Shown: in pieces, positions 1-64,000 of the stretch
Numbering within the stretch: the first letter of the stretch is position 1
Layout: the number at the start of each line of letters is the position of its first letter
Assembly: GCF_007995065.1 (NCBI RefSeq)
Contig: NZ_VOQR01000002.1
Location: 112,608 to 176,607 of the forward strand
DNA length: 64,000 bases
Direction: 5' to 3'
From: Sphingomonas ginsenosidivorax
Lineage (GTDB): Bacteria > Pseudomonadota > Alphaproteobacteria > Sphingomonadales > Sphingomonadaceae
Position numbers and translations under genes: made by a program
Notes under the pieces: generated by a model
Databases searched by the model: none
Seen by the model: only the letters and a program-made list of their open reading frames with translations
What the model was told of the DNA's origin: nothing

Positions 1-2
1 AT

Positions 3-602
3 GGAGTCAAGACGACACCTCAAACCTTTATTGGAGGTAAGCGGGTCGGGGGCTACGACGATCTGCGCCGCTTTTTTGGCAAGGCGGCCCGCGACTCCCA
101 GGCCGTCACTTATCGGCCGGTGATTGCGGTGTTCGCCATGACGGCGCTGATGGCGCTAGCCGCCAGCTATGCCGTGCTCGGCACACCCTTCACGGTGCGC
201 GCGGGTGAATGGTTCATTGCCTTCTCGATGTGCGTGCTCGCCATGCTCAAGCTCCAAAATGTGGAGAGCTTTTCGAGTATGTTCCTCAACTATGATCTGC
301 TCGCCAGCCGGTGGGTGCCCTATTCCTACATCTACCCCTACGCGGAAGGGGCAGCGGGCGTGCTGATGGCGGCAGGCGTACTGACCTGGCTGTCGGTGCC
401 GATCGCGCTCGTCATTGGAACGATCGGAGCGGTTTCGGTCGTCAAGGCGGCTTACGTAGACAAACGTGAACTCAAATGCGCCTGCGTAGGTGGAGACAGC
501 AATGTGCCTCTTGGCTTCCTGTCGCTGACGGAAAATGTGACGATGGTAGCGATGGCCTTGTGGATGATCGTGGCGCCTGCTGCACTCGCAGCGGCTCATT
601 GA
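3..602 (+). CDS. glutaredoxin-MauE/DoxX fusion membrane protein (5' truncated by window edge)
   Basis: The frame is already open at base 3, so the true start lies left of the window. The first visible residues (TTPQTFIGGKRVGGYDDLRR) match the C-terminal half of a glutaredoxin fold, including the cis-Pro TPQ and the GG that follows. From about base 120 the protein becomes hydrophobic with roughly four membrane segments and a CACVGG motif before the last one, as in MauE/DoxX-like redox-associated membrane proteins. A glutaredoxin fused to a MauE-type domain is a known arrangement thought to pass electrons or disulfides across the inner membrane. A GTG at 120 could be taken as a start, but the glutaredoxin-like residues before it argue for the fusion. 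The target of the redox activity cannot be told. The IS element begins 27 bases after the stop. Confidence 0.75.
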   Translation, partial: GVKTTPQTFIGGKRVGGYDDLRRFFGKAARDSQAVTYRPVIAVFAMTALMALAASYAVLGTPFTVRAGEWFIAFSMCVLAMLKLQNVESFSSMFLNYDLLASRWVPYSYIYPYAEGAAGVLMAAGVLTWLSVPIALVIGTIGAVSVVKAAYVDKRELKCACVGGDSNVPLGFLSLTENVTMVAMALWMIVAPAALAAAH

Positions 603-628
603 GCCGTTAACTTCGGGCGGAGAGGCTG

Positions 629-642
629 TGACCTGCTCCCCG
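629..642 (+). repeat. left terminal inverted repeat of the IS3-family element
   Basis: This 14-bp end (TGACCTGCTCCCCG) is perfectly repeated in inverse orientation at 1812-1825. The four bases before it (GCTG) recur directly after the right end. Confidence 0.92.
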
Positions 643-687
643 GAAATCATGCCATTGGTAAGTTAGCTCGTCAGATGGAGACGAGTG

Positions 688-951
688 ATGCGGCGAGGCC
701 GATTTACCGAGGATCAGATCATTGGCGTGCTGCGCGAGCATGAGGCCGGCGTGAAGACCGCCGAGCTGTGCCGGAAGCATGGGATCAGTGACGCGACGTT
801 CTACAACTGGAAGGCGAAGTACGGCGGGATGACCGTGTCGGAGGCGGCGCGGTTGCGGGCGCTCGAGGACGAGAACCGCCGGCTGAAGAAGCTGCTGGCG
901 GAGTCGATGCTCGACGTGTCGGCGCTGAAGGATCTGCTGAGAAAAAACTGA
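688..951 (+). CDS. IS3-family transposase OrfA
   Basis: A small basic DNA-binding protein of 87 residues. The N-terminus ([20 protein letters not shown]) and the following segment [20 protein letters not shown] form the helix-turn-helix typical of IS3 OrfA. The C-terminal part is a leucine-rich coiled coil used for multimerisation. A GTG at 685 is an alternative start, but the ATG at 688 was preferred. Before its stop the frame runs through AGA AAA AAC, a run of six A at 942-947 that fits programmed -1 frameshifting into orfB to give the OrfAB transposase. Confidence 0.92.
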
Positions 952-977
952 CCCGGTCTGGAGATCGCTACGCTGCG

Positions 978-1808
978 GTGGAGAAGCTGATGGCCGACCA
1001 CAGCTTCTCCAAGCGTCGCGCCTGCAGGCTGATCGGGGTGAACCGGTCGGCGTGGCAATATGAGCCGCTTCGCGGGAAGGACGATGCTGTCCGCGAGCGG
1101 ATGCGCGAGATCGCGAACGAACGTCGTCGCTTCGGCTATCGACGGCTGGCGATCCTGCTCAAGCGGGAGGGCAAGGGCATGAACCTGAAGAAGGTGTATC
1201 GGCTCTATCGCGAGGAGCGACTAACGGTGCGCAAGCGTGGCGGTCGCAAGCGCGCGCTGGGCACGCGGGCGCCGATGGCGCTCCCGCAAGAACCCAACCA
1301 GCGCTGGTCGCTCGACTTCGTATCGGACTCGTTGGCCTGCGGCCGGCGGTTCCGCATGCTCAACGTCATCGACGACTACAGCCGGGAATGCCTGGGATGC
1401 ATCGTCGACACCTCGCTGTCGGGTCGGCGGGTTGTTCGCGAGCTGAGCGCCATCGCCGAGCGTCGTGGACTGCCGTGCATGGTGGTCAGCGACAACGGCA
1501 CCGAGCTGACCAGTCATGCCGTCCTCGCCTGGTGTCAGGACACCGGAGTCGAGTGGCACTACATTGCCCCGGGGAAGCCGCAGCAGAATGGCTTTGTGGA
1601 ATCGTTCAATGGTCGCTTGCGCGACGAGTGTTTGAACGAACACCTGTTCCCCTCGCTGGCTGCGGCGAGACGGATCATCGAGGCATGGCGGACGGACTAC
1701 AACACCGTGCGTCCGCACAGCAGTCTTGGCGGGATGGCACCCGCCGAGTTTACGAACAGCCCCCGCCAGGGGCATATGGACACCAAAGCTAAGTTATCAG
1801 CGGCCTGA
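978..1808 (+). CDS. IS3-family transposase OrfB (DDE integrase core)
   Basis: This is the catalytic half of the IS3 transposase. The retroviral-type integrase core is visible with its DDE triad in SLDFVSD, VSDNGTE and [16 protein letters not shown], plus the downstream [12 protein letters not shown] block that typifies the family. A HTH_21-like region ([16 protein letters not shown]) precedes the core. The frame is -1 relative to orfA and stays open upstream of the nominal GTG at 978 back to the A6 run, so the working protein is most likely an OrfAB fusion made by frameshifting. No internal stop or missing catalytic residue is seen, so the element may still be active. Confidence 0.92.
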
Positions 1809-1811
1809 AAA

Positions 1812-1825
1812 CGGGGAGCAGGTCA
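1812..1825 (-). repeat. right terminal inverted repeat of the IS3-family element
   Basis: The exact reverse complement of 629-642. It is followed by GCTG (1826-1829), the second copy of the 4-bp target duplication. Confidence 0.92.
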
Positions 1826-1890
1826 GCTGCCGGAGAGCGTGAAACCGGATTGGCCCATACTCAGCAGACTATCTATCGACTTCGGTAGTA

Positions 1891-2904
1891 TCAACGCGGT
1901 TGGTCGGAGTTCCTTGTCTTGCGGGTGATCCTGCTTACCAATCCGAATAGTCCGGGATGATTCGCCTTATGATAGGATGATCCGACACCCAGCGCGGCGG
2001 TAAGCCGACGGTGCGCCTCTCCCAGGGCGTGATAGGGTAGACTTGGAAGAAGGTGGTGGAGCGCGTGGTAGCGTAAGCCAACAGGGGCCCAAAGCATCGG
2101 CAGCAACGTGGGTGGCGGCACGTTGACTGAATCAAGGTACTGCGCGGTAAGGCTCATTGCCTCCCCCTCATTCTCCCAAAGGTGAGCAGTGAGCGTGCGA
2201 ACTTGGTTCAAGAGCGCGATGCTTGAGCCAATGATTAGTCCGACGATAAAACCGTGCAACGAGATGGTGCCGTATGCCACCATAGCCAACAGCATGATCG
2301 CCCAAACGCTCGCTGCTGCCTCGAGCTGCATAAAGAGCTTGCGAGCGTCACCCGTAGGCATGCGCCGGCGGAAAGACGGGTTGATCGTGAGGGACGAGTA
2401 TCGCTCGATGGCTACTAGTCTAAGCCGTTTGGAGAGCAATGAAAGTGGCGTCAACACCGCAAATCGTAGGATAACCCCGACCGGGGCCATTGCGGAGACG
2501 AGTATGAACAATAGGAGTGTTGACGGCATCATCAGCGCAAGGGACAGATATTCTGGATCGTCCTTGGTTCCGTACCGCGACTTAGCATGATGGAGGTTGT
2601 GGATACCATCATACATGAAGGACGGCACCAGCATCGGTATTCCAACGACAATATTCCAGATCAATCGAAAACCTGGTAGAGCGGCATGCTTGATGTGGCT
2701 TACCTCATGGATAAACGAGAGAGCGCGGTAGAGCGCGAGCACCGAAACAATACCTGCGGCGATCACCACCGGCGTTGTCCTAGCGGACGCGGCGAACATC
2801 AACGCGCCATAGCCGATTACTGCAGCAGCGAGCATATCCACCCAGTAAATGATGGCGCGCGGCCGTTTCAGATCGTGGGTAAGCGCGGCTGCCGTTCGCA
2901 GCAT
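1891..2904 (-). CDS. membrane fatty-acid desaturase family protein
   Basis: A 337-residue integral membrane protein with the three histidine clusters of the membrane desaturase/hydroxylase family: HEVSH, HNLHH and, near the C-terminus, HALHH, which together bind the di-iron centre. Several hydrophobic segments surround them. The reaction should be O2-dependent desaturation or hydroxylation of an acyl or similar lipid substrate, with electrons from a ferredoxin or reductase; the substrate cannot be inferred. The ATG at 2904 was chosen because GAGGAAAA lies just before it and the protein-like sequence begins there. The frame is open much further upstream, but that part overlaps the next gene and looks non-coding. 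The siderophore-interacting reductase upstream lies in the same orientation with a 322-base gap. Confidence 0.82.
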   Translation of the reverse strand: MLRTAAALTHDLKRPRAIIYWVDMLAAAVIGYGALMFAASARTTPVVIAAGIVSVLALYRALSFIHEVSHIKHAALPGFRLIWNIVVGIPMLVPSFMYDGIHNLHHAKSRYGTKDDPEYLSLALMMPSTLLLFILVSAMAPVGVILRFAVLTPLSLLSKRLRLVAIERYSSLTINPSFRRRMPTGDARKLFMQLEAAASVWAIMLLAMVAYGTISLHGFIVGLIIGSSIALLNQVRTLTAHLWENEGEAMSLTAQYLDSVNVPPPTLLPMLWAPVGLRYHALHHLLPSLPYHALGEAHRRLTAALGVGSSYHKANHPGLFGLVSRITRKTRNSDQPR

Positions 2905-3226
2905 TGTCTTTTCCTCGGCACAGCGGCGGGGAGTTTTTAGCTCGGTGCAGGAGGGGGCCGCGACGGAAAGACCGGACGCAAGCTGTACACGCACTCCCTC
3001 GACTGGGTCGTGGGTAACTACCTTACACATAGATCCCTCGATGTTGTTACCGGAAGCATGTCGCCCGCCGCGCGCTACGGCGTTGTCACCATGTGCGCAC
3101 TCCTCGACCGGAACGCGCTCAACTACGGCCGGCGGCTTGGCCTCACGGCTGGCGAGCGTGTCGCGGTGCCGGGTGGCTAGAGCCATGCCCGGCCGCTTGA
3201 TCCAGGTTGCCGAGGATGAGGTCTTC
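2905..3226. other. 322-base gap with an unexplained coding-like frame on the plus strand
   Basis: This spacer between the siderophore-interacting gene and the desaturase is longer than expected for an operon. Frame 1 of the plus strand is open from 2941 to a TAG at 3175-3177 and reads like a protein tail, with segments such as SLDWVVGNYLTHRSLDVV and LNYGRRLGLTAGERVAVPGG. No convincing start or ribosome site precedes it. It may be a gene remnant; no family could be assigned. Confidence 0.3.
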
Positions 3227-3937
3227 CTAGTAGTCACTGTCTTGATCGACATGCTCGATCTCGCCGCATTTCCAGTATCCGGATACATGAAGCGCGGATC
3301 GGTCGAAGCCGATGCGCCCAAACGCACACCGTAGCTCTCGTGCGGCGGTCGCCTCGCAAGCGACCCAAACCTGCGATGTGTCGGGGTTCACGGTCAGCGT
3401 CTTCGCATACTCAGCAAGCAGAACGCCAGGCTGCCGATCGCTGATAATCCAGCTAACCTGGGCGCCATCGTAAGCCGGCAGCGGCTGAACTGCCTCCGGC
3501 GTCGATGCCTCAAGTACTACCACGGTGCGTTCTGCCTGCTGCATCCCCTCTAGTATTGCTGATATAGCGGAGATTGCGGTCTCGTCCCCAAGGAGAAACA
3601 GCTGCTTTCCGGGTATGTGCGAGAAGTTGCTGCGCGGACCTGCTATTTGCACAATTGAGCCAACCTTCGCCGTTTCCAGCCATCGTCCTGCCAAGCCGTG
3701 CCCATGGACGACAAAATTGACATCCATCTCGCATTCCTCAGGCCGCCAAGCCCCGATCGAAAACGCACGACCGTCCGCGCCATTGTCAAAAAAGAGTTTC
3801 ACCCACTGTCCTGGGCGATCACGCGCGAAATGGGCAAGATCCTCACCACCAAGGGTCACGCGCCGCATGCGTGGCGTGACGTCGACGATGCGCTTCACGT
3901 TCGTCTCGTACAGCCTGTAGATTGGCTTGTGATGCAT
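3227..3937 (-). CDS. siderophore-interacting protein (ferric-siderophore reductase, NAD(P)H:flavin type)
   Basis: A 236-residue protein with the two-domain layout of the SIP family: an N-terminal FAD-binding barrel (MRRVTLGGEDL, PGQWVKLFF) and a C-terminal NAD(P)H-binding domain ending in the family signature HVSGYWKCGE. Such proteins reduce ferric siderophores in the cytoplasm to release iron. The flavin motif usually seen as R-x-Y-T-x-R is RAFSIGA here, without the second Arg, whereas the paralogue at 20269-20994 has RAYTVRA. Both paralogues end in HVDxDSDY. A near-perfect Fur box lies 39 bases upstream, so iron-repressed expression is very likely. Confidence 0.9.
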   Translation of the reverse strand: MHHKPIYRLYETNVKRIVDVTPRMRRVTLGGEDLAHFARDRPGQWVKLFFDNGADGRAFSIGAWRPEECEMDVNFVVHGHGLAGRWLETAKVGSIVQIAGPRSNFSHIPGKQLFLLGDETAISAISAILEGMQQAERTVVVLEASTPEAVQPLPAYDGAQVSWIISDRQPGVLLAEYAKTLTVNPDTSQVWVACEATAARELRCAFGRIGFDRSALHVSGYWKCGEIEHVDQDSDY

Positions 3938-4382
3938 CTAACGCTCCTTCGACGCGCCCGCCCAATTCTGATTGGCCTAATGATAATCATTAGCAGATCG
4001 TCTTGCGTAACTGTCAAACGCCATAGAATAATGGGAAGTCGCCCTTTGCCAGCGATGGAAGCTCCGACGTCGCTGCCAGAGGTACCATTGGTCTCGTCAG
4101 ACGTAGGGCCGATGCGGCCATCATGCGGCTGTCGTTAATCAGCCAGCGGATCTGGCAGCCAAGCGCCCGGCTGGCGGAACTCCGTTATCGACTGTCGAGG
4201 CCGAGATAACGCGACGACCCGCAAACACGTATCAGCGGCCGTGCTCATGCGAGAGCCACGACCAAGCGGTTCCTGGCCTCCACAAACTGGCAAGGCGAAC
4301 GGGTGAAGGAGTCGAAGCGAGAGCAGACTCACGCGTCATGTTGGGCTCGCCGCCCACTCGACAACGTAGACCAAAGGATGAC
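3938..4382. other. divergent intergenic region between siderophore-interacting gene and dxr
   Basis: 445 bases. The part next to the minus-strand gene contains the Fur box at 3976-3994. The remainder, up to the dxr start, has no recognisable gene or clear promoter; short open frames here have no protein-like character. Confidence 0.6.
3976..3994 (-). promoter_or_regulatory. Fur box upstream of the siderophore-interacting gene
   Basis: The 19 bases CCTAATGATAATCATTAGC form an almost perfect palindrome around one central A and closely match the classical Fur box. The site lies 39-57 bases before the start codon of the siderophore-interacting gene (3937, minus strand), in the intergenic region shared with dxr. 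Iron-dependent repression of the minus-strand gene is the natural reading; an effect on dxr, some 390 bases away, is less certain. Confidence 0.85.
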
Positions 4383-5552
4383 ATGACCTTGAACAGACGA
4401 AGCGTCACCGTTCTTGGGGCGACAGGTTCGATCGGGAATTCGACCCTCGACCTCATCAATCGTCACCCCGACACCTTCGACGTCGACACGGTGACGGCCC
4501 ATCGTGACATCGTCGGACTCGCCGCTGCGGCTCGCCAATCCAATGCTCGATATGCGGTGATCGCGGACGAGACCAAATATCTTGCGCTCAAGGGACTCTT
4601 GGGCGGAACCGGCATTCAAGTGGCGGCGGGCGCGGACGCGATCATAGAGAGGGCGGGGGCCGGTACTGATTGGACGATGGCGGCGATCGTCGGACTGGCA
4701 GGTCTTGAGCCGATTATGGCGGCCCTTCGGGCAGGGGGGACCGTAGCGCTCGCAAACAAGGAGGCCCTGGTGGCAGCCGGTACGATCATGATGGACGCCG
4801 TTGTCGACCATGGCGCAACGCTGCTCCCGGTGGATTCGGAGCATAACGCCGTCTTCCAGTGCTTTGAGCCCGATCCTGCGCGGATCAGGCGTATCGTCCT
4901 AACTGCCAGCGGGGGGCCGTTTCGCACCTGGTCGTACGAGCAGATGAGGTATGCGACCGTAACACAGGCAGTGAAGCATCCAAATTGGCCGATGGGACAC
5001 AAGATCTCGGTCGATAGCGCCACGATGATGAACAAGGGGCTCGAACTGATCGAGGCACGCCATCTATTCGGCGTCGCGCCTGGCATGCTCGACATCGTGG
5101 TTCATCCGGAATCCATCATCCATTCGATGGTCGACTTCATCGACGGCTCGACGCTGGCACAGATGGGTTGTCCCGACATGCGCGTGCCGATCGCCTATAC
5201 CTTGGCGTGGCCGGAGCGAATGGCGACGCCCTGCGATCGGCTTGATCTTGCTCAGCTTGGTCAGTTGACCTTCGAAAAGCCTGACGAAGACCGCTTTCCG
5301 GCGCTGCGTATCGCGAAATCGGCGCTGTACCAGGGAGGAGCGACACCCGTGATCATGAACGCCGCGAACGAGGTCGCCGTCGCAGCCTTCCTTCAGCAGC
5401 ATATCGGCTTCGCCGATATCATGAAGGTCGTCGAGATGGTGCTTGAGACCTATATGGCTCCAGATCCCGCAGATCTCGACGATGTCCACGCAATCGACGA
5501 GGAGGCAAGGGCGTTCACAACATTCCATTTGAAAGCGGCCGTGGCAGCTTGA
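4383..5552 (+). CDS. dxr: 1-deoxy-D-xylulose 5-phosphate reductoisomerase
   Basis: A full-length 389-residue DXR, the second enzyme of the MEP isoprenoid pathway, which converts DXP to 2-C-methyl-D-erythritol 4-phosphate with NADPH and a divalent metal. Visible motifs are the N-terminal NADPH loop GATGSIGNSTLDL, the NKEALVAAG segment, the metal-binding DSEHNAVFQ, the SVDSATMMNKGLELIEA block with the third metal ligand, and HPESIIHSM. The ATG at 4383 is preferred over an in-frame ATG at 4338 because the family starts there and AAAGGA precedes it. It stands alone, without ispC-linked neighbours such as uppS, cdsA or rseP, which suggests an extra copy rather than the chromosomal gene. A second DXR could buffer against fosmidomycin-type inhibitors; that is inference. 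Confidence 0.93.
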   Translation: MTLNRRSVTVLGATGSIGNSTLDLINRHPDTFDVDTVTAHRDIVGLAAAARQSNARYAVIADETKYLALKGLLGGTGIQVAAGADAIIERAGAGTDWTMAAIVGLAGLEPIMAALRAGGTVALANKEALVAAGTIMMDAVVDHGATLLPVDSEHNAVFQCFEPDPARIRRIVLTASGGPFRTWSYEQMRYATVTQAVKHPNWPMGHKISVDSATMMNKGLELIEARHLFGVAPGMLDIVVHPESIIHSMVDFIDGSTLAQMGCPDMRVPIAYTLAWPERMATPCDRLDLAQLGQLTFEKPDEDRFPALRIAKSALYQGGATPVIMNAANEVAVAAFLQQHIGFADIMKVVEMVLETYMAPDPADLDDVHAIDEEARAFTTFHLKAAVAA

Positions 5553-5893
5553 GGCTCGCCAGGCGGTGTCCCGGCGGCATGCCGCTGCCGGGGCGGCAAT
5601 GGCGCATTGATCGTTCTGCGTGACGCACGGGACCGCCGTGTCCATCATGCCCGTCCTCGCCCCGGAGCCGGCGCGGCTAGCGCGGGAGGACCGTTCGGCG
5701 GACGAAGCATCAAACCATCAGCGGTCGCGGGCCGCGCTGCGGTTTTGTTCGTCAGTGAGCCGGGCTGTCGAAATGCAACGCACGCCGAGACATCGCCATC
5801 CGCTGATCTTCTTCCGACTGAGCAAATAGCATTCGAAGAGCCATGAGCGGCGGGGACCAGCCGAGGCGAGACCTCTGGCTGGTCCCCGGCCGG
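5553..5893. other. intergenic region with two GC-rich hairpins
   Basis: 341 bases between the convergent dxr and alpha/beta hydrolase genes. A hairpin CCCGGCGGCAT/GCCGCTGCCGGG at 5570-5592 follows dxr and a stronger one at 5852-5887 follows the minus-strand hydrolase. No protein-like frame was seen. Confidence 0.6.
5852..5887 (-). terminator. hairpin after the alpha/beta hydrolase gene
   Basis: An 11-bp perfect stem (GGGGACCAGCC / GGCTGGTCCCC) with a 14-base loop lies 6 bases past the stop codon of the minus-strand hydrolase. There is no T run, so it may end transcription weakly or protect the 3' end. Confidence 0.55.
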
Positions 5894-6664
5894 TTACTTG
5901 ACGCCGAACAGGAAGTTCAGCACGAGCTCGTTAACCTCCTTAGGACGCTCGATGGTTGTCCAGTGGCCGGTCCGTGCGAGGATGTAGAATGCTGAGTCCG
6001 GAAATTTGGCCGCGAGCGCGGACGCAGCTGGCGGCGGCGATGTGTTGTCCTCGTCGCCGGTGATGAGGATGGCGGGAACGGAGATCCGCCCCACGTCGGC
6101 CGCAACGCAGGTGGCGAGCGCTTCGCAATGGCGAGCATAACCCTCGGCCGGCTGGCGCATGATGAATTCGCGTACGAAGGCCGCGATTGCGGGCTGGTTG
6201 GCCTTGGTGTCGGCTGAAGTGCCGGCAGCGACGATCTGATCGGCGATCTCGCCGAGGCCTTCTTCGCGCGCCTTGGCGGCGCGGGCCTTCATCGCCTCGC
6301 GGCCGGCCTCACCTGGCGCATGGACCGGACCGATCAGCGTAAGCGAACGCACTTTATCCGGCGCCATCAGGGCGAGATGCTGTGCCACCACCGTGCCCAT
6401 CGAATGGGCAACGACATGGACGGGTTTATCGACGCCGATCTGCTCAAGAACGCCTAGCGCGGCTTCGACGAGACCATCGATCGTGTTCTTACCCTTCGAT
6501 TCCGACTGCCCTGCGCCCGGCAGATCGAAGCGATGGCAGGTGAAGAAGCGCGAGAGCGCAGCGACCTGCGGACCAAACACGTTCGACGTGCCGCCGAGAC
6601 CGTGGATGAAGAGGATCGGATCGCCCGATCCAGTTGTTTCGACGTGGTACTTTGACATGTTCAA
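5894..6664 (-). CDS. alpha/beta hydrolase (3-oxoadipate enol-lactonase-like)
   Basis: A 256-residue cytoplasmic alpha/beta-hydrolase fold enzyme. The oxyanion segment FIHGLGG, the nucleophile elbow AHSMGT (Ser), the acid in ITGDEDN (Asp) and the catalytic His in RTGHWTTIERP are all present and correctly spaced. The family includes enol-lactonases and C-C or ester hydrolases of aromatic breakdown. Its start overlaps the stop of the upstream FAH-family gene by 4 bases (ATGA), so the two are translationally coupled. It is clearly paralogous to the hydrolase at 11100-11909, which suggests both act on related ester or lactone intermediates in one pathway. The substrate is unknown. Confidence 0.85.
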   Translation of the reverse strand: MNMSKYHVETTGSGDPILFIHGLGGTSNVFGPQVAALSRFFTCHRFDLPGAGQSESKGKNTIDGLVEAALGVLEQIGVDKPVHVVAHSMGTVVAQHLALMAPDKVRSLTLIGPVHAPGEAGREAMKARAAKAREEGLGEIADQIVAAGTSADTKANQPAIAAFVREFIMRQPAEGYARHCEALATCVAADVGRISVPAILITGDEDNTSPPPAASALAAKFPDSAFYILARTGHWTTIERPKEVNELVLNFLFGVK

Positions 6665-7539
6665 GCGACCTTGTTTGCAAGCCGGCCGAGACCGGAGATT
6701 TCAATAGCGATCTCGTCACCGCGCGCGAGATACTTGGGAGGATCGAATCCGATCCCGACACCCGCCGGGGTGCCGGTGGCGATCATGTCGCCGGGCTGCA
6801 GGGTCAGACCTCCGCTCAGCGTCTCGATCAGGGTCGGTACGTCGAAGATGAGATCAGACGTGTTGCTGTCCTGCCGCAGCTCGCCATTGACCCAGCACTG
6901 CAGGTGCAGATCATCGACCTTTACCTCGTCGGCAGTGACGATGTACGAACTGATCGGGCAGAAGGTGTCGAGCGACTTGCCGATAAACCACTGCTTGTGC
7001 TTCGACTGCAGATCACGCGCGGTCATGTCGTTGATGATAAGATAGCCGAAGACATGGTCGAGGGCGTCCGCCTTGGAAATGCCGCGACCACTCTTCCCCA
7101 TCACAACGCCGAGTTCGGCCTCATAGTCGATGCTGTCGGAAAGTCCGGTCGGATAGAGGATGTCCTCGCCATTGGCGATGACGGTCTCGGGTGCCTTGGT
7201 GAAGATGATCGGCGCCGTCGGGATGGCGTCGCTCGCGTCCTTTGCCGAGCTGTCGAAACCGCTCTTGGTGAACTCGTGCGCGTGGGCATGATAGTTCTTG
7301 CCGACGCACATCACGTTGCGGCTCGGGACGATCGGCGGCGCGAACGTCACGTCGCTCAGGCGCTCGCCCTCGCCCGAAGGAACGAGGCGGGTTTTCACAT
7401 CATCGTAGATGCGGATGAGATCGATCATGGTGTCGACTGGCTGGCCGAGCAGGTCGGATACGGGCCAGTATCGATCGGTCTCTGGGGAGACGACCGCGAC
7501 AACATCGTCGGCTCCCGTTTTCAAGGTTGCCAGTTTCAT
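6661..7539 (-). CDS. fumarylacetoacetate hydrolase family protein
   Basis: A 292-residue FAH-superfamily enzyme. The metal-binding core is visible: NVMCVGKNYHAHAHE, the E-x-E pair in DYEAELGVVMG, GYLIINDMTARDLQ with its metal-binding Asp, and near the C-terminus GDMIATGTPAGVG. Members hydrolyse, hydrate or decarboxylate beta-keto acids, typically after ring cleavage of aromatics. It is the first gene of a two-gene operon with the alpha/beta hydrolase (4-base overlap). A GAACCATTGGTT operator-like palindrome sits 32 bases before its start codon, and the three GntR genes follow upstream in the same orientation. The exact substrate cannot be deduced. Confidence 0.9.
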   Translation of the reverse strand: MKLATLKTGADDVVAVVSPETDRYWPVSDLLGQPVDTMIDLIRIYDDVKTRLVPSGEGERLSDVTFAPPIVPSRNVMCVGKNYHAHAHEFTKSGFDSSAKDASDAIPTAPIIFTKAPETVIANGEDILYPTGLSDSIDYEAELGVVMGKSGRGISKADALDHVFGYLIINDMTARDLQSKHKQWFIGKSLDTFCPISSYIVTADEVKVDDLHLQCWVNGELRQDSNTSDLIFDVPTLIETLSGGLTLQPGDMIATGTPAGVGIGFDPPKYLARGDEIAIEISGLGRLANKVA

Positions 7540-7570
7540 CAGTCTCTCCCGTCAAGATTGTTGGCGAATG

Positions 7571-7584
7571 TGAACCATTGGTTG
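7571..7584 (-). promoter_or_regulatory. probable GntR operator upstream of the FAH-family gene
   Basis: TGAACCATTGGTTG contains the palindrome AACCATTGGTT. Matching half sites TGAACCAA (7593-7600) and TTGGTTCA (7673-7680) follow within 100 bases. The same sequence, GAACCAATTGGTTC, occurs at 10822-10835 in front of the other hydrolase operon. Recurrence at both ends of a cluster containing three GntR regulators makes this a good operator candidate; which regulator binds is not known. Confidence 0.55.
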
Positions 7585-8457
7585 GCTGCTTATGAACCAA
7601 GAGCGTCCTTGGGTCAATAAACCGATGCAATGGCGCAGGCAAAATAATTATAATAAGGGTCCTGGTATAGTGTTGGTTCAGTTCCGCCACGCCTTTGCGG
7701 GGAAGCGCCGTGATGGCCGATCTGAGGGGGCCAGGCCGTCCTGACGTATCCCCAAGGTACGCCGCGCGAATATCGCTTCGAGCAACGGGATGAGGCTCGA
7801 GGGATTGTCGCCACGTACGCCATCGGAGGCCGCGAACGCGGCACCGCCTGACGCCGGCGACTCGGCGATAGCAGCCATACGCATTCCCAATCGCGACGCG
7901 TCGAGCTCGAGGCGGTCTTTGATCCGGGGATCCGCTACGAAGCCCCAGCGGATCGCGCGAACTTTGCCACCGTCTCCCAAGTGGTCCAATCATCGACCGC
8001 ATGCGCGCGGACCGCAGTCCGTGTTTTTCACGAGGCAGCGCCAGATCCTGCGGCATTTCGATAAAGGCGTCCGCCGGACGCGTCGGAAGAGATGTGGCCC
8101 GAACGACGTCGCGGTCCTGCCAGCCCGCCGATCCTGGCATGCCATGGCGGATATGGAGGGGGCGCCGGACGATCGGGTCCGAACGGAAAGTCCGTGCCCG
8201 GCATCAGATGAAATGAACGACGCGCCTCCGGATGACAGAATTCAGAGCCGGGCCAGTGTCGTGACCTTCATGATCGCCGGGCTTCATGCATGCGTCGTGC
8301 CCGATCCGTGCGCCTGTCTGCGTTGAAGTGTCGGGCCCATGTTGTCGAACTGCATGGCGGCGCGGGGCATGCACTAGGCTCGCGGACGTCGGTTTCAGCA
8401 GTTGATGAAGCTCTGCCGGGAGCCTCCACTTCTGGTCCGGAATTTCATCCGTGCCGC
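7585..8457. other. 873-base region with a possible degraded gene on the minus strand
   Basis: No intact gene is visible between the FAH-family gene and the first GntR gene. On the minus strand, a segment around 8060-7990 (PADAFIEMPQDLALPREKHG) and, in another frame, 7989-7678 (including LELDASRLGMRMAAIAESPA) read like protein and seem to join through a frameshift near 7990. This would fit a decayed enzyme gene of the cluster. I could not place it in a family. Operator-like half sites lie at its left end. Confidence 0.3.
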
Positions 8458-9171
8458 TCAGCTGCCGACCAAAGCTATCCGGACCTCGGAAAGATGTTCA
8501 CGCATCAGCCGTCCTGCAGTTTCGGCATCACGTTCGAGAAGGGCGCCGACGATCGCACGGTGCTGTCGCTGGTAGAGATCGCGCCGTTCGCGCGTCACCG
8601 TCCGTTCCTTGAGTTTCATCCACTCCGGCTGGTTCCGGGCCAGATTGATCGCCTCGTAGAGGCCCTTCAGTAGCTCATTCTTCGTAGCCGCTATGACCCG
8701 CTCATGAAGCCTGCCATCCCATGTCTCGAACGTCGGCACGTCCGGCGCCGCCTCGGCTTCGTCCACGCATTCGCGCAGGCTTGCCAGATCGGCTGACGTT
8801 CCTCGCGATGCCGCGAGACTCGTAGCCCATGGTTCGATCGCGAGGCGGATTTCCATGACCTCGGCAGGGCTTGAACCGACGACTCTGCTGAGCAGCGAAG
8901 TGGCTTCTTCGACGACAGGCGTCCTGTCCGCGACAAAGGAGCCTCGGCCGACGTGGCGAACGATCTGGCCGGCATCCTCGAGCTTCTTGAGACCCTTCCG
9001 GATCGTGTTGCGCGCGACGCCGAACTCGATCTCCAGTTCGCGTTCGGTCGGTAGCCTGAACCCCGGCTGCCATTCACCGCTGGCAATGTTGCTTTCCATG
9101 CTTTCGATGAGCGAGCCGACCGCGCCAGCGGCGCGAGAGCGTAGGTCGCGAGAAGCAGCATTGTGAGCCAT
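8458..9171 (-). CDS. GntR-family regulator with FCD domain (first of three)
   Basis: A 237-residue FadR-subfamily regulator. The N-terminal winged helix is clear (GFRLPTERELEIEFGVARNT, then KGLKKLEDAGQIVRHVGRGS), followed by the all-helical FCD ligand-binding domain (AEVMEIRLAIEPWATSLAA, HERVIAATKNELL, HRAIVGALLERDAETAGRLM). The FCD His residues that bind metal are present. The ATG at 9171 was chosen over an upstream TTG at 9207 because it starts the family-like sequence. FadR-type FCD proteins usually sense organic acids and repress nearby catabolic genes. It lies in tandem with two paralogues at 9296-10010 and 10022-10732. Confidence 0.9.
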   Translation of the reverse strand: MAHNAASRDLRSRAAGAVGSLIESMESNIASGEWQPGFRLPTERELEIEFGVARNTIRKGLKKLEDAGQIVRHVGRGSFVADRTPVVEEATSLLSRVVGSSPAEVMEIRLAIEPWATSLAASRGTSADLASLRECVDEAEAAPDVPTFETWDGRLHERVIAATKNELLKGLYEAINLARNQPEWMKLKERTVTRERRDLYQRQHRAIVGALLERDAETAGRLMREHLSEVRIALVGS

Positions 9172-9295
9172 TGCTGATCCAATAAGGCTCCCACGACGGC
9201 AGATCAAGCTTATTGGTATATCGAAAAATCGCAGGCTCGCGTTTCCTCAGCCTTCGACGCCACTGCCGAAACGCTGACTTGCGCTTGGTGATGGA

Positions 9296-10010
9296 TCAAG
9301 CGACCCGCATGTCGGAGAGGCCGAACATGTACTGCCGCACATGCAGAAGATGCATGCGCATACCATCGTGTGCGCCCTGGCGATCGCGGTTGCGGAGTGC
9401 GGCGACGATCGAGGCATGCTGCCCATGGATCTCCTTGCGAAGCTCCGCGGTCATCGTCCGTTGCTTGAGCCGACCCCAGTCAGCACGGGTGCGAACGGAT
9501 GCCATGGTGCGGACCATGGCGAGTGCTGGCCGGTTGTGCGCGGCCACTGCGAGGGCATCGTGAAGTGCGGCATCCCAGATTTCGAAGTCGGCCACCGTCG
9601 GCGCCGCAAAGGACTTTTCCAGGCACGATTCGATCGCCATGCAATCCTCATGCGTCGCCCGCGCAACGGCGAGGGCCGCAATTCCGGGTTCGAACATCAG
9701 ACGGCATTCGAGAACCTCGGCGGGGCTCGACATGCCGAGGATGGCCTCGTCGTTGAGGGGGGCGTCGTTCGATCCGGCCGTGACGGCCGAGATGACGAAT
9801 GTTCCACTGCCCACGGCGCGGCGGATTAGCCCCTGGGCCTCGAGGTCACTGAGCGCGCGTCGTAACGTATCACGTGCAACGCCGTAGTGCTCCGCGAGCG
9901 CACGTTCGGTCGGTAGCCGACCATCGAGCCACGCGCCACTCGCCACGCGCGAGATCCTCGCGCAGTAGGTCGAGGACGGTAGCAGCGCCTCCGCGCCCGG
10001 GTGCCGGCAC
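9296..10010 (-). pseudogene. GntR/FCD regulator interrupted by a frameshift (second of three)
   Basis: The intact part (from GTG 9946) reads DGRLPTERALAEHYGVARDT and then a full FCD domain to 9296, but lacks helix 1 of the winged helix. That missing helix is found in another frame: a GTG at 10010, preceded by an excellent AAGGAGG six bases upstream, gives TVLDLLREDLARGEW and then runs out of frame to a TGA. The two frames meet around 9930-9955, where GCGCGTGGC occurs twice 14 bases apart, so a short duplication could have caused the shift. Either the gene is dead or the sequence has an indel error. A protein started at 9946 would probably not bind DNA properly. Confidence 0.75.
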
Positions 10011-10021
10011 TCGTTTCCTCC

Positions 10022-10732
10022 TTACACGGGGTCTCCCAGGAGAACGGTTCGTACAGTCTGGATGTGGCCTTGCATATGCTGCGCTGCACGCTCGCCGTCG
10101 CGATCGCGAAGGGCTTGGACGATGTCGCGATGCTGCATCTGGTAGACCCGGCGATGCTGCAGTGTACGGCCACTGACCTTGAGGCCGCCCCAGATCGCAT
10201 CGTGGCGCAGGCCATCGATGACATCATAGAGCGTCACCAGCAGCGCATTGTGACTGGCGGCGACGATGGCGCGATGCAGCTTGCTATCCCAATGTTCGTA
10301 TTCGGCGATGTTGGTCGCGCGTTCGTTGCCAAGGGAGAGACTCTCGAGCGCACGCAGCTCCGAATCGGTCGCTTTGGCCACGGCGATCCTTGCTGCCTGC
10401 GGCTCGACCACAAGCTGTGCGTCGAGGACGTCCGCCGGACTGGTCGTCATGGCGAGGCGGCCGAGCAGCGTGTCGACGCGCGCGCGTTCGAGTTCCACGG
10501 GATCCGGGTCGCTGACGAAAGCGCCCTTGCCGGCGATACGTACGATCTTCCCGTGGCTTTCGAGCATGTCGAGCGCACGACGTAGCGTGTTGCGTGCCAC
10601 GCCATATTGTTCGGTCAGCTCGCGTTCGCTCGGCAGCTGGGTGCCGGGCATGAGTTCGCCCGCAGCCACACGCTGTTCGAACTCCGCCATGAAGCGCGCC
10701 CTGGCGGCTGCCGCCTGCGTCCGCACGCTCAT
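10022..10732 (-). CDS. GntR-family regulator with FCD domain (third of three)
   Basis: A 236-residue FadR-subfamily protein with an intact winged helix (GTQLPSERELTEQYGVARNT, LDMLESHGKIVRIAGKGAFV) and an FCD domain (ADVLDAQLVVEPQAARIAVA, HRAIVAASHNALLVTLYDVI). It is the promoter-proximal member of the tandem; its stop is separated by only 11 bases from the GTG of the second gene, so they form an operon. It faces the divergent hydrolase operon at 11100 across a 367-base region holding the palindrome GAACCAATTGGTTC, its likely binding site by position. Confidence 0.92.
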   Translation of the reverse strand: MSVRTQAAAARARFMAEFEQRVAAGELMPGTQLPSERELTEQYGVARNTLRRALDMLESHGKIVRIAGKGAFVSDPDPVELERARVDTLLGRLAMTTSPADVLDAQLVVEPQAARIAVAKATDSELRALESLSLGNERATNIAEYEHWDSKLHRAIVAASHNALLVTLYDVIDGLRHDAIWGGLKVSGRTLQHRRVYQMQHRDIVQALRDRDGERAAQHMQGHIQTVRTVLLGDPV

Positions 10733-11099
10733 CCGACATTCTCCTCATAGACCAATGCTGAACCAGTATAGCAATTGCTTGCGGGCTTGGCGAACGAGTC
10801 GTATCTAGTCACAACAATAAAGAACCAATTGGTTCATAAAGACATAGGATGAGGTGCCGTGAAGGACACTTTTCTGACAGGATCGGGCTGATCTAAAACC
10901 CGCGCATTTTTGGCGGGCTAAAGGTTGAGCGTGCGCTCAGCAGGTCCGTGGCGGACAGCTTCATTAGTCCGTGGCGCCCCTCAATTCTCCGAAAACTTCC
11001 CGCGCCGGGTCATCGCGGTCCGGCCGCAGAGCCGGTGCGCCTTCGCTCGGGCGGGGAATACATTTTCTCTAGAAGGTTGGAATAGAACGGGAGAATTCG
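10733..11099. other. divergent regulatory region between GntR genes and the second hydrolase operon
   Basis: 367 bases. It holds the operator-like palindrome at 10822-10835 and a half site TGAACCAG at 10759-10766 near the GntR side. The remaining 260 bases next to the hydrolase start contain no clear gene; GGGAG precedes the ATG at 11100. Confidence 0.6.
10822..10835. promoter_or_regulatory. perfect 14-bp palindrome, probable GntR operator
   Basis: GAACCAATTGGTTC is a perfect 14-bp palindrome located 87 bases before the third GntR gene and about 265 bases before the divergent hydrolase. It shares the GAACCA/TGGTT arms with the site at 7571-7584. Confidence 0.65.
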
Positions 11100-11909
11100 A
11101 TGAACGCGTTGGCAACGGTATCAACTGATCAAGAGCAAAAACCTGCCATGTTCTATGAGGTACATGGCGAGGGCGACCCTGTTGTCATGATCCATGGTCT
11201 CGGCGGCAACTCGAACATCTGGACGCCGCAGGTCACGACGCTGCAGCGCTTCTTCAGGGTGATCCGTCCCGATCTGGTCGGTTCGGGTTTCAGTCGGCTC
11301 GACGGCGAAACGATCAGCATCGAGCGCTATATTCGGGATATCGTCGGTCTGCTGGATCGCCTCGACATCGGTTCCGCCCACCTCGTCGGCCATTCGATGG
11401 GGACGATCGTCTGCCAGCATCTCGCGGCGTGGCATCCCGAACGGGTGAGGAGCCTTGCGCTGTTCGGTCCCATCCACACGCCCTCGGATGCGGCGCGCGA
11501 CGCGCTGAGAGCGCGCGCTGAAACCAGCCGCACGCGCGGCATGTTGCCGGTCGCAGAGGCGGTGGTCCAGGGGGGCACGTCGGCGTACACCAGAGCCGAC
11601 CGTCCCGAGATCGCCGCGTTCGTCCGGGAGGCAACGCTCCGCCAGCATCCGGAGGCCTATGCGCAGACCTGCGAAGCGCTGGCGAACGCGCAGCCGGCGG
11701 ATACGGACCGGATCCGCTGTCCGAGCATCCTGGTGACCGGTGACGAGGACGGGACCGCCCCCCCGACCGCGGCCGGCTCGCTCGCCCTCTCACTTCCCGA
11801 CGCGGACTTTACCGTCCTGAGCCGCTGCGGCCACTGGACCTCGCTGGAGCGGCCCAGGGACGTGACGGAAGCGCTCACGACCTTCTATTTCTCGCGGACG
11901 TTCCGGTAG
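11100..11909 (+). CDS. alpha/beta hydrolase, paralogue of the 5894-6664 enzyme
   Basis: A 269-residue alpha/beta-hydrolase. Motifs: MIHGLGGNSNIWTPQ, nucleophile elbow GHSMGT, acid in VTGDEDG and catalytic His in RCGHWTSLERP. Long stretches align with the enzyme at 5894-6664 (for example GTSAxT and the C-terminal RP-x-x-V motif), so the two arose by duplication. It starts an operon with the DUF1636 gene (10-base gap) and the amidohydrolase. A role as an enol-lactonase or esterase in the same peripheral pathway is likely, but the substrate is unknown. Confidence 0.87.
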   Translation: MNALATVSTDQEQKPAMFYEVHGEGDPVVMIHGLGGNSNIWTPQVTTLQRFFRVIRPDLVGSGFSRLDGETISIERYIRDIVGLLDRLDIGSAHLVGHSMGTIVCQHLAAWHPERVRSLALFGPIHTPSDAARDALRARAETSRTRGMLPVAEAVVQGGTSAYTRADRPEIAAFVREATLRQHPEAYAQTCEALANAQPADTDRIRCPSILVTGDEDGTAPPTAAGSLALSLPDADFTVLSRCGHWTSLERPRDVTEALTTFYFSRTFR

Positions 11910-11919
11910 GAGCCGGCGG

Positions 11920-12333
11920 ATGGCGGATCCAACGTCACCGACCCGGCTGCTGATCTGCCGGACCTGTCCCGGCAAGGCCAATGCAACCCGGAAGAGGCCA
12001 CTTGGATCAGATGCTGGCGTCCGTCTCGCCGAACGGCTCCGCTCTCGTCTCGACGGCGGCAACGTCGTTGTCCGCCTCGTCGATTGTCTGAGCGGATGCC
12101 TGACGCCCTGCAATGCCAGATTGTCCGCCGGCGGCAAGAGGTGGGTCAGGCTACATGAGCTCGTACCCGAGGATGCCGACGCACTCGCCGCCTTTGCGCG
12201 GGCTTACGAGGCGAGTCCGGGCGGCAACGTCGATCCAAGCCTGATTTCCGACAGGCTGGCGGGAAAGCTGGCGGCTTCGATGCCGGTCTTCGCAAGTCAA
12301 CATACGAACGGCGCGGGTGACAGCAGCCCATAG
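11920..12333 (+). CDS. DUF1636 family metal-binding protein
   Basis: A 137-residue protein with the cysteine pattern of DUF1636: CRTC near residue 13 and DCLSGCLTPCNA near residue 55, followed by the family's conserved Trp (GGKRWVRLHELVPEDADAL). Five cysteines could bind a metal or a [2Fe-2S]-like centre, and the fold is thought to resemble thioredoxin-like ferredoxins. The biochemical role of the family is not established. It sits between a hydrolase and a metal-dependent amidohydrolase in one apparent operon, with a good ribosome site (TAGGAG). That context could suggest a metal supply or redox role for a neighbour, which is inference. Confidence 0.78.
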   Translation: MADPTSPTRLLICRTCPGKANATRKRPLGSDAGVRLAERLRSRLDGGNVVVRLVDCLSGCLTPCNARLSAGGKRWVRLHELVPEDADALAAFARAYEASPGGNVDPSLISDRLAGKLAASMPVFASQHTNGAGDSSP

Positions 12334-12379
12334 GGCAGTGTGGCGCCGCATGCTTACGATAAGAAAAGGAGAGGACGAG

Positions 12380-13669
12380 ATGAACGCAGAATCCACGCTC
12401 TTTTGCAACGTCAACATTCTGGATGGCACTGGTGCGCAGCCCTATCGCGGAGACGTGCTCGTCCGCGGCAATCGCATCGACCGGATCGCGCGGGCCGGCC
12501 AGACGTGTATCGCCCACGACTTGGCGACCAACGTCGTCGACGGTGGCGGGCATAGGACGCTCATGCCCGGGCTATGCGACGCACACACCCATATCACCTG
12601 GAACAACGGCACCAACCTTCACGCGACAACCGCGCTCCCGATCGAGGAGCATCTGCTTCTGACCATCGACAATGCCCGTACCTACCTCGATTGCGGCTAC
12701 ACGATGTGCGTCGGCGCGGCCTCGGCCAAGGAGCGTTTGGACGTGGTCATTCGCGACTCCATCAATTCCGGCCGCATCCCGGGACCGCGCCTGTTGGCAT
12801 CCGGCATGGAGATCGCGACCACCGGTGCGGATGTGAACCCGTCGCTGACGGCAGACGGCGTGGAAGAGATCCGCAAGACGGTGCGCTCGGTATGCAAGCT
12901 CGGCGTCGACACGGTAAAGCTGAGCATGTCCGGCGAGCAGATCACCGGTGCCGCGCTGAACCATGAGACTTTCTTCACCGATGCCGAGGTCGCCGTAGCG
13001 GTCGAGGAGGCGAGCCGTCGCGGCGCCCGGGTCTGTGCCCACGCGCGTAATCAGCATTCGATCAAGCTCTGCGTGAAGCACGGGGTGAACATCATCTACC
13101 ATGCGAGCTTCGTGGACGAGGAGGCGCTCGACATGCTCGAGGCCGCGAAGGATCGTGTCTTCGTCGCCCCCGGCCTCGCCTGGCTCATCATGACTTGCTA
13201 CCATGCGTCGGACTGGGGGATCACGCCCGAGGCGGCCGAGCAGATGGGCTATGTCGACGAACTTGAGAACGCCATCGAGAGCATGAAGAAAATGCATCAG
13301 CGTGGCATCCGGGTACTGCCCGGCGGCGACTATGGCTTCGCTTGGACGCCCCATGGCACCTATGCCAAGGACCTCGAATATTTCGTCGACCTGCTCGGCT
13401 TCACGCCGATGGAGACGATCCTGTCGGCAACGAAGCTCGGCGGCGAGATCATGGGGGACCCCGAACATCTCGGCCAGCTGCGCGAGGGATATTTCGCGGA
13501 CCTTCTGCTCGTCGACGGGGATCCTCTCCGCGATATCACGATCCTTCAGGATCGGGACAATCTGCTTGCGATCATGAAGGATGGCGCCTTCCACAAGGCA
13601 CCTCCGAGCGCCGAGGCACGCATCCAGCGCCTGCCGCGCTTCGACCATCTTCGGGTGGTCGCTGCCTGA
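12380..13669 (+). CDS. metal-dependent amidohydrolase (imidazolonepropionase/prolidase-like)
   Basis: A 429-residue amidohydrolase-superfamily enzyme without a signal peptide. Ligands of the binuclear metal site can be followed: AHTHITW, the probable carboxylated Lys in VDTVKLSMSG, His in VCAHARNQ and IIYHASF, and Asp in LPGGDYGF. Such enzymes hydrolyse cyclic amides, peptides or lactam/ester bonds, and some close families are Xaa-Arg/Lys dipeptidases or mycotoxin amidases. ATG 12380 was chosen because AAGGAGAGG precedes it and upstream residues are not family-like. It is the last gene of the operon starting at 11100 and is followed by a hairpin at 13713-13740. The natural substrate is not known. 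Confidence 0.87.
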   Translation: MNAESTLFCNVNILDGTGAQPYRGDVLVRGNRIDRIARAGQTCIAHDLATNVVDGGGHRTLMPGLCDAHTHITWNNGTNLHATTALPIEEHLLLTIDNARTYLDCGYTMCVGAASAKERLDVVIRDSINSGRIPGPRLLASGMEIATTGADVNPSLTADGVEEIRKTVRSVCKLGVDTVKLSMSGEQITGAALNHETFFTDAEVAVAVEEASRRGARVCAHARNQHSIKLCVKHGVNIIYHASFVDEEALDMLEAAKDRVFVAPGLAWLIMTCYHASDWGITPEAAEQMGYVDELENAIESMKKMHQRGIRVLPGGDYGFAWTPHGTYAKDLEYFVDLLGFTPMETILSATKLGGEIMGDPEHLGQLREGYFADLLLVDGDPLRDITILQDRDNLLAIMKDGAFHKAPPSAEARIQRLPRFDHLRVVAA

Positions 13670-13712
13670 TGTAAAGATCGGCCGTCCGAAAGAGGTACCG
13701 GAGGGCTGGTCC

Positions 13713-13740
13713 GATCGGAGCCCCCGAGGGAGCTCCGATC
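13713..13740 (+). terminator. hairpin after the amidohydrolase operon
   Basis: A 9-bp perfect stem GATCGGAGC / GCTCCGATC with a 10-base loop begins 44 bases after the stop. There is no T run, so termination efficiency is uncertain. Confidence 0.5.
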
Positions 13741-13896
13741 TGAAAGCTGAAACACACAGGCGATCTTCGACGCGGGGCGTCCTCCGTCGCGGGCGGGGCG
13801 TCGCGAGCCAACGTCTCGTGCGCACGCGACGTCCCTTGCTGACCCGTCATGGTCGGCGAAGTGCACCAACCATGAAAAGCCACAAGGGAGAGGGAA

Positions 13897-14715
13897 ATGG
13901 CAATTGGAAAGCGCTGTCAGCTCGTTGTTGTCGCACTCTTGGCATCAGGCTGTTGTAGCGGCAGAGCCTGGGCTGACTCGGTAAACCAACCGGGTTTCAC
14001 CATCGGCGTCCCCCTCTATGCCGAACTGCCAACGGGATTGTATGTGACGAACATTGCGGAAGTTGGTGTCCGCAAGACCGCCCCCGACACCCGCCTTTCA
14101 ATCTACACACCCTTCTTCTTCCTTCAGACGCCGTGGGAGGTGGCGGGTGCGAGGATTGCGCCGGTCTTTTCGCCAATCCTGGCCGACGTTAAGTTTGATA
14201 ATGGCCGGCACATTAGAGGCTTGTACAACACCTATGGCGGCGTCCAATTCACTTGGAAGCTCGACGATGCTTGGGGCGCGGGTTTCCGGTTGGGCGATTT
14301 CATCAAGCAGACCAACAAGGTTGCTAAACCTTTCAACACAATCGACACGCGTTTCGGGGTTACCTATCTAAAGAATGGAACCCACTTCACTGCAAACTTT
14401 AATTATGGTTTGCCCACAGGGCGCGGTGTGCGACTCGCGCCAAAATACCTCAATCTTGACGTCACATATTCACGCCATGCCGGAAAGCTGGAATATGGAT
14501 GGGTCGGGTTTGGCTCGACCGACACGACCACACCCTTTGCGGGATATCGAACACAGCGCCAAATTGCGACAGGTCCTCTGCTAGGCTACGACTTCAAGAA
14601 CTTTGCCCTTCAGCTACGCGCGACGTCGGATATTTATCAGCATAACTACGGCGGCAAGGAGCAGCGACTTTGGGGCGTGATCGCGGTCCCGCTCTGGATA
14701 GATAAGGGCGGCTGA
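13897..14715 (+). CDS. MetA-pathway phenol degradation-like outer-membrane protein
   Basis: A 272-residue secreted protein with a Sec signal peptide (basic start, hydrophobic core LVVVALLASG, small residues before ADSV). The mature part is a run of alternating amphipathic strands with aromatic ends (for example TRFGVTYLKNGTHFTANFNY), typical of a small outer-membrane beta-barrel. It resembles the 'MetA-pathway of phenol degradation' family, found next to catabolic clusters and thought to form uptake channels. AGGGAGAGGG precedes the ATG. It lies downstream of the amidohydrolase operon and may import the same substrate; that link is inferred from position only. Confidence 0.75.
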   Translation: MAIGKRCQLVVVALLASGCCSGRAWADSVNQPGFTIGVPLYAELPTGLYVTNIAEVGVRKTAPDTRLSIYTPFFFLQTPWEVAGARIAPVFSPILADVKFDNGRHIRGLYNTYGGVQFTWKLDDAWGAGFRLGDFIKQTNKVAKPFNTIDTRFGVTYLKNGTHFTANFNYGLPTGRGVRLAPKYLNLDVTYSRHAGKLEYGWVGFGSTDTTTPFAGYRTQRQIATGPLLGYDFKNFALQLRATSDIYQHNYGGKEQRLWGVIAVPLWIDKGG

Positions 14716-15170
14716 ACGCTCCGCTCGGGAAGTACATCCTGGATCCGGACAGCATGCTTGTTATGGGCAAATACGCGTCGGATGAATGCCTATGGCTCTC
14801 ATGCCCCTGAGGCCCGAACTCGTGCCGGCTTTGTCGTCCCCGATCGATTGCGCCTCCATCATGCAGCCAGTCGTCATCGCGTGATCCAGGTCGGCATTGC
14901 TACACGGCGACCCTTGCCACTATCGGTAGGACGGTGAAGAAACCGACGACCATCGCTAAAACGTCGTCGGCATTGGCTGATTCGGGGGTGTTGTAGAGAA
15001 AGATATCGCATGGGGCCGATCTGCGCGATCCCTTGTACGAGCCGCATCACTGCTACGCCTAGTTGCCGGATCGGCCCGCCATGTCTTGCGAAACGCAGGT
15101 TGTAGAGCAGATATCGTCTGACCTGGACCTGGCGGTCGGGGACCAGGTTGGCTATGTCGCCTCGGGCGCG
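14716..15170. other. 455-base convergent intergenic region, no confident gene
   Basis: The minus strand has an open frame without a start from about 15165 to 14880 (for example RRYLLYNLRFARHGGPIRQL), possibly a fossil. No cyoC/cyoD-like sequence follows cyoB here, which matters because the usual cyo operon continues in that direction. No terminator was recognised. Confidence 0.4.
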
Positions 15171-17171
15171 CTACCTTGGTGAGGCCTTGAGTTGCCGTGT
15201 ACGTTCATTCTCCGCGAGCGCCACTTCGTCAGCAGAAATACGAAAGTCCCGATCGTAGTTGAAGGTGTGGCCGATCGCCGTCGCCAGAAGCGCGACGAAC
15301 GCCAATGCCGCGAGCCACCATATGTACCAGATCATCGCGAGCGCAAAAGCTGCTGATATTGCGGCGAGGATGATTCCGGCGCCAGTGTTGCGAGGCATGT
15401 GGATATCGTGGAACCCGATCACTGGACGAACCGCGTTCTTCGACTTCATGTCGTACCAGGCGTCGAGATCGTAGACGATCGGAGCGAAGGCGAAGTTGTA
15501 GGACGGTGGCGGCGACGACGTCGCCCATTCCAGACTTCGGCCGTCCCACGGATCGCCGGTGACGTCGCGCAGTGCCTCACGGTTACGGAAGCTGACGTAG
15601 AACTGGATCAGGAAGGCGGCGATGCCGATCGCGATCATCGCCGCCCCGACCGCGGCGATGATGAACCAGATCTGCAACGACGGGTCCTCGAAGTGGCGCA
15701 GGCGACGCGTCACGCCCATCAGGCCGAGCACATAGAGCGGCATGAAGGCGACGTAGAAGCCGATCGTCCAGAACCAGAAGCTGATCGTGCCCCAGAACTT
15801 GTCGAGCTTGAAGCCGAACGCCTTCGGGAACCAGTAGTTGATCCCGGCGAACATCCCAAACAGCACGCCGCCGATGATCACGTTATGGAAGTGCGCAACC
15901 AGGAACAGGGAGTTGTGCAGGACGAAGTCGGCAGGTGGAACGGCGAGCAGCACGCCGGTTGTGCCGCCAATGGTGAAAGTGACCATGAACGCAACAGCCC
16001 ACATCATCGGTAGCTCAAACCGGATGTTTCCTTTGTACATGGTGAACAGCCAGTTGAAGATCTTGGCACCCGTGGGGATCGAGATGATCATCGTGGTGAT
16101 GCCGAAGAACGAATTGACGCTCGCTCCCGACCCCATGGTGAAGAAGTGGTGCAGCCAGACGAGGTAGGCGAGGATGGTGATGACCAGCAGCGCGTAGACC
16201 ATCGACGTATAGCCGAACAGGCGCTTGCCGCAGAAGGTCGAGGTGACCTCGCTGAACACGCCGAACGCCGGCAGGATCAGGATGTACACCTCCGGGTGAC
16301 CCCAGATCCAGATCATGTTGACGTACATCATGGGGTTGCCGCCCATGGTGTTGGTGAAGAAGTGTGTACCGAGATAGCGATCAAGGCTAAGCAGCGCGAG
16401 GACGGCGGTCAGCACCGGGAAGGCGGCAACGATCAACACGTTGGTGGCAAGCGCTGACCACGTGAAGACCGGCATCTTCATCATGTTCATACCGGAAGCG
16501 CGCATCTTAAGAATCGTCGTGAGCAGGTTGACGCCGGACAGCAATGTGCCAACTCCGGAGATCTGAAGCGCCCATATGTAATAGTCCACCCCGACATCGG
16601 GTGAGTAATCAAGCCCTGACAGGGGTGGCATCGCCAGCCAGCCTGTGCGGGCGAACTCACCCACGAACAGGCTCACCATGACGATCGCTGCGCCGGCCGC
16701 GGTCATCCAGAAGCTGAAGTTGTTGAGGAAGGGGAACGACACGTCGCGCGCGCCGATCTGCAACGGCACGACATAGTTCATCAGCCCGGTGACGAACGGC
16801 ATCGCGACGAAGAAGATCATGATCACGCCATGCGCGGTGAACACCTGGTCATAGTGATGCGCGGGCAAATAGCCATCGTTGGCGCCGAAGGCGATCGCCT
16901 GCTGGATGCGCATCATGATCGCATCCGAAAAGCCGCGCAGCAGCATGACGATGCCGAGAATCATGTACATAATGCCGATCTTCTTGTGATCGACGGAGGT
17001 GAACCATTCCTTCCACAGATAGCCCCACACCTTGAAATAGGTGAGGGCGGATATTAATGCCGCACCGGCCATCGCGACCATCGCAAAGGTCGCAATCAAG
17101 ATCGGTTCGTGGATCGGAAAGCTTTCGAGCGTCAGGCGCCCGAAAATAGTCTTTAACAGCTTTTCGGACAT
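15171..17171 (-). CDS. cyoB: cytochrome bo3-type ubiquinol oxidase subunit I
   Basis: A 666-residue heme-copper oxidase subunit I, close in length to E. coli CyoB, with about 14-15 membrane spans. Key residues are present: low-spin haem His in [10 protein letters not shown], the CuB ligand and cross-linked Tyr in [10 protein letters not shown], CuB His pair in WLHHFFTMG, and haem ligands in [12 protein letters not shown]. The quinol-site residues R79, D83, H106 and Q109 keep the spacing of E. coli R71/D75/H98/Q101, so it is a quinol rather than a cytochrome c oxidase. No subunit II, III or IV gene lies on either side, so this is an orphan subunit that would need partners encoded elsewhere. 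A Fur-family gene lies 89 bases upstream in the same orientation. Confidence 0.95.
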
Positions 17172-17260
17172 GGCGCTCGTCCTTTGATCAAGCGATTGCG
17201 CGCTGGGGACTCGACGTAGATTTGATGATCAACATACTATGTTTATGACGGTATTCTCAA

Positions 17261-17836
17261 TTACGGGCCTTTGCTATTGTGATGGCTACGACTGGCATGA
17301 ACCATAGGCTTTAAGGTGAGCCTTGTTCCAGCCTTGGTGGGCGCCGGCAAACTGGTACGCTCCGTCTTGTTGTTGGGCGTCTTCCGCTTCGCCGCGAATA
17401 CCTCCAGCCGGTATGACACGATCTCGTAGCCCATTTTGCGCGCAAGCCGGCTTTGCATCGCGGCAAGCTGGGGATCGCGGAATTCGACGATCTGCCCGGT
17501 TTCGATGTCAATTAGGTGGTCGTGGTGCCCTGCCGCTGCGAACTCATAACGGGTTCTGCCATTGCCGAAGCGATGCCGGATGAAGATTCCAAGGGATGCA
17601 AGCAGCTTTACGGTGCGGTAAACGGTTGCGACGCTTAGGCCTCGCTGAACGAGTTGACCACGCCGGTGGATTTCGTTGACGTCGGGATGGTCCACGGCTT
17701 CGCGGACGATACTGGCAATAAGTTCACGCTCCGGCGTAGCACGGCACCCACGACGTGCAAGCTCACGCCGAAGTTCGTCCGTCTGGGCTTTCTTTTCAGG
17801 ACATCGGTCCGCGTCGACAAATTGCCTTCTAGTCAT
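17261..17836 (-). CDS. Fur-family metalloregulator
   Basis: A 191-residue Fur-superfamily repressor. The winged helix (CRATPERELIASIV, VSKATVYRT-like VATVYRTVKLLASLGIF) and the metal-binding segment GHHDHLIDIETGQIVEF are clear; the IDIETG version without the CxxC is normal in alphaproteobacterial Fur proteins. A basic tail of about 40 residues after VFAAKRKT is longer than usual. It lies directly upstream of cyoB. Iron, manganese or another metal could be the effector; the sequence best fits Fur rather than PerR or Zur, but this is not certain. It is a natural candidate to read the Fur-like boxes in this window. Confidence 0.85.
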   Translation of the reverse strand: MTRRQFVDADRCPEKKAQTDELRRELARRGCRATPERELIASIVREAVDHPDVNEIHRRGQLVQRGLSVATVYRTVKLLASLGIFIRHRFGNGRTRYEFAAAGHHDHLIDIETGQIVEFRDPQLAAMQSRLARKMGYEIVSYRLEVFAAKRKTPNNKTERTSLPAPTKAGTRLTLKPMVHASRSHHNSKGP

Positions 17837-18215
17837 TCAATTACATTACATGCGACCGACTTGCAGCGTTACCGCCATAGAGCCACCTAATGTCGCTATC
17901 TCGCCAATCAACGCACCGGTTATGGCGCATATCTGGGGCGTCCCCATGTCTCGAGATAAGGGCCGTTTGCCCAGTAAGCCATGGGAACCGTACCCTACTA
18001 AACGACCCGTTCAGCGGCAGGATTCATATGGGACCAGGGGAGGACGTTGGGTTCTCTCGCCCGGCAGGGTCACTTCGGATTGAAGTGAGCCCCGGGAAAG
18101 GCCCATTTTTTGCAGCGCAGGCGAACTTCTTCGTGTGCGCCCAGCTCACTGCGCGTCCCGTTGGTCACCACGTGAAGTACGCCACACCACCCTCGGCTCG
18201 AGAGGACAGCCTACC
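17837..18215. other. 379-base divergent region, nothing recognised
   Basis: Between the Fur-family gene and the VOC gene. Short open frames exist but none has family character. An AT-rich stretch, GTAATGTAATTGAATGA read on the minus strand, overlaps the Fur start and could be an autoregulatory site; this is weak. Confidence 0.4.
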
Positions 18216-18623
18216 ATGATGACCATCGACCATGTCACGATTCGGACAGGCGCTCTGGCAAGCGTCCGAGCGTTCTTCCTTGAGGTTTTCGAATTGGAGG
18301 AGGGACCGCGGCCCTTGGCCATCCAGCGTATCCCCGGCCACTGGCTGTACTCCGCGGGCAAACCGGTCGTCCACCTTATCGGCTCGGGTGAGCCTGCGGG
18401 GGGCATTGCGCGGGACAAGCCGGGCGAGACGATCGATCATGTCGGCTTTAGGCTGGAGAACTACTGGGGCCTACGCGATCGGTTGGACGCTCGAGGCATC
18501 CGATATTCCACCATGGATTTACCCGATATCAACGAGCGACGCATCTTCCTGTGGACGCCGGGTGGCACCTTACTCGAGGCGGTCTTTGATGCCGATGCGA
18601 CCTCCTCCGGATCCAGGAGGTGA
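18216..18623 (+). CDS. VOC-superfamily (glyoxalase/bleomycin-resistance-like) protein
   Basis: A 135-residue single-unit VOC protein. The beta-alpha-beta-beta-beta repeats are visible from the start IDHVTIRTGALASVRAFFLE through ETIDHVGFRLENYWGLRDRL, with metal-ligand positions at the first His, the HVGF His and the Glu of LLEAVFD near the end. The family includes glyoxalase I, dioxygenases, isomerases and resistance proteins. A GAGGA site lies before the ATG at 18216. No pathway partner is obvious next to it, so a detoxification or isomerase role is only possible. Confidence 0.8.
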   Translation: MMTIDHVTIRTGALASVRAFFLEVFELEEGPRPLAIQRIPGHWLYSAGKPVVHLIGSGEPAGGIARDKPGETIDHVGFRLENYWGLRDRLDARGIRYSTMDLPDINERRIFLWTPGGTLLEAVFDADATSSGSRR

Positions 18624-18832
18624 CTGTCATCCGTGATGCCGTCGATCGTGGCGAACATGCTCGTATGACCGAAAGGACCGGCGCATTCATTCAAACCAGT
18701 CATCGGCACGGCGCGGTGAAGGGTCGGGCTGTGGTTGAAGCGGCTTGCATGCGCGATTGGCGATAGACGGCTTACGCATCATGCGTACTTACGCCGACTG
18801 ATAGCATCTGGCGCCGCCCTAGATCCATAGAA

Positions 18833-18865
18833 GAGGGCTGGTCGTTGTAGACCAGCCCTCTTTTT
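18833..18865 (+). terminator. strong rho-independent terminator
   Basis: A perfect 10-bp stem GAGGGCTGGT / ACCAGCCCTC with loop CGTTGTAG is followed by TTTTT. It lies 210 bases after the VOC gene on the plus strand and 58 bases after the stop of the minus-strand cupin gene, so it may serve both directions. It is the clearest terminator in the window. Confidence 0.85.
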
Positions 18866-18922
18866 GCGGCACGTTTATCGGAGCGCGTCGTGACGCGCGC
18901 GATACCGTAACAGGCAATTGCG

Positions 18923-19414
18923 TCAGGGAATGCTGACCGGTTCGGTGATCTGTACGCTCTGCGGCTTGCCAACCGGCATCAGTGAACCCGCGAGTATGAC
19001 GAGCGGCTCCTTGGAGGGATTAGACGGGGCGAGCACTAGGGTCTCGTTCTCAAGCGCGGTGTCGCCAGGGCTGAGAATAACCGGGTTTGGACCTGCCTTG
19101 ACCTCCATCGGCGGCCCCATGCTCCCGTCCGGGAGTGCCTTGCGCACTACGGCGCTGCCGCCCAAGACACGCAGTGAGAGCCGGCCTGATAGGACGTAGA
19201 TCACCTGCATCCCCGAATGCACCTCACCCGGGATCTTTGCGCCCGGCGCAAATACCACGCGGCGGAGTGAAAGCTCTAGACCGGATGCCGCCACCGGCTG
19301 TCCAGACCCCAGGATAGTCCGGGTGACGCCCTTGACGCCTGCATCCTGTGCCGAAGCTGGCGATGTCATCCCCGTCAGCGCAAGTAAACCAGCGAACATA
19401 AATGTCTTTGTCAT
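18923..19414 (-). CDS. secreted cupin-domain protein
   Basis: A 163-residue protein with a Sec signal peptide (MTKTFMFAGLLALTGMTSPA, cleavage near ASA-QD) and one cupin barrel. The barrel is visible in the segment FAPGAKIPGEVHSGMQVIYV followed by LSGRLSLRVLGG and the second motif GPNPVILSPGDTALENET. The start at 19414 has AAGGAT seven bases upstream. Periplasmic single-cupin proteins of this kind lack an established function. It is the last gene after coq7 on the minus strand, before the terminator. Confidence 0.75.
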   Translation of the reverse strand: MTKTFMFAGLLALTGMTSPASAQDAGVKGVTRTILGSGQPVAASGLELSLRRVVFAPGAKIPGEVHSGMQVIYVLSGRLSLRVLGGSAVVRKALPDGSMGPPMEVKAGPNPVILSPGDTALENETLVLAPSNPSKEPLVILAGSLMPVGKPQSVQITEPVSIP

Positions 19415-19521
19415 GTGGATATCCTTATTTGTCACGCAAGCATGGGTCACCGTAGGTCGAACGTATTATGTCGCGCGCTGCCGTGGCGATTGATATTTTA
19501 CCTGTTGGTGCGATATGACCA

Positions 19522-20109
19522 TTACAGTATTTTGCTGATCGCGATGGCGATCCGGCAGCCGAAGCGGATTGCTCCGTACACCAGCGTATGACCAGGGGTA
19601 TCGTGAGCTCCCGCCGTTATGGCGTGGTCGCGGTGTTCCAGTTCTTCATCCCTGATCCTTGCAACGATGGATGAAAGTTCAGGCTCGCTATCACCCAGCA
19701 AGGCAAGTTGCTCATCGTAGTGCTCTACGACCGCATCTTCGACTGCCTCAGTGCAGGCCATGGCGGCTTCTGGCCCCATAAGGGCAGTGGTCAAGCCGAC
19801 GGCGTACCCAGCTACATGCCACAGTGGGAGAAGGATTGTTGGACGCACGTTCCGGTTGGCGAGGAGTTCGGAGAAGCGCGCGTGATGCTCGCGCTCCTGT
19901 TCCCGCATATGCTGCAGTTCCTCGTGATGGAGATTCTTTCGGTCCAACACCGCGATTTGGCCATCATAGATCCGCACGGCGCCGAACTCACCGGCGTGGT
20001 CGACGCGGATGAGGGCGCGCAACGCTCGCTGGGATGGCCTGTTCGTCGACCTAGCCGAGCCTTCAGAGCGCGCGATTGGGTGTACGCCAGACGTCGCGTT
20101 GCTCACCAT
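19522..20109 (-). CDS. coq7: demethoxyubiquinone hydroxylase, COQ7 family
   Basis: A 195-residue ferritin-like di-iron monooxygenase. All ligand-bearing helices are present: RVDHAGEFGAVRIYDGQ, MREQEREHHARFSELL, MACTEAVEDAVVEHYDEQL and IRDEELEHRDHAI. COQ7 carries out the C6 hydroxylation step that forms ubiquinone, at the inner membrane, using O2. The length agrees with bacterial COQ7. It lies in line with a siderophore-interacting gene upstream, behind a Fur-like box, so it may be made under iron limitation; this would be notable for an iron enzyme and is inference. It may be an extra copy of a normally chromosomal gene. Confidence 0.9.
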   Translation of the reverse strand: MVSNATSGVHPIARSEGSARSTNRPSQRALRALIRVDHAGEFGAVRIYDGQIAVLDRKNLHHEELQHMREQEREHHARFSELLANRNVRPTILLPLWHVAGYAVGLTTALMGPEAAMACTEAVEDAVVEHYDEQLALLGDSEPELSSIVARIRDEELEHRDHAITAGAHDTPGHTLVYGAIRFGCRIAIAISKIL

Positions 20110-20294
20110 GTCTTGTCGATCCGTTCCTTCTTGCCGAGAAGCGTTGGCAGAACTCGGACGAGGTTTTTATCGGTAAACCATACTTGGCTCGCCGGCTCGT
20201 TGAAGCTCGCAATTAGGCCGAAGCGCACGAAGGGCGCTAGCGCACAGGTCTTGTTCCGATGTGTCACGTCAATAGTCACTGTCGCTGTCGACAT
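20103..20294 (-). CDS. small unassigned reading frame between siderophore-interacting gene and coq7
   Basis: A 63-codon frame that overlaps the end of the siderophore-interacting gene by 26 bases and the start of coq7 by 7 bases, filling the gap exactly as a coupled operon gene would. The central part (VRFGLIASFNEPASQVWFTD) has protein-like composition. No family is recognised and no clear ribosome site is seen, so it may be chance. Confidence 0.22.
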   Translation of the reverse strand: MSTATVTIDVTHRNKTCALAPFVRFGLIASFNEPASQVWFTDKNLVRVLPTLLGKKERIDKTW

Positions 20295-20994
20295 GATCCG
20301 ACACTCCGCGCTTCCAGTAGCCCGATACGTGCAGCGACCGCCGATCGAAGCCGAGCTCCAGGAACTCGGCCCGAAGGCGTCGTGCCATGGTACTCTCGCA
20401 CCCGACCCAGATCTGGTCAGTCTCAGGGGTCAGTAGTAGATGACGTCCTACAGCCAGCAGCCCCTCGCCGCCTCGTTCAGGCATTTGCACGACGCTGGAG
20501 TTTACCAGGCCTGCGTTGCTGCAAAGCCGACCGATAGCAGGACGATCTGCGCCCTCGATCACGGCGATGCATGGCGCCCGCTGTGGCAGGCTTTCAAGGA
20601 TGACGCATATCGCGGGAAGGGCGCACTCATCCCCGAAGAGGCAGAGGCGGCGATCAGGATCATGCCGAAAGTCACTGCGGGGACCGTAGAGGCGAACCCG
20701 GCGCCCACGACCTACCTGCCGGATCCATGAGGCGGCAGGGCCGTGCTTTGACGTTTCTCCATGAAGGACGAAATCCATGTCGATCTCGCCTACCGCTGCA
20801 CGCACGGCCCGAACCGTGTACGCGCGCCCTGCAGTCTGCTCGTCGAAGAAGACCTTCATCCACTGACCAGGCAAAAGGTCGTTTAGGTCGCGAAACGCTT
20901 CGCTGCGGAAGGTGACTCTCCGCATTCGCTTCGTCACCTGTTCGACAGACGTCACCTCCGCGTCGAATGCAGGATATCGAGTTTGGAGGTGCAT
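20269..20994 (-). CDS. siderophore-interacting protein (second copy)
   Basis: A 241-residue SIP-family ferric-chelate reductase. Motifs: RMRRVTFRSEAF, PGQWMKVFFDEQ, the FAD motif GRAYTVRAVR, the nucleotide-binding LCLFGDECALPAI and the C-terminal HVSGYWKRGVSDHVDSDSDY, which closely matches the end of the paralogue at 3227-3937. It would reduce imported ferric siderophores in the cytoplasm. A Fur-like box lies about 30 bases before its start. It heads a possible operon with coq7 and perhaps the cupin gene. Confidence 0.9.
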   Translation of the reverse strand: MHLQTRYPAFDAEVTSVEQVTKRMRRVTFRSEAFRDLNDLLPGQWMKVFFDEQTAGRAYTVRAVRAAVGEIDMDFVLHGETSKHGPAASWIRQVGRGRRVRLYGPRSDFRHDPDRRLCLFGDECALPAICVILESLPQRAPCIAVIEGADRPAIGRLCSNAGLVNSSVVQMPERGGEGLLAVGRHLLLTPETDQIWVGCESTMARRLRAEFLELGFDRRSLHVSGYWKRGVSDHVDSDSDY

Positions 20995-21023
20995 TATGGA
21001 TTCCCCGATCGTTCTCCTCTATA

Positions 21024-21042
21024 ATTGAGAATGGTTCGCAAT
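21024..21042 (-). promoter_or_regulatory. Fur-like box upstream of the second siderophore-interacting gene
   Basis: ATTGAGAATGGTTCGCAAT is an imperfect palindrome with arms ATTG.GAA / TTC.CAAT, a common form of Fur site in alphaproteobacteria. It sits 30-48 bases before the start codon at 20994. Its core TGAGAATGGTTCGCA matches the site at 30020-30034 in 12 of 15 bases. Confidence 0.7.
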
Positions 21043-21237
21043 TGTGCAATCGAGATGTCCCGACAAGAGATGTCGATTTTTCGCCACTGACCTACCGAGC
21101 AGGTCATGCTTATGGCGGGTCTGCGTTACTCGATGGCGTAACGACGATAATGGACGGGCGTTTCTTGACCTACTTTGACGGAATGCATGGTGCGAGCTTC
21201 TCAGTGAAATCTCTGAAACGTGTCGAGAGGAGCTGAA

Positions 21238-21819
21238 GTGTCTGACGCCGCATCGACGAAGGCATCTCTGAGGATCGCCCTCAGGCGCGTCAGGCACGAC
21301 TTCCTGAGCGGGCTAAGTGCCGATCAGCGGGATGCGGCCCTCGCGCGAATCGATGCGGCAATAACACCGTTGATCCCCGGTGATGCGGCCGTCGCAGGAT
21401 ACGTAGCGCAATCGGATGAGCCCGATGTTTTGCCGTTCCTAGCAAGCTTGCATGCAGCGGGCCGTCGGGTTCTACTACCGTGCGTACGGCGGCTTGATAT
21501 GGAGTTTTCCGCGTGGTCGCCGGCCGACCCGCTGGTCCCAGGCTATGCCGGCATCCCGATGCCGCAGCTCGGAGGTGATAGCGGCGTGCCCCGCTTCCTG
21601 CTTGTTCCGCTTCTAGGCTTCGATCGGCAGGGCGGCCGGATAGGGCAGGGAGGCGGCTTCTACGACCGTTACCTAGAGCACCGCCCGGAGACGAAGCGGC
21701 TCGGTATTGCCTGGAGCGCTCAGGAAGTAGACGAGGTTCCGTCCGATCCCTGGGATGTCGCGCTGACGGCCGTGGTGACGGAGCTCGAGACTATAGAAGT
21801 CGAGCCTCCCTCATTGTGA
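21238..21819 (+). CDS. 5-formyltetrahydrofolate cyclo-ligase
   Basis: A 193-residue enzyme that converts 5-formyl-THF to 5,10-methenyl-THF with ATP, salvaging folate. Family marks include the basic N-terminal helix (KASLRIALRRVRHDFLSGLS), the substrate segment AGYVAQSDEPDV and the ATP-binding signature GFDRQGGRIGQGGGFYDRYLE. The GTG at 21238 was chosen because GAGAGGA stands six bases upstream; another GTG at 21220 is possible. It is separated by 50 bases from the aldo/keto reductase and may be co-transcribed with it. Confidence 0.9.
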   Translation: MSDAASTKASLRIALRRVRHDFLSGLSADQRDAALARIDAAITPLIPGDAAVAGYVAQSDEPDVLPFLASLHAAGRRVLLPCVRRLDMEFSAWSPADPLVPGYAGIPMPQLGGDSGVPRFLLVPLLGFDRQGGRIGQGGGFYDRYLEHRPETKRLGIAWSAQEVDEVPSDPWDVALTAVVTELETIEVEPPSL

Positions 21820-21869
21820 CGAAGCGGCATTACCGCCGGTCAGCCCGGCTTAGTTGAGGAGAGTAATCA

Positions 21870-22904
21870 ATGGAAAATCGTCGTCTGGGCTCATCGGGCC
21901 TGCGCGTACCGGCCCTGTCGTTTGGCACCGGGACATTCGGCGGTGCCGGTGACTTCTTCAAGGCTTGGGGGTCCACCGACGCCGATGGTGCGGCACGACT
22001 CATCGACATCTGCCTCGATCACGGGATTACGATGTTCGACAGTGCCGACGGCTATTCGGGCGGCCTAGCGGAACAAATCTTGGGCGGAGCGATCCGCGGC
22101 AAGCGTGACCGACTGCTTGTTTCTACTAAAGTGACGTTCCCAACCGGCGACGGCGCGAACGATTACGGATCGTCGCGCATCCACCTGATCGAGGCCGTTC
22201 ATGCGTCGATGAAACGCCTCGGAGTCGACCACCTCGACCTGCTGCAGTTGCATGGCCAAGACCTCGGCACCCCCGTCGAGGAGACATTGTCGACGCTTGA
22301 TCAGCTCGTCCGGGAGGGCAAAGTACGCTATGTTGGCGCCTCCAATTTTTCAGGCTGGCACCTGATGAAGTCGCTCGCCGCTGCCGATCGGCTCGGTTAT
22401 CCCCGACATGTTGCGCACCAGGTCTACTATTCACTGCTCAATCGCGAATACGAATGGGAGCTCATGCCGCTCGGCCATGATCAGGGCGTGGGTGCGACAA
22501 TCTGGAGCCCGCTCGGCTGGGGCAAGCTAACTGGGCGGATCCGGCGTGGCCAGCCGCCCAGACCTGGCACCAGAGCGCATGACATCGCCGGCACGGGTCC
22601 GCAGTTCGATGAGGAGCGGCTGTACCGCATCATCGACGTTCTCGACATCCTCGCCGAAGAAACAGGCAAAACGATACCGCAAATCGCGCTCAACTGGCTC
22701 CTACGTCGCCCTACCGTCGCAACTGTCATCGTCGGTGCGCGCAACGAGGAACAGCTAATCGAAAATGCTGGTGCGTCGGGGTGGGCGCTCTCGGGCGAAC
22801 AGGTGGCCCGTCTCGACGAGGCGAGCACCGTGCCCGCGCCATATCCGTATGGGCACCAGCACGGCTTCCCGATGTTGAACGAAACTGGTCTTCCGACTGG
22901 GTAG
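21870..22904 (+). CDS. aldo/keto reductase
   Basis: A 344-residue (beta/alpha)8 NADPH-dependent oxidoreductase. The catalytic tetrad is D57, Y62, K87 and H128 (in FDSADGY, STKVTF and LLQLHGQD). NADP-binding residues follow near the C-terminus (TVIVGARNEEQL). Substrates of this broad family are aldehydes and sugar-like carbonyls. GGAG precedes the ATG. An AraC regulator follows 134 bases downstream on the same strand; a similar AraC/aldo-keto reductase neighbourhood occurs at 33-35 kb. Confidence 0.9.
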   Translation: MENRRLGSSGLRVPALSFGTGTFGGAGDFFKAWGSTDADGAARLIDICLDHGITMFDSADGYSGGLAEQILGGAIRGKRDRLLVSTKVTFPTGDGANDYGSSRIHLIEAVHASMKRLGVDHLDLLQLHGQDLGTPVEETLSTLDQLVREGKVRYVGASNFSGWHLMKSLAAADRLGYPRHVAHQVYYSLLNREYEWELMPLGHDQGVGATIWSPLGWGKLTGRIRRGQPPRPGTRAHDIAGTGPQFDEERLYRIIDVLDILAEETGKTIPQIALNWLLRRPTVATVIVGARNEEQLIENAGASGWALSGEQVARLDEASTVPAPYPYGHQHGFPMLNETGLPTG

Positions 22905-23038
22905 ACGCGAGGGCTTTGACGATGGCGTGCGCGCTCGGCGGTTGGTCGTGGCTTAGCCGACTTCGGCGGCCATGGTGCCTTGGCGATCCTCGGTCGGGCG
23001 CTCTATGACGCTATCAAAGTCACGACATCCGCAAAGAC

Positions 23039-23809
23039 ATGGCCATAGCATTCCCCCAGCCAGAGGATTCCACGCACGTCGTTGTCACGGGCTTTCGTAC
23101 ATTAGCGGGTTCGGGTGACTTCTCGCGCCACGTGCATGTCGATCGCGCTCAGCTGATGTATGCAGCACGCGGTCTGATGCACGTGGCAACACCAGCTGGC
23201 CGATGGATCCTGCCGCCGGGTCGCGCACTCTGGATCGCAGCGCAGACGGAACACAGCTTGGAGGTCAACCGACCTGCCGAACTGGAAATCCTTCATTTCG
23301 GCGTTCGTACGCCTAGACTTCCGGACTGGGATGGGTGTGCCGTTGTTAACGTCACGCCGCTTGTGCGCTATCTCATAGAGGCGTGCATGGGCATGGACGA
23401 TGCATACGCCCTCGATACGGCCGAGGCGCGGCGGATCGGGGTTCTGTTCGATGAGGTTTCGACCATGTCCAGAGCACCCGTCAACCTGCCGTCGCCGCGT
23501 GATACGCGTGCTGTCCGCGTAGCCCAGATCGTTATGGACGATATCGCCAGTCGCTCGCCGCTGAACCAACTCGCACGGGATGCAGGAGCATCCGAGCGGA
23601 CCATCGAGCGCCTGTTCTCCGCAGAAACGGGCATGAGTTTCGGCGCGTGGCGTGCCCGCGCCCGTATGGTTGTTGCCTTGGAACGTCTCGCTGCCGGAGA
23701 AAGCGTACAAGCGACATCTTTTGCCGTCGGGTACGAGAACCCGTCCAGTTTTATCGCTAACTTCCGTACCACGTTCGGCGCGACCCCGGGTACCTACTTC
23801 AATCAGTAA
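23039..23809 (+). CDS. AraC-family regulator with N-terminal cupin
   Basis: A 256-residue regulator. The N-terminal half is an AraC-type cupin (HVHVDRAQLMYAARGLMHV, WILPPGRALWI), and the C-terminal half carries the two helix-turn-helix motifs (LNQLARDAGASERTIERLFS and TSFAVGYENPSSFIANFR) ending in FGATPGTYF. It is clearly paralogous to the regulator at 33094-33867. The divergent or neighbouring aldo/keto reductase genes are plausible targets, but the effector is unknown. Confidence 0.9.
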   Translation: MAIAFPQPEDSTHVVVTGFRTLAGSGDFSRHVHVDRAQLMYAARGLMHVATPAGRWILPPGRALWIAAQTEHSLEVNRPAELEILHFGVRTPRLPDWDGCAVVNVTPLVRYLIEACMGMDDAYALDTAEARRIGVLFDEVSTMSRAPVNLPSPRDTRAVRVAQIVMDDIASRSPLNQLARDAGASERTIERLFSAETGMSFGAWRARARMVVALERLAAGESVQATSFAVGYENPSSFIANFRTTFGATPGTYFNQ

Positions 23810-23955
23810 GTGAGCCCTCGGCGTGGAGCTTGGTTGGCGAGTTTCCAATATTATCCGGCAGAATGTCATTATACGGCATAATCGCAAGAGCTTATCTGAC
23901 ACATTGAAGGACGGCCCGCTGTGGTGCGTCCACGATCAAAATCAGGAGCACTTGC

Positions 23956-24519
23956 ATGTCCATCGTCGGCGCACGCCTCAAGCCGTTCACCGCTCAGGCG
24001 TATCGCCAGGGCAGCTTTGTCACCGTCAGCGAAGCCGACGTTCTCGGCAAGTGGGCAGTGTTCTTCTTCTACCCGGCTGACTTCACCTTCGTCTGCCCGA
24101 CCGAGCTGGAGGATCTGGCCGACAACGCTGCGACCTTCCGGACAATGGGAGTCGAAATCTACTCGGTATCAACCGATACCCACTTCAGCCACAAGGCCTG
24201 GCACGACACGTCGCCGGCGATCGGAAAGATCGATTTCACCATGATCGGCGACCCCGCAGGTGTCGTCACCAACAACTTCGACATCATGCGTGAGGGCCAA
24301 GGGCTCGCAGATCGCGGCACCTTCGTCGTTGACCCGGACGGCGTCATCCAACTCGTCGAGATCACCTCTGAGGGCGTCGGCCGCAACGCCATGGAACTGC
24401 TGCGCAAGGTGAAGGCCGCGCAGTATATCGCCGCACATCCCGGCGAGGTGTGTCCCGCCAAGTGGGAAGAGGGTGACACGACGCTCGCGCCGTCCCTCGA
24501 CCTGGTCGGCAAGATCTGA
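23956..24519 (+). CDS. ahpC: alkyl hydroperoxide reductase subunit C (peroxiredoxin)
   Basis: A 187-residue typical 2-Cys peroxiredoxin. The peroxidatic cysteine is C47 in DFTFVCPTE and the resolving cysteine C166 in PGEVCPAKW. It reduces H2O2, organic peroxides and peroxynitrite in the cytoplasm and is recycled by AhpF, encoded 69 bases downstream. CAGGAG precedes the ATG. The 146-base upstream region holds AT-rich inverted segments (TTATCCGGCAGAATGTCATT, ATACGGCATAAT), possible OxyR-type sites, though not convincing. Confidence 0.96.
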   Translation: MSIVGARLKPFTAQAYRQGSFVTVSEADVLGKWAVFFFYPADFTFVCPTELEDLADNAATFRTMGVEIYSVSTDTHFSHKAWHDTSPAIGKIDFTMIGDPAGVVTNNFDIMREGQGLADRGTFVVDPDGVIQLVEITSEGVGRNAMELLRKVKAAQYIAAHPGEVCPAKWEEGDTTLAPSLDLVGKI

Positions 24520-24588
24520 CGCCGACGGGCGGAAGGCTGGGGCTTGCACCGGCCCCGTACCGTCGCACCTCTTTTCCGGAGTACTTCC

Positions 24589-26184
24589 ATGCTCGACGCC
24601 AATCTCAGCACTCAGCTTCAGGGCTACCTGACTAAGATCGTTCATCCCATCGAGTTGATTGCTGCACTCGACGATTCGGAGGGATCGCGCGAGCTCCTCG
24701 GACTGCTGCGTCAGATCGAGGCGCTGTCGGACAAGGTGACGGTTGCAGCGGGGGATGATGCGCGTCGCCCATCGTTCCTCATCCGCCGGGCTGGTACGGA
24801 TGTGGCGGTGCGTTTCGCTGGCGTCCCGCTGGGGCATGAGTTCACGTCGCTTGTACTCGCGTTGCTGCAGGTCGGCGGGCACCCGTCGAAGCTGGCGCAG
24901 GACGTCATAGCGCAAATCGCAGCGTTCGAAGGGCCACTCGCCTTCGAAACCTACTTCTCCCTTTCGTGCCAGAACTGCCCCGATGTCGTGCAGGCGCTGA
25001 ACCTGATGAGCGTGCTCAACCCGCAGATCACCCACGTTGCGATCGAGGGTGGGCTATTTCAGGAGGAAGTGGCCGCGCGGTCCATCCTGTCGGTGCCCGC
25101 GATTTTCCTCAACGGAGAACCGTTCGGGCAAGGCCGCATGACCGTGGAGCAGATCGTCTCCAAGCTGGATCACGGCAGCGCCGAGAAAGCGGCGGCCAGG
25201 ATCGGCGCCAAGGATGCGTTCGACGTCCTTGTCGTCGGCGGCGGCCCGGCAGGTGCGTCCGCGGCGATCTATGCAGCGCGCAAGGGCATTCGTACCGGCA
25301 TCGCCACCGAGCGGATGGGCGGGCAGGTGCTCGACACCATGTCGATCGAGAACTTCATTTCCGTTCCGCTCACCGAAGGGCCGCGGCTCGCGGGTGATCT
25401 GGAGCGTCATGTCGCAGAATATGGCGTCGACGTGATGAGCCAGCAGCGCGCGGCCAAGCTCATCCCCGCGTCTTCGGTTGACGGCCTGCACGAAGTGCAA
25501 CTGGAAAGCGGCGCATCGCTGAAGGCGCGGAGCCTGATCCTGGCGACGGGCGCACGCTGGCGGCAGATGAACGTGCCGGGCGAGGACGCCTATCGCAACA
25601 AGGGCGTGACCTACTGCCCGCATTGCGACGGCCCCCTGTTCAAGGGCAAGCGCGTCGCGGTGATCGGGGGCGGCAACTCCGGCGTCGAGGCCGCGATCGA
25701 TCTGGCCGGCGTCGTGGCACACGTCACGCTAATCGAATATGCCGCCGACCTGCGGGCCGACGCGGTGCTTCAGCGCAAGCTTGCCAGCCTGCCCAACGTG
25801 AAGGTCATTACATCGGCGATGACGACGGAGGTCGATGGCGACGGAACACGTGTGACGGGGCTGACCTACAAGGACCGCAACCACGATGCGGTCCACCAGA
25901 TCGAACTGGAGGGCATCTTCGTCCAGATCGGCCTCATCCCCAATACCGAGTGGCTCCGCGAGGCCGTCGCATTGACGCCGCACGGCGAGATCGAAGTCGA
26001 TCATCGGGGGGAGACATCGGTGCCAGGCATCTTCGGTGCGGGCGACGTGACCACGGTGCCCTTCAAACAGATCGTGATCGCGATGGGCGAGGGTTCGAAG
26101 GCGTCGCTGGCAGCGTTCGATCATCTCATCCGCCTGCCGCTGGAAACGGAGGTTGACGCAGCGGAAACGATGCTCGCCGCCTGA
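24589..26184 (+). CDS. ahpF: alkyl hydroperoxide reductase subunit F
   Basis: A 531-residue flavoprotein that passes electrons from NADH to AhpC. The N-terminal double thioredoxin fold has its redox pair C127/C130 in LSCQNCPDV. The FAD domain starts with [20 protein letters not shown] and the second redox pair is in [16 protein letters not shown]-binding [15 protein letters not shown] and the C-terminal [20 protein letters not shown] complete the pattern. The ATG at 24589 follows GGAG with family-like sequence; an upstream ATG at 24544 adds non-conserved residues. It forms an operon with ahpC and ends at a hairpin. Confidence 0.96.
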
Positions 26185-26199
26185 CATCATGGTTCCTTT

Positions 26200-26230
26200 G
26201 GCTCCGCCAAGTCTTCAGCTTGGCGGAGCC
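26200..26230 (+). terminator. hairpin between ahpF and sufD
   Basis: A 12-bp perfect stem GGCTCCGCCAAG / CTTGGCGGAGCC with a 7-base loop starts 16 bases after the ahpF stop, in the convergent gap with sufD. There is no T tract on either side; it may act for both directions. Confidence 0.6.
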
Positions 26231-26298
26231 AGGGCGTTGGACGTTTGGTCCTGAGATGCAGGGCTGGATACAGCCCCAAGGGTCGCCATAGTTGTGCT

Positions 26299-27381
26299 TT
26301 AGATGTCGGCTTCGAGCCATTTCGCCACTGCGTCGTCGAGCGCCACGCGTGCCACATCCGACGAAACGCTTCCCAGTGCATCCGCGACGAATGAGGTCAT
26401 TAGCATCGCCTGCGCGGAGCGTGGCGAGATACCCCGGCTCATCAGGTAAAAGAGTGCGTCCTCATCCAGTGCGCCCACGGTCGCCCCATGGGCGGCAAGG
26501 ACATCGTCTGCGTAGATCACCATCTCGGGTTTGAGATTGATCGTTGCCGCACGATCTACGAGCATGCCGCGTAGATTCTGAACGGCGTTTGTCTGCGTTG
26601 CATAGCGAGAGATATGTACCCTCGACGCCAGACTGACGACCGCCCGATCGGAGGCGACCGCGCGCCAGGTCTGACGGCTCGAAGCGCCTCGCGCGAGATG
26701 GTTTACCGCAACTACAGCTTCCTGTCGCTGGTCGCCACGGGCAAGGAGGGCGCCGCCATATTCGACATGGGCGTCGGCCGCCAAAAGGTCGATCGTCGCG
26801 TCGACGCGTGTGGCTGCGCCGCCTAGCCCCAGAACGGTCGATTGCAATGACGCGTCAGACCCGATGTCGATCGCATCGCGTAGGGAGGTGAAGCCTGAAC
26901 TTTGCATTAGTCGCACCGTGCGGTGCAATTGGGAGCCAGAGGCGAGGCGAATGTGCGTCCAGCGATTGGCCCAACCATCGCCTATGTAGGTTTCAAGCAC
27001 CGCCGCACGAGTGCCTTCCTTCAGGCTGATACGAGCAGGCGCGTGACTGGCGCCCCCTGTCGTCAGATGAATGATCTCAATCAGGTCAGTCTGCTCGCCG
27101 GCTGATTCGATAGGGAGTGTCCACCCTCCTTCGACGCATAGCTTGCCAAGTGGATGGTTGCTGTTGGCCGCGAACGACGATCCGAGGCGGATTGGCCCGG
27201 GACGACTGCGCCCAGGCCAGTATTTGCCGTTAACGAAAACCAGTCGCGGGCCGTGGCCCACCCAGAACGGCGTGAGATCGGCATTTGGGCTCAAGACCGG
27301 CGCACGCATGAGTTCGGGCAGTGCAGAGAGGTCCGACCAGCGCCAATCTTCATCGCGAGACGATGGAAGTGCCAGCGTCAT
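26299..27381 (-). CDS. sufD: Fe-S cluster assembly protein SufD
   Basis: A 360-residue SufD, scaffold partner of SufB in the SufBCD complex. The core beta-helix domain and C-terminal helical domain are present, with the conserved AAHGATVGALDEDALFYLMSRG that includes the active-site His. SufB-SufC-SufD transfer persulfide sulfur and iron into nascent clusters. The start overlaps the sufC stop by 4 bases. The N-terminus (RDEDWRWSDLSALP) has the family's R-x-E-x-W-R/K-YT-like motif. No sufS, sufE or sufT follows; the operon ends here. Confidence 0.92.
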   Translation of the reverse strand: MTLALPSSRDEDWRWSDLSALPELMRAPVLSPNADLTPFWVGHGPRLVFVNGKYWPGRSRPGPIRLGSSFAANSNHPLGKLCVEGGWTLPIESAGEQTDLIEIIHLTTGGASHAPARISLKEGTRAAVLETYIGDGWANRWTHIRLASGSQLHRTVRLMQSSGFTSLRDAIDIGSDASLQSTVLGLGGAATRVDATIDLLAADAHVEYGGALLARGDQRQEAVVAVNHLARGASSRQTWRAVASDRAVVSLASRVHISRYATQTNAVQNLRGMLVDRAATINLKPEMVIYADDVLAAHGATVGALDEDALFYLMSRGISPRSAQAMLMTSFVADALGSVSSDVARVALDDAVAKWLEADI

Positions 27382-28130
27382 GCGACATTCTCCAGAAGCG
27401 GTGCATAGCCGTCGGCCTCGAGCGACAAAGCAAGCTCTGCCCCACCGGATCGGAGGATCCGTCCGTCAGCAAGGATGTGCACGAAATCCGGCCGCACGTA
27501 ATCGAGCAGTCGCTGATAATGGGTGATCAGGATCACCGCCTTGTCCTGCTTGCGCATGATGCGGTTGATGCCCTCGCCGACGGTTCTCAGCGCGTCGATG
27601 TCGAGGCCGGAGTCTGTTTCGTCGAGAATCGCAAGTGCGGGGTCGATGATACCCATCTGAACCATCTCGTTGCGCTTTTTCTCGCCGCCGGAGAAGCCGA
27701 CATTCACCGGTCGCTTGAGCATCTCCATGTCAAGGCCCAGTGCGGCAGCCTGCACGCGGGCAAGCTTTAGGAACGCCGCACCCGAAAGCTCCTTCTCGCC
27801 TCGACTGATGCGCTGAGCATTGAGGGCGGTACGTAGGAACTGAAGATTGGAAACCCCCGGGATTTCGACTGGGTACTGAAAGCCTTGAAAAAGGCCGGCA
27901 TTAGCACGTTCGTGAGGAAGCAGCTCGAGCAGATCCTTACCCAGGAAGGTCGCCGAACCCTGCGTCACATCATAGCCTGGCTTCCCGCCCAGCACGTTGG
28001 CAAGGGTCGACTTGCCTGCGCCGTTTGGTCCCATAATCGCGTGGATCTCACCGGGTCGGACGTCGAGCCATACTCCTTGGAGGATAGACTTGCCGTCCAC
28101 CTCGGCCTGCAGACCTTCGACTTTCAACAT
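27378..28130 (-). CDS. sufC: Fe-S cluster assembly ATPase SufC
   Basis: A 250-residue ABC-type ATPase with Walker A GPNGAGKSTLANVLGG, signature FSGGEKKRNEM, Walker B LAILDETDSGLD and the switch His in ILITHYQRLL. It powers the SufBCD scaffold. It lies 58 bases after sufB and overlaps sufD by 4 bases, so the three genes form one operon. Confidence 0.96.
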   Translation of the reverse strand: MLKVEGLQAEVDGKSILQGVWLDVRPGEIHAIMGPNGAGKSTLANVLGGKPGYDVTQGSATFLGKDLLELLPHERANAGLFQGFQYPVEIPGVSNLQFLRTALNAQRISRGEKELSGAAFLKLARVQAAALGLDMEMLKRPVNVGFSGGEKKRNEMVQMGIIDPALAILDETDSGLDIDALRTVGEGINRIMRKQDKAVILITHYQRLLDYVRPDFVHILADGRILRSGGAELALSLEADGYAPLLENVA

Positions 28131-28188
28131 GAGGACGTTATCCTAACGGCGCCGGCTTCGCGGCGCGAACAAGGGGTGATAAGAAGCC

Positions 28189-29661
28189 TCAGCCCACCGA
28201 GCCTTCGAGACTGATGCTAAGCAGTTTTTGTGCTTCGACCGCGAACTCCATCGGAAGTTGCTGCAGCACCTCCTTCGCGAAGCCATTTACGATGAGCGCG
28301 ACTGCGTTCTCCTGGTTCAGGCCACGCGACATCGCATAGTAGAGTTGCTCGTCCGATATCTTTGACGTCGTCGCCTCATGCTCGATCTGTGCCGAGGAAT
28401 TTCGTACCTCGATGTAGGGGACGGTGTGCGCCCCGCAGCCATCGCCCAGCAACAGAGAATCGCATTGCGTGAAGTTACGGACGCCGGACGCGGCCGCGCC
28501 AACTCGCACAAGCCCGCGATAGGTGTTGTCGCTCGTTCCGGACGAAATACTCTTGGAGACGATCGTCGAGCGTGACCCCTTGCCAAGATGAATCATCTTG
28601 CTGCCCGTATCGGCCTGCTGCCTGTTGCCAGTGACCGTGACGGAGTAGAATTCGCCAACGCTGTTTTCCCCCGCCAACACGCAGCTGGGGTACTTCCACG
28701 TGATCGCTGAGCCGGTCTCGACCTGGGTCCAACTCACCTTGCTGCTCTTACCCTGACACAGAGCGCGTTTGGTTACGAAATTATAGATGCCGCCTTTGCC
28801 TGCCGCGTCACCAGGGTACCAATTCTGAACCGTGGAATACTTGATTTCGGCATTGTCGAGCGCGACAAGCTCAACGACTGCGGCGTGGAGTTGATTTTCA
28901 TCCCGTTGAGGGGCCGTGCAGCCTTCAAGATATGAAACGTACGCACCCTTCTCCGCGATGATCAAAGTGCGCTCGAATTGTCCTGTATTAGCTGCATTGA
29001 TCCGGAAATAGGTGCTCAATTCCATTGGGCACCGTACGCCTTTCGGTACGAAGACGAAGGTACCGTCAGAAAAGACCGCCGCGTTGAGCGCGGCGAAATA
29101 GTTGTCGTGTGACGGCACGACCCTACCAAGCCACGCCCGCACTAGGTCGGGATGTTCACGGACCGCCTCGGAAATCGGACAGAAAATTACGCCGACACGT
29201 TCCAGCTCAGCGCGAAAGGTTGTCGCAACAGAGACGCTGTCGAACACAGCATCAACTGCAATTTTGCGGGCACCTTCAACACCGGCAAGCACTTTCTGCT
29301 CTTCTATCGGGATGCCGAGCTTCTCGTAAACAGCCAGGATCTCCGGATCGACCTGATCGAGGCTGTCGAGCTTCGGTTTTGGCCGCGGCTCGGCGTAGTA
29401 GTACGCATTCTGATAATCGATCGGAGGTATCTGAAGCATCGCCCAGTCCGGCGAAGCCATCTCGAGCCATCGGCGATAGGCCTTGAGCCGCCATTCGAGA
29501 AGCCATTCCGGCTCCCCCTTTTTCGCGGATATGAAGCGCACTGTATCTTCGCTCAGGCCCTTAGGAGCGAAGTCCTGCTCGATATCAGACGAAAAGCCCC
29601 ATTTGTAGTCGGAGGCATCCTCAACCGCTTGCAGGGCAGCGCTGTTGCGCGTTTCAGTCAT
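28189..29661 (-). CDS. sufB: Fe-S cluster assembly protein SufB
   Basis: A 490-residue SufB scaffold. The conserved C-terminal region ([20 protein letters not shown] and [20 protein letters not shown]) contains the Cys that receives sulfur and the residues that contact SufC. The start at 29661 gives the expected family length; upstream residues to 29739 are not family-like, but the ribosome site is weak (TTGGA). This first gene of the suf operon is not preceded by an IscR/SufR-type regulator or followed by sufS, so it is a reduced BCD set. A Fur-like site lies 360 bases upstream. Confidence 0.93.
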
Positions 29662-30019
29662 GTCGAATGTCCAATGGGTCGGGAGGGGCTGGATCGTTGC
29701 GCCTCGATCTGTGCTTCGAAGATGCATGCAATCATGCACGGACGCCCTGTCCGCGGGCCGCTACTTGGCGATCGTCGGTTCGGCTGCGCGCACCCGAGTT
29801 GTCGGACAGAAAGTTCTTTGCTTTTCAGCTCAAGCAAAGTCGGGTGACCGCACCGGTACCGTAAAGATATCCACGCGTTCCTAAGCCAAGCCGATTGGCA
29901 TGCTTCTGCCTGCCGCGTGGCTTTCTGAACCGCAGCAACGGCCCTCGCGGTGCTTCAACGTTCCATTGCTATTTCATGTTAGTTCCTGATGGTAGAATCC
30001 AGCTCTGCGCCTTTTTTAT

Positions 30020-30034
30020 TGATAATGATTCGCG
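30020..30034 (+). promoter_or_regulatory. Fur-like box in the sufB-nrdJ spacer
   Basis: TGATAATGATTCGCG follows a T-rich stretch and resembles the Fur-like core at 21026-21040 (12 of 15 bases) and half of the classical box GATAATGAT. It is 360 bases from sufB and directly adjoins the orphan plus-strand frame, so its target is uncertain. Confidence 0.45.
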
Positions 30035-30288
30035 AGAAGAGTCCGTAGCGGCATTGCGCCAGACTATAACGGGATCCCGCCGAAGCTCCTCCGGTTACTA
30101 GGTTGGGCGGACATCGCGCACAGCCAGGATACTGAACATCGCACGGACGATAGCGACCAACCGGCTTGGGCTGTCTCGACCGACAACGTCTACATGGGCT
30201 CCATGCGATCCTTCGCGAGCTACGTGAGCGCGCTGATCACTCATGCCCGTACGAGCGAGGCCGTCGAAATTAATGCTGAGTCGACGTA
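30028..30288 (+). pseudogene. start-less protein-like frame, possible gene remnant
   Basis: An 86-codon open stretch directly after a TGA inside the Fur-like site. Composition and codon use are protein-like, with a run of charged and aromatic residues (LLRLLGWADIAHSQDTEHRT). There is no ATG, GTG or TTG near the beginning, so it cannot be a complete gene as it stands. I do not recognise a family. Confidence 0.25.
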
Positions 30289-30515
30289 AGGAGCTGCACT
30301 CACGGAGTTCGCGTAGTTTGGCATCCGATGAGCCACGGCCCGTCGTTCGCTTCCGTGATGCGTCCTTTGCAAAGACCAAAGGACGGGAGTCACGCTGCAG
30401 ACATCCGTACGACCCGTCATGTGAAGTATCAGCCTGCGGCTTTGGCAGGCTGCACACCCCCAACCTTCTGAGGATCGGCGTGCTTACGCCGCTTCAGAGG
30501 GACACGGGATCGCGA

Positions 30516-32864
30516 TTACCCACATTTGCTGTAACCACACTGGTAGCAGGTGAGGCAGCCCTCGATCTTGTGCGCGGTGTTGCGCTTGCAGTTCGGGCAG
30601 GTTTCGCCGGTCTCGGGAGTGTCCTCGGCGAACAGTTCCTGCTGCGGCGCCGAATGCTGGCGCAGGATGCGGCCGATCAGCGCGATCAGGCTTGGCGCGT
30701 AGGTGCCTTTCTTTTCATGCTCAAGCCGGACCAGCGCACCGCCCTTGGGCGAATGGACCCGCTCCAGTTCCTCGAACAGGAAGGTCGCGTCACCGCGCCG
30801 GCAGGCAGCCGAGAGCGTGCGGGTCAGCGCCGCCATCGTCTCGAAATTCTCCACCGACGAGGTCGAGATGAAGATCTCGAACGGCACGCGGCGGCCGTCG
30901 GCATGCGTATAGTCGTTGATGGTGAGATAGTAATTCTCGCCATCGATCGGCCATTTGATCTTCACCGTCTTGCCCGGCAGCACCTGCGGGCGGGTGAGGA
31001 TGTCGTCGTTGTTGACCGCCGGGGCAGCCTCGGCGGCGACGGCGGGCTTGGCGTCTTCCTTGATCGACAGCACCGAGCCTCGCACCCCGCTCGGACGGTA
31101 GGTGGTGCAGCCCTTCATGCCCTCGTGATAGGCGGTGAGATACACCTCGCGGAACGCCTCGTAGCTCATCTCGGCCGGGCAGTTGATCGTCTTGGAAATG
31201 GCGGCGTCCACCCAGCGCTGCGCGGCGGCGGCGACGGCGATGTGATCGTCCACCGACAGCTCGAGCGCACCGACCATGTAATCGGGCAGCGGCGCCGACG
31301 CGTCATAGCCGGGCAGGCGGGTGTAGAGATACCAGCCGTAGTCCTGGACCTCGAACTGCTCGGTCTTCTGCTCGACCGCGGTCTGCTCGATGACGACGGT
31401 GCGGTTGTAGTGCCAGCTGAAGGTCGGCTCCACGCCCGAGCTGACGTTGCCGTAGAAGATCGAGGTGGTGCCGGTCGGCGCCAGCGTCAGCAGCACGCCG
31501 TTGCGGATGCCGTGCTCGGCAATGGCAGCGCGCAGCTCGGCAGGCAGCTTCTGAAGGAAGGGCGCCTTGGCGAACTGCTCGGCATCATAGGCCGGGAAGG
31601 CGCCACGCTCCTGCGCCAGCTCCACCGAGGTGCGATAGGCCTGGATCGCGATCGCCTCGCCGACCTGCTCGACCAGCGGTACCGAGGCCCGGCCATAGCG
31701 GACCATCATCTGCTGGAGCAGATTGCCGAGCCCGGTATAGCCGAGGCCCACGCGGCGCTTGTTGAGCGCCTCGGCCTTCTGCTCCGCGGTGGGGAAGGGC
31801 GAGGTGTCGAGGACGTTGTCGAGGAAGCGGACGCCGGTGGCGACCGCGGCGCGCAGCCGCTCCCAATCGACCCGGGCACGGTCGGTGAACGGATCAAGCA
31901 CCATGTTGGCGAGGTTGACGTGGCCGAGGTCGCAATCGCCGTTCGGCGGCAACGGCTGCTCGCCGCACGGGTTGGTCGCGGCGATCGTCTCGCAATAGTT
32001 GAGGTTGTTGAGCTTGTTGACGCGATCAATGAAGATCACGCCGGGCTCCGCGAACTCATAGGTGGTGCGCGTGATCAGGTCGAACAGCTCGGCGGCGGGC
32101 AGGCGCCGATAGATATACCAGGGACGGCCGTCCTTTTCGGTGACGCCGACATGCTGGCCATCGGCGCGCGGCACGTGGAAGCCGAGGTCCCAGTCCTCGC
32201 CCTTCTCCAGCGCAGCCATGAAATCGTCGGTGACGGTGACCGAGACGTTGAAGTTCTTGAGGAAGTCCTTGCGGGTCTTGGCGGTGATGAAGGCGAGCAC
32301 GTCCGGGTGCCAGACCGGGAGCACGCCCATCATCGCGCCGCGGCGCGAGCCGCTGGAGCGGATGGTGACGCACATGCCGTCCCACATCACCATGAACGGG
32401 ATCACGCCCGACGAGATCGAGCCTGTCCGCCCGACGATCGCCCCATCAGGACGGATGGTACCGAAATCCATGCCAATGCCGCCGCCTTGCTGCTGAGTGA
32501 AGGCCGCAACGCTGAGGGCCGGCATGATGCCGACACCTGACAGCCCCGGTTCCGTATCCATGGAGTCCTGGATAGTCGGACTGACGAAGCAGTTAATCCA
32601 GGTGACGCGCTTGTTGGTCCCCGCGCCCGCAAAGATCCGCCCGCCCGGAACCCAGTCGCGTGCTTCAAGCGCAGCAAGCCCTTTGGAGGCGTGATCCGCG
32701 TCCTGGGCGTAAACTCCGTCGACTACGCGTTTGAAGGTCGCCGACGGGCTCGCTTCGTCGGCATGACGGTACTTCTCGCGCCATATGTGTACCGTCACCG
32801 GCTGGTCCAGCGGCCCACCGACGTTCCCACTCTCTTCAATCTTAGCGTCGACGATTGTCGTCAT
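30516..32864 (-). CDS. nrdJ: adenosylcobalamin-dependent (class II) ribonucleotide reductase
   Basis: A 782-residue class II RNR that makes deoxyribonucleotides without oxygen or a di-iron centre, using adenosylcobalamin. Catalytic segments: first redox Cys in VTWINCFVSP, the N-x-C-x-E loop in AATNPCGEQPLPPNGDCDLG, and the second Cys of the pair in YHEGMKGCTTYR. The C-terminal zinc-ribbon-like tail CPNCKRNTAHKIEGCLTCYQ-CG that re-reduces the active site is complete. ATG 32864 was chosen; upstream codons to 32918 are not conserved. No cobalamin riboswitch was recognised upstream. An O2- and iron-independent RNR fits the iron/oxygen theme of the neighbourhood. Confidence 0.95.
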   Translation of the reverse strand: MTTIVDAKIEESGNVGGPLDQPVTVHIWREKYRHADEASPSATFKRVVDGVYAQDADHASKGLAALEARDWVPGGRIFAGAGTNKRVTWINCFVSPTIQDSMDTEPGLSGVGIMPALSVAAFTQQQGGGIGMDFGTIRPDGAIVGRTGSISSGVIPFMVMWDGMCVTIRSSGSRRGAMMGVLPVWHPDVLAFITAKTRKDFLKNFNVSVTVTDDFMAALEKGEDWDLGFHVPRADGQHVGVTEKDGRPWYIYRRLPAAELFDLITRTTYEFAEPGVIFIDRVNKLNNLNYCETIAATNPCGEQPLPPNGDCDLGHVNLANMVLDPFTDRARVDWERLRAAVATGVRFLDNVLDTSPFPTAEQKAEALNKRRVGLGYTGLGNLLQQMMVRYGRASVPLVEQVGEAIAIQAYRTSVELAQERGAFPAYDAEQFAKAPFLQKLPAELRAAIAEHGIRNGVLLTLAPTGTTSIFYGNVSSGVEPTFSWHYNRTVVIEQTAVEQKTEQFEVQDYGWYLYTRLPGYDASAPLPDYMVGALELSVDDHIAVAAAAQRWVDAAISKTINCPAEMSYEAFREVYLTAYHEGMKGCTTYRPSGVRGSVLSIKEDAKPAVAAEAAPAVNNDDILTRPQVLPGKTVKIKWPIDGENYYLTINDYTHADGRRVPFEIFISTSSVENFETMAALTRTLSAACRRGDATFLFEELERVHSPKGGALVRLEHEKKGTYAPSLIALIGRILRQHSAPQQELFAEDTPETGETCPNCKRNTAHKIEGCLTCYQCGYSKCG

Positions 32865-33093
32865 GTTTGATCGTCCGTGTTGGTATCTCGTTTTACCGTC
32901 CAGGTTCGAACGGATCATGCGAAAGGCGCTAGGCCACCGATGAGAAGGGCTCAGCTCCCTTCGGCTGTCGCGACAGCGTCGCGATCAACATCGACGTCGC
33001 TTTAAGCGTCAGCGTGTCATCCGCAAACGGGGTTGCATGATCGCTAAACGTCACGCGATGATGCCCATTCGCCATTTACCGATCCCATCGGAC

Positions 33094-33867
33094 TCAGACC
33101 GGATCGAAATAGGTGCCCGGCGTCTTGCCGAACGTAGAGCGAAATGAAGCAATGAAGCTCGAGGGATTCTCGTAGCCTACAGCAAAGCTGACCGAGGCTA
33201 CACCTTCACCTTGAGCAAGGAGCTCCAAGGCAATCACGTGCCGAAGACGCTGTCGCCAGGCGCCGAAACTCATTTGCGTTTCTGCTAAGAACAAACGCTC
33301 GATCGTCCGTGTGCTTGCTCCCGCAATCGGAGCGAGGCGAGACAGAGGCGTGCGGTCTGCTGGACTATGTCGAGCAAGATCTGCGACCCGGACGGCCCTA
33401 GGATCCCTTGGTTCGGGAAGATCAACGGGCGCCTGCTGCATTTCACCAAGTTGGTCGATCAGAACACGCATCAGCCGAGCGCTGGAAGAGTCCGGCTTGA
33501 AGTCCCATGGCATTTTGATCGCTGTAGCGACGAGTTCGCGCAACAGCGGATTGACCGTGACAACCTTACAACCCCGCCATTCCGGCAGACCCGTTGTTGT
33601 CGGATCAAGATAGAGGATGCTCAAGTCGACAGGGCGTCGTACCTCTAGTCCGTGGGCCGTCCCGGCTTCGATCCACAAAGCACGTCCAGGCGAGAGAATC
33701 CAGCGGCCGGCACGCGTAGTCACATGCACCATGCCGCGCGACGCGTAGATCAATTGAGTGCGATCATCATGCGTGTGCTCCGCCAGGACGCCTGGATCCT
33801 GAGCGAGCGCCAAGCCACAGAGGGGCGCAATCATCGGAGATCGTCCTATGTGGCGAATTCGCGACAT
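33094..33867 (-). CDS. AraC-family regulator with N-terminal cupin (paralogue)
   Basis: A 257-residue regulator with the same layout as 23039-23809: a cupin half (EHTHDDRTQLIYASRGMVHV, GRWILSPGRALWI) and two C-terminal helix-turn-helix motifs ending in FAVGYENPSSFIASFRSTFG and TPGTYF. It faces the aldo/keto reductase at 34172 divergently across 304 bases, so that operon is the probable target. The start at 33867 is the first ATG; an internal ATG 11 codons later is possible. Confidence 0.9.
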   Translation of the reverse strand: MSRIRHIGRSPMIAPLCGLALAQDPGVLAEHTHDDRTQLIYASRGMVHVTTRAGRWILSPGRALWIEAGTAHGLEVRRPVDLSILYLDPTTTGLPEWRGCKVVTVNPLLRELVATAIKMPWDFKPDSSSARLMRVLIDQLGEMQQAPVDLPEPRDPRAVRVADLARHSPADRTPLSRLAPIAGASTRTIERLFLAETQMSFGAWRQRLRHVIALELLAQGEGVASVSFAVGYENPSSFIASFRSTFGKTPGTYFDPV

Positions 33868-34171
33868 CAGATGACCATATACCGCTAACCCTCCACGCTT
33901 GTCTTGCTTAAAACGCTAGCATGTCGACACCGCAATCACCCGAGCCGCAGAAGCGATGGCAGCCTCTCTCAAGATCAGCGCGTCTCCGGCGTGAGGTGGT
34001 TCGCCGTGACTGCCGCACTGCGCCCAACCAAGAAGTCTTCGTCGATACCGTTCGCCAGGGAGCGGATCATCTCAACGTCGGTGCATCTGGCATCTGGGGC
34101 GGCAGACCAGAAGAAAATCACCGGATTGGCACAGTCGGTCCCTCTTCACTCGATCTCAATGTGTTTTTTAC
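33868..34171. other. 304-base divergent promoter region between AraC gene and aldo/keto reductase operon
   Basis: No gene is recognised; short plus-strand frames here are not family-like. The reductase start (34172) has no good ribosome site in view (only a T-rich stretch precedes it). Confidence 0.5.
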
Positions 34172-34990
34172 ATGATTGAACGGAAAATTCCCTCGTCAGG
34201 CGAAATGCTGCCTGTGATTGGATGCGGCACGTATCGTGGCTTCGACGTGTCCTCTGGAAGTAAGGCGTTCGAGAATGTTCGTCATACGGTTGATGCGCTT
34301 TTGGCCGGGCTGGGTGAGCTAATTGACACTTCGCCGATGTACGGGCGTGCGGAGTTCGTGGTTGGCGAAGTGCTTAAGACCATTCCGGAGCGCGACCGCG
34401 CGTTCCTCGCGACGAAGGTCTGGATCAAGGGCCGGGCTGCAGGGATCGCGCAGATGGAGCGATCGCTGGCATTGCTTGGGACCGACAGCATCGATCTGAT
34501 GCAGGTGCATAATCTTCTCGATATGGACACGCATCTGGACACGCTGAAGGGGTGGAAGGCCGAGGGCCTGATCCGATATGCGGGGATCACGCATTATCGT
34601 CAGGACGGACATACGTACGTCGCCGAGGCGATGCGTCGTCACGAACCGGATTTCATTCAGATCAACTACTCGCTTGAACAGCCGGAGGCGGAGGATGGAT
34701 TGCTCGACCTCGCCGCAGCTCGCGGTACGGCGGTCATCGTAAACAGGCCTTTTGGAGGCGGCTCGCTGCTGCACATGCTATCGAGGGAGCCGTTGCCGGC
34801 CTTCGCGGCCGAGATCGGCTGCACAACATGGTCCCAGATCCTCCTGAAATTCGTTCTCGGGCATGAAGCGGTCACCTGTGCCATCCCTGGCACCGGCAAT
34901 CCGTCGCACATGGCGGAGAACATCGCTGCTGCCGATGGCGACCTCGTGGAAGCGCGTGCCGCGATCCTTCGATGGTGGCGAACGCGATGA
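34172..34990 (+). CDS. aldo/keto reductase
   Basis: A 272-residue NADPH-dependent aldo/keto reductase, shorter than the one at 21870. The catalytic residues are D52, Y57 (LIDTSPMYGRAE), K82 (FLATKVWIKG) and H113 (LMQVHNLLD). The NADP-binding C-terminus reads TCAIPGTGNPSHMAENIAAA. It is the first gene of a run with an SDR (overlapping or 20 bases apart) and a secreted amidohydrolase. The family suggests reduction of a carbonyl compound; substrate unknown. Confidence 0.87.
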   Translation: MIERKIPSSGEMLPVIGCGTYRGFDVSSGSKAFENVRHTVDALLAGLGELIDTSPMYGRAEFVVGEVLKTIPERDRAFLATKVWIKGRAAGIAQMERSLALLGTDSIDLMQVHNLLDMDTHLDTLKGWKAEGLIRYAGITHYRQDGHTYVAEAMRRHEPDFIQINYSLEQPEAEDGLLDLAAARGTAVIVNRPFGGGSLLHMLSREPLPAFAAEIGCTTWSQILLKFVLGHEAVTCAIPGTGNPSHMAENIAAADGDLVEARAAILRWWRTR

Positions 34991-35010
34991 GTTTGATCGA
35001 AGGTACACGA

Positions 35011-35742
35011 ATGGACGGCTTGAAGGGCAGGGTCGCACTAGTGACGGGCGGGTCACGCGGCATCGGGCGGCAGATCGCTGTCAGCCTGGCGCGCGCGGGG
35101 GCGAGCGTTGCGGTCGGCTATTACAGCGCCTCCGATGAAGCCGAAGCGGTTGTGAAGGCAATTGCGACACAAGGTGGCCGAGCGATATCCTTTGGTGCGG
35201 ACATTTCCGCGCCGGAAGCGGCGGCGGGCCTGGTACGGGACGTCGAGATGCGCCTTGGACCTATCGGTGTGCTCGTCAACAACGCGGGCATAAATCCCGG
35301 CGGAACTCTCGATGACATCACGATCAACGATTGGGCGCAGACGCTCGCAGTGAACCTGAGCTCTGCCTTCTACGTGACCCAGGCGGCGCTGCCCGGGCTG
35401 CGCAAGCGTGGCTGGGGGCGGATCATTATGCTGTCGTCGATCGCTGCGCAGACGGGTGGCGTCATCGGACCTCACTACGCTGCCAGCAAGGCGGGTCTGA
35501 TCGGATTGATGCACAGCTACGCCAGTCTACTGGCAAAGGAGGGCATTACCGCCAACGCTATCGCTCCCGCGCTGGTCGAGACCGACATGATCAAGCATAA
35601 CGACGCGATCACACCTGATAAGATTCCGCTCGGTCGCTTCGGTCAGCCCGATGAGATCGCGTCGATCGCCGTAATGCTAGCGACCAACGGGTACGTCACC
35701 GGTCAGACGATTAACGCGAATGGCGGCTGGCACATGAGCTGA
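35011..35742 (+). CDS. short-chain dehydrogenase/reductase (3-oxoacyl-ACP reductase-like)
   Basis: A 243-residue classical SDR: N-terminal TGGSRGIG for NAD(P) binding, NNAGINPGG, the catalytic Ser in MLSSIAAQTG, YAASK and the C-terminal VTGQTINANGGWHMS. The ATG at 35011 follows GAAGG and fits the family start; an ATG at 34987 overlapping the previous stop (ATGA) would add 8 residues and couple translation, so either is possible. It is co-directional with the aldo/keto reductase and the amidohydrolase, hinting at a reduction step on the same substrate. Confidence 0.88.
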   Translation: MDGLKGRVALVTGGSRGIGRQIAVSLARAGASVAVGYYSASDEAEAVVKAIATQGGRAISFGADISAPEAAAGLVRDVEMRLGPIGVLVNNAGINPGGTLDDITINDWAQTLAVNLSSAFYVTQAALPGLRKRGWGRIIMLSSIAAQTGGVIGPHYAASKAGLIGLMHSYASLLAKEGITANAIAPALVETDMIKHNDAITPDKIPLGRFGQPDEIASIAVMLATNGYVTGQTINANGGWHMS

Positions 35743-35768
35743 GGCTCGAGACCTTGAAGGACGATGGC

Positions 35769-37151
35769 ATGAAATTTGGACGCTTCGGATCAAGTAAGGC
35801 ACGCTGCGGCATGATACCCGCGATTGCCATCATGGGCCTAGCCATGCTGTTCGCACCCACCGTCGCGGCCGAACCCGTCGCATTGACCGGTGTCCGCCTA
35901 ATCGACGGCATTGGTGCCAAGCCGATCGAGGACGCAACCGTCGTGATCGACAAGGGGCGGATCGTCTCGGCTGGACCGGCTCCAAAAAGGCTCCCGTACG
36001 GCACGACCGTTCGGGATTATCGCGGGCGCATCGTCATGCCTGGCCTCATCTCCGATCACTCGCACGTCGGCCAGGTGAGAGGCGTGACAAGCGGCACGCC
36101 CAACTATACGCGCGAAAACATCGTGGCGGCGTTGCGGGCGTACGAGGCGAAGGGCGTCACAACCGTCATGGCGCTCGGCTTAAACGGCGCGATCTTTCCG
36201 TCGATCCGCGCCGAGGCGCATGCCGGCAGGCTGCCCGGCGCCGACGTCTTTGGTGTCGATCGTGGTATCGGGGTGCCCGACGGCGCACCGCCGCAGTCGA
36301 TGCTGAAAGTTGGCCCCGATCAGCTCTTCCGTCCTTCGACGCCGGAACAGGCTCGCGAGGCCATCCGTGCGATGAAGGCTCGTGGCGGTGACATGGCGAA
36401 GCTCTGGCTCGACGACTTCGGCGGCTCGGTCCCTGTGAAGATGAAGCCGGAGATCTACAAAGCCGCCATCAACGAGGCGCACACGCAGGGTCTGCGGGTT
36501 GCTGCACACGTCCACGATCTGGAGGACGCGCGTGCCATCGTTCTGGCAGGCGCGGACGTCGTGGCACACGGCGTGCGGGACAAGCCCGTCGACGCTGCCT
36601 TCGTACAGCTGCTGAAGTCGAGCGGCACTTGGTACATCCCCACCTTGGCATTGGACGAGGCAACTTTCATTTATGCCGATCGACCCGCTTGGACCCGAAC
36701 ACCGTTCGTGCGCGACGCCCTATCACCTGAACTCACCGCACGATTCGATGATCCTGCCTGGCGCAGCAAGACGCTCGCCGACCCCAAGACGGCCGCGGCG
36801 CGAAAGTCGCTGGCGATCAACCTTCGGAACCTGAAAACCCTCTACGATGCAGGCGTGAAGATCGGATTTGGGACGGATAGTGGTGCTGCGCCGGAGCGCA
36901 TCCCCGGCGTCGCGGAGCACCGTGAGCTAGTCCTGATGGTCGAGGCTGGCCTAACCCCGCTGCAGGCGATCGGTGTCGCAACTGCGAACGCCGCGGCCCT
37001 ACTGAAGCTCGACGACCGTGGCACGTTGACGACCGGACGTCTCGCGGATCTGGTGGTCCTTTCGAGCGATCCTTCGGAATCCATCGAAGATAGCGTCACC
37101 ATCATCGAAACATGGCATCGCGGCATATCATCCACGAGCGTAGAGCGATGA
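35769..37151 (+). CDS. secreted metal-dependent amidohydrolase
   Basis: A 460-residue amidohydrolase-superfamily enzyme with an N-terminal signal peptide (hydrophobic AIAIMGLAMLFAPTVAA before EPVALTG), so it acts in the periplasm or outside. Metal-site segments: ISDHSHVG, the Lys in MAKLWLDDF, His in RVAAHVHD and VVAHGVRD, Asp in GFGTDSGA. Such secreted relatives are peptidases or lactam/ester hydrolases. It is the third gene of the 34-37 kb operon and ends before a hairpin. It differs from the cytoplasmic amidohydrolase at 12380-13669. Confidence 0.87.
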   Translation: MKFGRFGSSKARCGMIPAIAIMGLAMLFAPTVAAEPVALTGVRLIDGIGAKPIEDATVVIDKGRIVSAGPAPKRLPYGTTVRDYRGRIVMPGLISDHSHVGQVRGVTSGTPNYTRENIVAALRAYEAKGVTTVMALGLNGAIFPSIRAEAHAGRLPGADVFGVDRGIGVPDGAPPQSMLKVGPDQLFRPSTPEQAREAIRAMKARGGDMAKLWLDDFGGSVPVKMKPEIYKAAINEAHTQGLRVAAHVHDLEDARAIVLAGADVVAHGVRDKPVDAAFVQLLKSSGTWYIPTLALDEATFIYADRPAWTRTPFVRDALSPELTARFDDPAWRSKTLADPKTAAARKSLAINLRNLKTLYDAGVKIGFGTDSGAAPERIPGVAEHRELVLMVEAGLTPLQAIGVATANAAALLKLDDRGTLTTGRLADLVVLSSDPSESIEDSVTIIETWHRGISSTSVER

Positions 37152-37155
37152 TGGG

Positions 37156-37183
37156 CGTCCCTAGATGCTGCATTATCTAGGAC
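37156..37183 (+). terminator. hairpin after the amidohydrolase operon
   Basis: CGTCCCTAGAT pairs with ATCTAGGACG (one bulge) around an 7-base loop, 5 bases after the stop, with T-rich sequence farther on. A moderate terminator candidate. Confidence 0.45.
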
Positions 37184-37446
37184 GGCAGGCTTTGATCCTT
37201 CCCTCGTTTTGCAACTTCGTGTCAGGCGACTAGGTATTTAGTCTCGGCATCCGGCGGATAGAATAAACGATGAACCAGTTTGGCTCTGACGGCGAAATCT
37301 ATATCGACTAACTCACTCGACCGCTATCGGACGCCCAACTGTAGATCTTCGCAATGGCGACAGGCAACGCCTTTGCAGCTAACGGTTGATGCTACGGAGC
37401 GGGGATCCAACCTGGCTGCCAGAGTAGGACCTGTGAGGATGCCGCG

Positions 37447-38811
37447 ATGGCCTTGAAATACAAAGTCGCGATCGTGACCGTGTTCGCGTTGTTCGTCGAT
37501 CTGCTCGATCTCACAACCGTAAACCTCGCGAGCCCGACGCTCAGGAGAGAGTTCGGCGCGTCCATTGGCCTCGCTCAGCTGGCGGTCACCGCCTATGTCG
37601 TGACAGTCGCGATCGTGATGCCCGCAAGCGGCTGGGCGGCGGACAGGTTTGGCGCCAAGCGGACGTTTCTGTTCTCACTCGCCGTCTTCACGCTTGGCTC
37701 CGCCCTATGCGGGGCAGCGTGGAGCATGCACGCGCTGATCGCCGCTCGTGCCATGCAGGGCATCGGCGGCGGCCTGTTGGTGCCGGTAGGCATGGCCATC
37801 CTCTTCCGGGCATTTCCGGAACAGGAGCGCGCGACCGCTTCGGCGATCTTTTCGGTACCGGCCGCAGTCGCACCAGCCCTCGGCCCCTTCCTAGGCGGCA
37901 TCCTCATCGACGCCGCCAGCTGGCGCTGGATATTCCTGATCAACGTGCCCATCGGCATTCTCGGGTTCGGTCTCGGTGTCCTCTGGCTCAAGGAGAACCG
38001 CATCGAGCGCGGCGGTCCTTTCGATGCCAGGGGATTTGTCCTCGGTGCGCTCGGGTTCATGGCACTGACGATTGCCCTTTCGTCTGCTCCGGACGGACCG
38101 CTTATGCGACCCGGCATCCTCATCCCGCTGCTGGGAGGAATCCTGATCCTTGCCGCCTTCGTAAGGATTGAACTGAAGACCGATGCACCGATGGTCGATC
38201 TTCGTCTGTTCGAAGGCAGAGACTTTGCGGTTGGCAATGCGACCATGTTTCTGGCGTCAGTAGGGTTCGGTGGGCTGCTGTTCGCGCTTCCGCTCCTGCT
38301 GCAAGGCCCGCACGGCTTTTCCGCTGCACGTGCGGGAACCATCATGGCCACGCATGCGGTCGGCATCATCGTGACCACCGTTGCCGGCCCGAAGCTGATC
38401 GAACGCGTCGGAAGAAGGATCGTGCTGGCTATTGGCCTGCTCGGCTCCGGTGTTTCGACCCTCGCGTTCGCGCTCACCGATCAGGCCACGTCGCAATTGC
38501 TCCTGGGATTGATCCTCCTGGTCGCGGGCGGGTCGTTCGGTCTGACAGTCGTCCCGCTACAGACAGCGCCTTTCCGCGGCATGGATCAGGCTCAGATCGC
38601 GCGGGGAACGTCGATGCTGAGCGTCATCCGACAGCTTGGCGTGGTCATCGGAACCGCTGCCGTCGCTGTGCCGCTGGGACAGATGGCCGGCGCTGCCGGA
38701 TTTGCGACAGCGTTCATCCTGGCAGGGCTGCTGATCCTGATCGCTGTCCCGATCGCCGCGTTGTTGCCAAGCGGTAACCGCGATCAGGCCGAGCCTCGGC
38801 ATACGCACTGA
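37447..38811 (+). CDS. MFS multidrug-type transporter (DHA2-like)
   Basis: A 454-residue inner-membrane protein with 12-14 hydrophobic segments. The MFS motif A (ADRFGAKRTFLFS) and the motif-C-like APALGPFLGGILID are present, and the N-terminal LFVDLLDLTTVNLASPTLRR is typical of EmrB-type DHA2 exporters. Proton-driven efflux of an organic compound is expected. The GAGGA site precedes the ATG. The converging LysR gene ends 10 bases after its stop, so the two form a convergent pair. Confidence 0.9.
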   Translation: MALKYKVAIVTVFALFVDLLDLTTVNLASPTLRREFGASIGLAQLAVTAYVVTVAIVMPASGWAADRFGAKRTFLFSLAVFTLGSALCGAAWSMHALIAARAMQGIGGGLLVPVGMAILFRAFPEQERATASAIFSVPAAVAPALGPFLGGILIDAASWRWIFLINVPIGILGFGLGVLWLKENRIERGGPFDARGFVLGALGFMALTIALSSAPDGPLMRPGILIPLLGGILILAAFVRIELKTDAPMVDLRLFEGRDFAVGNATMFLASVGFGGLLFALPLLLQGPHGFSAARAGTIMATHAVGIIVTTVAGPKLIERVGRRIVLAIGLLGSGVSTLAFALTDQATSQLLLGLILLVAGGSFGLTVVPLQTAPFRGMDQAQIARGTSMLSVIRQLGVVIGTAAVAVPLGQMAGAAGFATAFILAGLLILIAVPIAALLPSGNRDQAEPRHTH

Positions 38812-38821
38812 CGCTCCTGGC

Positions 38822-39715
38822 TTAGGATTTGGTGGGACCAAGACGTGCGGCGAGGAAGTCGAGCAACGCCGCGACGCGGCGGGACGGATGCCGGCCGGCG
38901 GGATGGACCGCGTGAAGGTTTACAGCGCCGGTGCTGAAATCGTCGAGCACGGCTTCAAGCCGGCCAGCGGCAAGATCTTGCGCGATGTCGAGGTCGAATT
39001 TGAGGACGACACCCGCGCTGGCGATCGCCCAAGCGCGTAAGGTCCCGCCGTCGTTGGCGGTTCGGTCTCCGCGGATGCGTACGGCGAACGCACGGCCCTC
39101 CTCCTGGAATTGCCAGCTGCTCTGTGGCGCACCCGGCCGGGCGAGGACGATGCAGTTGTGTTGCGCAAGATCGCGAGGATGCTCCGGTCGACCGTGGCGT
39201 CGCCAATAGGCCGGTGATGCGCAGACCCGGCGCGTGCCGCGCATCAGCAGGCGCGCCGTCAGCCCGGAGTCGGGGAGTTGCCCCATCCGCAACGCCAGAT
39301 CGTAGCTGTCCTCGACCATGTCGACCACCGCATCGCTCAGCGTCAGCGAGATCTGCACGCCCGGGTTCGCCTCCATGAACTCATGAAGGAGCGGTGCGAG
39401 CGTGCTGCGTCCGAAATCATTGGTCGCGGTTACACGGATTTCGCCACGGAGCGGCCCGCGATCGGACACCTCGTCCATCGCTTCATCGAGATCGGCGAGG
39501 ATGCGCCGACAGTTAGCGAGAAACCGCTCGCCCTCCGGGGTAAGCGAAAGCCGCCGCGTGGTGCGCGTTACCAGGCGTGCGCCAACCCGCTCCTCCAACC
39601 GCTGCAATGCGGACGTCACTGTTGAGGGCGAGAGTCCCTGCGCGCGTGCGACCGCCGACAAGCTGCCGAGATCGGCGACGGCGACATAGAGACGAAGCAG
39701 GTTGAACTGATCCAT
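38822..39715 (-). CDS. LysR-family transcriptional regulator
   Basis: A 297-residue LysR regulator with the N-terminal helix-turn-helix (LYVAVADLGSLSAVARAQGL, SPSTVTSALQRLEERVGARL) and a periplasmic-binding-like effector domain. ATG 39715 begins the family sequence. It is divergent from the SDR at 39815 with only 99 bases between them, the standard layout for a LysR controlling the operon that starts with the SDR and continues through 47 kb. Confidence 0.92.
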   Translation of the reverse strand: MDQFNLLRLYVAVADLGSLSAVARAQGLSPSTVTSALQRLEERVGARLVTRTTRRLSLTPEGERFLANCRRILADLDEAMDEVSDRGPLRGEIRVTATNDFGRSTLAPLLHEFMEANPGVQISLTLSDAVVDMVEDSYDLALRMGQLPDSGLTARLLMRGTRRVCASPAYWRRHGRPEHPRDLAQHNCIVLARPGAPQSSWQFQEEGRAFAVRIRGDRTANDGGTLRAWAIASAGVVLKFDLDIAQDLAAGRLEAVLDDFSTGAVNLHAVHPAGRHPSRRVAALLDFLAARLGPTKS

Positions 39716-39814
39716 TGTTCGCTCTGACCGAAAGGTGCCTGATTGCCTTCGCGGATTATTCAATGCCGCGCAATGCCTATCTCTGTTTCATCAAGATGGA
39801 ATGGAGCAAGCAAC

Positions 39815-40579
39815 ATGACGAATACCACTTCGCAGGCGACCCGCGGCGGTGACGGGCTGGGTGCCCTGATCGGTGCCAAGATCTTCATCGTCGGGGCCGG
39901 CTCGGGCGTCGGGCGTGCGATCGCGAGCATGGCAGCGGCACGCGGCGCCAAGGTGGCGCTGGCCGGGCGCAGCCGCGACAAGCTGGATGCCACCGCGGCG
40001 ACGCTGAGCGGTGCGGTGCTGGGGACCTATGCGCTCGACGTCACTGATCGCGCACAGGTCGAGGCGGCGCTTGCGGAGCATGGTCCCTACGATCACATCG
40101 TGACCACCGCAGCTGACCTCACCTTCGGGCCGTTCACCGGCCTCACCGACGCTCAGATCGAGGGCATGCTCGCCTCCAAGTTCTGGGGACCGATCAATCT
40201 CGGCCGGGCTGCCGACAAGCATCTCGCCCCGCAGGGTAGCTTGCTGTTCTTCTCGGGGCTCGCAGCCTACCGCCAGGGCCCCGGTTCCTCGATCGTCGGT
40301 GTGGTCAACATCGCGCTGGAGAGCCTTGCGGCGGCACTCGCCATCGAGCTCAAGCCCAAGCGCGTCAACGTCATCTCGCCCGGTGTCGTGGATGCGGGTT
40401 CTTGGTCGAGCATGGGCGAGGACGAACGCACCGCTTTCTTCGCCGACGTCGCCGGCGGGCTTCCTGTCGGGCGGGTCGGTGAGGTCGAGGACGAGGCGCA
40501 TGCCGCGCTCGCGGTGATGGAGAACGGGTTCATCAACGGGACCGTCGTGAACGTCGACGGCGGCGGCCGGGTCGCCTGA
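39815..40579 (+). CDS. SDR-family protein without the usual YxxxK motif
   Basis: A 254-residue SDR with an N-terminal nucleotide-binding VGAGSGVGRAIA and C-terminal VNVDGGGRVA. At the position where classical SDRs have Y-x-x-x-K, the sequence is IVGVVNIALESL with no Tyr/Lys pair, although a Ser (FFSGLAAYR) is present. It may use a different mechanism or bind rather than convert substrate. A good ribosome site (GGAG) stands before ATG 39815. First gene of the LysR-linked run. Confidence 0.82.
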   Translation: MTNTTSQATRGGDGLGALIGAKIFIVGAGSGVGRAIASMAAARGAKVALAGRSRDKLDATAATLSGAVLGTYALDVTDRAQVEAALAEHGPYDHIVTTAADLTFGPFTGLTDAQIEGMLASKFWGPINLGRAADKHLAPQGSLLFFSGLAAYRQGPGSSIVGVVNIALESLAAALAIELKPKRVNVISPGVVDAGSWSSMGEDERTAFFADVAGGLPVGRVGEVEDEAHAALAVMENGFINGTVVNVDGGGRVA

Positions 40580-40629
40580 TCGATCGTTCCTAGCGACAGG
40601 CTGAACATCACAATTTCAGGAGAAACATC

Positions 40630-41670
40630 ATGGCAGACAAGCATATCCTGGTAGCGGGCGGCGCGGGAGTCGTCGGCCGGACCGCGATCGACGCGTTCGA
40701 AGAGGCGGGCTGGCCCGTCACCACGCTCAATCGCGACGACACCGCGTTGGGCAAGGGGCAGCACATCCCGGCGGACCTGCTCGATCCGAACAGCCTCGAT
40801 GCGTCGAGCGACACGCTGAAGACCGTCACGCATCTGTTCTACGCGGCGCTTAAGCCAAACGCCGACCCCGGCGTGGAGGCGGACGAGAATGCCGCGATGC
40901 TGGAGAACCTCGTCGCGGCATTGCGCCGTGCTGGCGCTCCGCTCGAGCGGGTGACCTTCATCCAGGGCGGCAAGGTCTATGGCGCGCAGCTTGGCGTCTA
41001 CAGGACGCCGGCACGCGAGGACGATAGTCGCCACTTCCCACCGAACCTCTACTTCCGGCATGAGGATTTTGCCCGTTCGCTGGAGAAGGACGGCATCCGC
41101 TGGACGGCGTTGCGCCCGGACATCGTGATCGGCCATTCGCTCGGGTCGGCGATGAACCTCGGTAACCTCATTGGCGTCTACGGTTCGCTCTGCCGTGCCA
41201 CGGGCACGTCGTTCCAGTTCCCCGGCACCGAAAAAGCCTACCGGGATGTGCTGGTGAACGTCACCGGCACGGACGTGCTGCGCCGCGCGGCGCTCTGGTC
41301 GGTCGAGACGGAGGCGGACGGCGCCTTCAACATCACCAACGGCGACGTCTTTCGCTGGTCGCACGTCTGGCCCAAGCTCGCGGCTTGGTTCGGGCTGGAG
41401 GTGGGTGAACCACAACCGATTTCGCTGGTGCAGCGGCTCCACGCGATGCGGCCGGTGTGGCGCGATCTCGCCAAGGCGAACGATCTGGCGGAAGCGGACA
41501 TCGATCGCCTCGCACCGGGCGCCTTTGGCGACTTCATCTTCAACGTCGAGGCGGACGCGATCTTTGACGTCACTAAGGCACGACGCGCGGGCTTCGCGAT
41601 GGATGAACGGTCGGATGATGTGCTGCTCGCGCATCTGGACGACATGCGCCAGCGCAAGCTGATCCCCTGA
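40630..41670 (+). CDS. PRISE-like NAD(P)-dependent SDR (progesterone 5-beta-reductase/iridoid synthase-like)
   Basis: A 346-residue extended-SDR protein. The Rossmann motif VAGGAGVVGRTAID is N-terminal and the ADLLDPNSL and VTFIQGGKVYG segments match the PRISE subgroup, whose enzymes reduce the activated C=C of enones or similar compounds with NADPH. PRISE members show modified catalytic residues compared with classical SDRs. AGGAG precedes the start and the gene is 50 bases after the SDR, so they share an operon. Substrate unknown. Confidence 0.78.
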   Translation: MADKHILVAGGAGVVGRTAIDAFEEAGWPVTTLNRDDTALGKGQHIPADLLDPNSLDASSDTLKTVTHLFYAALKPNADPGVEADENAAMLENLVAALRRAGAPLERVTFIQGGKVYGAQLGVYRTPAREDDSRHFPPNLYFRHEDFARSLEKDGIRWTALRPDIVIGHSLGSAMNLGNLIGVYGSLCRATGTSFQFPGTEKAYRDVLVNVTGTDVLRRAALWSVETEADGAFNITNGDVFRWSHVWPKLAAWFGLEVGEPQPISLVQRLHAMRPVWRDLAKANDLAEADIDRLAPGAFGDFIFNVEADAIFDVTKARRAGFAMDERSDDVLLAHLDDMRQRKLIP

Positions 41671-41744
41671 AGACACGACCGTGGCGGGGTCGCGACTTTA
41701 CCCCAAACGATCGTGGCAAATTCCATTCTAGAGAGGAAATCACT

Positions 41745-42206
41745 ATGACTGATATTCTTGGCCTGCATCATTACGCGATCCGCGCCGTGGACTGGGACGC
41801 CACGGTCAAGTTCTACGTCGAGGGACTTGGCTTCGAGATGGTCTATCCCTGGACCTTCGAGCCATTGATCAAGAAGTCGGCGTTTTTGCGGGCACCGGGC
41901 GGCGGTTTCATCGAGGTCTTCGGATCTGACGACGATGCGGCCGGCGCACCCGAGAACAGTGTCAAGACGGCGCCGTTCGACGGAAAGGTGGAGCCCGGCA
42001 TCGTCCATGTCGCGCTCAAGGCAGCCAGCCCGGAGAGCGTCGATCGCGTCGTCGCGCGCGCTGTCGCCGCAGGTGCTACGGTGCATACCGAGCCGCAGGG
42101 TCGCGAACTGGTAGGTGAGCCGAACCTCCCCTTCCGCATCGCCATGATCATGGGCCTCGACGGCGAAGTCATCGAGATCTGCCACAACGGCCAGATCGAC
42201 GTGTAG
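41745..42206 (+). CDS. VOC-superfamily protein
   Basis: A 153-residue vicinal-oxygen-chelate protein with the usual ligand-bearing motifs: HHYAIRAVDWDATVKFY at the start, IVHVALKAASPESV in the middle and EVIEICHNG at the end. Such proteins act as isomerases, dioxygenases or glyoxalases on small substrates. It lies in the middle of the LysR-linked operon, so it likely handles an intermediate of that pathway. GAGAGGAAA precedes the ATG. Confidence 0.82.
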   Translation: MTDILGLHHYAIRAVDWDATVKFYVEGLGFEMVYPWTFEPLIKKSAFLRAPGGGFIEVFGSDDDAAGAPENSVKTAPFDGKVEPGIVHVALKAASPESVDRVVARAVAAGATVHTEPQGRELVGEPNLPFRIAMIMGLDGEVIEICHNGQIDV

Positions 42207-42310
42207 ACCCGGTAGGACCGGCCATTCCAGACTGAAGTGCAGGCTTCGGTGCCGACGGGTGTCCGGTCCGCCGATCCGGGTGAAACGAGACTTTCAAAGG
42301 ATTACGGCAC

Positions 42311-43207
42311 ATGTCCGACAACGCATTCTGGCCCGACGGGGCACGCCTCGCCATTTCCCTCAGCTTGATGTTCGAAGGTGGTGGCCAGCCGATTTCGGGT
42401 GCGGATGGCCCGATCCCTGAGCCGATCAAGGATGGCCTGCCCGATCTGCCGACGAACGCCTTCTTCGCCTATGGCGTCCATGAAGGTATCCCTCGCATCC
42501 TTGATCTAATGGACAAGCACGACATCAAGCTGTCGTCCTTCGTAATTGGACAGGCGATCGAAAAGGAACCCGAGCTAGCGCTGGAAATCGCCACGCGGGG
42601 CCACGAGATCGCTGCGCACGGGCGCACGTGGCAGAACAGCTACGCGATGCAACCTGACGAGGAGCGGCGCTTCATCGCAGATTGCGTGGCGTCGATCGAA
42701 AGGATTACCGGGGTGAAGCCGGTTGGCTGGAACGCCTATTGGCTGCGAAACTCCCCCAGTACGCTCGACATCCTGCAGGAGCTTGGGTTCCAATATCATA
42801 TCGACGAACCCAGCCGGGACGAGCCATTCATCGTGCCCCTGTCGGGCGGCGACTTCGTGACAGTGCCCTATACCTTCCACATGAATGATATCTCGTCGTT
42901 CCCGTTCGAGGGCTATGATCCGATCGCCTACGAGCAGGCGCTCAAGGACGAATTCGATCAGCTCTATGAAGAAGGCGCGCATCGGCGCCGCATGATGGTC
43001 ATATCGCTGCACGACCGTATCTCGGGACATGCCAATCGCGTCCGGCTTCTCGATCGGTTTCTCACTTATGCCAAATCGAAGCCCGGCGTGTGGTTCGCGC
43101 GCAAGGACGAGATCGCCAGCTATGCCTTGCAGACCAAGGGTTCGCCGACACCGATCGTCAGTCGCGGGTCGCCGACCGAGACGGGGCTGCCCGGACCCGC
43201 TGCGTAG
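42311..43207 (+). CDS. polysaccharide deacetylase/PuuE-allantoinase-like hydrolase
   Basis: A 298-residue NodB-fold hydrolase closer to the PuuE (allantoinase) branch than to chitin deacetylases: the first strand reads SLSLMFEGGGQ (E instead of the classical D-D), with the metal-binding His pair in RGHEIAAHGRTWQ and ISLHDRISG later. The family hydrolyses C-N amide bonds of small cyclic ureides or deacetylates sugars. AAAGGA precedes the ATG. It is followed by two hairpins before the GFOR-like gene. Confidence 0.8.
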   Translation: MSDNAFWPDGARLAISLSLMFEGGGQPISGADGPIPEPIKDGLPDLPTNAFFAYGVHEGIPRILDLMDKHDIKLSSFVIGQAIEKEPELALEIATRGHEIAAHGRTWQNSYAMQPDEERRFIADCVASIERITGVKPVGWNAYWLRNSPSTLDILQELGFQYHIDEPSRDEPFIVPLSGGDFVTVPYTFHMNDISSFPFEGYDPIAYEQALKDEFDQLYEEGAHRRRMMVISLHDRISGHANRVRLLDRFLTYAKSKPGVWFARKDEIASYALQTKGSPTPIVSRGSPTETGLPGPAA

Positions 43208-43225
43208 CGGACTGGAAGTTCAGAG

Positions 43226-43255
43226 GCGTTCTTCCGTCCTCCACTAGAAGAACGC
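43226..43255 (+). terminator. hairpin after the PuuE-like gene
   Basis: An 8-bp perfect stem GCGTTCTT / AAGAACGC with a 14-base loop starts 19 bases after the stop. No T tract. Confidence 0.45.
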
Positions 43256-43264
43256 TTACGTGCG

Positions 43265-43315
43265 GATGATGTGTTGTGGGTCGGGCGGACAGGCCTCTGC
43301 CCATAGCACATCATC
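43265..43315 (+). promoter_or_regulatory. long imperfect stem-loop in the leader of the GFOR-like gene
   Basis: GATGATGTG at 43265-43273 pairs perfectly with CACATCATC at 43307-43315, and pairing continues inward with G-T wobbles for about 10 more pairs. The structure lies 65 bases before ATG 43380. It could be a terminator, an attenuator or a protein-binding leader; which one cannot be told from the sequence. Confidence 0.45.
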
Positions 43316-43379
43316 GTGGTGGGACCCATCCGCCCCCGGTTGGGCGTTTAGGCCAGACTTTTCCGATCAGGAGTTTGAA

Positions 43380-44513
43380 ATGAGCATCGCTTCGGCACTC
43401 GGCCTCGGCGGCCGCAAGGTCCGTTACGCCATCGTCGGTCTCGGCGACATCGCGCAGGAGGCGTTGATGCCGGGCGTGTCGCACACCGGCAACTCGACGA
43501 TCACCGCCCTGGTGTCCGGCGACCCGGAGAAGCTGACGAAGGTGGGCAAGCGCTACGGCGTCAAGAACCTCTACAGCTACGAGCAATTCCCCGCGCTGCT
43601 CGCGTCGGGGGAGATCGATGCGATCTACCTCGCCACGCCCAACTGGCGGCATGCCGAATTCGCGGTGCCGGCGCTCGAGGCTGGCATCCACGTCCTCAGC
43701 GAAAAGCCGCTTGATGTTTCGTCGGCCAAGGCGCGCGGGATCATGGCCGCGGCGGCGAAGGGCAAGGCGCAGCTGATGACCGCCTATCGCCTGCACTTCG
43801 AACCCGCGACGCTGGATGCGATCCGGCGGATAAGGGCCGGCGAACTCGGCGACCTGATCGCGTTCACCGCCTGTTTCACGCAGATGGTCGATCCGGCCAA
43901 TCATCGCGCGACGAGCGGGATCGAGGCTGGGCCGCTGTTCGACATGGCGCCCTATCCGATCAATGCGATCCGCTATCTGTTTGGCGCAGAGCCGCTCGAA
44001 GTCGTCTCGGCAGTGGCGACGCGCCACCCGGAATCAGGCTTCGGCGATCTGGACGACACCTTTGCGGTGACGTTACGCATGCCGGGCAACCGCCTCGCGC
44101 AGTTTACCGTCAGCTATTACGCCAACAACGTCGACATCCTGACCATTGCGGGCACGAAGGGTTCGATCCAGATGGATCCCGCGTTCGGCTTCGGCCAGGG
44201 TCTCGCTCACCGTCGTCGCATCGGCGACAAGGACAGCCAGGAGACATTCAAGGCTACCGACCAATTCGGAGGCGAGTTGCAGTATTTCTCCGAATGCATT
44301 CTGGAGGATCGCAGCCCCGAGCCGGACGGCGAGGAGGGACTGGCCGATCTGCTGGTCGTCGAGGCGATCGTCGAAGCGCTGAAAACGCAGCTGCCGGTCA
44401 AGGTCGCGCACATTGGACGAACCCGGCGGATTGATCCCGACGTTCAGGAACGCACCCTGCGCGCGGTTTCGGCACCCGATCCGGTCAATGCGGCATCGCC
44501 GACAGGCGACTGA
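43380..44513 (+). CDS. Gfo/Idh/MocA-family oxidoreductase (glucose-fructose oxidoreductase-like)
   Basis: A 377-residue NAD(P)-dependent sugar oxidoreductase. The Rossmann segment YAIVGLGDIAQEALMPG, the catalytic EKPLD and downstream R-L-H-F-E-P (AYRLHFEP) match the GFOR branch. Zymomonas GFOR is the best known relative; that enzyme is exported, whereas no signal peptide is visible here. CAGGAG precedes the ATG. The SDR at 44545 and the GH15 gene follow with short gaps, forming a sugar-related subcluster. Confidence 0.88.
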   Translation: MSIASALGLGGRKVRYAIVGLGDIAQEALMPGVSHTGNSTITALVSGDPEKLTKVGKRYGVKNLYSYEQFPALLASGEIDAIYLATPNWRHAEFAVPALEAGIHVLSEKPLDVSSAKARGIMAAAAKGKAQLMTAYRLHFEPATLDAIRRIRAGELGDLIAFTACFTQMVDPANHRATSGIEAGPLFDMAPYPINAIRYLFGAEPLEVVSAVATRHPESGFGDLDDTFAVTLRMPGNRLAQFTVSYYANNVDILTIAGTKGSIQMDPAFGFGQGLAHRRRIGDKDSQETFKATDQFGGELQYFSECILEDRSPEPDGEEGLADLLVVEAIVEALKTQLPVKVAHIGRTRRIDPDVQERTLRAVSAPDPVNAASPTGD

Positions 44514-44544
44514 TCTCAACTCCTGCCCCCGAAAGGATCGATCC

Positions 44545-45357
44545 ATGTCTTTTAAAGAGCAACTGCTGGCGCACCACGCCGCGATCGTGACCGGCGCGAG
44601 TTCCGGGATCGGCCTCGCCGTGGCCGAGGCGCTGGCGGCTGCAGGCGCGGCGGTGGTGGTCAACTATCGATCCGATGGCGACCGTGCCGATGCGCTGGTC
44701 GAGCGCATCGTCGGGGACAACGGTCGCGCGATCGCGGTGCAGGCGGATGTGTCGGACGAGGCGGACGTCGCACGCTTGTTCGATGTCGCGGCAGAGGCGT
44801 TCGGCCGTATCGATGTGCTCGTGTCCAATTCCGGCGTGCAGAAGGATGCTGCGGTCGCCGACATGTCGCTGGCCGACTGGAACACGGTGATCGACGTCAA
44901 CCTGACCGGGCAGTTCCTGTGCGCGCGCGAGGCGGTCCGCCGCTTTCGCGTTCAGCCGTGCAAAGGGCGCCCGGCGCGCAGCGCGGGCACGATCATCGCG
45001 ATGAGCTCGGTACATGAGATCATCCCATGGGCCGGGCATATCAACTACGCCGCGGCCAAGGGCGGCACCCGCATGCTGACCCGCAGCCTGGCGCAAGAGG
45101 TCGCAGCCGATAGCATCCGCGTCAACGCAATCGCACCGGGTGCGATCCGCACGCCGATCAACAAGGATGCGTGGGACAGCGATGCGGCATTGGAAAAGCT
45201 GTTGCGGCTGATCCCCTACGGCCGGATCGGCGAGCCCGAGGATGTCGCCCGCGCCGCGGTCTGGCTGGCATCGGATCAGGCGGATTACGTAACCGGCACG
45301 ACCTTGTTCGTGGATGGCGGTATGTCGCTTTACCCTGAGTTCCGTGACAATGGATGA
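44545..45357 (+). CDS. SDR-family oxidoreductase (glucose 1-dehydrogenase-like)
   Basis: A 270-residue classical SDR with TGASSGIG near the N-terminus, SNSGVQKDA, catalytic Ser in IAMSSVHEI, YAAAK (INYAAAKGGTR) and the C-terminal YVTGTTLFVDGGMSLYPEF, which closely resembles glucose 1-dehydrogenases. GAAAGGAT precedes ATG 44545. The stop overlaps the start of the GH15 gene by 8 bases, so translation is coupled. Oxidation of a sugar released by the GH15 enzyme would make sense; that link is inferred. Confidence 0.9.
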   Translation: MSFKEQLLAHHAAIVTGASSGIGLAVAEALAAAGAAVVVNYRSDGDRADALVERIVGDNGRAIAVQADVSDEADVARLFDVAAEAFGRIDVLVSNSGVQKDAAVADMSLADWNTVIDVNLTGQFLCAREAVRRFRVQPCKGRPARSAGTIIAMSSVHEIIPWAGHINYAAAKGGTRMLTRSLAQEVAADSIRVNAIAPGAIRTPINKDAWDSDAALEKLLRLIPYGRIGEPEDVARAAVWLASDQADYVTGTTLFVDGGMSLYPEFRDNG

Positions 45358-47173
45358 CGCGCAAGCAGTACCGCCACTGCGCAGCATCGGCGATCACGGC
45401 ATCATCGGCGACCTCGAAACCGCGGCGCTGGTCGCGCGCGACGGCACGATCGACTATCTGTGCTGGCCATCGCTCGACAGTCCAACGGTGTTCGCCGATC
45501 TGATCGACGGCGATGGCGGCGCGTTTTCGATCAGGCCGGACCTGGACGATCCGCAGGTGATGCAGCTCTACGTTCCCGACACCAACGTGCTGGTGACGCG
45601 CTGGATGTCGGAAGGGGGCAGTGCCGAGCTGGTCGACCTGATGCCCCATCCCGAAGCGCGGGTACATTCCGATCGCGGCGCACAATGTGTGATTCGGCGG
45701 ATCACGGTGACACGGGGAACGATCGTGTTTGCCGTACGCTGCGCGCCGCGGTTCGATTATGCTCGCGAGGTGCCGACGGCAGCGGCAACAGCAGGGGGCG
45801 TGCGCTTCAATACGCCCGACCTTGCGCTACGGCTATTCGCGTCGATGCCGCTCGCCTGCAATGGCGGCGACGCGATCGGCGAGGTCAGGCTGACCGCGGG
45901 GGAAAGCGCCTGGTTCGTGCTTGGCGGCGACACGCTCGCGCGGCCCGACGACGCACAGGTCACGGCGGAAATCGCGTCCACCACCGCGGCTTGGCGCAGC
46001 TGGGCGGGACGATCGAGCTACAAGGGGCGGTGGCGCGAACAGGTGCTGCGATCGGCACTGGCGCTTAAACTGCTGACCTCTGCCCGGCACGGATCGATCG
46101 CCGCCGCAGCGACCTTCTCGCTGCCCGAGGCGACGGGGGCAGGACGCAACTGGGACTATCGCGCGACCTGGATCCGTGATGCATCGTTCACCGTCTATGC
46201 GTTCATGCGGCTGGGCTACATCGAGGAGGCGGAGCATTTCCGGCAATGGGCCGGGCAACGGGTGATGGCATCCACGCCCGACGATCCGATCCGCATCATG
46301 TACGCGCTCGACGGGAGCGAAGCGGCCGACGAGCAGGAGTTGGCGCATCTGGCAGGATATGCGGGCAGCCGCCCGGTGCGGATCGGCAACGCGGCGCATG
46401 CGCAGAGCCAGCTCGATGTCTTCGGCGAGCTGCTCGACAGCATCTATCTCTCCAACAAATATGGCGCGGCGATCAGCCATGACGGTTGGCAGCATATCTG
46501 CGGCATCGTCGATTATGTGATCGCGCACTGGCAGGAGCCCGATGCCGGGATCTGGGAAATGCGCGGCGAACCGCGGCATTTTCTCCATTCGCGGGTGATG
46601 TGCTGGGTGGCCCTGGACCGGGCGATCCGGCTGGCGAAGAAACGGTCGCTGCCGGCGCCGTTGGTCGAATGGTCGGAAAGCCGCGACGCGATCGTCGCCG
46701 ACGTATGGGCGAACTTCCGCCATCCCGAACACGGCCATTTCGTGCAGTCGCGGGGCGGCACCGAACTGGATGCCGCGCTGCTGATGATGCCGCTGGTGCG
46801 GTTCGTGTCGTCGACCGATCCGGTGTGGCTGACGACGCTCGACGCGATCGGCGAACGTCTGCGCGACGACGGACTGATCTACCGCTACCGCAATGGCGAT
46901 GGGCTGGAGGGTGGCGAGGGCGCGTTTACGACCTGCACCTTCTGGTATGCCGAATGTTTGGCACGCGCGGGCCGGATCGACGAGGCGCAGATGACCCTCG
47001 CCAAGGGGATGGCTTATGCGAACCCGCTCGACCTGTTTTCGGAAGAGCTTGACCGACGTGGCCAGCCGCTCGGCAACTTCCCGCAGGCGCTGACGCATCT
47101 CGCCTTCATCAGCGCGGCCTATTTCATCGATCGACGCCTCGATCCAGCTTACCGGCCCAACTGGCAGCCCTGA
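45350..47173 (+). CDS. glycoside hydrolase family 15 (glucoamylase/trehalase-like)
   Basis: A 607-residue cytoplasmic enzyme with an N-terminal beta-sandwich domain (GIIGDLETAALVARDGTIDY) and an (alpha/alpha)6 barrel. The GH15 motifs NWDYRATWIRDASFT, the catalytic Glu in DAGIWEMRGEPRHFLHSRVM, and the second Glu in EGAFTTCTFWYAECLA are present. Bacterial members hydrolyse alpha-glucans or trehalose, releasing beta-glucose by inversion. ATG 45350 lies inside the end of the SDR gene. No signal peptide is seen, which favours trehalose or maltooligosaccharide inside the cell. Confidence 0.92.
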   Translation: MDDAQAVPPLRSIGDHGIIGDLETAALVARDGTIDYLCWPSLDSPTVFADLIDGDGGAFSIRPDLDDPQVMQLYVPDTNVLVTRWMSEGGSAELVDLMPHPEARVHSDRGAQCVIRRITVTRGTIVFAVRCAPRFDYAREVPTAAATAGGVRFNTPDLALRLFASMPLACNGGDAIGEVRLTAGESAWFVLGGDTLARPDDAQVTAEIASTTAAWRSWAGRSSYKGRWREQVLRSALALKLLTSARHGSIAAAATFSLPEATGAGRNWDYRATWIRDASFTVYAFMRLGYIEEAEHFRQWAGQRVMASTPDDPIRIMYALDGSEAADEQELAHLAGYAGSRPVRIGNAAHAQSQLDVFGELLDSIYLSNKYGAAISHDGWQHICGIVDYVIAHWQEPDAGIWEMRGEPRHFLHSRVMCWVALDRAIRLAKKRSLPAPLVEWSESRDAIVADVWANFRHPEHGHFVQSRGGTELDAALLMMPLVRFVSSTDPVWLTTLDAIGERLRDDGLIYRYRNGDGLEGGEGAFTTCTFWYAECLARAGRIDEAQMTLAKGMAYANPLDLFSEELDRRGQPLGNFPQALTHLAFISAAYFIDRRLDPAYRPNWQP

Positions 47174-47206
47174 TGGTCCGGTCGGGCGCTGGCCGGTGCA
47201 TGGCGG

Positions 47207-49570
47207 TCAGCCTTTAGGTTCGACGGACCGACCGATCACGCCGGCGCGTGCGACGAGGCGCTCGGTCCCGTCGTCGGGTCCGGCGGGGCGGATCTGGACG
47301 GGGACTGACTTGTAGGACGGCGTCAGGCTCTGGAGGTCATGGTCCTCCAGCGCGATCAGCGGCTGCGTCTCGGGATAGTAGGAGGCGCAGCAGCCGTCGG
47401 GCAGCGCATGCTCGACCAGCGTCAGTCCCTGGACGATGCGGTCGTCGCGCTTGAACTGGAGCGCGGTGGTGACGTCGATCACGTCGCCCTCGGCAAAGCC
47501 GAGCCGCGCGATCTCCTTGGCGTTCATGAACAGGATGTCGCGCCGCCCGAAGACGCCGCGATAGCGATCGTCGAGCGCATAGATGGTGGTGTTGTACTGA
47601 TCGTGCGAGCGCAGCGTGGTGAGCCGCATCACCGTCGGGTCGGCGGTGGTCTCGTCCTCCTCGACGCCGGGCGAGACGATGAAATTGGCCTTGCCGGTGT
47701 CGGTGTTCCACACCCGCTCGGCCGCCGAATTGGGCAGGTGGAAGCCGCCCGGCTCGCGGATGCGGTTGTTGTAGTCCTTGAAGGCGGGGAACACCGCCTC
47801 GATCTTGTCGCGGATCAGGTCGTAATTGGCGACGTAGCCGTCCCAATCGATCCCGCCCTTGCCGCCCAGCGTCGCCTTGGCGATGTGCGCGACGATCCAC
47901 GGCTCGGAACGGACGTTGTCGCCCGGCGGCATCAGGAAGCCGCGCGAGGCGTGGACCATCGACATCGAATCCTCGACGGTCACCGCCTGCGGCGTGCCGT
48001 CCTGCAGGTCGCGCTCGGTGCGGCCGAGGCAAGGCAGGATGTAGGTGTCGCCCTTGGCCATCAGTAGCTGGGTGCGGTTGAGCTTGGTGGTAATGTGGAC
48101 TGCGAGCTCCATGTTGCGGAAGCCCTGCGCGCAGGCCTGCGGATCGGAGGAGGCGATGGCCAGGTTGCCGCCGAGGCAGACGATCGCCTTGGCCTTGCCG
48201 TCGCGCATCGCGGCGATGCTCTCGACCACCGAATGGCCATGCGCGCGCGGCGGCTCGAAGGCGAACACCTCCTTGATCTTGTCGAGCAGCGCCGCGGTCG
48301 GCCGTTCGGTGATGCCGACGGTGCGGTCGCCCTGGACGTTGCTGTGGCCGCGCAACGGGCAGATGCCGGCGCCCGGCCGGCCCATGTTGCCACGCAGCAG
48401 CAGCAGATTGGCGATCTGCTGGACGTTGCTGGTGCCGGTGCGGTGCTGGGTGATGCCCATGCCATAGCAGGCGATGGTCGCGGTCGACTGGGCGTAGAGC
48501 CGCGCGACCTCCTCGAGGTCGCTCTGGCCGAGCCCGCTGGCGTGGACGATATCCGCCCAGTCGCTGCCCTCGAGATTGGCGACCAGCGCGTCGAAGCCGG
48601 CGGTATGCTCGGCGATGAATGCATGATCGAGCACCGCCGGTTCGCCGGCGGCGGTGGCGGCCTTGTCCATCGCGACCAGCGCCTTGGCGATACCCTTCAG
48701 CGCCGCGGCATCGCCGCCGACCTTCACCTGCAGATAGTTGGTCGCGATCGGCGTCGCCGAAAAGGTCGCCATCTCGATCACCGACTGCGGCGATTCGAAC
48801 CGCTCAAGTGAGCGTTCCTTGAGCGGATTGAACACGATGATCCGGCCACCGCGGCGGGCAACCTCGCGCAGCGTCGCCATCATCCGCGGGTGGTTGGTGC
48901 CGGGATTGTGGCCGATCGAGAGGATCAGATCGGCGTGGTCGAAATCCTCCAGGCTGACGGTGCCCTTGCCGATGCCGATCGACTGCGGCAGCCCTACCGA
49001 GGTCGCCTCGTGGCACATGTTGGAGCAATCGGGAAAGTTGTTGGTGCCATAGAGCCGGGCGAACAGCTGATAAAGGAACGCCGCCTCGTTGGAGCAGCGC
49101 CCCGAGGTGTAGAATTCGGCCTGGTTGGGATCGTCGAGCCTGGCCAGGCCGGCGCCGATCGCGGCAAACGCCTCATCCCATTCGACCACTTCGTAGTGAT
49201 CGGTCTCGGCATTGTACCGCAGCGGATCGGTGATGCGGCCCTGGCCTTCGATCCAATGGTCGCTCTGCTCCCAGATCTCGGCCACGCTGTGCTGCGCGAA
49301 GAAGTCGGCGCCGATCCGCTTCGCGGTCGATTCCCAGGCCACCGCCTTGGCGCCATTCTCGCAGAACTCGAATGACGAGGTGTGCTTGGGGTCCGGCCAC
49401 GCGCAGCTCGGGCAATCGAAGCCGTCGGGCTGGTTCGATTTGAGCAAGGTCTGCGCGCCGCGCTGGACGATCTGCTGCGCCTTGAGGGTGAGCGCAACTG
49501 CCTTCAGCGCGCCCCAGCCGCCGGCCGGGCCAGTATAGTCCTTGATCCCCTCGGGGCGCTTGCGATGCAT
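47207..49570 (-). CDS. FdhF/YdeP-family molybdopterin oxidoreductase
   Basis: A 787-residue molybdopterin-dependent protein of the YdeP branch. The N-terminal ...DCPSCAWPDPKHTSSFEFCE holds the cysteines that likely bind an Fe-S cluster, followed by the molybdopterin guanine dinucleotide domains (LSIGHNPGTNHPRMMATLRE, GGNLAIASSDPQA, RLTTLRSHDQYNTTIY). YdeP-type proteins are linked to acid tolerance in E. coli, and the true substrate is unclear. It converges with the GH15 gene (33-base gap) and has GGAG before ATG 49570. Full length, no frameshift seen. Confidence 0.9.
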   Translation of the reverse strand: MHRKRPEGIKDYTGPAGGWGALKAVALTLKAQQIVQRGAQTLLKSNQPDGFDCPSCAWPDPKHTSSFEFCENGAKAVAWESTAKRIGADFFAQHSVAEIWEQSDHWIEGQGRITDPLRYNAETDHYEVVEWDEAFAAIGAGLARLDDPNQAEFYTSGRCSNEAAFLYQLFARLYGTNNFPDCSNMCHEATSVGLPQSIGIGKGTVSLEDFDHADLILSIGHNPGTNHPRMMATLREVARRGGRIIVFNPLKERSLERFESPQSVIEMATFSATPIATNYLQVKVGGDAAALKGIAKALVAMDKAATAAGEPAVLDHAFIAEHTAGFDALVANLEGSDWADIVHASGLGQSDLEEVARLYAQSTATIACYGMGITQHRTGTSNVQQIANLLLLRGNMGRPGAGICPLRGHSNVQGDRTVGITERPTAALLDKIKEVFAFEPPRAHGHSVVESIAAMRDGKAKAIVCLGGNLAIASSDPQACAQGFRNMELAVHITTKLNRTQLLMAKGDTYILPCLGRTERDLQDGTPQAVTVEDSMSMVHASRGFLMPPGDNVRSEPWIVAHIAKATLGGKGGIDWDGYVANYDLIRDKIEAVFPAFKDYNNRIREPGGFHLPNSAAERVWNTDTGKANFIVSPGVEEDETTADPTVMRLTTLRSHDQYNTTIYALDDRYRGVFGRRDILFMNAKEIARLGFAEGDVIDVTTALQFKRDDRIVQGLTLVEHALPDGCCASYYPETQPLIALEDHDLQSLTPSYKSVPVQIRPAGPDDGTERLVARAGVIGRSVEPKG

Positions 49571-49982
49571 ACCATACTCTCCACAACTAAGCCGCGCTGC
49601 CCCGCCGCCGGCCTTCGCTTGCTACGATGATGTTCGCATACGAAGGTCACGTCCCTCAGCACGTATAATAATACCATGCTCGTGACGAACGCAGAGCTAT
49701 GCGCCACCACGGAGTCGGCAAGGTACGCCCTTGGCTACCCAGCTTTGTAGCGAAGCCCTTGGACGGCTCGCAAGGACGACGTCACCAGGCCGTTCCCCCA
49801 CAACCTTGAACTGGTTAGCTTCGTCCCGATCGGCCGACAGCGACGGAGTCTCCGCGCCGCGCGGTCCGCTGCTGTAGGTACTGGCGGGCGCGCTGGATTG
49901 CCAAGCGGCCCTTAGAAGAGTGCTTGATTCGGTTTGAACGGTTGCAGCGGTCAGTACGCCGGACGAAGTTCGGCACGACGTA
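49571..49982. other. 412-base region upstream of the YdeP-like gene, nothing recognised
   Basis: The minus strand near 49650-49690 is AT-rich (TGGTATTATTATACG), a plausible promoter for the YdeP-like gene. No gene-like frame or RNA motif was found in the remainder. Confidence 0.45.
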
Positions 49983-50303
49983 TCAAGCGGTCCGCCCAGC
50001 TTTCTCGACGAGCCCGCCTACGCCCTCGCGCCGTTCAAGTTCGGCCCGTACATCCTTCAAACTCAGCCCAGCATCAGCCAACAGGACCGCAAGGTGAAAC
50101 AGCAAGTCCGCCGCCTCATACACGATGCTCGCCCCATCGCCGGAACAGGCTGCGATCACCGTTTCGACCGCTTCCTCGCCGACCTTCTGAGCGATTTTTG
50201 TACGACCCTTGGTGAAGAGACTAGCGGTGTAGGAGGCGTCGGCGGGGGCGTCGCGTCGCGCACGGATCGTCGTCTCGAGGCGGTCTAAGATGGGATCAGC
50301 CAT
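49983..50303 (-). CDS. hisE: phosphoribosyl-ATP diphosphatase
   Basis: A 106-residue all-helical HisE, which removes pyrophosphate from phosphoribosyl-ATP in histidine synthesis. Metal-binding motifs are KVGEEAVETVIAA and the D-L-x-x-H in EAADLLFHLAVLL. The Met at 50303 gives normal length; an upstream extension to 50339 is not conserved. It stands alone here without hisF or hisI, so it is either an extra copy or a gene moved from its usual operon. Some HisE-like proteins act as general NTP pyrophosphatases (MazG-like), which is also possible. Confidence 0.85.
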   Translation of the reverse strand: MADPILDRLETTIRARRDAPADASYTASLFTKGRTKIAQKVGEEAVETVIAACSGDGASIVYEAADLLFHLAVLLADAGLSLKDVRAELERREGVGGLVEKAGRTA

Positions 50304-50345
50304 GTTCAGCCTGCTGACCCAGCACCGAGGGCGGGTCAATTCCTT

Positions 50346-50594
50346 TTGCTTGGCCCCGCAAACCGTGGCTCTGGTACCTCATGGTGCCCGGACAAATGCA
50401 TCGCATTGCCTGGTCCCTCTTCAATCCCGAACAGGGGGGCGGCCGTAGACCGTCTTGCTGAGACGGTCACGCGTGCCGGCTTTCCTGTCGATGTGACCCT
50501 TGTCGATAAGAACCAAGACGATATCCCGGTGCATCATCATGGCTATACTTTGATGCTCACACGTTCGATGATCGCTGGCGCCTTAATCCATTAA
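50346..50594 (+). CDS. unassigned small frame, possibly the 3' end of a broken gene
   Basis: 82 codons starting with TTG. The second half (AAVDRLAETVTRAGFPVDVT, then VHHHGYTLMLTRSMIAGALI) has protein-like composition, while the first part does not. It has no recognised family and no good ribosome site, and may be a fragment. It fills most of the gap between hisE and the cation transporter. Confidence 0.25.
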   Translation: MLGPANRGSGTSWCPDKCIALPGPSSIPNRGAAVDRLAETVTRAGFPVDVTLVDKNQDDIPVHHHGYTLMLTRSMIAGALIH

Positions 50595-50661
50595 GATCGC
50601 AATCGGAACAAGCGTAACAAGCTCATCGACCAGCGCTCGGCTTGTGCTACCATCCTAGAGC

Positions 50662-51324
50662 TTACCGATTGCCATGTCCCGGCAGCCTGTAATTGGAAGG
50701 GGCGGGCATTAAACCGGGCCGCAGTTCGGTGCGCGCCTGTCGCATGATCTGGAAGCCGCCCGATAGCCCGAGCACTGCCATCAGCGCGGCCACCACTAGA
50801 TCGGGCCACGCGCTGTTCAGACCGAAGACGCCACCCGCCGCCAGCACCACGGCGATATTGCCGATCGCGTCATTTCGCGAGCAGATCCAAACCGAGCGCA
50901 TGTTCGCGTCACCGCTGCGGAAGCGGTACAACATCACCGCGACCAGGACGTTCGCGATCAGCGCCGCAACCCCCACGACGCCCATGACCTCGGCATGAGG
51001 CACAGCACCGTGGAGCGCGCCCCACCCCGCCGCGAGCAGGACATAGAGCCCGAGCAGAGCAAGCGTCGCTCCCTTCAGCATCGCGGCGCGCGCGCGCCAG
51101 GCTATCGCCATCCCGGCGACACCAAGGCTGATCGCGTAATTGGCGGCGTCACCGAAGAAGTCGAGCGCGTCAGCCTGCAGCGCTTTCGACCCGCCTGTAA
51201 TCCCTGCGACGATTTCGACCGCGAACATGCCGCCGTTGTTGGCGAGCGCAATCCACAGCGCGCGCCGCCACTTCGGGTCGTTGAGGGTGCCCACCTTGTC
51301 GGACGCGCAGCTCGTGCAGGCCAT
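50662..51324 (-). CDS. cation diffusion facilitator-type metal efflux protein
   Basis: A 220-residue inner-membrane protein with about five or six hydrophobic spans. The CDF metal-binding segments are DALDFFGDAANYAISL in TM2 and RNDAIGNIAVVLAAG in TM5, with N/D and D/D residues at the usual positions. The N-terminal CTSCAS could take part in metal binding. It lacks a long C-terminal cytoplasmic domain, so it is a short CDF form. It is divergently arranged with a MerR regulator across a perfect MerR-type operator; zinc, cadmium or lead export is the likely role. Confidence 0.87.
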   Translation of the reverse strand: MACTSCASDKVGTLNDPKWRRALWIALANNGGMFAVEIVAGITGGSKALQADALDFFGDAANYAISLGVAGMAIAWRARAAMLKGATLALLGLYVLLAAGWGALHGAVPHAEVMGVVGVAALIANVLVAVMLYRFRSGDANMRSVWICSRNDAIGNIAVVLAAGGVFGLNSAWPDLVVAALMAVLGLSGGFQIMRQARTELRPGLMPAPSNYRLPGHGNR

Positions 51325-51364
51325 CTTCGCCACCTCGAAAAAATCGATCTGGCAGCGTATATGC

Positions 51365-51385
51365 ACCCTCTAGTCGCTAGAGGGT
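51365..51385. promoter_or_regulatory. MerR-type operator between the efflux gene and its regulator
   Basis: ACCCTCTAGTCGCTAGAGGGT is a 21-base near-perfect inverted repeat of ZntR/PbrR form. On the minus strand it separates TTGACC from CATATA by 19 bases, the long spacer typical of MerR-activated promoters, so it should drive the efflux gene at 51324. Confidence 0.85.
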
Positions 51386-51393
51386 CAAGCGCT

Positions 51394-51795
51394 GTGTCTG
51401 AGAAACTGACAATCGGGAGGCTGGCCGCGGCGACGGGCGCCAAAGTCGAGACGATCCGCTATTACGAACAGATCGGCTTGCTGCCGGCGCCAGCGCGGTC
51501 GGCCGGCAATTACCGAACCTATGAGAGCGAGCACCTGCGTCGGCTGTCCTTCATTCGCCGGGCGCGCGATCTCGGCTTCTCGATCGATGCGGTGCGAGAG
51601 CTGATGGGGCTCGCCGATCGTCGCGATCAGTCCTGCATGGCCGTGGACGTGATCGCCAACCAGCATCGGGATGCGATCACGCGGAAGATAGCTGACCTGA
51701 CGGCGCTCGCGGGCGAGTTGGACTCGCTGATCGACTCCTGTAGCCGCAACATGGTGGCCGACTGCAGAATTATCGCGGCTTTGGGTCCAGCTTGA
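51394..51795 (+). CDS. MerR-family metal-responsive regulator (ZntR/CadR/PbrR-like)
   Basis: A 133-residue MerR regulator: N-terminal winged helix LTIGRLAAATGAKVETIRYY, then a dimerisation helix. Cys at 81, 116 and 124 (spacing 35 and 8) matches the Zn/Cd/Pb branch (CadR 35 and 7, ZntR 35 and 10) rather than CueR. GTG 51394 was chosen; an ATG at 51361 would run through the operator. Its only visible partner is the divergent CDF gene, so a heavy-metal efflux switch is very likely. Which metal cannot be stated. Confidence 0.9.
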   Translation: MSEKLTIGRLAAATGAKVETIRYYEQIGLLPAPARSAGNYRTYESEHLRRLSFIRRARDLGFSIDAVRELMGLADRRDQSCMAVDVIANQHRDAITRKIADLTALAGELDSLIDSCSRNMVADCRIIAALGPA

Positions 51796-52155
51796 TCGTC
51801 GCGCCTTCCGCGCAGCCTCACGATCTTGCCAAGCAGAAGCGCTTTCTCGAAACGCGTTCTCAAAAACGGTGCATAAAGGTTAGCGCTTCGCAGCTGACCC
51901 GGCGATTTTACGTGCCACATTCATCCATCTGGGTGAGCCTCGACGGAGCGCTTCTTCAAGCCTCACGAAAGCCACTCGTTCGGAGGTTCGTCTCTGTTTG
52001 AGGGTCTAAGCGTCCGGACAGCTCGCCGTGATCGATGTTCGTTGAGGGCGAGACGCCGATAACGACCCGCGTGGTGCGCCCTCTATCTTTTTTCCAGGAA
52101 GAGGTGTTACTGGAAAATACATTGAGTGTGGCTTAGGCGGTTAGACCGCTTATAA

Positions 52156-52170
52156 GTTAGCGAGACTAAG
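52156..52170. promoter_or_regulatory. operator repeat 1 of the toxin-antitoxin operon
   Basis: GTTAGCGAGACTAAG shares 14 of 15 bases with the second copy 62 bases downstream. Both have GTTAG...CTAA(C/G) inverted arms, suiting binding by an Xre-type antitoxin. Confidence 0.65.
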
Positions 52171-52217
52171 CGGAATCGTTGCCCGAAGGATGGTAATGCC
52201 GGTTATTAGAGTTATAT

Positions 52218-52232
52218 GTTAGCGAGACTAAC
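52218..52232. promoter_or_regulatory. operator repeat 2 of the toxin-antitoxin operon
   Basis: GTTAGCGAGACTAAC has perfect 5-base inverted arms and ends 13 bases before the start codon of the antitoxin (52246), overlapping the likely promoter. Autoregulation is the natural reading. Confidence 0.65.
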
Positions 52233-52245
52233 GTAGGAGCTGCCC

Positions 52246-53004
52246 ATGGCGACCCTCGCCAACGCTATTGATCCCGGCGCCTTCGCCAATCTGGTGTTCG
52301 CCAGCCTGGTCGAAACCGCGCGCGCCAAGCCGGCCAAGCGTCGCGGGACCACGCGATCCGACGTGATCGACGACACCTTATATATAGCACCCACCGTTGA
52401 GGGCTTCTCGAAACAGTATCGAACGGCCGTCGATCACGCGATTGAGCAGCTGACCGCCACTGGCATCGCAGCCGACCCGGATCGACAGGCACTCTACGCG
52501 ATCGTTGACAAGCTGCTGCCCGACGTCCGCGCGCGGCACCTCGAGCGCAAGATCGAGCAACTCCTCGACGTCCTGGCCGACACCCATGATCCTATGGCTG
52601 AGTTTCATACCGCGGTTGCGGCCGACAACACAGCCATCCGCCAGCGCTTCATGCACGAGGTCGAGACGCTCACCTCGGCCGAGGTCGCAGCGCGGGCGGG
52701 ACACCAAGCCAAGAACCGTCACCAGACCGCCGCGCGCTGGAAGGCGCAGCGCCGCGTCTTCGCGGTCCCGTATCAGGGACAGGACCGTTTCCCGGCCTTC
52801 CTGTTTGACGCCGACGGCAAGCCGCTCCCCCTCATCAAGAAGATCCTAGACGTCCTGCCGGCGAGCCGGACGCAATGGCAGACCGCTTTCTGGTTCGTGT
52901 CGTCCAACTCCTGGCTCGGTGGTCCCGCGCCGCGGGAGATGCTCGAGAATGAAGCGGGTGTCCTTGAAGCCGCGGCGCACGAGAGCGACGAGATCAGCGG
53001 GTGA
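52246..53004 (+). CDS. MbcA/ParS/Xre-type antitoxin (RES partner)
   Basis: A 252-residue protein, longer than most antitoxins. The C-terminal domain (FPAFLFDADGKPLPLIKKIL, then WFVSSNSWLGGPAPREMLEN) fits the MbcA/ParS/Xre toxin-binding domain, whose members cap RES toxins. The middle holds a helix-rich region with TSAEVAARAGHQAKNRHQTA, a helix-turn-helix-like segment. GGAG stands before ATG 52246. The stop overlaps the toxin start by one base (TGATG). Autoregulation through the upstream repeats is likely. Confidence 0.85.
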   Translation: MATLANAIDPGAFANLVFASLVETARAKPAKRRGTTRSDVIDDTLYIAPTVEGFSKQYRTAVDHAIEQLTATGIAADPDRQALYAIVDKLLPDVRARHLERKIEQLLDVLADTHDPMAEFHTAVAADNTAIRQRFMHEVETLTSAEVAARAGHQAKNRHQTAARWKAQRRVFAVPYQGQDRFPAFLFDADGKPLPLIKKILDVLPASRTQWQTAFWFVSSNSWLGGPAPREMLENEAGVLEAAAHESDEISG

Positions 53005-53648
53005 TGGTGCTCGCGCCGACCGGTATCGTTCCCAAACCGCCAACTGCATTTGCGACCCACGTTACTGATCTGCCCGTGGGTGCGGTTCTCTGGCGCATCC
53101 ACGCCGAGAAGCTTGCTGGCAACGTCTTCAATCCGGGTTTTGGCGCCTCCCGGTTTGCACCGATCGGACCCGTGCGCAAGCGCGTGCCGACCGCCTATGC
53201 CGCGCAAGAGTTCGAGGCGGCGGTGTACGAGACGATCTTCCACGATCTCGATCCCGCGCAGCCGTTCAAAACCTATCCCTTGAGCAAACTTGGGGAGGTC
53301 CGTTGCTCGGTGCTGCGGGTGACCAGTCCTTTGGCGCTACGCTCTTTCCTTGCGCCGGACCTGATGAAGCTGGGCCTCGCGCGGAACCAGCTGATCGATA
53401 CGCCTGCGCACGAGTTCCCTGACACGCGGCGCTGGGCGGCCGCGCTTCACCGCAAGGATGTCGGCACACACGGGATGGTCTGGGAATCACGAGCTTATCC
53501 GTCATCATTGGCGATGATGTTCTTCGGCGATCGCTTGCCCTCCGGGGCGCTGAGCGTGGTCAGCTCGACCCGGATCGACGCCGATCCGGTGCTCGCAATG
53601 CGGTTCAGGGCACTTGCAGACCGTTCGGGTGTGACCCTAATCGTCTGA
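53004..53648 (+). CDS. RES-domain toxin (NAD+ phosphorylase/hydrolase family)
   Basis: A 214-residue RES-domain protein. The segment VLWRIHAE with the catalytic Arg, FEAAVYETIFHDL with conserved Tyr/Glu, and a C-terminal region with Ser/Arg (SSTRIDADPVL) match the family. Such toxins deplete NAD+ in the cell. ATG 53004 starts within the antitoxin stop; GTG 53001 is an alternative. The pair is a complete type II toxin-antitoxin module, commonly found on plasmids and islands, where it promotes maintenance or phage defence. Confidence 0.87.
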   Translation: MVLAPTGIVPKPPTAFATHVTDLPVGAVLWRIHAEKLAGNVFNPGFGASRFAPIGPVRKRVPTAYAAQEFEAAVYETIFHDLDPAQPFKTYPLSKLGEVRCSVLRVTSPLALRSFLAPDLMKLGLARNQLIDTPAHEFPDTRRWAAALHRKDVGTHGMVWESRAYPSSLAMMFFGDRLPSGALSVVSSTRIDADPVLAMRFRALADRSGVTLIV

Positions 53649-53765
53649 GACAACGCTCAACCACTCATGCGACTGTTGCTGCCTCTGACGCGGGGCTCGG
53701 GATACGGGCATTGCGGCTATCGGAGGTCGATGGAAATTTCCCATTGTAATTCACGCGTGATCTCC

Positions 53766-53780
53766 ATAACCGTACGGTAT
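53766..53780. promoter_or_regulatory. TetR-type operator overlapping the start codon
   Basis: ATAACCGTACGGTAT carries the palindrome ACCGTACGGT (53769-53778) directly before ATG 53779, so bound regulator would block its own translation start. The form resembles known TetR-family operators. Confidence 0.6.
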
Positions 53781-54423
53781 GGTCACTAGAACACGCTTGA
53801 GCCGTTCTACGCCCGACGATCGACGCACCACCATCGTCGAGGTCGCCCGGCAGGTCTTCTCACGCGACGGGTATGGCGGTTCATCGATGTCGGGGATTGC
53901 GGCGGACCTGGGCGGCTCGAAGGGTACGCTCTACAAATATTTCGATACCAAAGGTGCGCTCTTCGAAGCGGTCATGCTGCAGTGCTGCAAAGACATGTTC
54001 GTTGACTTCAATGGCGATCTAACGAGATACAAGGATGTCCGTGAATATCTCATCGATGCGGGCACTAGAATGCTACCGGCGATGCTGGAGTCCAGTGCGC
54101 TGGATATCAGCAGGTTGGTACTTAGCGAAGGCGTTCGGCATCCACAGATAGCCCGGATCTACGCCGAGAAAGCACTCGACCCAGCTGATGAGGCAGTGGC
54201 GCTCGGATTGGCGCACTTCCACTCGATCGGTCAGATCGAATGCCCCGACGCGCTTTCCTCCGCGAAGCAATTCATGGGACTGCTTCGGGCAGATATCCAT
54301 CTGCGCGCGGTTTGTGGCCTGGATACTCGTCCGGGGGATGGCGAACTGCTCGCCCATATCATCGGCGTCACATCGCTCTTCATCGCCGGAAATACATCAA
54401 ACAGCGCCGACAGCTCTGCGTGA
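53779..54423 (+). CDS. TetR-family transcriptional regulator
   Basis: A 214-residue TetR regulator with an N-terminal helix-turn-helix (IVEVARQVFSRDGYGGSSMS, IAADLGGSKGTLYKYFDTK) and a helical ligand-binding domain that includes a C-terminal AefR-like part (LLRADIHLRAVCGLDTRPG). It lies 30 bases before the SDR gene on the same strand, likely an autoregulated pair. The ligand is unknown. Confidence 0.9.
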   Translation: MVTRTRLSRSTPDDRRTTIVEVARQVFSRDGYGGSSMSGIAADLGGSKGTLYKYFDTKGALFEAVMLQCCKDMFVDFNGDLTRYKDVREYLIDAGTRMLPAMLESSALDISRLVLSEGVRHPQIARIYAEKALDPADEAVALGLAHFHSIGQIECPDALSSAKQFMGLLRADIHLRAVCGLDTRPGDGELLAHIIGVTSLFIAGNTSNSADSSA

Positions 54424-54452
54424 CGAACCTCCCTCTTTCCAGGAAAATCGAC

Positions 54453-55193
54453 ATGACCAATAAGACGCTTGACGGAAAAATTGCGCTGGTAACGGGCGCA
54501 TCAGGTGGGATTGGCCAAGCCATCGCCATGCATCTTGCTAAAGCCGGCGCGCATGTGATGGTCCACTATTCCGGAAACAAGGCGGCTGCGGACAAGACGG
54601 TCGCTGTTATCGCCGACAATGGCGGCAACGCGCAGAGCGTACAGGCGGATCTGCGCGATCCGGGAGCGATCGATGCGCTCGTTGGCCAAGTCGAGACGCT
54701 CGATATCCTCGTCAACAATGCCGGCATTGCGGACGGAGCGGATATTTTGGCAACGACGCGTGACCAATATGATGCCGTGTTCGACACTAACGTCAAAGCC
54801 ATGTTCTTCCTGACGCAGGCGCTGCTACCCAAAATGCAGGATGGTGGCTCCATCATCAATACTTCGTCCACGGTGTCGATCGCGGCCTATCCAGAGTACA
54901 TCGTCTATGCGATGTCCAAGAACACGGTGAATGCCTTCACCCGGTCGCTGGCGGCTGGGGTCGCCAAGCGGCAAATTACTGTGAACGCGGTACTGCCGGG
55001 CGCGACCGATACGGACTTCATCAACTCGGTTCGGGATTACCCCGGCGTGATGGAAGCCATCGCTGCCCAAACGGCGCTCGGACGCCTCGGAAAGCCAGAT
55101 GACATCGCGCCTGTGGTAACGTTCCTTGCCTCCCCGGCAGGGCATTGGATCACCGGTCAGTGCATCCAAGCCAATGGCGGCATGCACCTCTGA
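54453..55193 (+). CDS. SDR-family oxidoreductase
   Basis: A 246-residue classical SDR with TGASGGIGQAIA, NNAGIADGA, NTSSTVSIAAYPE, the catalytic pair YAMSK and C-terminal WITGQCIQANGGMHL. AGGAAA precedes ATG 54453; the frame is open farther upstream but overlaps the TetR gene and is not family-like. The TetR neighbour suggests induction by a carbonyl or similar toxic compound. Confidence 0.9.
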   Translation: MTNKTLDGKIALVTGASGGIGQAIAMHLAKAGAHVMVHYSGNKAAADKTVAVIADNGGNAQSVQADLRDPGAIDALVGQVETLDILVNNAGIADGADILATTRDQYDAVFDTNVKAMFFLTQALLPKMQDGGSIINTSSTVSIAAYPEYIVYAMSKNTVNAFTRSLAAGVAKRQITVNAVLPGATDTDFINSVRDYPGVMEAIAAQTALGRLGKPDDIAPVVTFLASPAGHWITGQCIQANGGMHL

Positions 55194-55390
55194 GCCATGA
55201 TGTGCCAGGCGTGGTGGCGCGGTAGCTTATGCATCCTGATGCAATGCCTGCAACCATGCGCCGGAGTCGCTTGCCCCCTCACCCCAAGGTGGCCCCGGCG
55301 ACTTTATCAATGATCCGCTTTCGCCGAGCGCGCCGAAAGCGGCTAATCCGAGTTTTTGCAGGTGAAGCTAGAGTAGCTTTACGGTTTGGG

Positions 55391-55684
55391 TCACTGAACC
55401 GGGACGATGGACTCTTCGTACCGCCCCGCGCGACGCAACTGTCTGACGATCCCGTTGAAGGCCGCGGTGACGCCCTGTGCTCGGCCGATCTCGTTTTCCT
55501 GCTGCGCCGCGTCCCAGTAGAGTTCGAGCGGCCAGCGCTTGGGGCAGTGCGGCAGCAGGCAGCGTAGCGCCAGGCGCACCTCGGCGCTGTCGACCCTTGT
55601 GTCGGAGCAGCGGGCGACGCCGGTACGCAGGATGTGGATCGACAGGGCGATGATGATCCGCTGGCCGCGCGGGAGCGCCGTCAC
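55391..55684 (-). CDS. conserved small protein downstream of dnaE2, function unknown
   Basis: A 97-residue protein starting with GTG at 55684, 4 bases after the dnaE2 stop. It has a helical N-terminus (RGQRIIIALSIHILRTGVAR) and a block RWPLELYWDAAQQENEIGRA that looks like a real protein. I do not recognise a family. Its position behind imuA-imuB-dnaE2 suggests it belongs to the same transcript, so it may be SOS-linked. Confidence 0.6.
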   Translation of the reverse strand: MTALPRGQRIIIALSIHILRTGVARCSDTRVDSAEVRLALRCLLPHCPKRWPLELYWDAAQQENEIGRAQGVTAAFNGIVRQLRRAGRYEESIVPVQ

Positions 55685-55687
55685 AGC

Positions 55688-58600
55688 TCAGCGGAAGTCG
55701 TGCGACTTGAACCGCACGACCTCCTCGGGATCCATGCCGTCGGCGTGCGGCGGCCAGTAGGAATTGCGAGGAAGAGGGCTCCAGCCCTTGTCGCCTCGAT
55801 CGGGCGAACCGGCGTGACGGGCACCGTCACCGCGGCCGGTCTGGTGCGGGAACGACATGGCGCCGACCTGAGTCAGCAGGTCGCCGTGATCGATGATCCG
55901 GTCGCAGATCACGTGGATGACCTCGCCCTCCTTCTGTACCCTACCCTTCATGCCGATCATCGAGGCCGACATGACGGTGCGGCGCTGCGCCTCGAAGCGG
56001 TCCGGCCAGAGGATACCGTTGGCGATGCCCGTCTCGTCTTCGATGGTGATGAAGAGCACGCCCTTCGCTGAGCCCGGCTTCTGCCGAACGAGGATGATCC
56101 CGGCGACCTCGACGTGCCGCCCATCGCGGATGCCCGCGAGGTCGCCGCAGCGGGTCACGCCGCGGCCCGACAGCTCGTCGCGGAGGAACGACAACGGATG
56201 GGCGCGCAGCGATAGCTGGAGCGTGCGATAGTCCTCGATCACCTCGCGGCCGTCGGTCAATGGCCGGAGCGCGACGTCGGGCTCTATGCCTTCGGCGCTG
56301 ATACCGTCGGCGATCCGGTCGGCGGCTGCGAACAATGGCAGCGGCGCCTCGCCGAGCCCCCTCACTTTCCACAATCCCTGCCGACGATCCGCGCCGAACG
56401 CATGGTAGGCGTCGGCATCGGCGAGCTTCTCTACAGCAGCACGCTGCACGCCCGAGCGCCGCCACACGTCCTCGACCGACTCGAACGCGGCCGTACTGCG
56501 TGCGCCGACGATCGCGGCGCCATCCGCGTTGGACAGCCCACGCACCTGCCGCAGCCCGAGCCGAACGGCGAGGTAGCGCCCGCCGGTCGGCTCCAGCGTG
56601 CAGCCCCAGCGGCTGGCGTTGATGCACGGCGGCCGCACCTCGACGCCGTGCTCGCGGGCGTCACGGACGATCTGCGCGGGCGCGTAGAAGCCCATGGGAT
56701 AGGCGTTCATCAGCGCCGCGCAGAACACGTCGGGATGATGATGCTTCATCCAGCTCGACGCATAGGCGATCTTGGCGAAGCTCGCCGCGTGGCTCTCGGG
56801 AAAGCCATAGCTGCCGAAGCCCTCCAACTGGCGGAAAGTGCGCTCGGCGAACTCACGCGGGTAGCCACGCGCCACCATGCCTTCGACGAGCTTCTCGCTG
56901 AAGTGGCTCACCCCGCGGTGAACTTGAACGTCGCCATCGCGCGGCGCAGCTGGTCAGCCTCGGCCGGCGTGAACCCGGCGCCGACGATCGCCACCTTCAT
57001 CGCCTGTTCCTGGAAGAGCGGCACACCCAGCGTCTTCTCGAGCACCGCGCGCAGCTCGGGGCGCGGGTATTCCGGCTTCTCCAGCCCCTCGCGACGGCGG
57101 AGGTACGGGTGAACCATGTCACCCTGGATCGGTCCCGGTCGCACGATCGCGACCTGGATGACGAGGTCATAGAAGCGGCGCGGCTTCATCCGCGGCAACA
57201 TCGACATCTGCGCGCGGCTTTCGATCTGGAAGGTACCGAGCGTATCCGCCTTCTGAATCATGGCGTAGACCGATGGATCGTCGTCCTGGAGATCGGCCAT
57301 GCCGACCCGCACGCCTTTCGACTCCTCCAGCAGATTGAAGGCCCGGTTCATGCAGCCGAGCATGCCGAGACCGAGCACGTCGACCTTCATGAACTTCAGG
57401 GCATCGATGTCGTCCTTGTCCCATTCGATGATTTGGCGGTCTTCCATCGCAGCGGGTTCGATCGGCACGAGGTCGTCGAGCCTGTCGTGCGTCAGGACGA
57501 AGCCGCCAGGGTGCTGCGACATGTGGCGGGCACCCCGATCAGCTTGCGTGCGAGATCGAGCGTCAGCCGGAGACGCCGGTCGGCGATGTCGAGGTTCAGC
57601 TCGTTGACCTGCTTCTCGCCGACCCCTTCCGCGGACCAGCCCCAGACGAGGCCCGCGAGCGAGGAGGTCAAGTCCTCCGGCAGGCCCATCGCCTTGCCGA
57701 CGTCTCGCACCGCGCCGCGCGCACGGTAGCGCTGGACGACTGCGGTCAGCGCCGACCGGTCGCGGCCGTAGGTTTCGTAGATCCACTGGATAATCTCTTC
57801 GCGCCGCTCGTGCTCAAAGTCGACGTCGATGTCGGGCGGCTCGCGGCGTTCGCCCGATACGAACCGCTCGAACAACAGCTCGTGCTTGATCGGATCGATC
57901 GAGGTGACCTCGAGCACGAAGCAGACGCAGCTGTTCGCCGCTGAGCCCCGTCCCTGACAGAGAATGCCGCGGCGGCGCGCCTCGCGGACGATGGCGTAGA
58001 CGGTGAGGAAGTAGGGAGCGTAGCCGAGCTCGCCGATGAGCCGCAGCTCGTGCGTTATCTGATCGGCGTAGGCAGTCGGCACCGCGCCTTCGAACATGCG
58101 GGCGACTGCCTCGTTCGCCAGCTTCTCGAGCGCCCCCTGGGCGGTCAGTCCCTCGACCAGCCGCTCATGCGGATACTGGTAGGCGAGTTCGCCGAGATCG
58201 AAGGTGCAGGCGCGGGCGATGTCGACGCTGGCCCGCAGCGCGTCGGGATAAGCCCTGAACCGCCGCACCATCTCGGCCGGCGGCTTCAGCGCGCGGTCGG
58301 CGTTGACCTCGCGCCGGTAGCCCAGCTCGTCGACGGTGCACTTCTCGCGCACCGCCGTCACCACGTCCTGGAGCAGGCGAACCTCGGGCGCGTGGTAGAG
58401 CACGTCGCCGGTCACGACGGCGCGGACGCTTGCCTCGCCTGCTTGCCGGGCGAGGGCGTCGATGCGAACCGCGTCGTTCGGTCTTCGCCGCTGGAACAGC
58501 GCCATGTAGCCGCGCCGGCCGAACACCGTCTTCAGGTCGGCGAGCGCGACACGGTTCTCGGCATCCGCCTCGTGCGGCAGCAGGATGGCGATCAGCCCCT

Positions 58601-58947
58601 CCGACCAGGGCTGGAGATGTGCCAGTGGAGAAGGCACCCGCCCTTCCCCTGCCCGCTTCTTGCCGACGGTGAGGAGCCGTGTGAGCCGCGACCAGGCGGG
58701 ACGATCGGTCGGATAGAGGAGCAGCCGCCGGCCGCAGGAGAGATCGACCCGCGCGCCCGCAATCGAGCGCACGCCGGTCGCCTTCTGCGCCTCCCAGGCG
58801 CGGACCACGCCCGCGACGGTGCCGATGTCGCCAACGCGAGCGCGGGGTAGCCGAGAAGCGCCGCGCCGCGAACAACTCCTCCGCGCTCGATGCGCCGCGG
58901 AGCAGCGAGAAGTGGGTGAGCATTTGCAGCTCGACATAGTCGGTCAT
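55688..58947 (-). pseudogene. dnaE2: error-prone DNA polymerase DnaE2, full length but split by four single-base frameshifts
   Basis: Reassembled across frames this is a complete C-family DNA polymerase of about 1085 residues: N-terminus TDYVELQMLTHFSLLRGASS with PHP domain, RGSAANSCVCFVLEVTSIDP, catalytic acids in [35 protein letters not shown], and the C-terminal OB region. The frame changes near 58860, 58826, 57528 and 56910, each as one missing base (for example GCGGGGTGAGC where one more G restores [11 protein letters not shown]). All four are in short GC runs. Either the gene is dead or these are sequencing indels; the sequence cannot decide. It overlaps imuB by 4 bases (ATGA) and belongs to the SOS mutasome. 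Confidence 0.85.
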
Positions 58948-60719
58948 GCGAACACGCCGTGTATCCACCAGCTGAGATCGCCGGTCGTCTCCTCGACCGC
59001 ATCGCCGCGGCGGAACACCCAGTAGCGACCGCCATGCTCGTCCTCGACGCGGTAGTAGTCCCGCACCGCCCAGACCTCGGCATCGCGGCGCCACCACTCG
59101 CCATGGATGCGCTCGGCCCATCGCCGGCGACGATCGCGTGCGTCCGCCCCCGCCACTCGAAGCGACGCGGCGGCTGGTCGGCAGCAGCGCGATCACCCGC
59201 GACAGCGGTTCCGGACGCGCGAACAGGCGGATGGGACGCTGCCAGTCGGGCCATGTTCCGGGCACCATCACCGGGTCGGAGCGGGTGACGGCCCGTTCCG
59301 GCACATGGCTGTCGACGGGAGCGTTCCGGTAGACCGAGCGCGCGCCGATCCGCCGGCGACGACGTCGACCAGCCGGGCGGGATCGCGCACGAGCGTGTCG
59401 CCGGCGAGGACCGCGCCGAGGTCGACCGCATCGAGCGGCTCGGTATGCGGCGCGATCAGCCGGAACTGCTCCAGTCCCATGCCAGGATCGATCCGCTCGA
59501 TGCGCAGCTTCATGAGACGAAGGAGGTGTGAGATCTCGCGCGTCGGCCGGGACGTTCCGACGCCACCACCTGCTCGCCACCGTCGACGCGCAGCCCGACG
59601 AGGCGCAGCGACCGGGCGCCGAGACCCGCCGCTGCAGGACCTCTGCGAGATCACCGAGGAGGTCTGCCATGACCTGCTCGATGGCCTCCGCCGTGCCGAT
59701 CGGTTCGAGCAGCCGCCGTTCGGCCATCGGCACCTCCGGGTCGTCGCGCGGTGTGATCGGCTCGGCCCACCGCGCCGAGCGCCTGATCCAGCCGCTTAAT
59801 TGCGGCAAGCCCCAGACGGCGTGCCAGCGCCCGCGTGCGACCGGCAGCAGGTCCGCGATCCGCTCGAAGCCGAACTTGCGCGCGGCTTCTAGCGGAGAGG
59901 GCGGGAGCCGCAGCGCGGCGACCGGCAGAGGCGCGATCGCGGCGGCCGTGTCCCCTGCCTCGACGCGGATCAGGTCTGCCCGCCCGTATCGCGCCAGTGC
60001 ATGGGCGGCGCCCGGCGTGTCCGCGACCGCGACTCGTCCAGTGAAGCCTGCGCGACGGCACAAGGCGAGCAGCCGCCGACAGAAGCGCTCCTCGCCGCCG
60101 TGCAGGTGATCGCAGCCGGCGAGGTCGAGTAAGAGGCCGTCGTTCGGCGACACGGCGGCGATCGGCGACCATCGCCGCACAGCGAGCAGCGCCAGCCGGT
60201 CGAGCAGCGCGGCGTCCGCGGCGGGCTCCGCGGGGCGGACGTCGAGATCGGACACGAGTGCGCGCGCGTGGGTAACGGCCATGCCGACGTGGATGCCGAG
60301 ACCGACCGCTGCTGGGCAGGCGGCAACCACCTCCTCGCGTCGACCGACCTTGTCGATCAGCGCGAGCGGCGCATGCGCGACGTCTGGAACCAGGGTCGTA
60401 GCACGTCCGGGGCAACGCTAAGCGTCCTTGAACGGATGGTCGGCTGCTTCGGAACGCCGCCCCAGCTCGCGCATAGGCGGCCGCGCATGCGCTGGCAGCG
60501 CCGCGATATCGCCTTGCACGTTCACGCGTGTCGGCATGCTTCGTGCCCAGCGCGCGCCCGGCCGCCAGTTTGCCGCCGCGCGGACGGAGCAGGCACCGGG
60601 ATCGTCGTCGACGGGGATTTGAGCGGCGGGCGGTCAGGCTGCCGCGACGCGGACCGTTCCTGCCGTCTCAGCCGCTCGATGGCCAAGTGCGGCAGGAACA
60701 GCGAGACGACCCGTCCCAT
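58944..60719 (-). pseudogene. imuB: ImuB (Y-family polymerase-like) broken by several frameshifts
   Basis: The N-terminus MGRVVSLFLPHLAIERLRRQ, the polymerase-like middle (DGLLLDLAGCDHLHGGEERF, AVADTPGAAHALARYGRADL) and the C-terminal block RIHGEWWRRDAEVWAVRDYY with WWIHGVFA identify ImuB. The parts lie in different frames: changes are seen near 60612, 59590, 59350, 59190 and 59120 at least, and an in-frame TAG sits near 60419. ImuB normally bridges DnaE2 to the sliding clamp and lacks polymerase activity itself. As sequenced it cannot be made. It overlaps the end of imuA and the start of dnaE2, so the gene order is normal. Confidence 0.82.
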
Positions 60720-61395
60720 CGCTGCCCTCCACGATCAGAGAAAAAGGTTCGCCCCCGCGCTGACGGGCGAGTTCGACGAGCCAGCGCGACCGTCCGACGC
60801 CCGCGACGCCGAACCGTGCCGACGGTGCGCTGCCGACCCGCCAGCGCGTCCACGCCGCGGACGGCTCGTCGAGCGGATCACGCTCGCGCGACCGCCGGCG
60901 TCGGAGCAGCAGCACCGGCATGTCGGCATCCGCCGCCACGAGCTGCAGCCGCCTGGTGGCGACCATCGACACCTTGCCGACCTCCGCGACGATCGCCGAG
61001 GGCGTGCCATCGCGAACCGCATCCTCGACGACGGCGAGCAGCGCCGCATCGTCATGGGGCTGCGCGTGGATCACGTTTGCCGCCGGCAGTCCTGCCTGAG
61101 CGAGTCCGGGCGCATACAGATCGGTGCGGCAGCTCGCCCACAGCACCGGTCCGCCCAGCGCCGCCGCCTCTCGCGCGGCAATACCGGCCAGGAAGAGCGT
61201 CGCCGCCGCCTCGTCGGCCAGCGAAGCGCTGAGCGCCGCCGCCTCGTGCAACGCACCTGCCCGAAGCCCTCCTCCCCCGAGTCGCCGATCGAGTTGCTCG
61301 ATGCCGAACGGCAGGATGCGATGGTCGGTGACCGGCGTCGCGATCGTCCGCAGCTGAGCTATGGTCGCGGGTAGATGTTGGATAGCAGCAGGCAT
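60634..61395 (-). CDS. imuA: ImuA (RecA/SulA-like mutasome protein)
   Basis: A 253-residue RecA-like protein. The segment IEQLDRRLGGGGLRAGALHE, the VLWASCRTDLYAPGLAQAG block and the C-terminal EGSDGTGRLAVPAALGHRAA match ImuA. It is the first gene of the imuA-imuB-dnaE2 cassette, which makes an error-prone polymerase complex after DNA damage in alphaproteobacteria. It has no frameshift, unlike its partners. An SOS box lies 20-34 bases upstream. Confidence 0.87.
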   Translation of the reverse strand: MPAAIQHLPATIAQLRTIATPVTDHRILPFGIEQLDRRLGGGGLRAGALHEAAALSASLADEAAATLFLAGIAAREAAALGGPVLWASCRTDLYAPGLAQAGLPAANVIHAQPHDDAALLAVVEDAVRDGTPSAIVAEVGKVSMVATRRLQLVAADADMPVLLLRRRRSRERDPLDEPSAAWTRWRVGSAPSARFGVAGVGRSRWLVELARQRGGEPFSLIVEGSDGTGRLAVPAALGHRAAETAGTVRVAAA

Positions 61396-61414
61396 GGGAA
61401 TTTAAACTCGGGTT

Positions 61415-61429
61415 GTTCCCTTTATGTTC
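61415..61429 (-). promoter_or_regulatory. LexA (SOS) box upstream of imuA
   Basis: GTTC-CCTTTAT-GTTC (reading plus strand) is the alphaproteobacterial direct-repeat SOS box GTTC-N7-GTTC. It ends 20 bases before the imuA start codon at 61395, so the cassette is damage-inducible and LexA-repressed. Confidence 0.88.
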
Positions 61430-61558
61430 CAGCGTTGAGTCCGATTGGTCAAGTCGTAAACGGGCTCTGGCGCAGCGAACCGTCGCTGAAGTTTGCCGAT
61501 GTGTCCGAGCGGAGCGGACGGTTACAGCGGAGCGTGAATTAGGCGGTTGCCTGTCGCT

Positions 61559-62461
61559 TCAATCCCGCATTTGCATCGTCGGATCGCTTGCGAGCCGCAG
61601 GCGTGCTCGCCAGGCATCGTTCCAGTCGTCTTGGTTTTCCGGCACCCGGCTGACGAGTTCGCGACCGTTCGCGGTCAGGTGTTCACGCGCTTTCTCCAAT
61701 AGTCGCTCCGCGGCTCGGCCTCGATCACCATAGACGATGACACGCCGTACCTTCTCAGGGATTGCAACGAAGGCAAGCCGCTCGACGCCGCCGAGCGCCC
61801 ATGTCGGTGTACCGAACCAAGCCATCGCCGAGAGCGCGTCCTCGACACCCTCCGCGAGACCGAGTTCATCCGTCGCCGGAGCCAGTCGGATCGCAGCTAC
61901 CCCGAGCAGACCCAAGGCGGCCTTTGGCTTGGGGATCGGCTTCTGGAGCACGTTCGTCGGGTGGAGAAAGGTTCGCTGTACGGCGACGATGCCGACATCG
62001 TTTTCGACAGCCGCGATAAGCGCCGGCATGACCCGCCTGGCGCTGCCAGCGCCCAAAATGGTTTCCGAGTTGAAGCGCAAGGCCCTCGAAAAGGGCGGCG
62101 AAAGCCCCCGAGCGATAAGGTACTCCTCGGCAAGCGTGCCGGCGATCGGTCTGCTTGCCCGCCACAGGCGAACAGCCAACGCCCCCATGTCACGCTTGGG
62201 CGTGTCTGTCGGCATCACCACGGCGCTGCGATCGTGAAGCCGATTGCGCTGAAGGGCCTTCATGACCTCGACGGGCGTACAGCCAGCGAAACAGTGGAAG
62301 AGGATCGCCGTATCGCCGAGCCGGACGGAGAGGCTCGGTGTTGAATCATCATGTGCGGGACAGCGGCACTCGCCGCGCGTACCGTGCCACACCCCGCCGA
62401 GCTGCTCGACGATGGCCTGAGCGCGAGACGAGGCATCAAGCGGAAGTCGCGCCATCGCCAT
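61559..62461 (-). CDS. Toprim-domain protein with primase-like zinc finger
   Basis: A 300-residue protein. The N-terminal zinc-finger (CRCPAHDDSTPSLSV and ILFHCFAGCTPVEVM) resembles the CHC2 finger of primases, and the C-terminal Toprim fold is seen in LGLAEGVEDALSAMAW (conserved Glu) and VRRVIVYGDRGRAA (Asp motif). Such proteins occur on plasmids and phages and are thought to act in priming or DNA processing. ATG 62461 gives the finger at the right place; a Met two codons later is an alternative. It is a plasmid-like marker for this end. Confidence 0.8.
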   Translation of the reverse strand: MAMARLPLDASSRAQAIVEQLGGVWHGTRGECRCPAHDDSTPSLSVRLGDTAILFHCFAGCTPVEVMKALQRNRLHDRSAVVMPTDTPKRDMGALAVRLWRASRPIAGTLAEEYLIARGLSPPFSRALRFNSETILGAGSARRVMPALIAAVENDVGIVAVQRTFLHPTNVLQKPIPKPKAALGLLGVAAIRLAPATDELGLAEGVEDALSAMAWFGTPTWALGGVERLAFVAIPEKVRRVIVYGDRGRAAERLLEKAREHLTANGRELVSRVPENQDDWNDAWRARLRLASDPTMQMRD

Positions 62462-62716
62462 TGTTCCGTGGGTTTGATGGAAATCGAGCAATGGAGCCTC
62501 CGGACAGTACCAAATATCCGGACGGCAACCTCGCCTCTCCTGCCGAGCGCAGGCTGACGAGACGCGAGGAAACAAGCTGGTCGCTGGTGCCCTGCGGAAG
62601 AACGAGGGCGCCGTTGCGGTCCGCCCTCCCACGTCTCCACTGGTTGGAACACAATCTACTCGAAAGCACGAACGGGCAGTGCGCGCATTTCGGAGGCGGC
62701 CACAGTCGAGCCGACG

Positions 62717-63178
62717 TTAGGTGTAGCGGCCGGTAAAAAGGTCGCCCAGCGCACGCCGACGAAAGGCATTCCACCATCGACGTCGACGATGTTCCGGAGC
62801 GTCGTGGATCATATGGCACCGGGGGCACAGCGCAGCGAGGTTGCGCCATCGCGGTCCGCTGAACGTCGGGTCGTGGTTGAGGTGAGCGGTAGCGAGATAG
62901 ACAGGTCTGCGGGTCATGCGGATCGCATCGAGCGAAACGAACGAGGGTGGCTGTCGAAGCCGCCGGCCGGTACCGTCGCGCCAGGCGCGGATCTCGGCGT
63001 CCCACCACACCCCTGCCGTACCAGCTAGCTGCGCGACCCGCCGGCCATGAGGTCGCTGGCAGTGCTCGCAGCGGCCGCCCGCACGCTTGAAGCGGACGAT
63101 CCTGCTGATTTCGGGCCAATCGATCGGATACAGCCAGCGATGTTCCGGACGGATCGGCATGAGGAGACTCTGATTCAT
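62717..63178 (-). CDS. HNH-type endonuclease-like protein
   Basis: A 153-residue protein with a zinc pair CEHCQRPHG, a histidine in ATAHLNHDPTFSG and the C-terminal LAALCPRCHMIHDAPEH, the HNH pattern with two C-x-x-C units. HNH proteins cut DNA; the specificity is unknown. A start at 63160 is also possible. Commonly carried on plasmids and phages next to Toprim and SSB genes, as here. Confidence 0.8.
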   Translation of the reverse strand: MNQSLLMPIRPEHRWLYPIDWPEISRIVRFKRAGGRCEHCQRPHGRRVAQLAGTAGVWWDAEIRAWRDGTGRRLRQPPSFVSLDAIRMTRRPVYLATAHLNHDPTFSGPRWRNLAALCPRCHMIHDAPEHRRRRWWNAFRRRALGDLFTGRYT

Positions 63179-63379
63179 CCGACATCGGAACGAAAGGAGA
63201 AAATTGCCTGTACGATGAAGATGAGATCATTATTCGGCTGTCCGCAACAGATGCGGGCTTCACGCCGGTCCGGGAGAGCGCGCCGCTGAAGCGGGCGATT
63301 TGGTCCGCCAGAACGGCATGCCGCCGCGAGAGCGGGGAGGAGGTGCCTCTACAGTTCCGAAAGCCGCTCACCGTCATGA

Positions 63380-63703
63380 TCAACTCTCCTCGCCATCGCT
63401 CTTCGAGAGCACCGAAAACGTGTCGGCGATCAGCTCGGTGCGGTACGCGACGTCACTGGCTTCACCATGGCTGCGCTCCCGGACGCGACCGGTGACGTGT
63501 ACCAAATCCCCTTTCGCTGCGGCTTCGATCTGCTGCGTCACGTTCGAGAAGCAGACGACACTGTTCCAATAGGTGTCCTTCTTCCAATCGTCTCCATCTC
63601 GACGATTGTAGTTGGCGGCGACGCTGACATAGGTCACCCGCTCGCGGGTCGTGATTTTTCCGATCCTCCCGATGATACGGAATTCGGCGATATTCTGTGG
63701 CAT
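63380..63703 (-). CDS. ssb: single-stranded DNA-binding protein (short)
   Basis: A 107-residue OB-fold protein: N-terminal PQNIAEFRIIGRIGKITTRE, then VSVAANYNRRDGDDWKKDTY and VHVTGRVRERSHGEASDVAY match SSB. It lacks the long acidic tail of chromosomal SSB, so it is a plasmid or phage-type form. AGGAG stands before ATG 63703. It should bind ssDNA during plasmid replication or transfer. Confidence 0.82.
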   Translation of the reverse strand: MPQNIAEFRIIGRIGKITTRERVTYVSVAANYNRRDGDDWKKDTYWNSVVCFSNVTQQIEAAAKGDLVHVTGRVRERSHGEASDVAYRTELIADTFSVLSKSDGEES

Positions 63704-63706
63704 CGT

Positions 63707-64000
63707 TCACTCCTTTTTCTGGAAGTCCAAATTGTCGGCAGATGCGCCGCGTGACGAATCCGATAGGGTTTCGTCGGAGTGAAATTGGTACCGCGCCCAC
63801 GTTTTCGCGCGTCGCATAGATGGCATAGGCCTGCGTCCAGTCGCGGCTTATCGCCTGCTGCGCGATCCGCAGCGGTAGGCGGTGTTCGCACACCAATCGC
63901 CACAAGACGTAGGCAAGCTTGTTCTTGTCGGCGGCATTGGCCCGCCCCCGGCGGGGCTGAAGCCAGAGATTGCGCCTGTCGAACGGCGCGCCGCCGATGG
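63707..64000 (-). pseudogene. partial gene at window edge with a frameshift
   Basis: The N-terminal part in one frame (RRNLWLQPRRGRANAADKNK, LAYVLWRLVCEHRLPLRIAQ, then RDWTQAYAIYATR) and the C-terminal part in another frame (YQFHSDETLSDSSRGASADN ending in a TGA at 63707-63709) join at GGGCGCGGTAC near 63785-63800, where one extra G would explain the shift. The gene begins beyond the window. The stop lies 3 bases before the ssb start, so they are in one operon. I do not recognise the family. Confidence 0.5.

Follow-up and report, generated by a model that had tools for sequence, protein, structure and literature searches.

An iron- and respiration-related gene set on a plasmid of Sphingomonas ginsenosidivorax that may be a transferable kit for low-iron life

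The core enzymes of Fe-S cluster assembly and respiration are usually viewed as chromosomal and hard to transfer. In Escherichia coli, a second, Fur- and OxyR-controlled Fe-S operon (suf) stands beside isc; class II ribonucleotide reductases (NrdJ) occur as alternatives to class I; and alphaproteobacterial plasmids, for example in Azospirillum thermophilum, carry full cyoABCD operons. In Caulobacter, the isc-suf operon is reported to respond to low iron but to be insensitive to oxidative stress (PMC11475020). Here, we analyzed a 64,000-nucleotide stretch of DNA (the window) from S. ginsenosidivorax that resembles these systems in several respects: it holds a second Fe-S operon with a Fur-like site, an nrdJ gene that coexists with chromosomal NrdA-NrdB, and a CyoB about 80% identical to that of the plasmid-borne cyoABCD operons.

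The plasmid and its accessory genes

The window forms the end of a 177-kb contig, which lies alongside a chromosome of 3.96 Mb and is probably a 154.6-kb circular plasmid with RepC and Trb-type transfer genes. RepC, ParB, a TrbE/VirB4-type protein, and TrbL were identified, and neither a relaxase nor a coupling protein was recognized among the plasmid genes scanned (part of those called). Aromatic catabolism genes, an RND pump, and a cation-efflux gene with a MerR regulator are also encoded on the plasmid. The initial annotation had regarded the stretch as accessory, which its plasmid location bears out, and every gene that it named was found as an open frame in the window (Table 1). In the ten proteins checked, the expected active-site motifs were intact.

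Table 1. Features of the accessory region, by position in the window
Feature	Position	Strand	Basis and remarks
sip1, siderophore-interacting (SIP-type) FAD reductase	3227..3937	-	Pfam SIP, FAD_binding_9
Fur-like box 1	3976..3994		Putative, pattern match; 38 bases upstream of sip1
Second dxr (1-deoxy-D-xylulose 5-phosphate reductoisomerase)	4338..5552, start perhaps 4383	+	Pfam, NCBIfam
Orphan cyoB, cytochrome bo3 subunit I	15171..17171	-	TIGR02843, over cut-off
Accessory fur	17261..17836	-	Pfam FUR, 101 bits, over cut-off
Small glyoxalase-like (VOC) protein	18216..18623	+	Weak: Pfam E 0.006, under cut-off
Cupin protein	18923..19435	-	Pfam Cupin_2
Accessory coq7, demethoxyubiquinone hydroxylase	19522..20109	-	Pfam COQ7
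sip2, second siderophore-interacting reductase	20269..20994	-	Pfam SIP
Fur-like box 2	21024..21042 (15-bp core 21026-21040)		Putative, 2 mismatches; core 31 bases upstream of sip2
5-Formyltetrahydrofolate cyclo-ligase	21220..21819	+	Pfam
ahpC	23956..24519	+	TIGR03137, over cut-off
ahpF	24544..26184, start perhaps 24589	+	TIGR03140, over cut-off
Accessory sufD	26299..27381	-	Pfam SUFBD_core
Accessory sufC ATPase	27378..28130	-	TIGR01978, over cut-off
Accessory sufB	28189..29661 (ATG 29661; open frame to 29739)	-	TIGR01980, over cut-off
Fur-like box 3	30020..30034		Putative, 2 mismatches; nrdJ-sufB interval, 358 bases upstream of sufB ATG
nrdJ, class II (B12-dependent) ribonucleotide reductase	30516..32918, start 32918 or 32864	-	TIGR02504, over cut-off

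A description of the genes as lying outside their usual operons fits cyoB, coq7, dxr, and fur but not sufBCD and ahpCF, which keep their mutual neighbors. Two SIP genes are present as had been proposed, but this "pair" is separated by 16 kb; the best solved relative of sip2 is ViuB (chain 8c4l). An interval of 9.6 kb separates dxr from cyoB; it contains GntR regulators, hydrolases, and an amidohydrolase, without a plain link to iron. GC3 in the region varies from 0.63 to 0.86, and the genes may therefore differ in their time of arrival.

The enzymes are partly incomplete sets. Plasmid CyoB is 80% identical to its chromosomal counterpart and has unchanged heme, CuB, and quinone-site residues; the full set of bo3 subunits was located on the chromosome, and no plasmid match was found with chromosomal CyoA, CyoC, and CyoD as queries. 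The Suf proteins are 81% (SufB), 77% (SufC), and 43% (SufD) identical to the chromosomal copies, and SufD, at 168 bits, stays under the 222-bit cut-off of NCBIfam TIGR01981. The components of a complete SUF system found here are sufB, sufC, and sufD; for the cysteine desulfurase, a search with chromosomal SufS gave no plasmid match at an E value of 1e-5. The chromosomal suf operon opens with an Rrf2-type regulator, to which no plasmid match was found either. Since cyoB lacks cyoA, cyoC, and cyoD on the plasmid and sufBCD lacks sufS, their products would need chromosomal partners. The ribonucleotide reductase scored as class II (NrdJ_Z, 513 bits over a cut-off of 400), with T. maritima NrdJ (1xje) as structural relative, and no plasmid match to the chromosomal beta subunit NrdB was found. 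Plasmid DXR (57% identical to the chromosomal copy) has unchanged metal and substrate motifs.

Plasmid Fur is 49% identical to the nearer of the chromosomal Fur proteins and retains the HPDV, RYE, HHDHLID, and TVYRT motifs (recognition helix and metal-site His/Glu). It falls short of the NCBIfam Fur equivalogs (best NF051891, 69 of 200 bits; PRK09462, 60 of 146), models that, judging from their names, derive from other lineages. Loss of a metal ligand, considered for the place of a second-site His, was dropped because chromosomal Fur is also without that His.

Divergence from the chromosome and relatives in other bacteria

Chromosomal counterparts with 43 to 81% identity were found for 7 of the 12 kit genes (fur, cyoB, coq7, sufB, sufC, sufD, and dxr); the chromosomal comparison covered the ten kit genes other than ahpC and ahpF. 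The initial annotation had assumed duplication of the whole set, read it as a back-up kit, and named sole copies in the genome as grounds for abandoning that reading. Duplication holds for the seven genes but not for nrdJ, as the chromosome encodes NrdA-NrdB, another class, nor for sip1 and sip2, which gave no chromosomal SIP match, are confined to the plasmid, and were the sole genome copies among the genes tested. Thus, the seven second versions and the Fur-like sites upstream of three units suit a spare set, but the SIP genes and NrdJ would contribute something extra instead of duplicating what the chromosome provides.

Recent duplication within the genome was rejected for the genes compared with other sphingomonads (SufB, SufC, SufD, and DXR). 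Against 31 loci of other sphingomonads, plasmid SufD showed a median identity of 50%, versus 60% for the strain's own chromosomal SufD, and plasmid SufC showed 76% versus 84%; 29 of these loci had been picked as best congener matches to plasmid SufD, a bias that runs against the observed divergence. SufB (two loci; plasmid, 82%; chromosomal, 90%) and DXR (one locus; 60% and 78%) gave the same picture. By this comparison, the four plasmid versions are old and divergent, not recent duplicates.

Relatives of plasmid Fur and Coq7 share contigs in six other sequences, as judged from the exact size and source of the contigs. Six contig sizes were common to the top 40 matches for Fur and the top 39 for Coq7, against 0.05 expected from jittered sizes. 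Contigs behind these matches include one of 13,118 bases and one from Sphingobium sp. HWE2-09. In trees without wrong-strand Coq7 rows, Fur and Coq7 distances were congruent over seven pairs (r = 0.86, p = 0.006); addition of a doubtful 3,776-base contig reduced this to r = 0.43 (p = 0.066). Plasmid Fur falls in a clade separate from chromosomal Fur. Together with rows 108688, 6380, 5411, and 5755 it formed one starred set of 17 rows (97), and these rows again fell together in a set of 10 rows (100/98) in a second tree; both sets were flagged for long branches, and roots are midpoint only. Plasmid Coq7 (51% identical to the chromosomal copy) was placed in a 19-row clade distinct from the chromosomal one with a support of 100/98, in a tree that included two wrong-strand rows; another tree was without a chromosomal Coq7 row. 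Plasmid SufD likewise lies in an accessory clade. Judged by size and source, one of the six contigs (108,688 bases) combines a SufD of plasmid type with Fur and Coq7. The fur-coq7 contig of Sphingomonas sp. BK069 (82,960 bases) is absent from the best 120 SufD matches, and sufD may therefore be an inconstant member. Some of these genes thus seem to move as a group among other bacteria, and the set may be a transmissible means of living with little iron.

The kit is not common in the genus, as far as the genomes surveyed are concerned. Among 295 genus genomes (the strain's own included; 291 matched), only the own genome had four matches to plasmid SufD; two others had three each, and no other match exceeded 52% among the matches listed. 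For Coq7, no other match exceeded 57% among those listed from 295 genus and 397 family genomes (overlapping sets). One genome had two Coq7 matches, the best with an E value within the ordinary range. In a search of genome contigs, the best SufD match (51%) came from Sphingomonas montanisoli, at a locus matching 4 of 29 window proteins (SufB, SufC, SufD, and an aldo/keto reductase). Other plasmids yielded four Coq7 matches, all at or below 43%; all 89 records for Fur and all 106 for SufD were below 60%, the best among the matches listed being 51% (over 63% of the length) and 46%, respectively. Carriage as phage cargo was rejected after pattern scans of viral contigs gave no Fur or Coq7 relative. 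Among the papers listed in a literature search, judged from titles and the openings of abstracts, none resembled such plasmid-borne sets or duplicates, and no paper was found on strains HWE2-09 and BK069.

Fur-like sites and possible functions of the set

The three Fur-like sites of the initial annotation were recovered by a pattern scan. They are the best three window matches to a generic palindrome, TGANAATNATTNTCA. Three sites with at most two mismatches compare with 0.71 expected, and at least three occurred in 4 of 100 shuffles; at up to three mismatches there was no excess in the window (11 found, 8.65 expected). Box 1 differs from the 19-bp classical Fur box at three positions (0.01 expected) and from the 15-bp palindrome at one, being one of two such places genome-wide. 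In the nonredundant 154.6-kb plasmid, the only sites with at most two mismatches are those upstream of sip1, sip2, and sufB. The site count is weak evidence, and the positions are the better evidence. Only three transcription units have a site, and none was seen at cyoB, coq7, ahpCF, nrdJ, or dxr. No site was found in the chromosomal loci scanned; few are expected there, so this absence tells little. Another Fur pattern, drafted after box 2 had been viewed, gave an expectation of 0.09 and was excluded from the evidence. Consensus promoters between 15 and 33.1 kb were not in excess over chance (3 found, 5.8 in shuffles).

We consider the chances evenly balanced that this plasmid, which has transfer genes, carries a mobile low-iron kit with parts that plug into the chromosomal machinery. 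With iron present, plasmid or chromosomal Fur would repress the sip genes and sufBCD; as iron falls, these would be turned on. SIP proteins would free iron from siderophores, the second SufBCD would add Fe-S assembly capacity together with chromosomal SufS, and NrdJ would supply deoxyribonucleotides without a di-iron subunit. AhpCF would remove peroxide, and ubiquinol respiration would be maintained by the second CyoB, in a hybrid oxidase with chromosomal CyoA, CyoC, and CyoD, and the second Coq7. We infer the iron response, the hybrid complexes, and the benefit from sequence. CyoB and Coq7 require heme or iron and DXR requires neither, so the set is not simply iron saving.

Separate acquisitions on a large plasmid, with fur-coq7 (perhaps with suf) as the only true unit and no shared function, would account for the varied GC3, the dxr-cyoB interval, and the BK069 pair without SufD among the best 120 matches. 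This is nevertheless unlikely, given that seven second versions of iron and redox housekeeping genes, both SIP genes, and the plasmid's three Fur-like sites lie inside 30 kb and that the 108,688-base contig joins a plasmid-type SufD with Fur and Coq7. Plasmid-borne resistant target enzymes offer a precedent for a different explanation, in which inhibitor-tolerant isoforms replace enzymes hit by a toxic compound (a metal, a chelator, a redox-active phenolic, or nitric oxide) and iron is incidental. Lone subunits of chromosomal complexes (cyoB, sufBCD) and a single dxr would fit, as would the catabolic, pump, and cation-efflux genes of the plasmid; however, the CyoB heme, CuB, and quinone-site motifs and the DXR metal and substrate motifs are unaltered, the SIP genes and Fur-like sites are left unexplained, and we know of no single inhibitor of all these enzymes. 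We therefore hold target replacement to be distinctly improbable. Peroxide or damaged Fe-S clusters, instead of low iron, could be the trigger, in keeping with ahpCF, the second suf, and a reductase without a di-iron subunit. The Fur-like sites, however, adjoin the SIP genes, which handle siderophores, and the Caulobacter isc-suf operon is reported to follow low iron rather than oxidative stress (PMC11475020); an oxidative trigger is very unlikely.

We also tentatively propose, rating it somewhat less than even, an old and undescribed mobile unit of sphingomonads. Its core would be fur and coq7, with sufBCD and possibly cyoB, nrdJ, and the sip genes as cargo. A host would thereby acquire an additional level of Fe-S assembly and ubiquinone respiration under Fur control, for which the unit brings catalytic parts only and relies on the chromosome for everything else. 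If this is true, a plasmid lineage with a regulator and intact partial enzyme sets that move together would allow low-iron physiology to be gained in one transfer, and hybrid chromosome-plasmid complexes would be open to direct testing.

Comparison with described systems

The locus departs from E. coli suf in being plasmid borne and in comprising sufBCD only, with no sufS match on the plasmid; moreover, the housekeeping chromosomal Fe-S system is here itself a suf operon. That operon and the suf genes of Sphingomonas parapaucimobilis (record "plasmid unnamed5") share the order sufB-sufC-sufD with the plasmid genes but include a regulator, a cysteine desulfurase, and SUF accessory genes, and their SufD proteins are only 43 to 46% identical to plasmid SufD. 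The best match to NrdJ in plasmid records (74%) is from Novosphingobium sp. RL4; what sets the nrdJ described here apart is its place next to a second suf and a fur. Finally, alphaproteobacterial plasmids such as that of Azospirillum thermophilum carry cyoABCD in full, whereas the plasmid of S. ginsenosidivorax carries subunit I alone.

Plasmid replicon and chromosomal counterparts

The 176,607-base contig C2, whose final 64 kb (G000:C2:112608-176607) form the window, is a plasmid, as marked by RepC, ParB and Trb-type transfer genes; the other contig of the genome measures 3,958,997 bases. Positions 1-22,054 of C2 are repeated at 154,565-176,607 (99.9% identity, 23 gaps, no mismatch). Therefore, the plasmid is most likely circular, measures about 154.6 kb and was left unclosed in the assembly, which makes window 41,958-64,000 a redundant end. 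This end copy carries frame breaks, and its DNA polymerase III alpha-type gene is split into three pieces. The recombinase cluster beside the gene set is a possible entry point. For the 272-amino-acid protein next to cyoB, Pfam and NCBIfam gave no confident match; judged by eye, it is perhaps an outer-membrane barrel.

Coordinates of the Fur-like sites and of neighboring features (C2, plasmid contig; C1, chromosome; L022, L023 and L089, loci of the same genome)
Feature	Position	Remark
Fur-like box 1	window 3976-3994	38 bases 5′ of sip1
Fur-like box 2	window 21024-21042	31 bases 5′ of sip2
Fur-like box 3	window 30020-30034	358 bases 5′ of sufB
One-mismatch Fur-like site	G000:C1:2261069-2261083 (L089:1501)	only such chromosomal place
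Integrase, resolvase, transposase with rve domains	C2:109848-111969 and window 978-1808	immediately left of the gene set
Three GntR/FCD-type regulators	window 8458-10732	in a row, one strand
DUF1636 protein	window 11920-12333	flanked by alpha/beta hydrolase and amidohydrolase
272-aa protein	window 13897-14715	adjoins cyoB; apparent signal sequence
Catabolic stretch	L022:7471-18801 and L023:1923-5747 (C2 67-86 kb)	thiolase, GMC oxidoreductase, SMP-30 lactonase, FMN dehydrogenase, catechol-type dioxygenase, MFS, TonB receptor
DNA polymerase III alpha-type gene	C2:13730-16993	intact, 1087 aa; counterpart of broken end copy

Pfam and NCBIfam bore out the gene identities proposed in the initial annotation, the ribonucleotide reductase being class II NrdJ (NCBIfam, 513 bits; cut-off, 400). 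Plasmid SufD stayed under its NCBIfam cut-off (168 of 222 bits), and plasmid Fur scored under the Fur equivalogs. PDB alignments and motif checks found the expected catalytic, heme, CuB, quinone-site, metal and Walker motifs.

The duplication that had been assumed for this set was found for 7 of the 12 genes, 10 of which (all but ahpC and ahpF) were compared with the chromosome. The chromosomal versions were 81% (SufB), 77% (SufC), 43% (SufD), 57% (DXR), 80% (CyoB) and 51% (Coq7) identical to those of the plasmid, and the nearer of two chromosomal FUR-domain genes encoded a protein 49% identical to plasmid Fur. Both SIP matches in the whole genome lay on the plasmid, and NrdJ represents an alternative class to the chromosomal NrdA, which is 26% identical to NrdJ and adjoins NrdB. 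At an E value of 1e-5, the plasmid gave no match to chromosomal CyoA, CyoC, CyoD, SufS, the FeS_assembly_P (SufT-like) protein, the Rrf2-type regulator or NrdB, while chromosomal CyoB, SufD and NrdA did match (NrdA to NrdJ). Since the plasmid gave no match to these partners, its CyoB and SufBCD, if they function at all, would have to rely on partners encoded by the chromosome.

Relatives and the fur-coq7 association

Measured against other sphingomonads, plasmid SufB, SufC, SufD and DXR were each more divergent than their chromosomal counterparts (2, 31, 31 and 1 loci compared, respectively). Among relatives with a name, those closest to SufD, NrdJ, DXR, Coq7 and Fur were sphingomonads; among plasmid records, the best matches of CyoB and SIP2 were rhizobial, the four Coq7 matches all reached at most 43%, and every SufD and Fur match was below 60%. 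The matches listed for 294 further genomes of the genus and for 396 further ones from the family sample, two sets that overlap, included no close copy. Among 5.8 billion proteins searched, SufD had three near relatives (80, 65 and 62%), followed by values of at most 55% among the best 120. Relatives of Coq7 reached 82% (JGI), 84% (Sphingobium sp. HWE2-09) and 77% (Sphingomonas sp. BK069), and those of Fur reached 79% (BK069) and 78-90% (JGI).

When the 40 top matches to Fur were compared with the 39 top matches to Coq7 other than its own, six exact contig sizes were common to both (82,960, 13,118, 108,688, 6,380, 5,411 and 5,755 bases), from which, rather than from contig DNA, the fur-coq7(-sufD) linkage was read. 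Jittered sizes gave 0.05 in common on average (maximum, 2; 2,000 draws). Sources agreed for all six, both proteins of the 82,960-base contig being labelled BK069. Contig size is below 14 kb in four of these six cases, and thus fur and coq7 lie near each other in those; their spacing is 1.7 kb in the window versus more than 1.5 Mb on the chromosome. Fur and Coq7 tree distances were congruent (r = 0.86, P = 0.006, seven pairs); including a 3,776-base contig, whose match may be due to chance, gave r = 0.43 (P = 0.066). In a quick tree with long-branch flags on the relatives P0055 and P0024 and a chromosomal row, SufD of the 108,688-base contig grouped with plasmid SufD, its three near relatives and P0024, apart from chromosomal SufD (support, 96). 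The plasmid-borne set with its recurrent fur-coq7 core is real.

Fur-like sites and a possible low-iron role

Sites were sought with TGANAATNATTNTCA, a generic Fur palindrome and not a Sphingomonas-specific matrix. With up to two mismatches, the window held exactly three sites (0.71 expected; three reached in 4 of 100 shuffles), the same boxes as in the initial annotation, and the nonredundant plasmid held no others. No excess was seen in the window with three mismatches permitted, nor was one detected for consensus promoters; 71 kb of chromosomal loci contained no site with up to two mismatches, where few are expected. Three random sites would all fall within 400 bases 5′ of any of the 12 genes with a chance of about 3e-4, a post hoc figure. 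With one mismatch at most, two places remained genome-wide, one being box 1.

The boxes adjacent to the sip genes are consistent with ordinary regulation of siderophore use by Fur, and NrdJ dispenses with the di-iron subunit of NrdA-NrdB. The role of the plasmid versions of CyoB and Coq7, which save no iron, is the weakest element of this mechanism. They may be forms suited to low iron or low oxygen, or resistant to a toxic compound; target substitution, by which plasmid versions stand in for enzymes hit by such a compound, is a possible alternative. The low-iron reading of the plasmid set is plausible and unproven.

Box 3 precedes plasmid sufB, and the Rrf2-type regulator gene that adjoins chromosomal sufB is absent there. 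E. coli owns a second, Fur-switched tier of Fe-S assembly, and a Fur-switched plasmid sufBCD would supply its like here. Caulobacter has a single isc-suf operon, which is under IscR and not Fur (PMC3751524, PMC11475020); on that account, Fur-switched sufBCD would be an added second tier.
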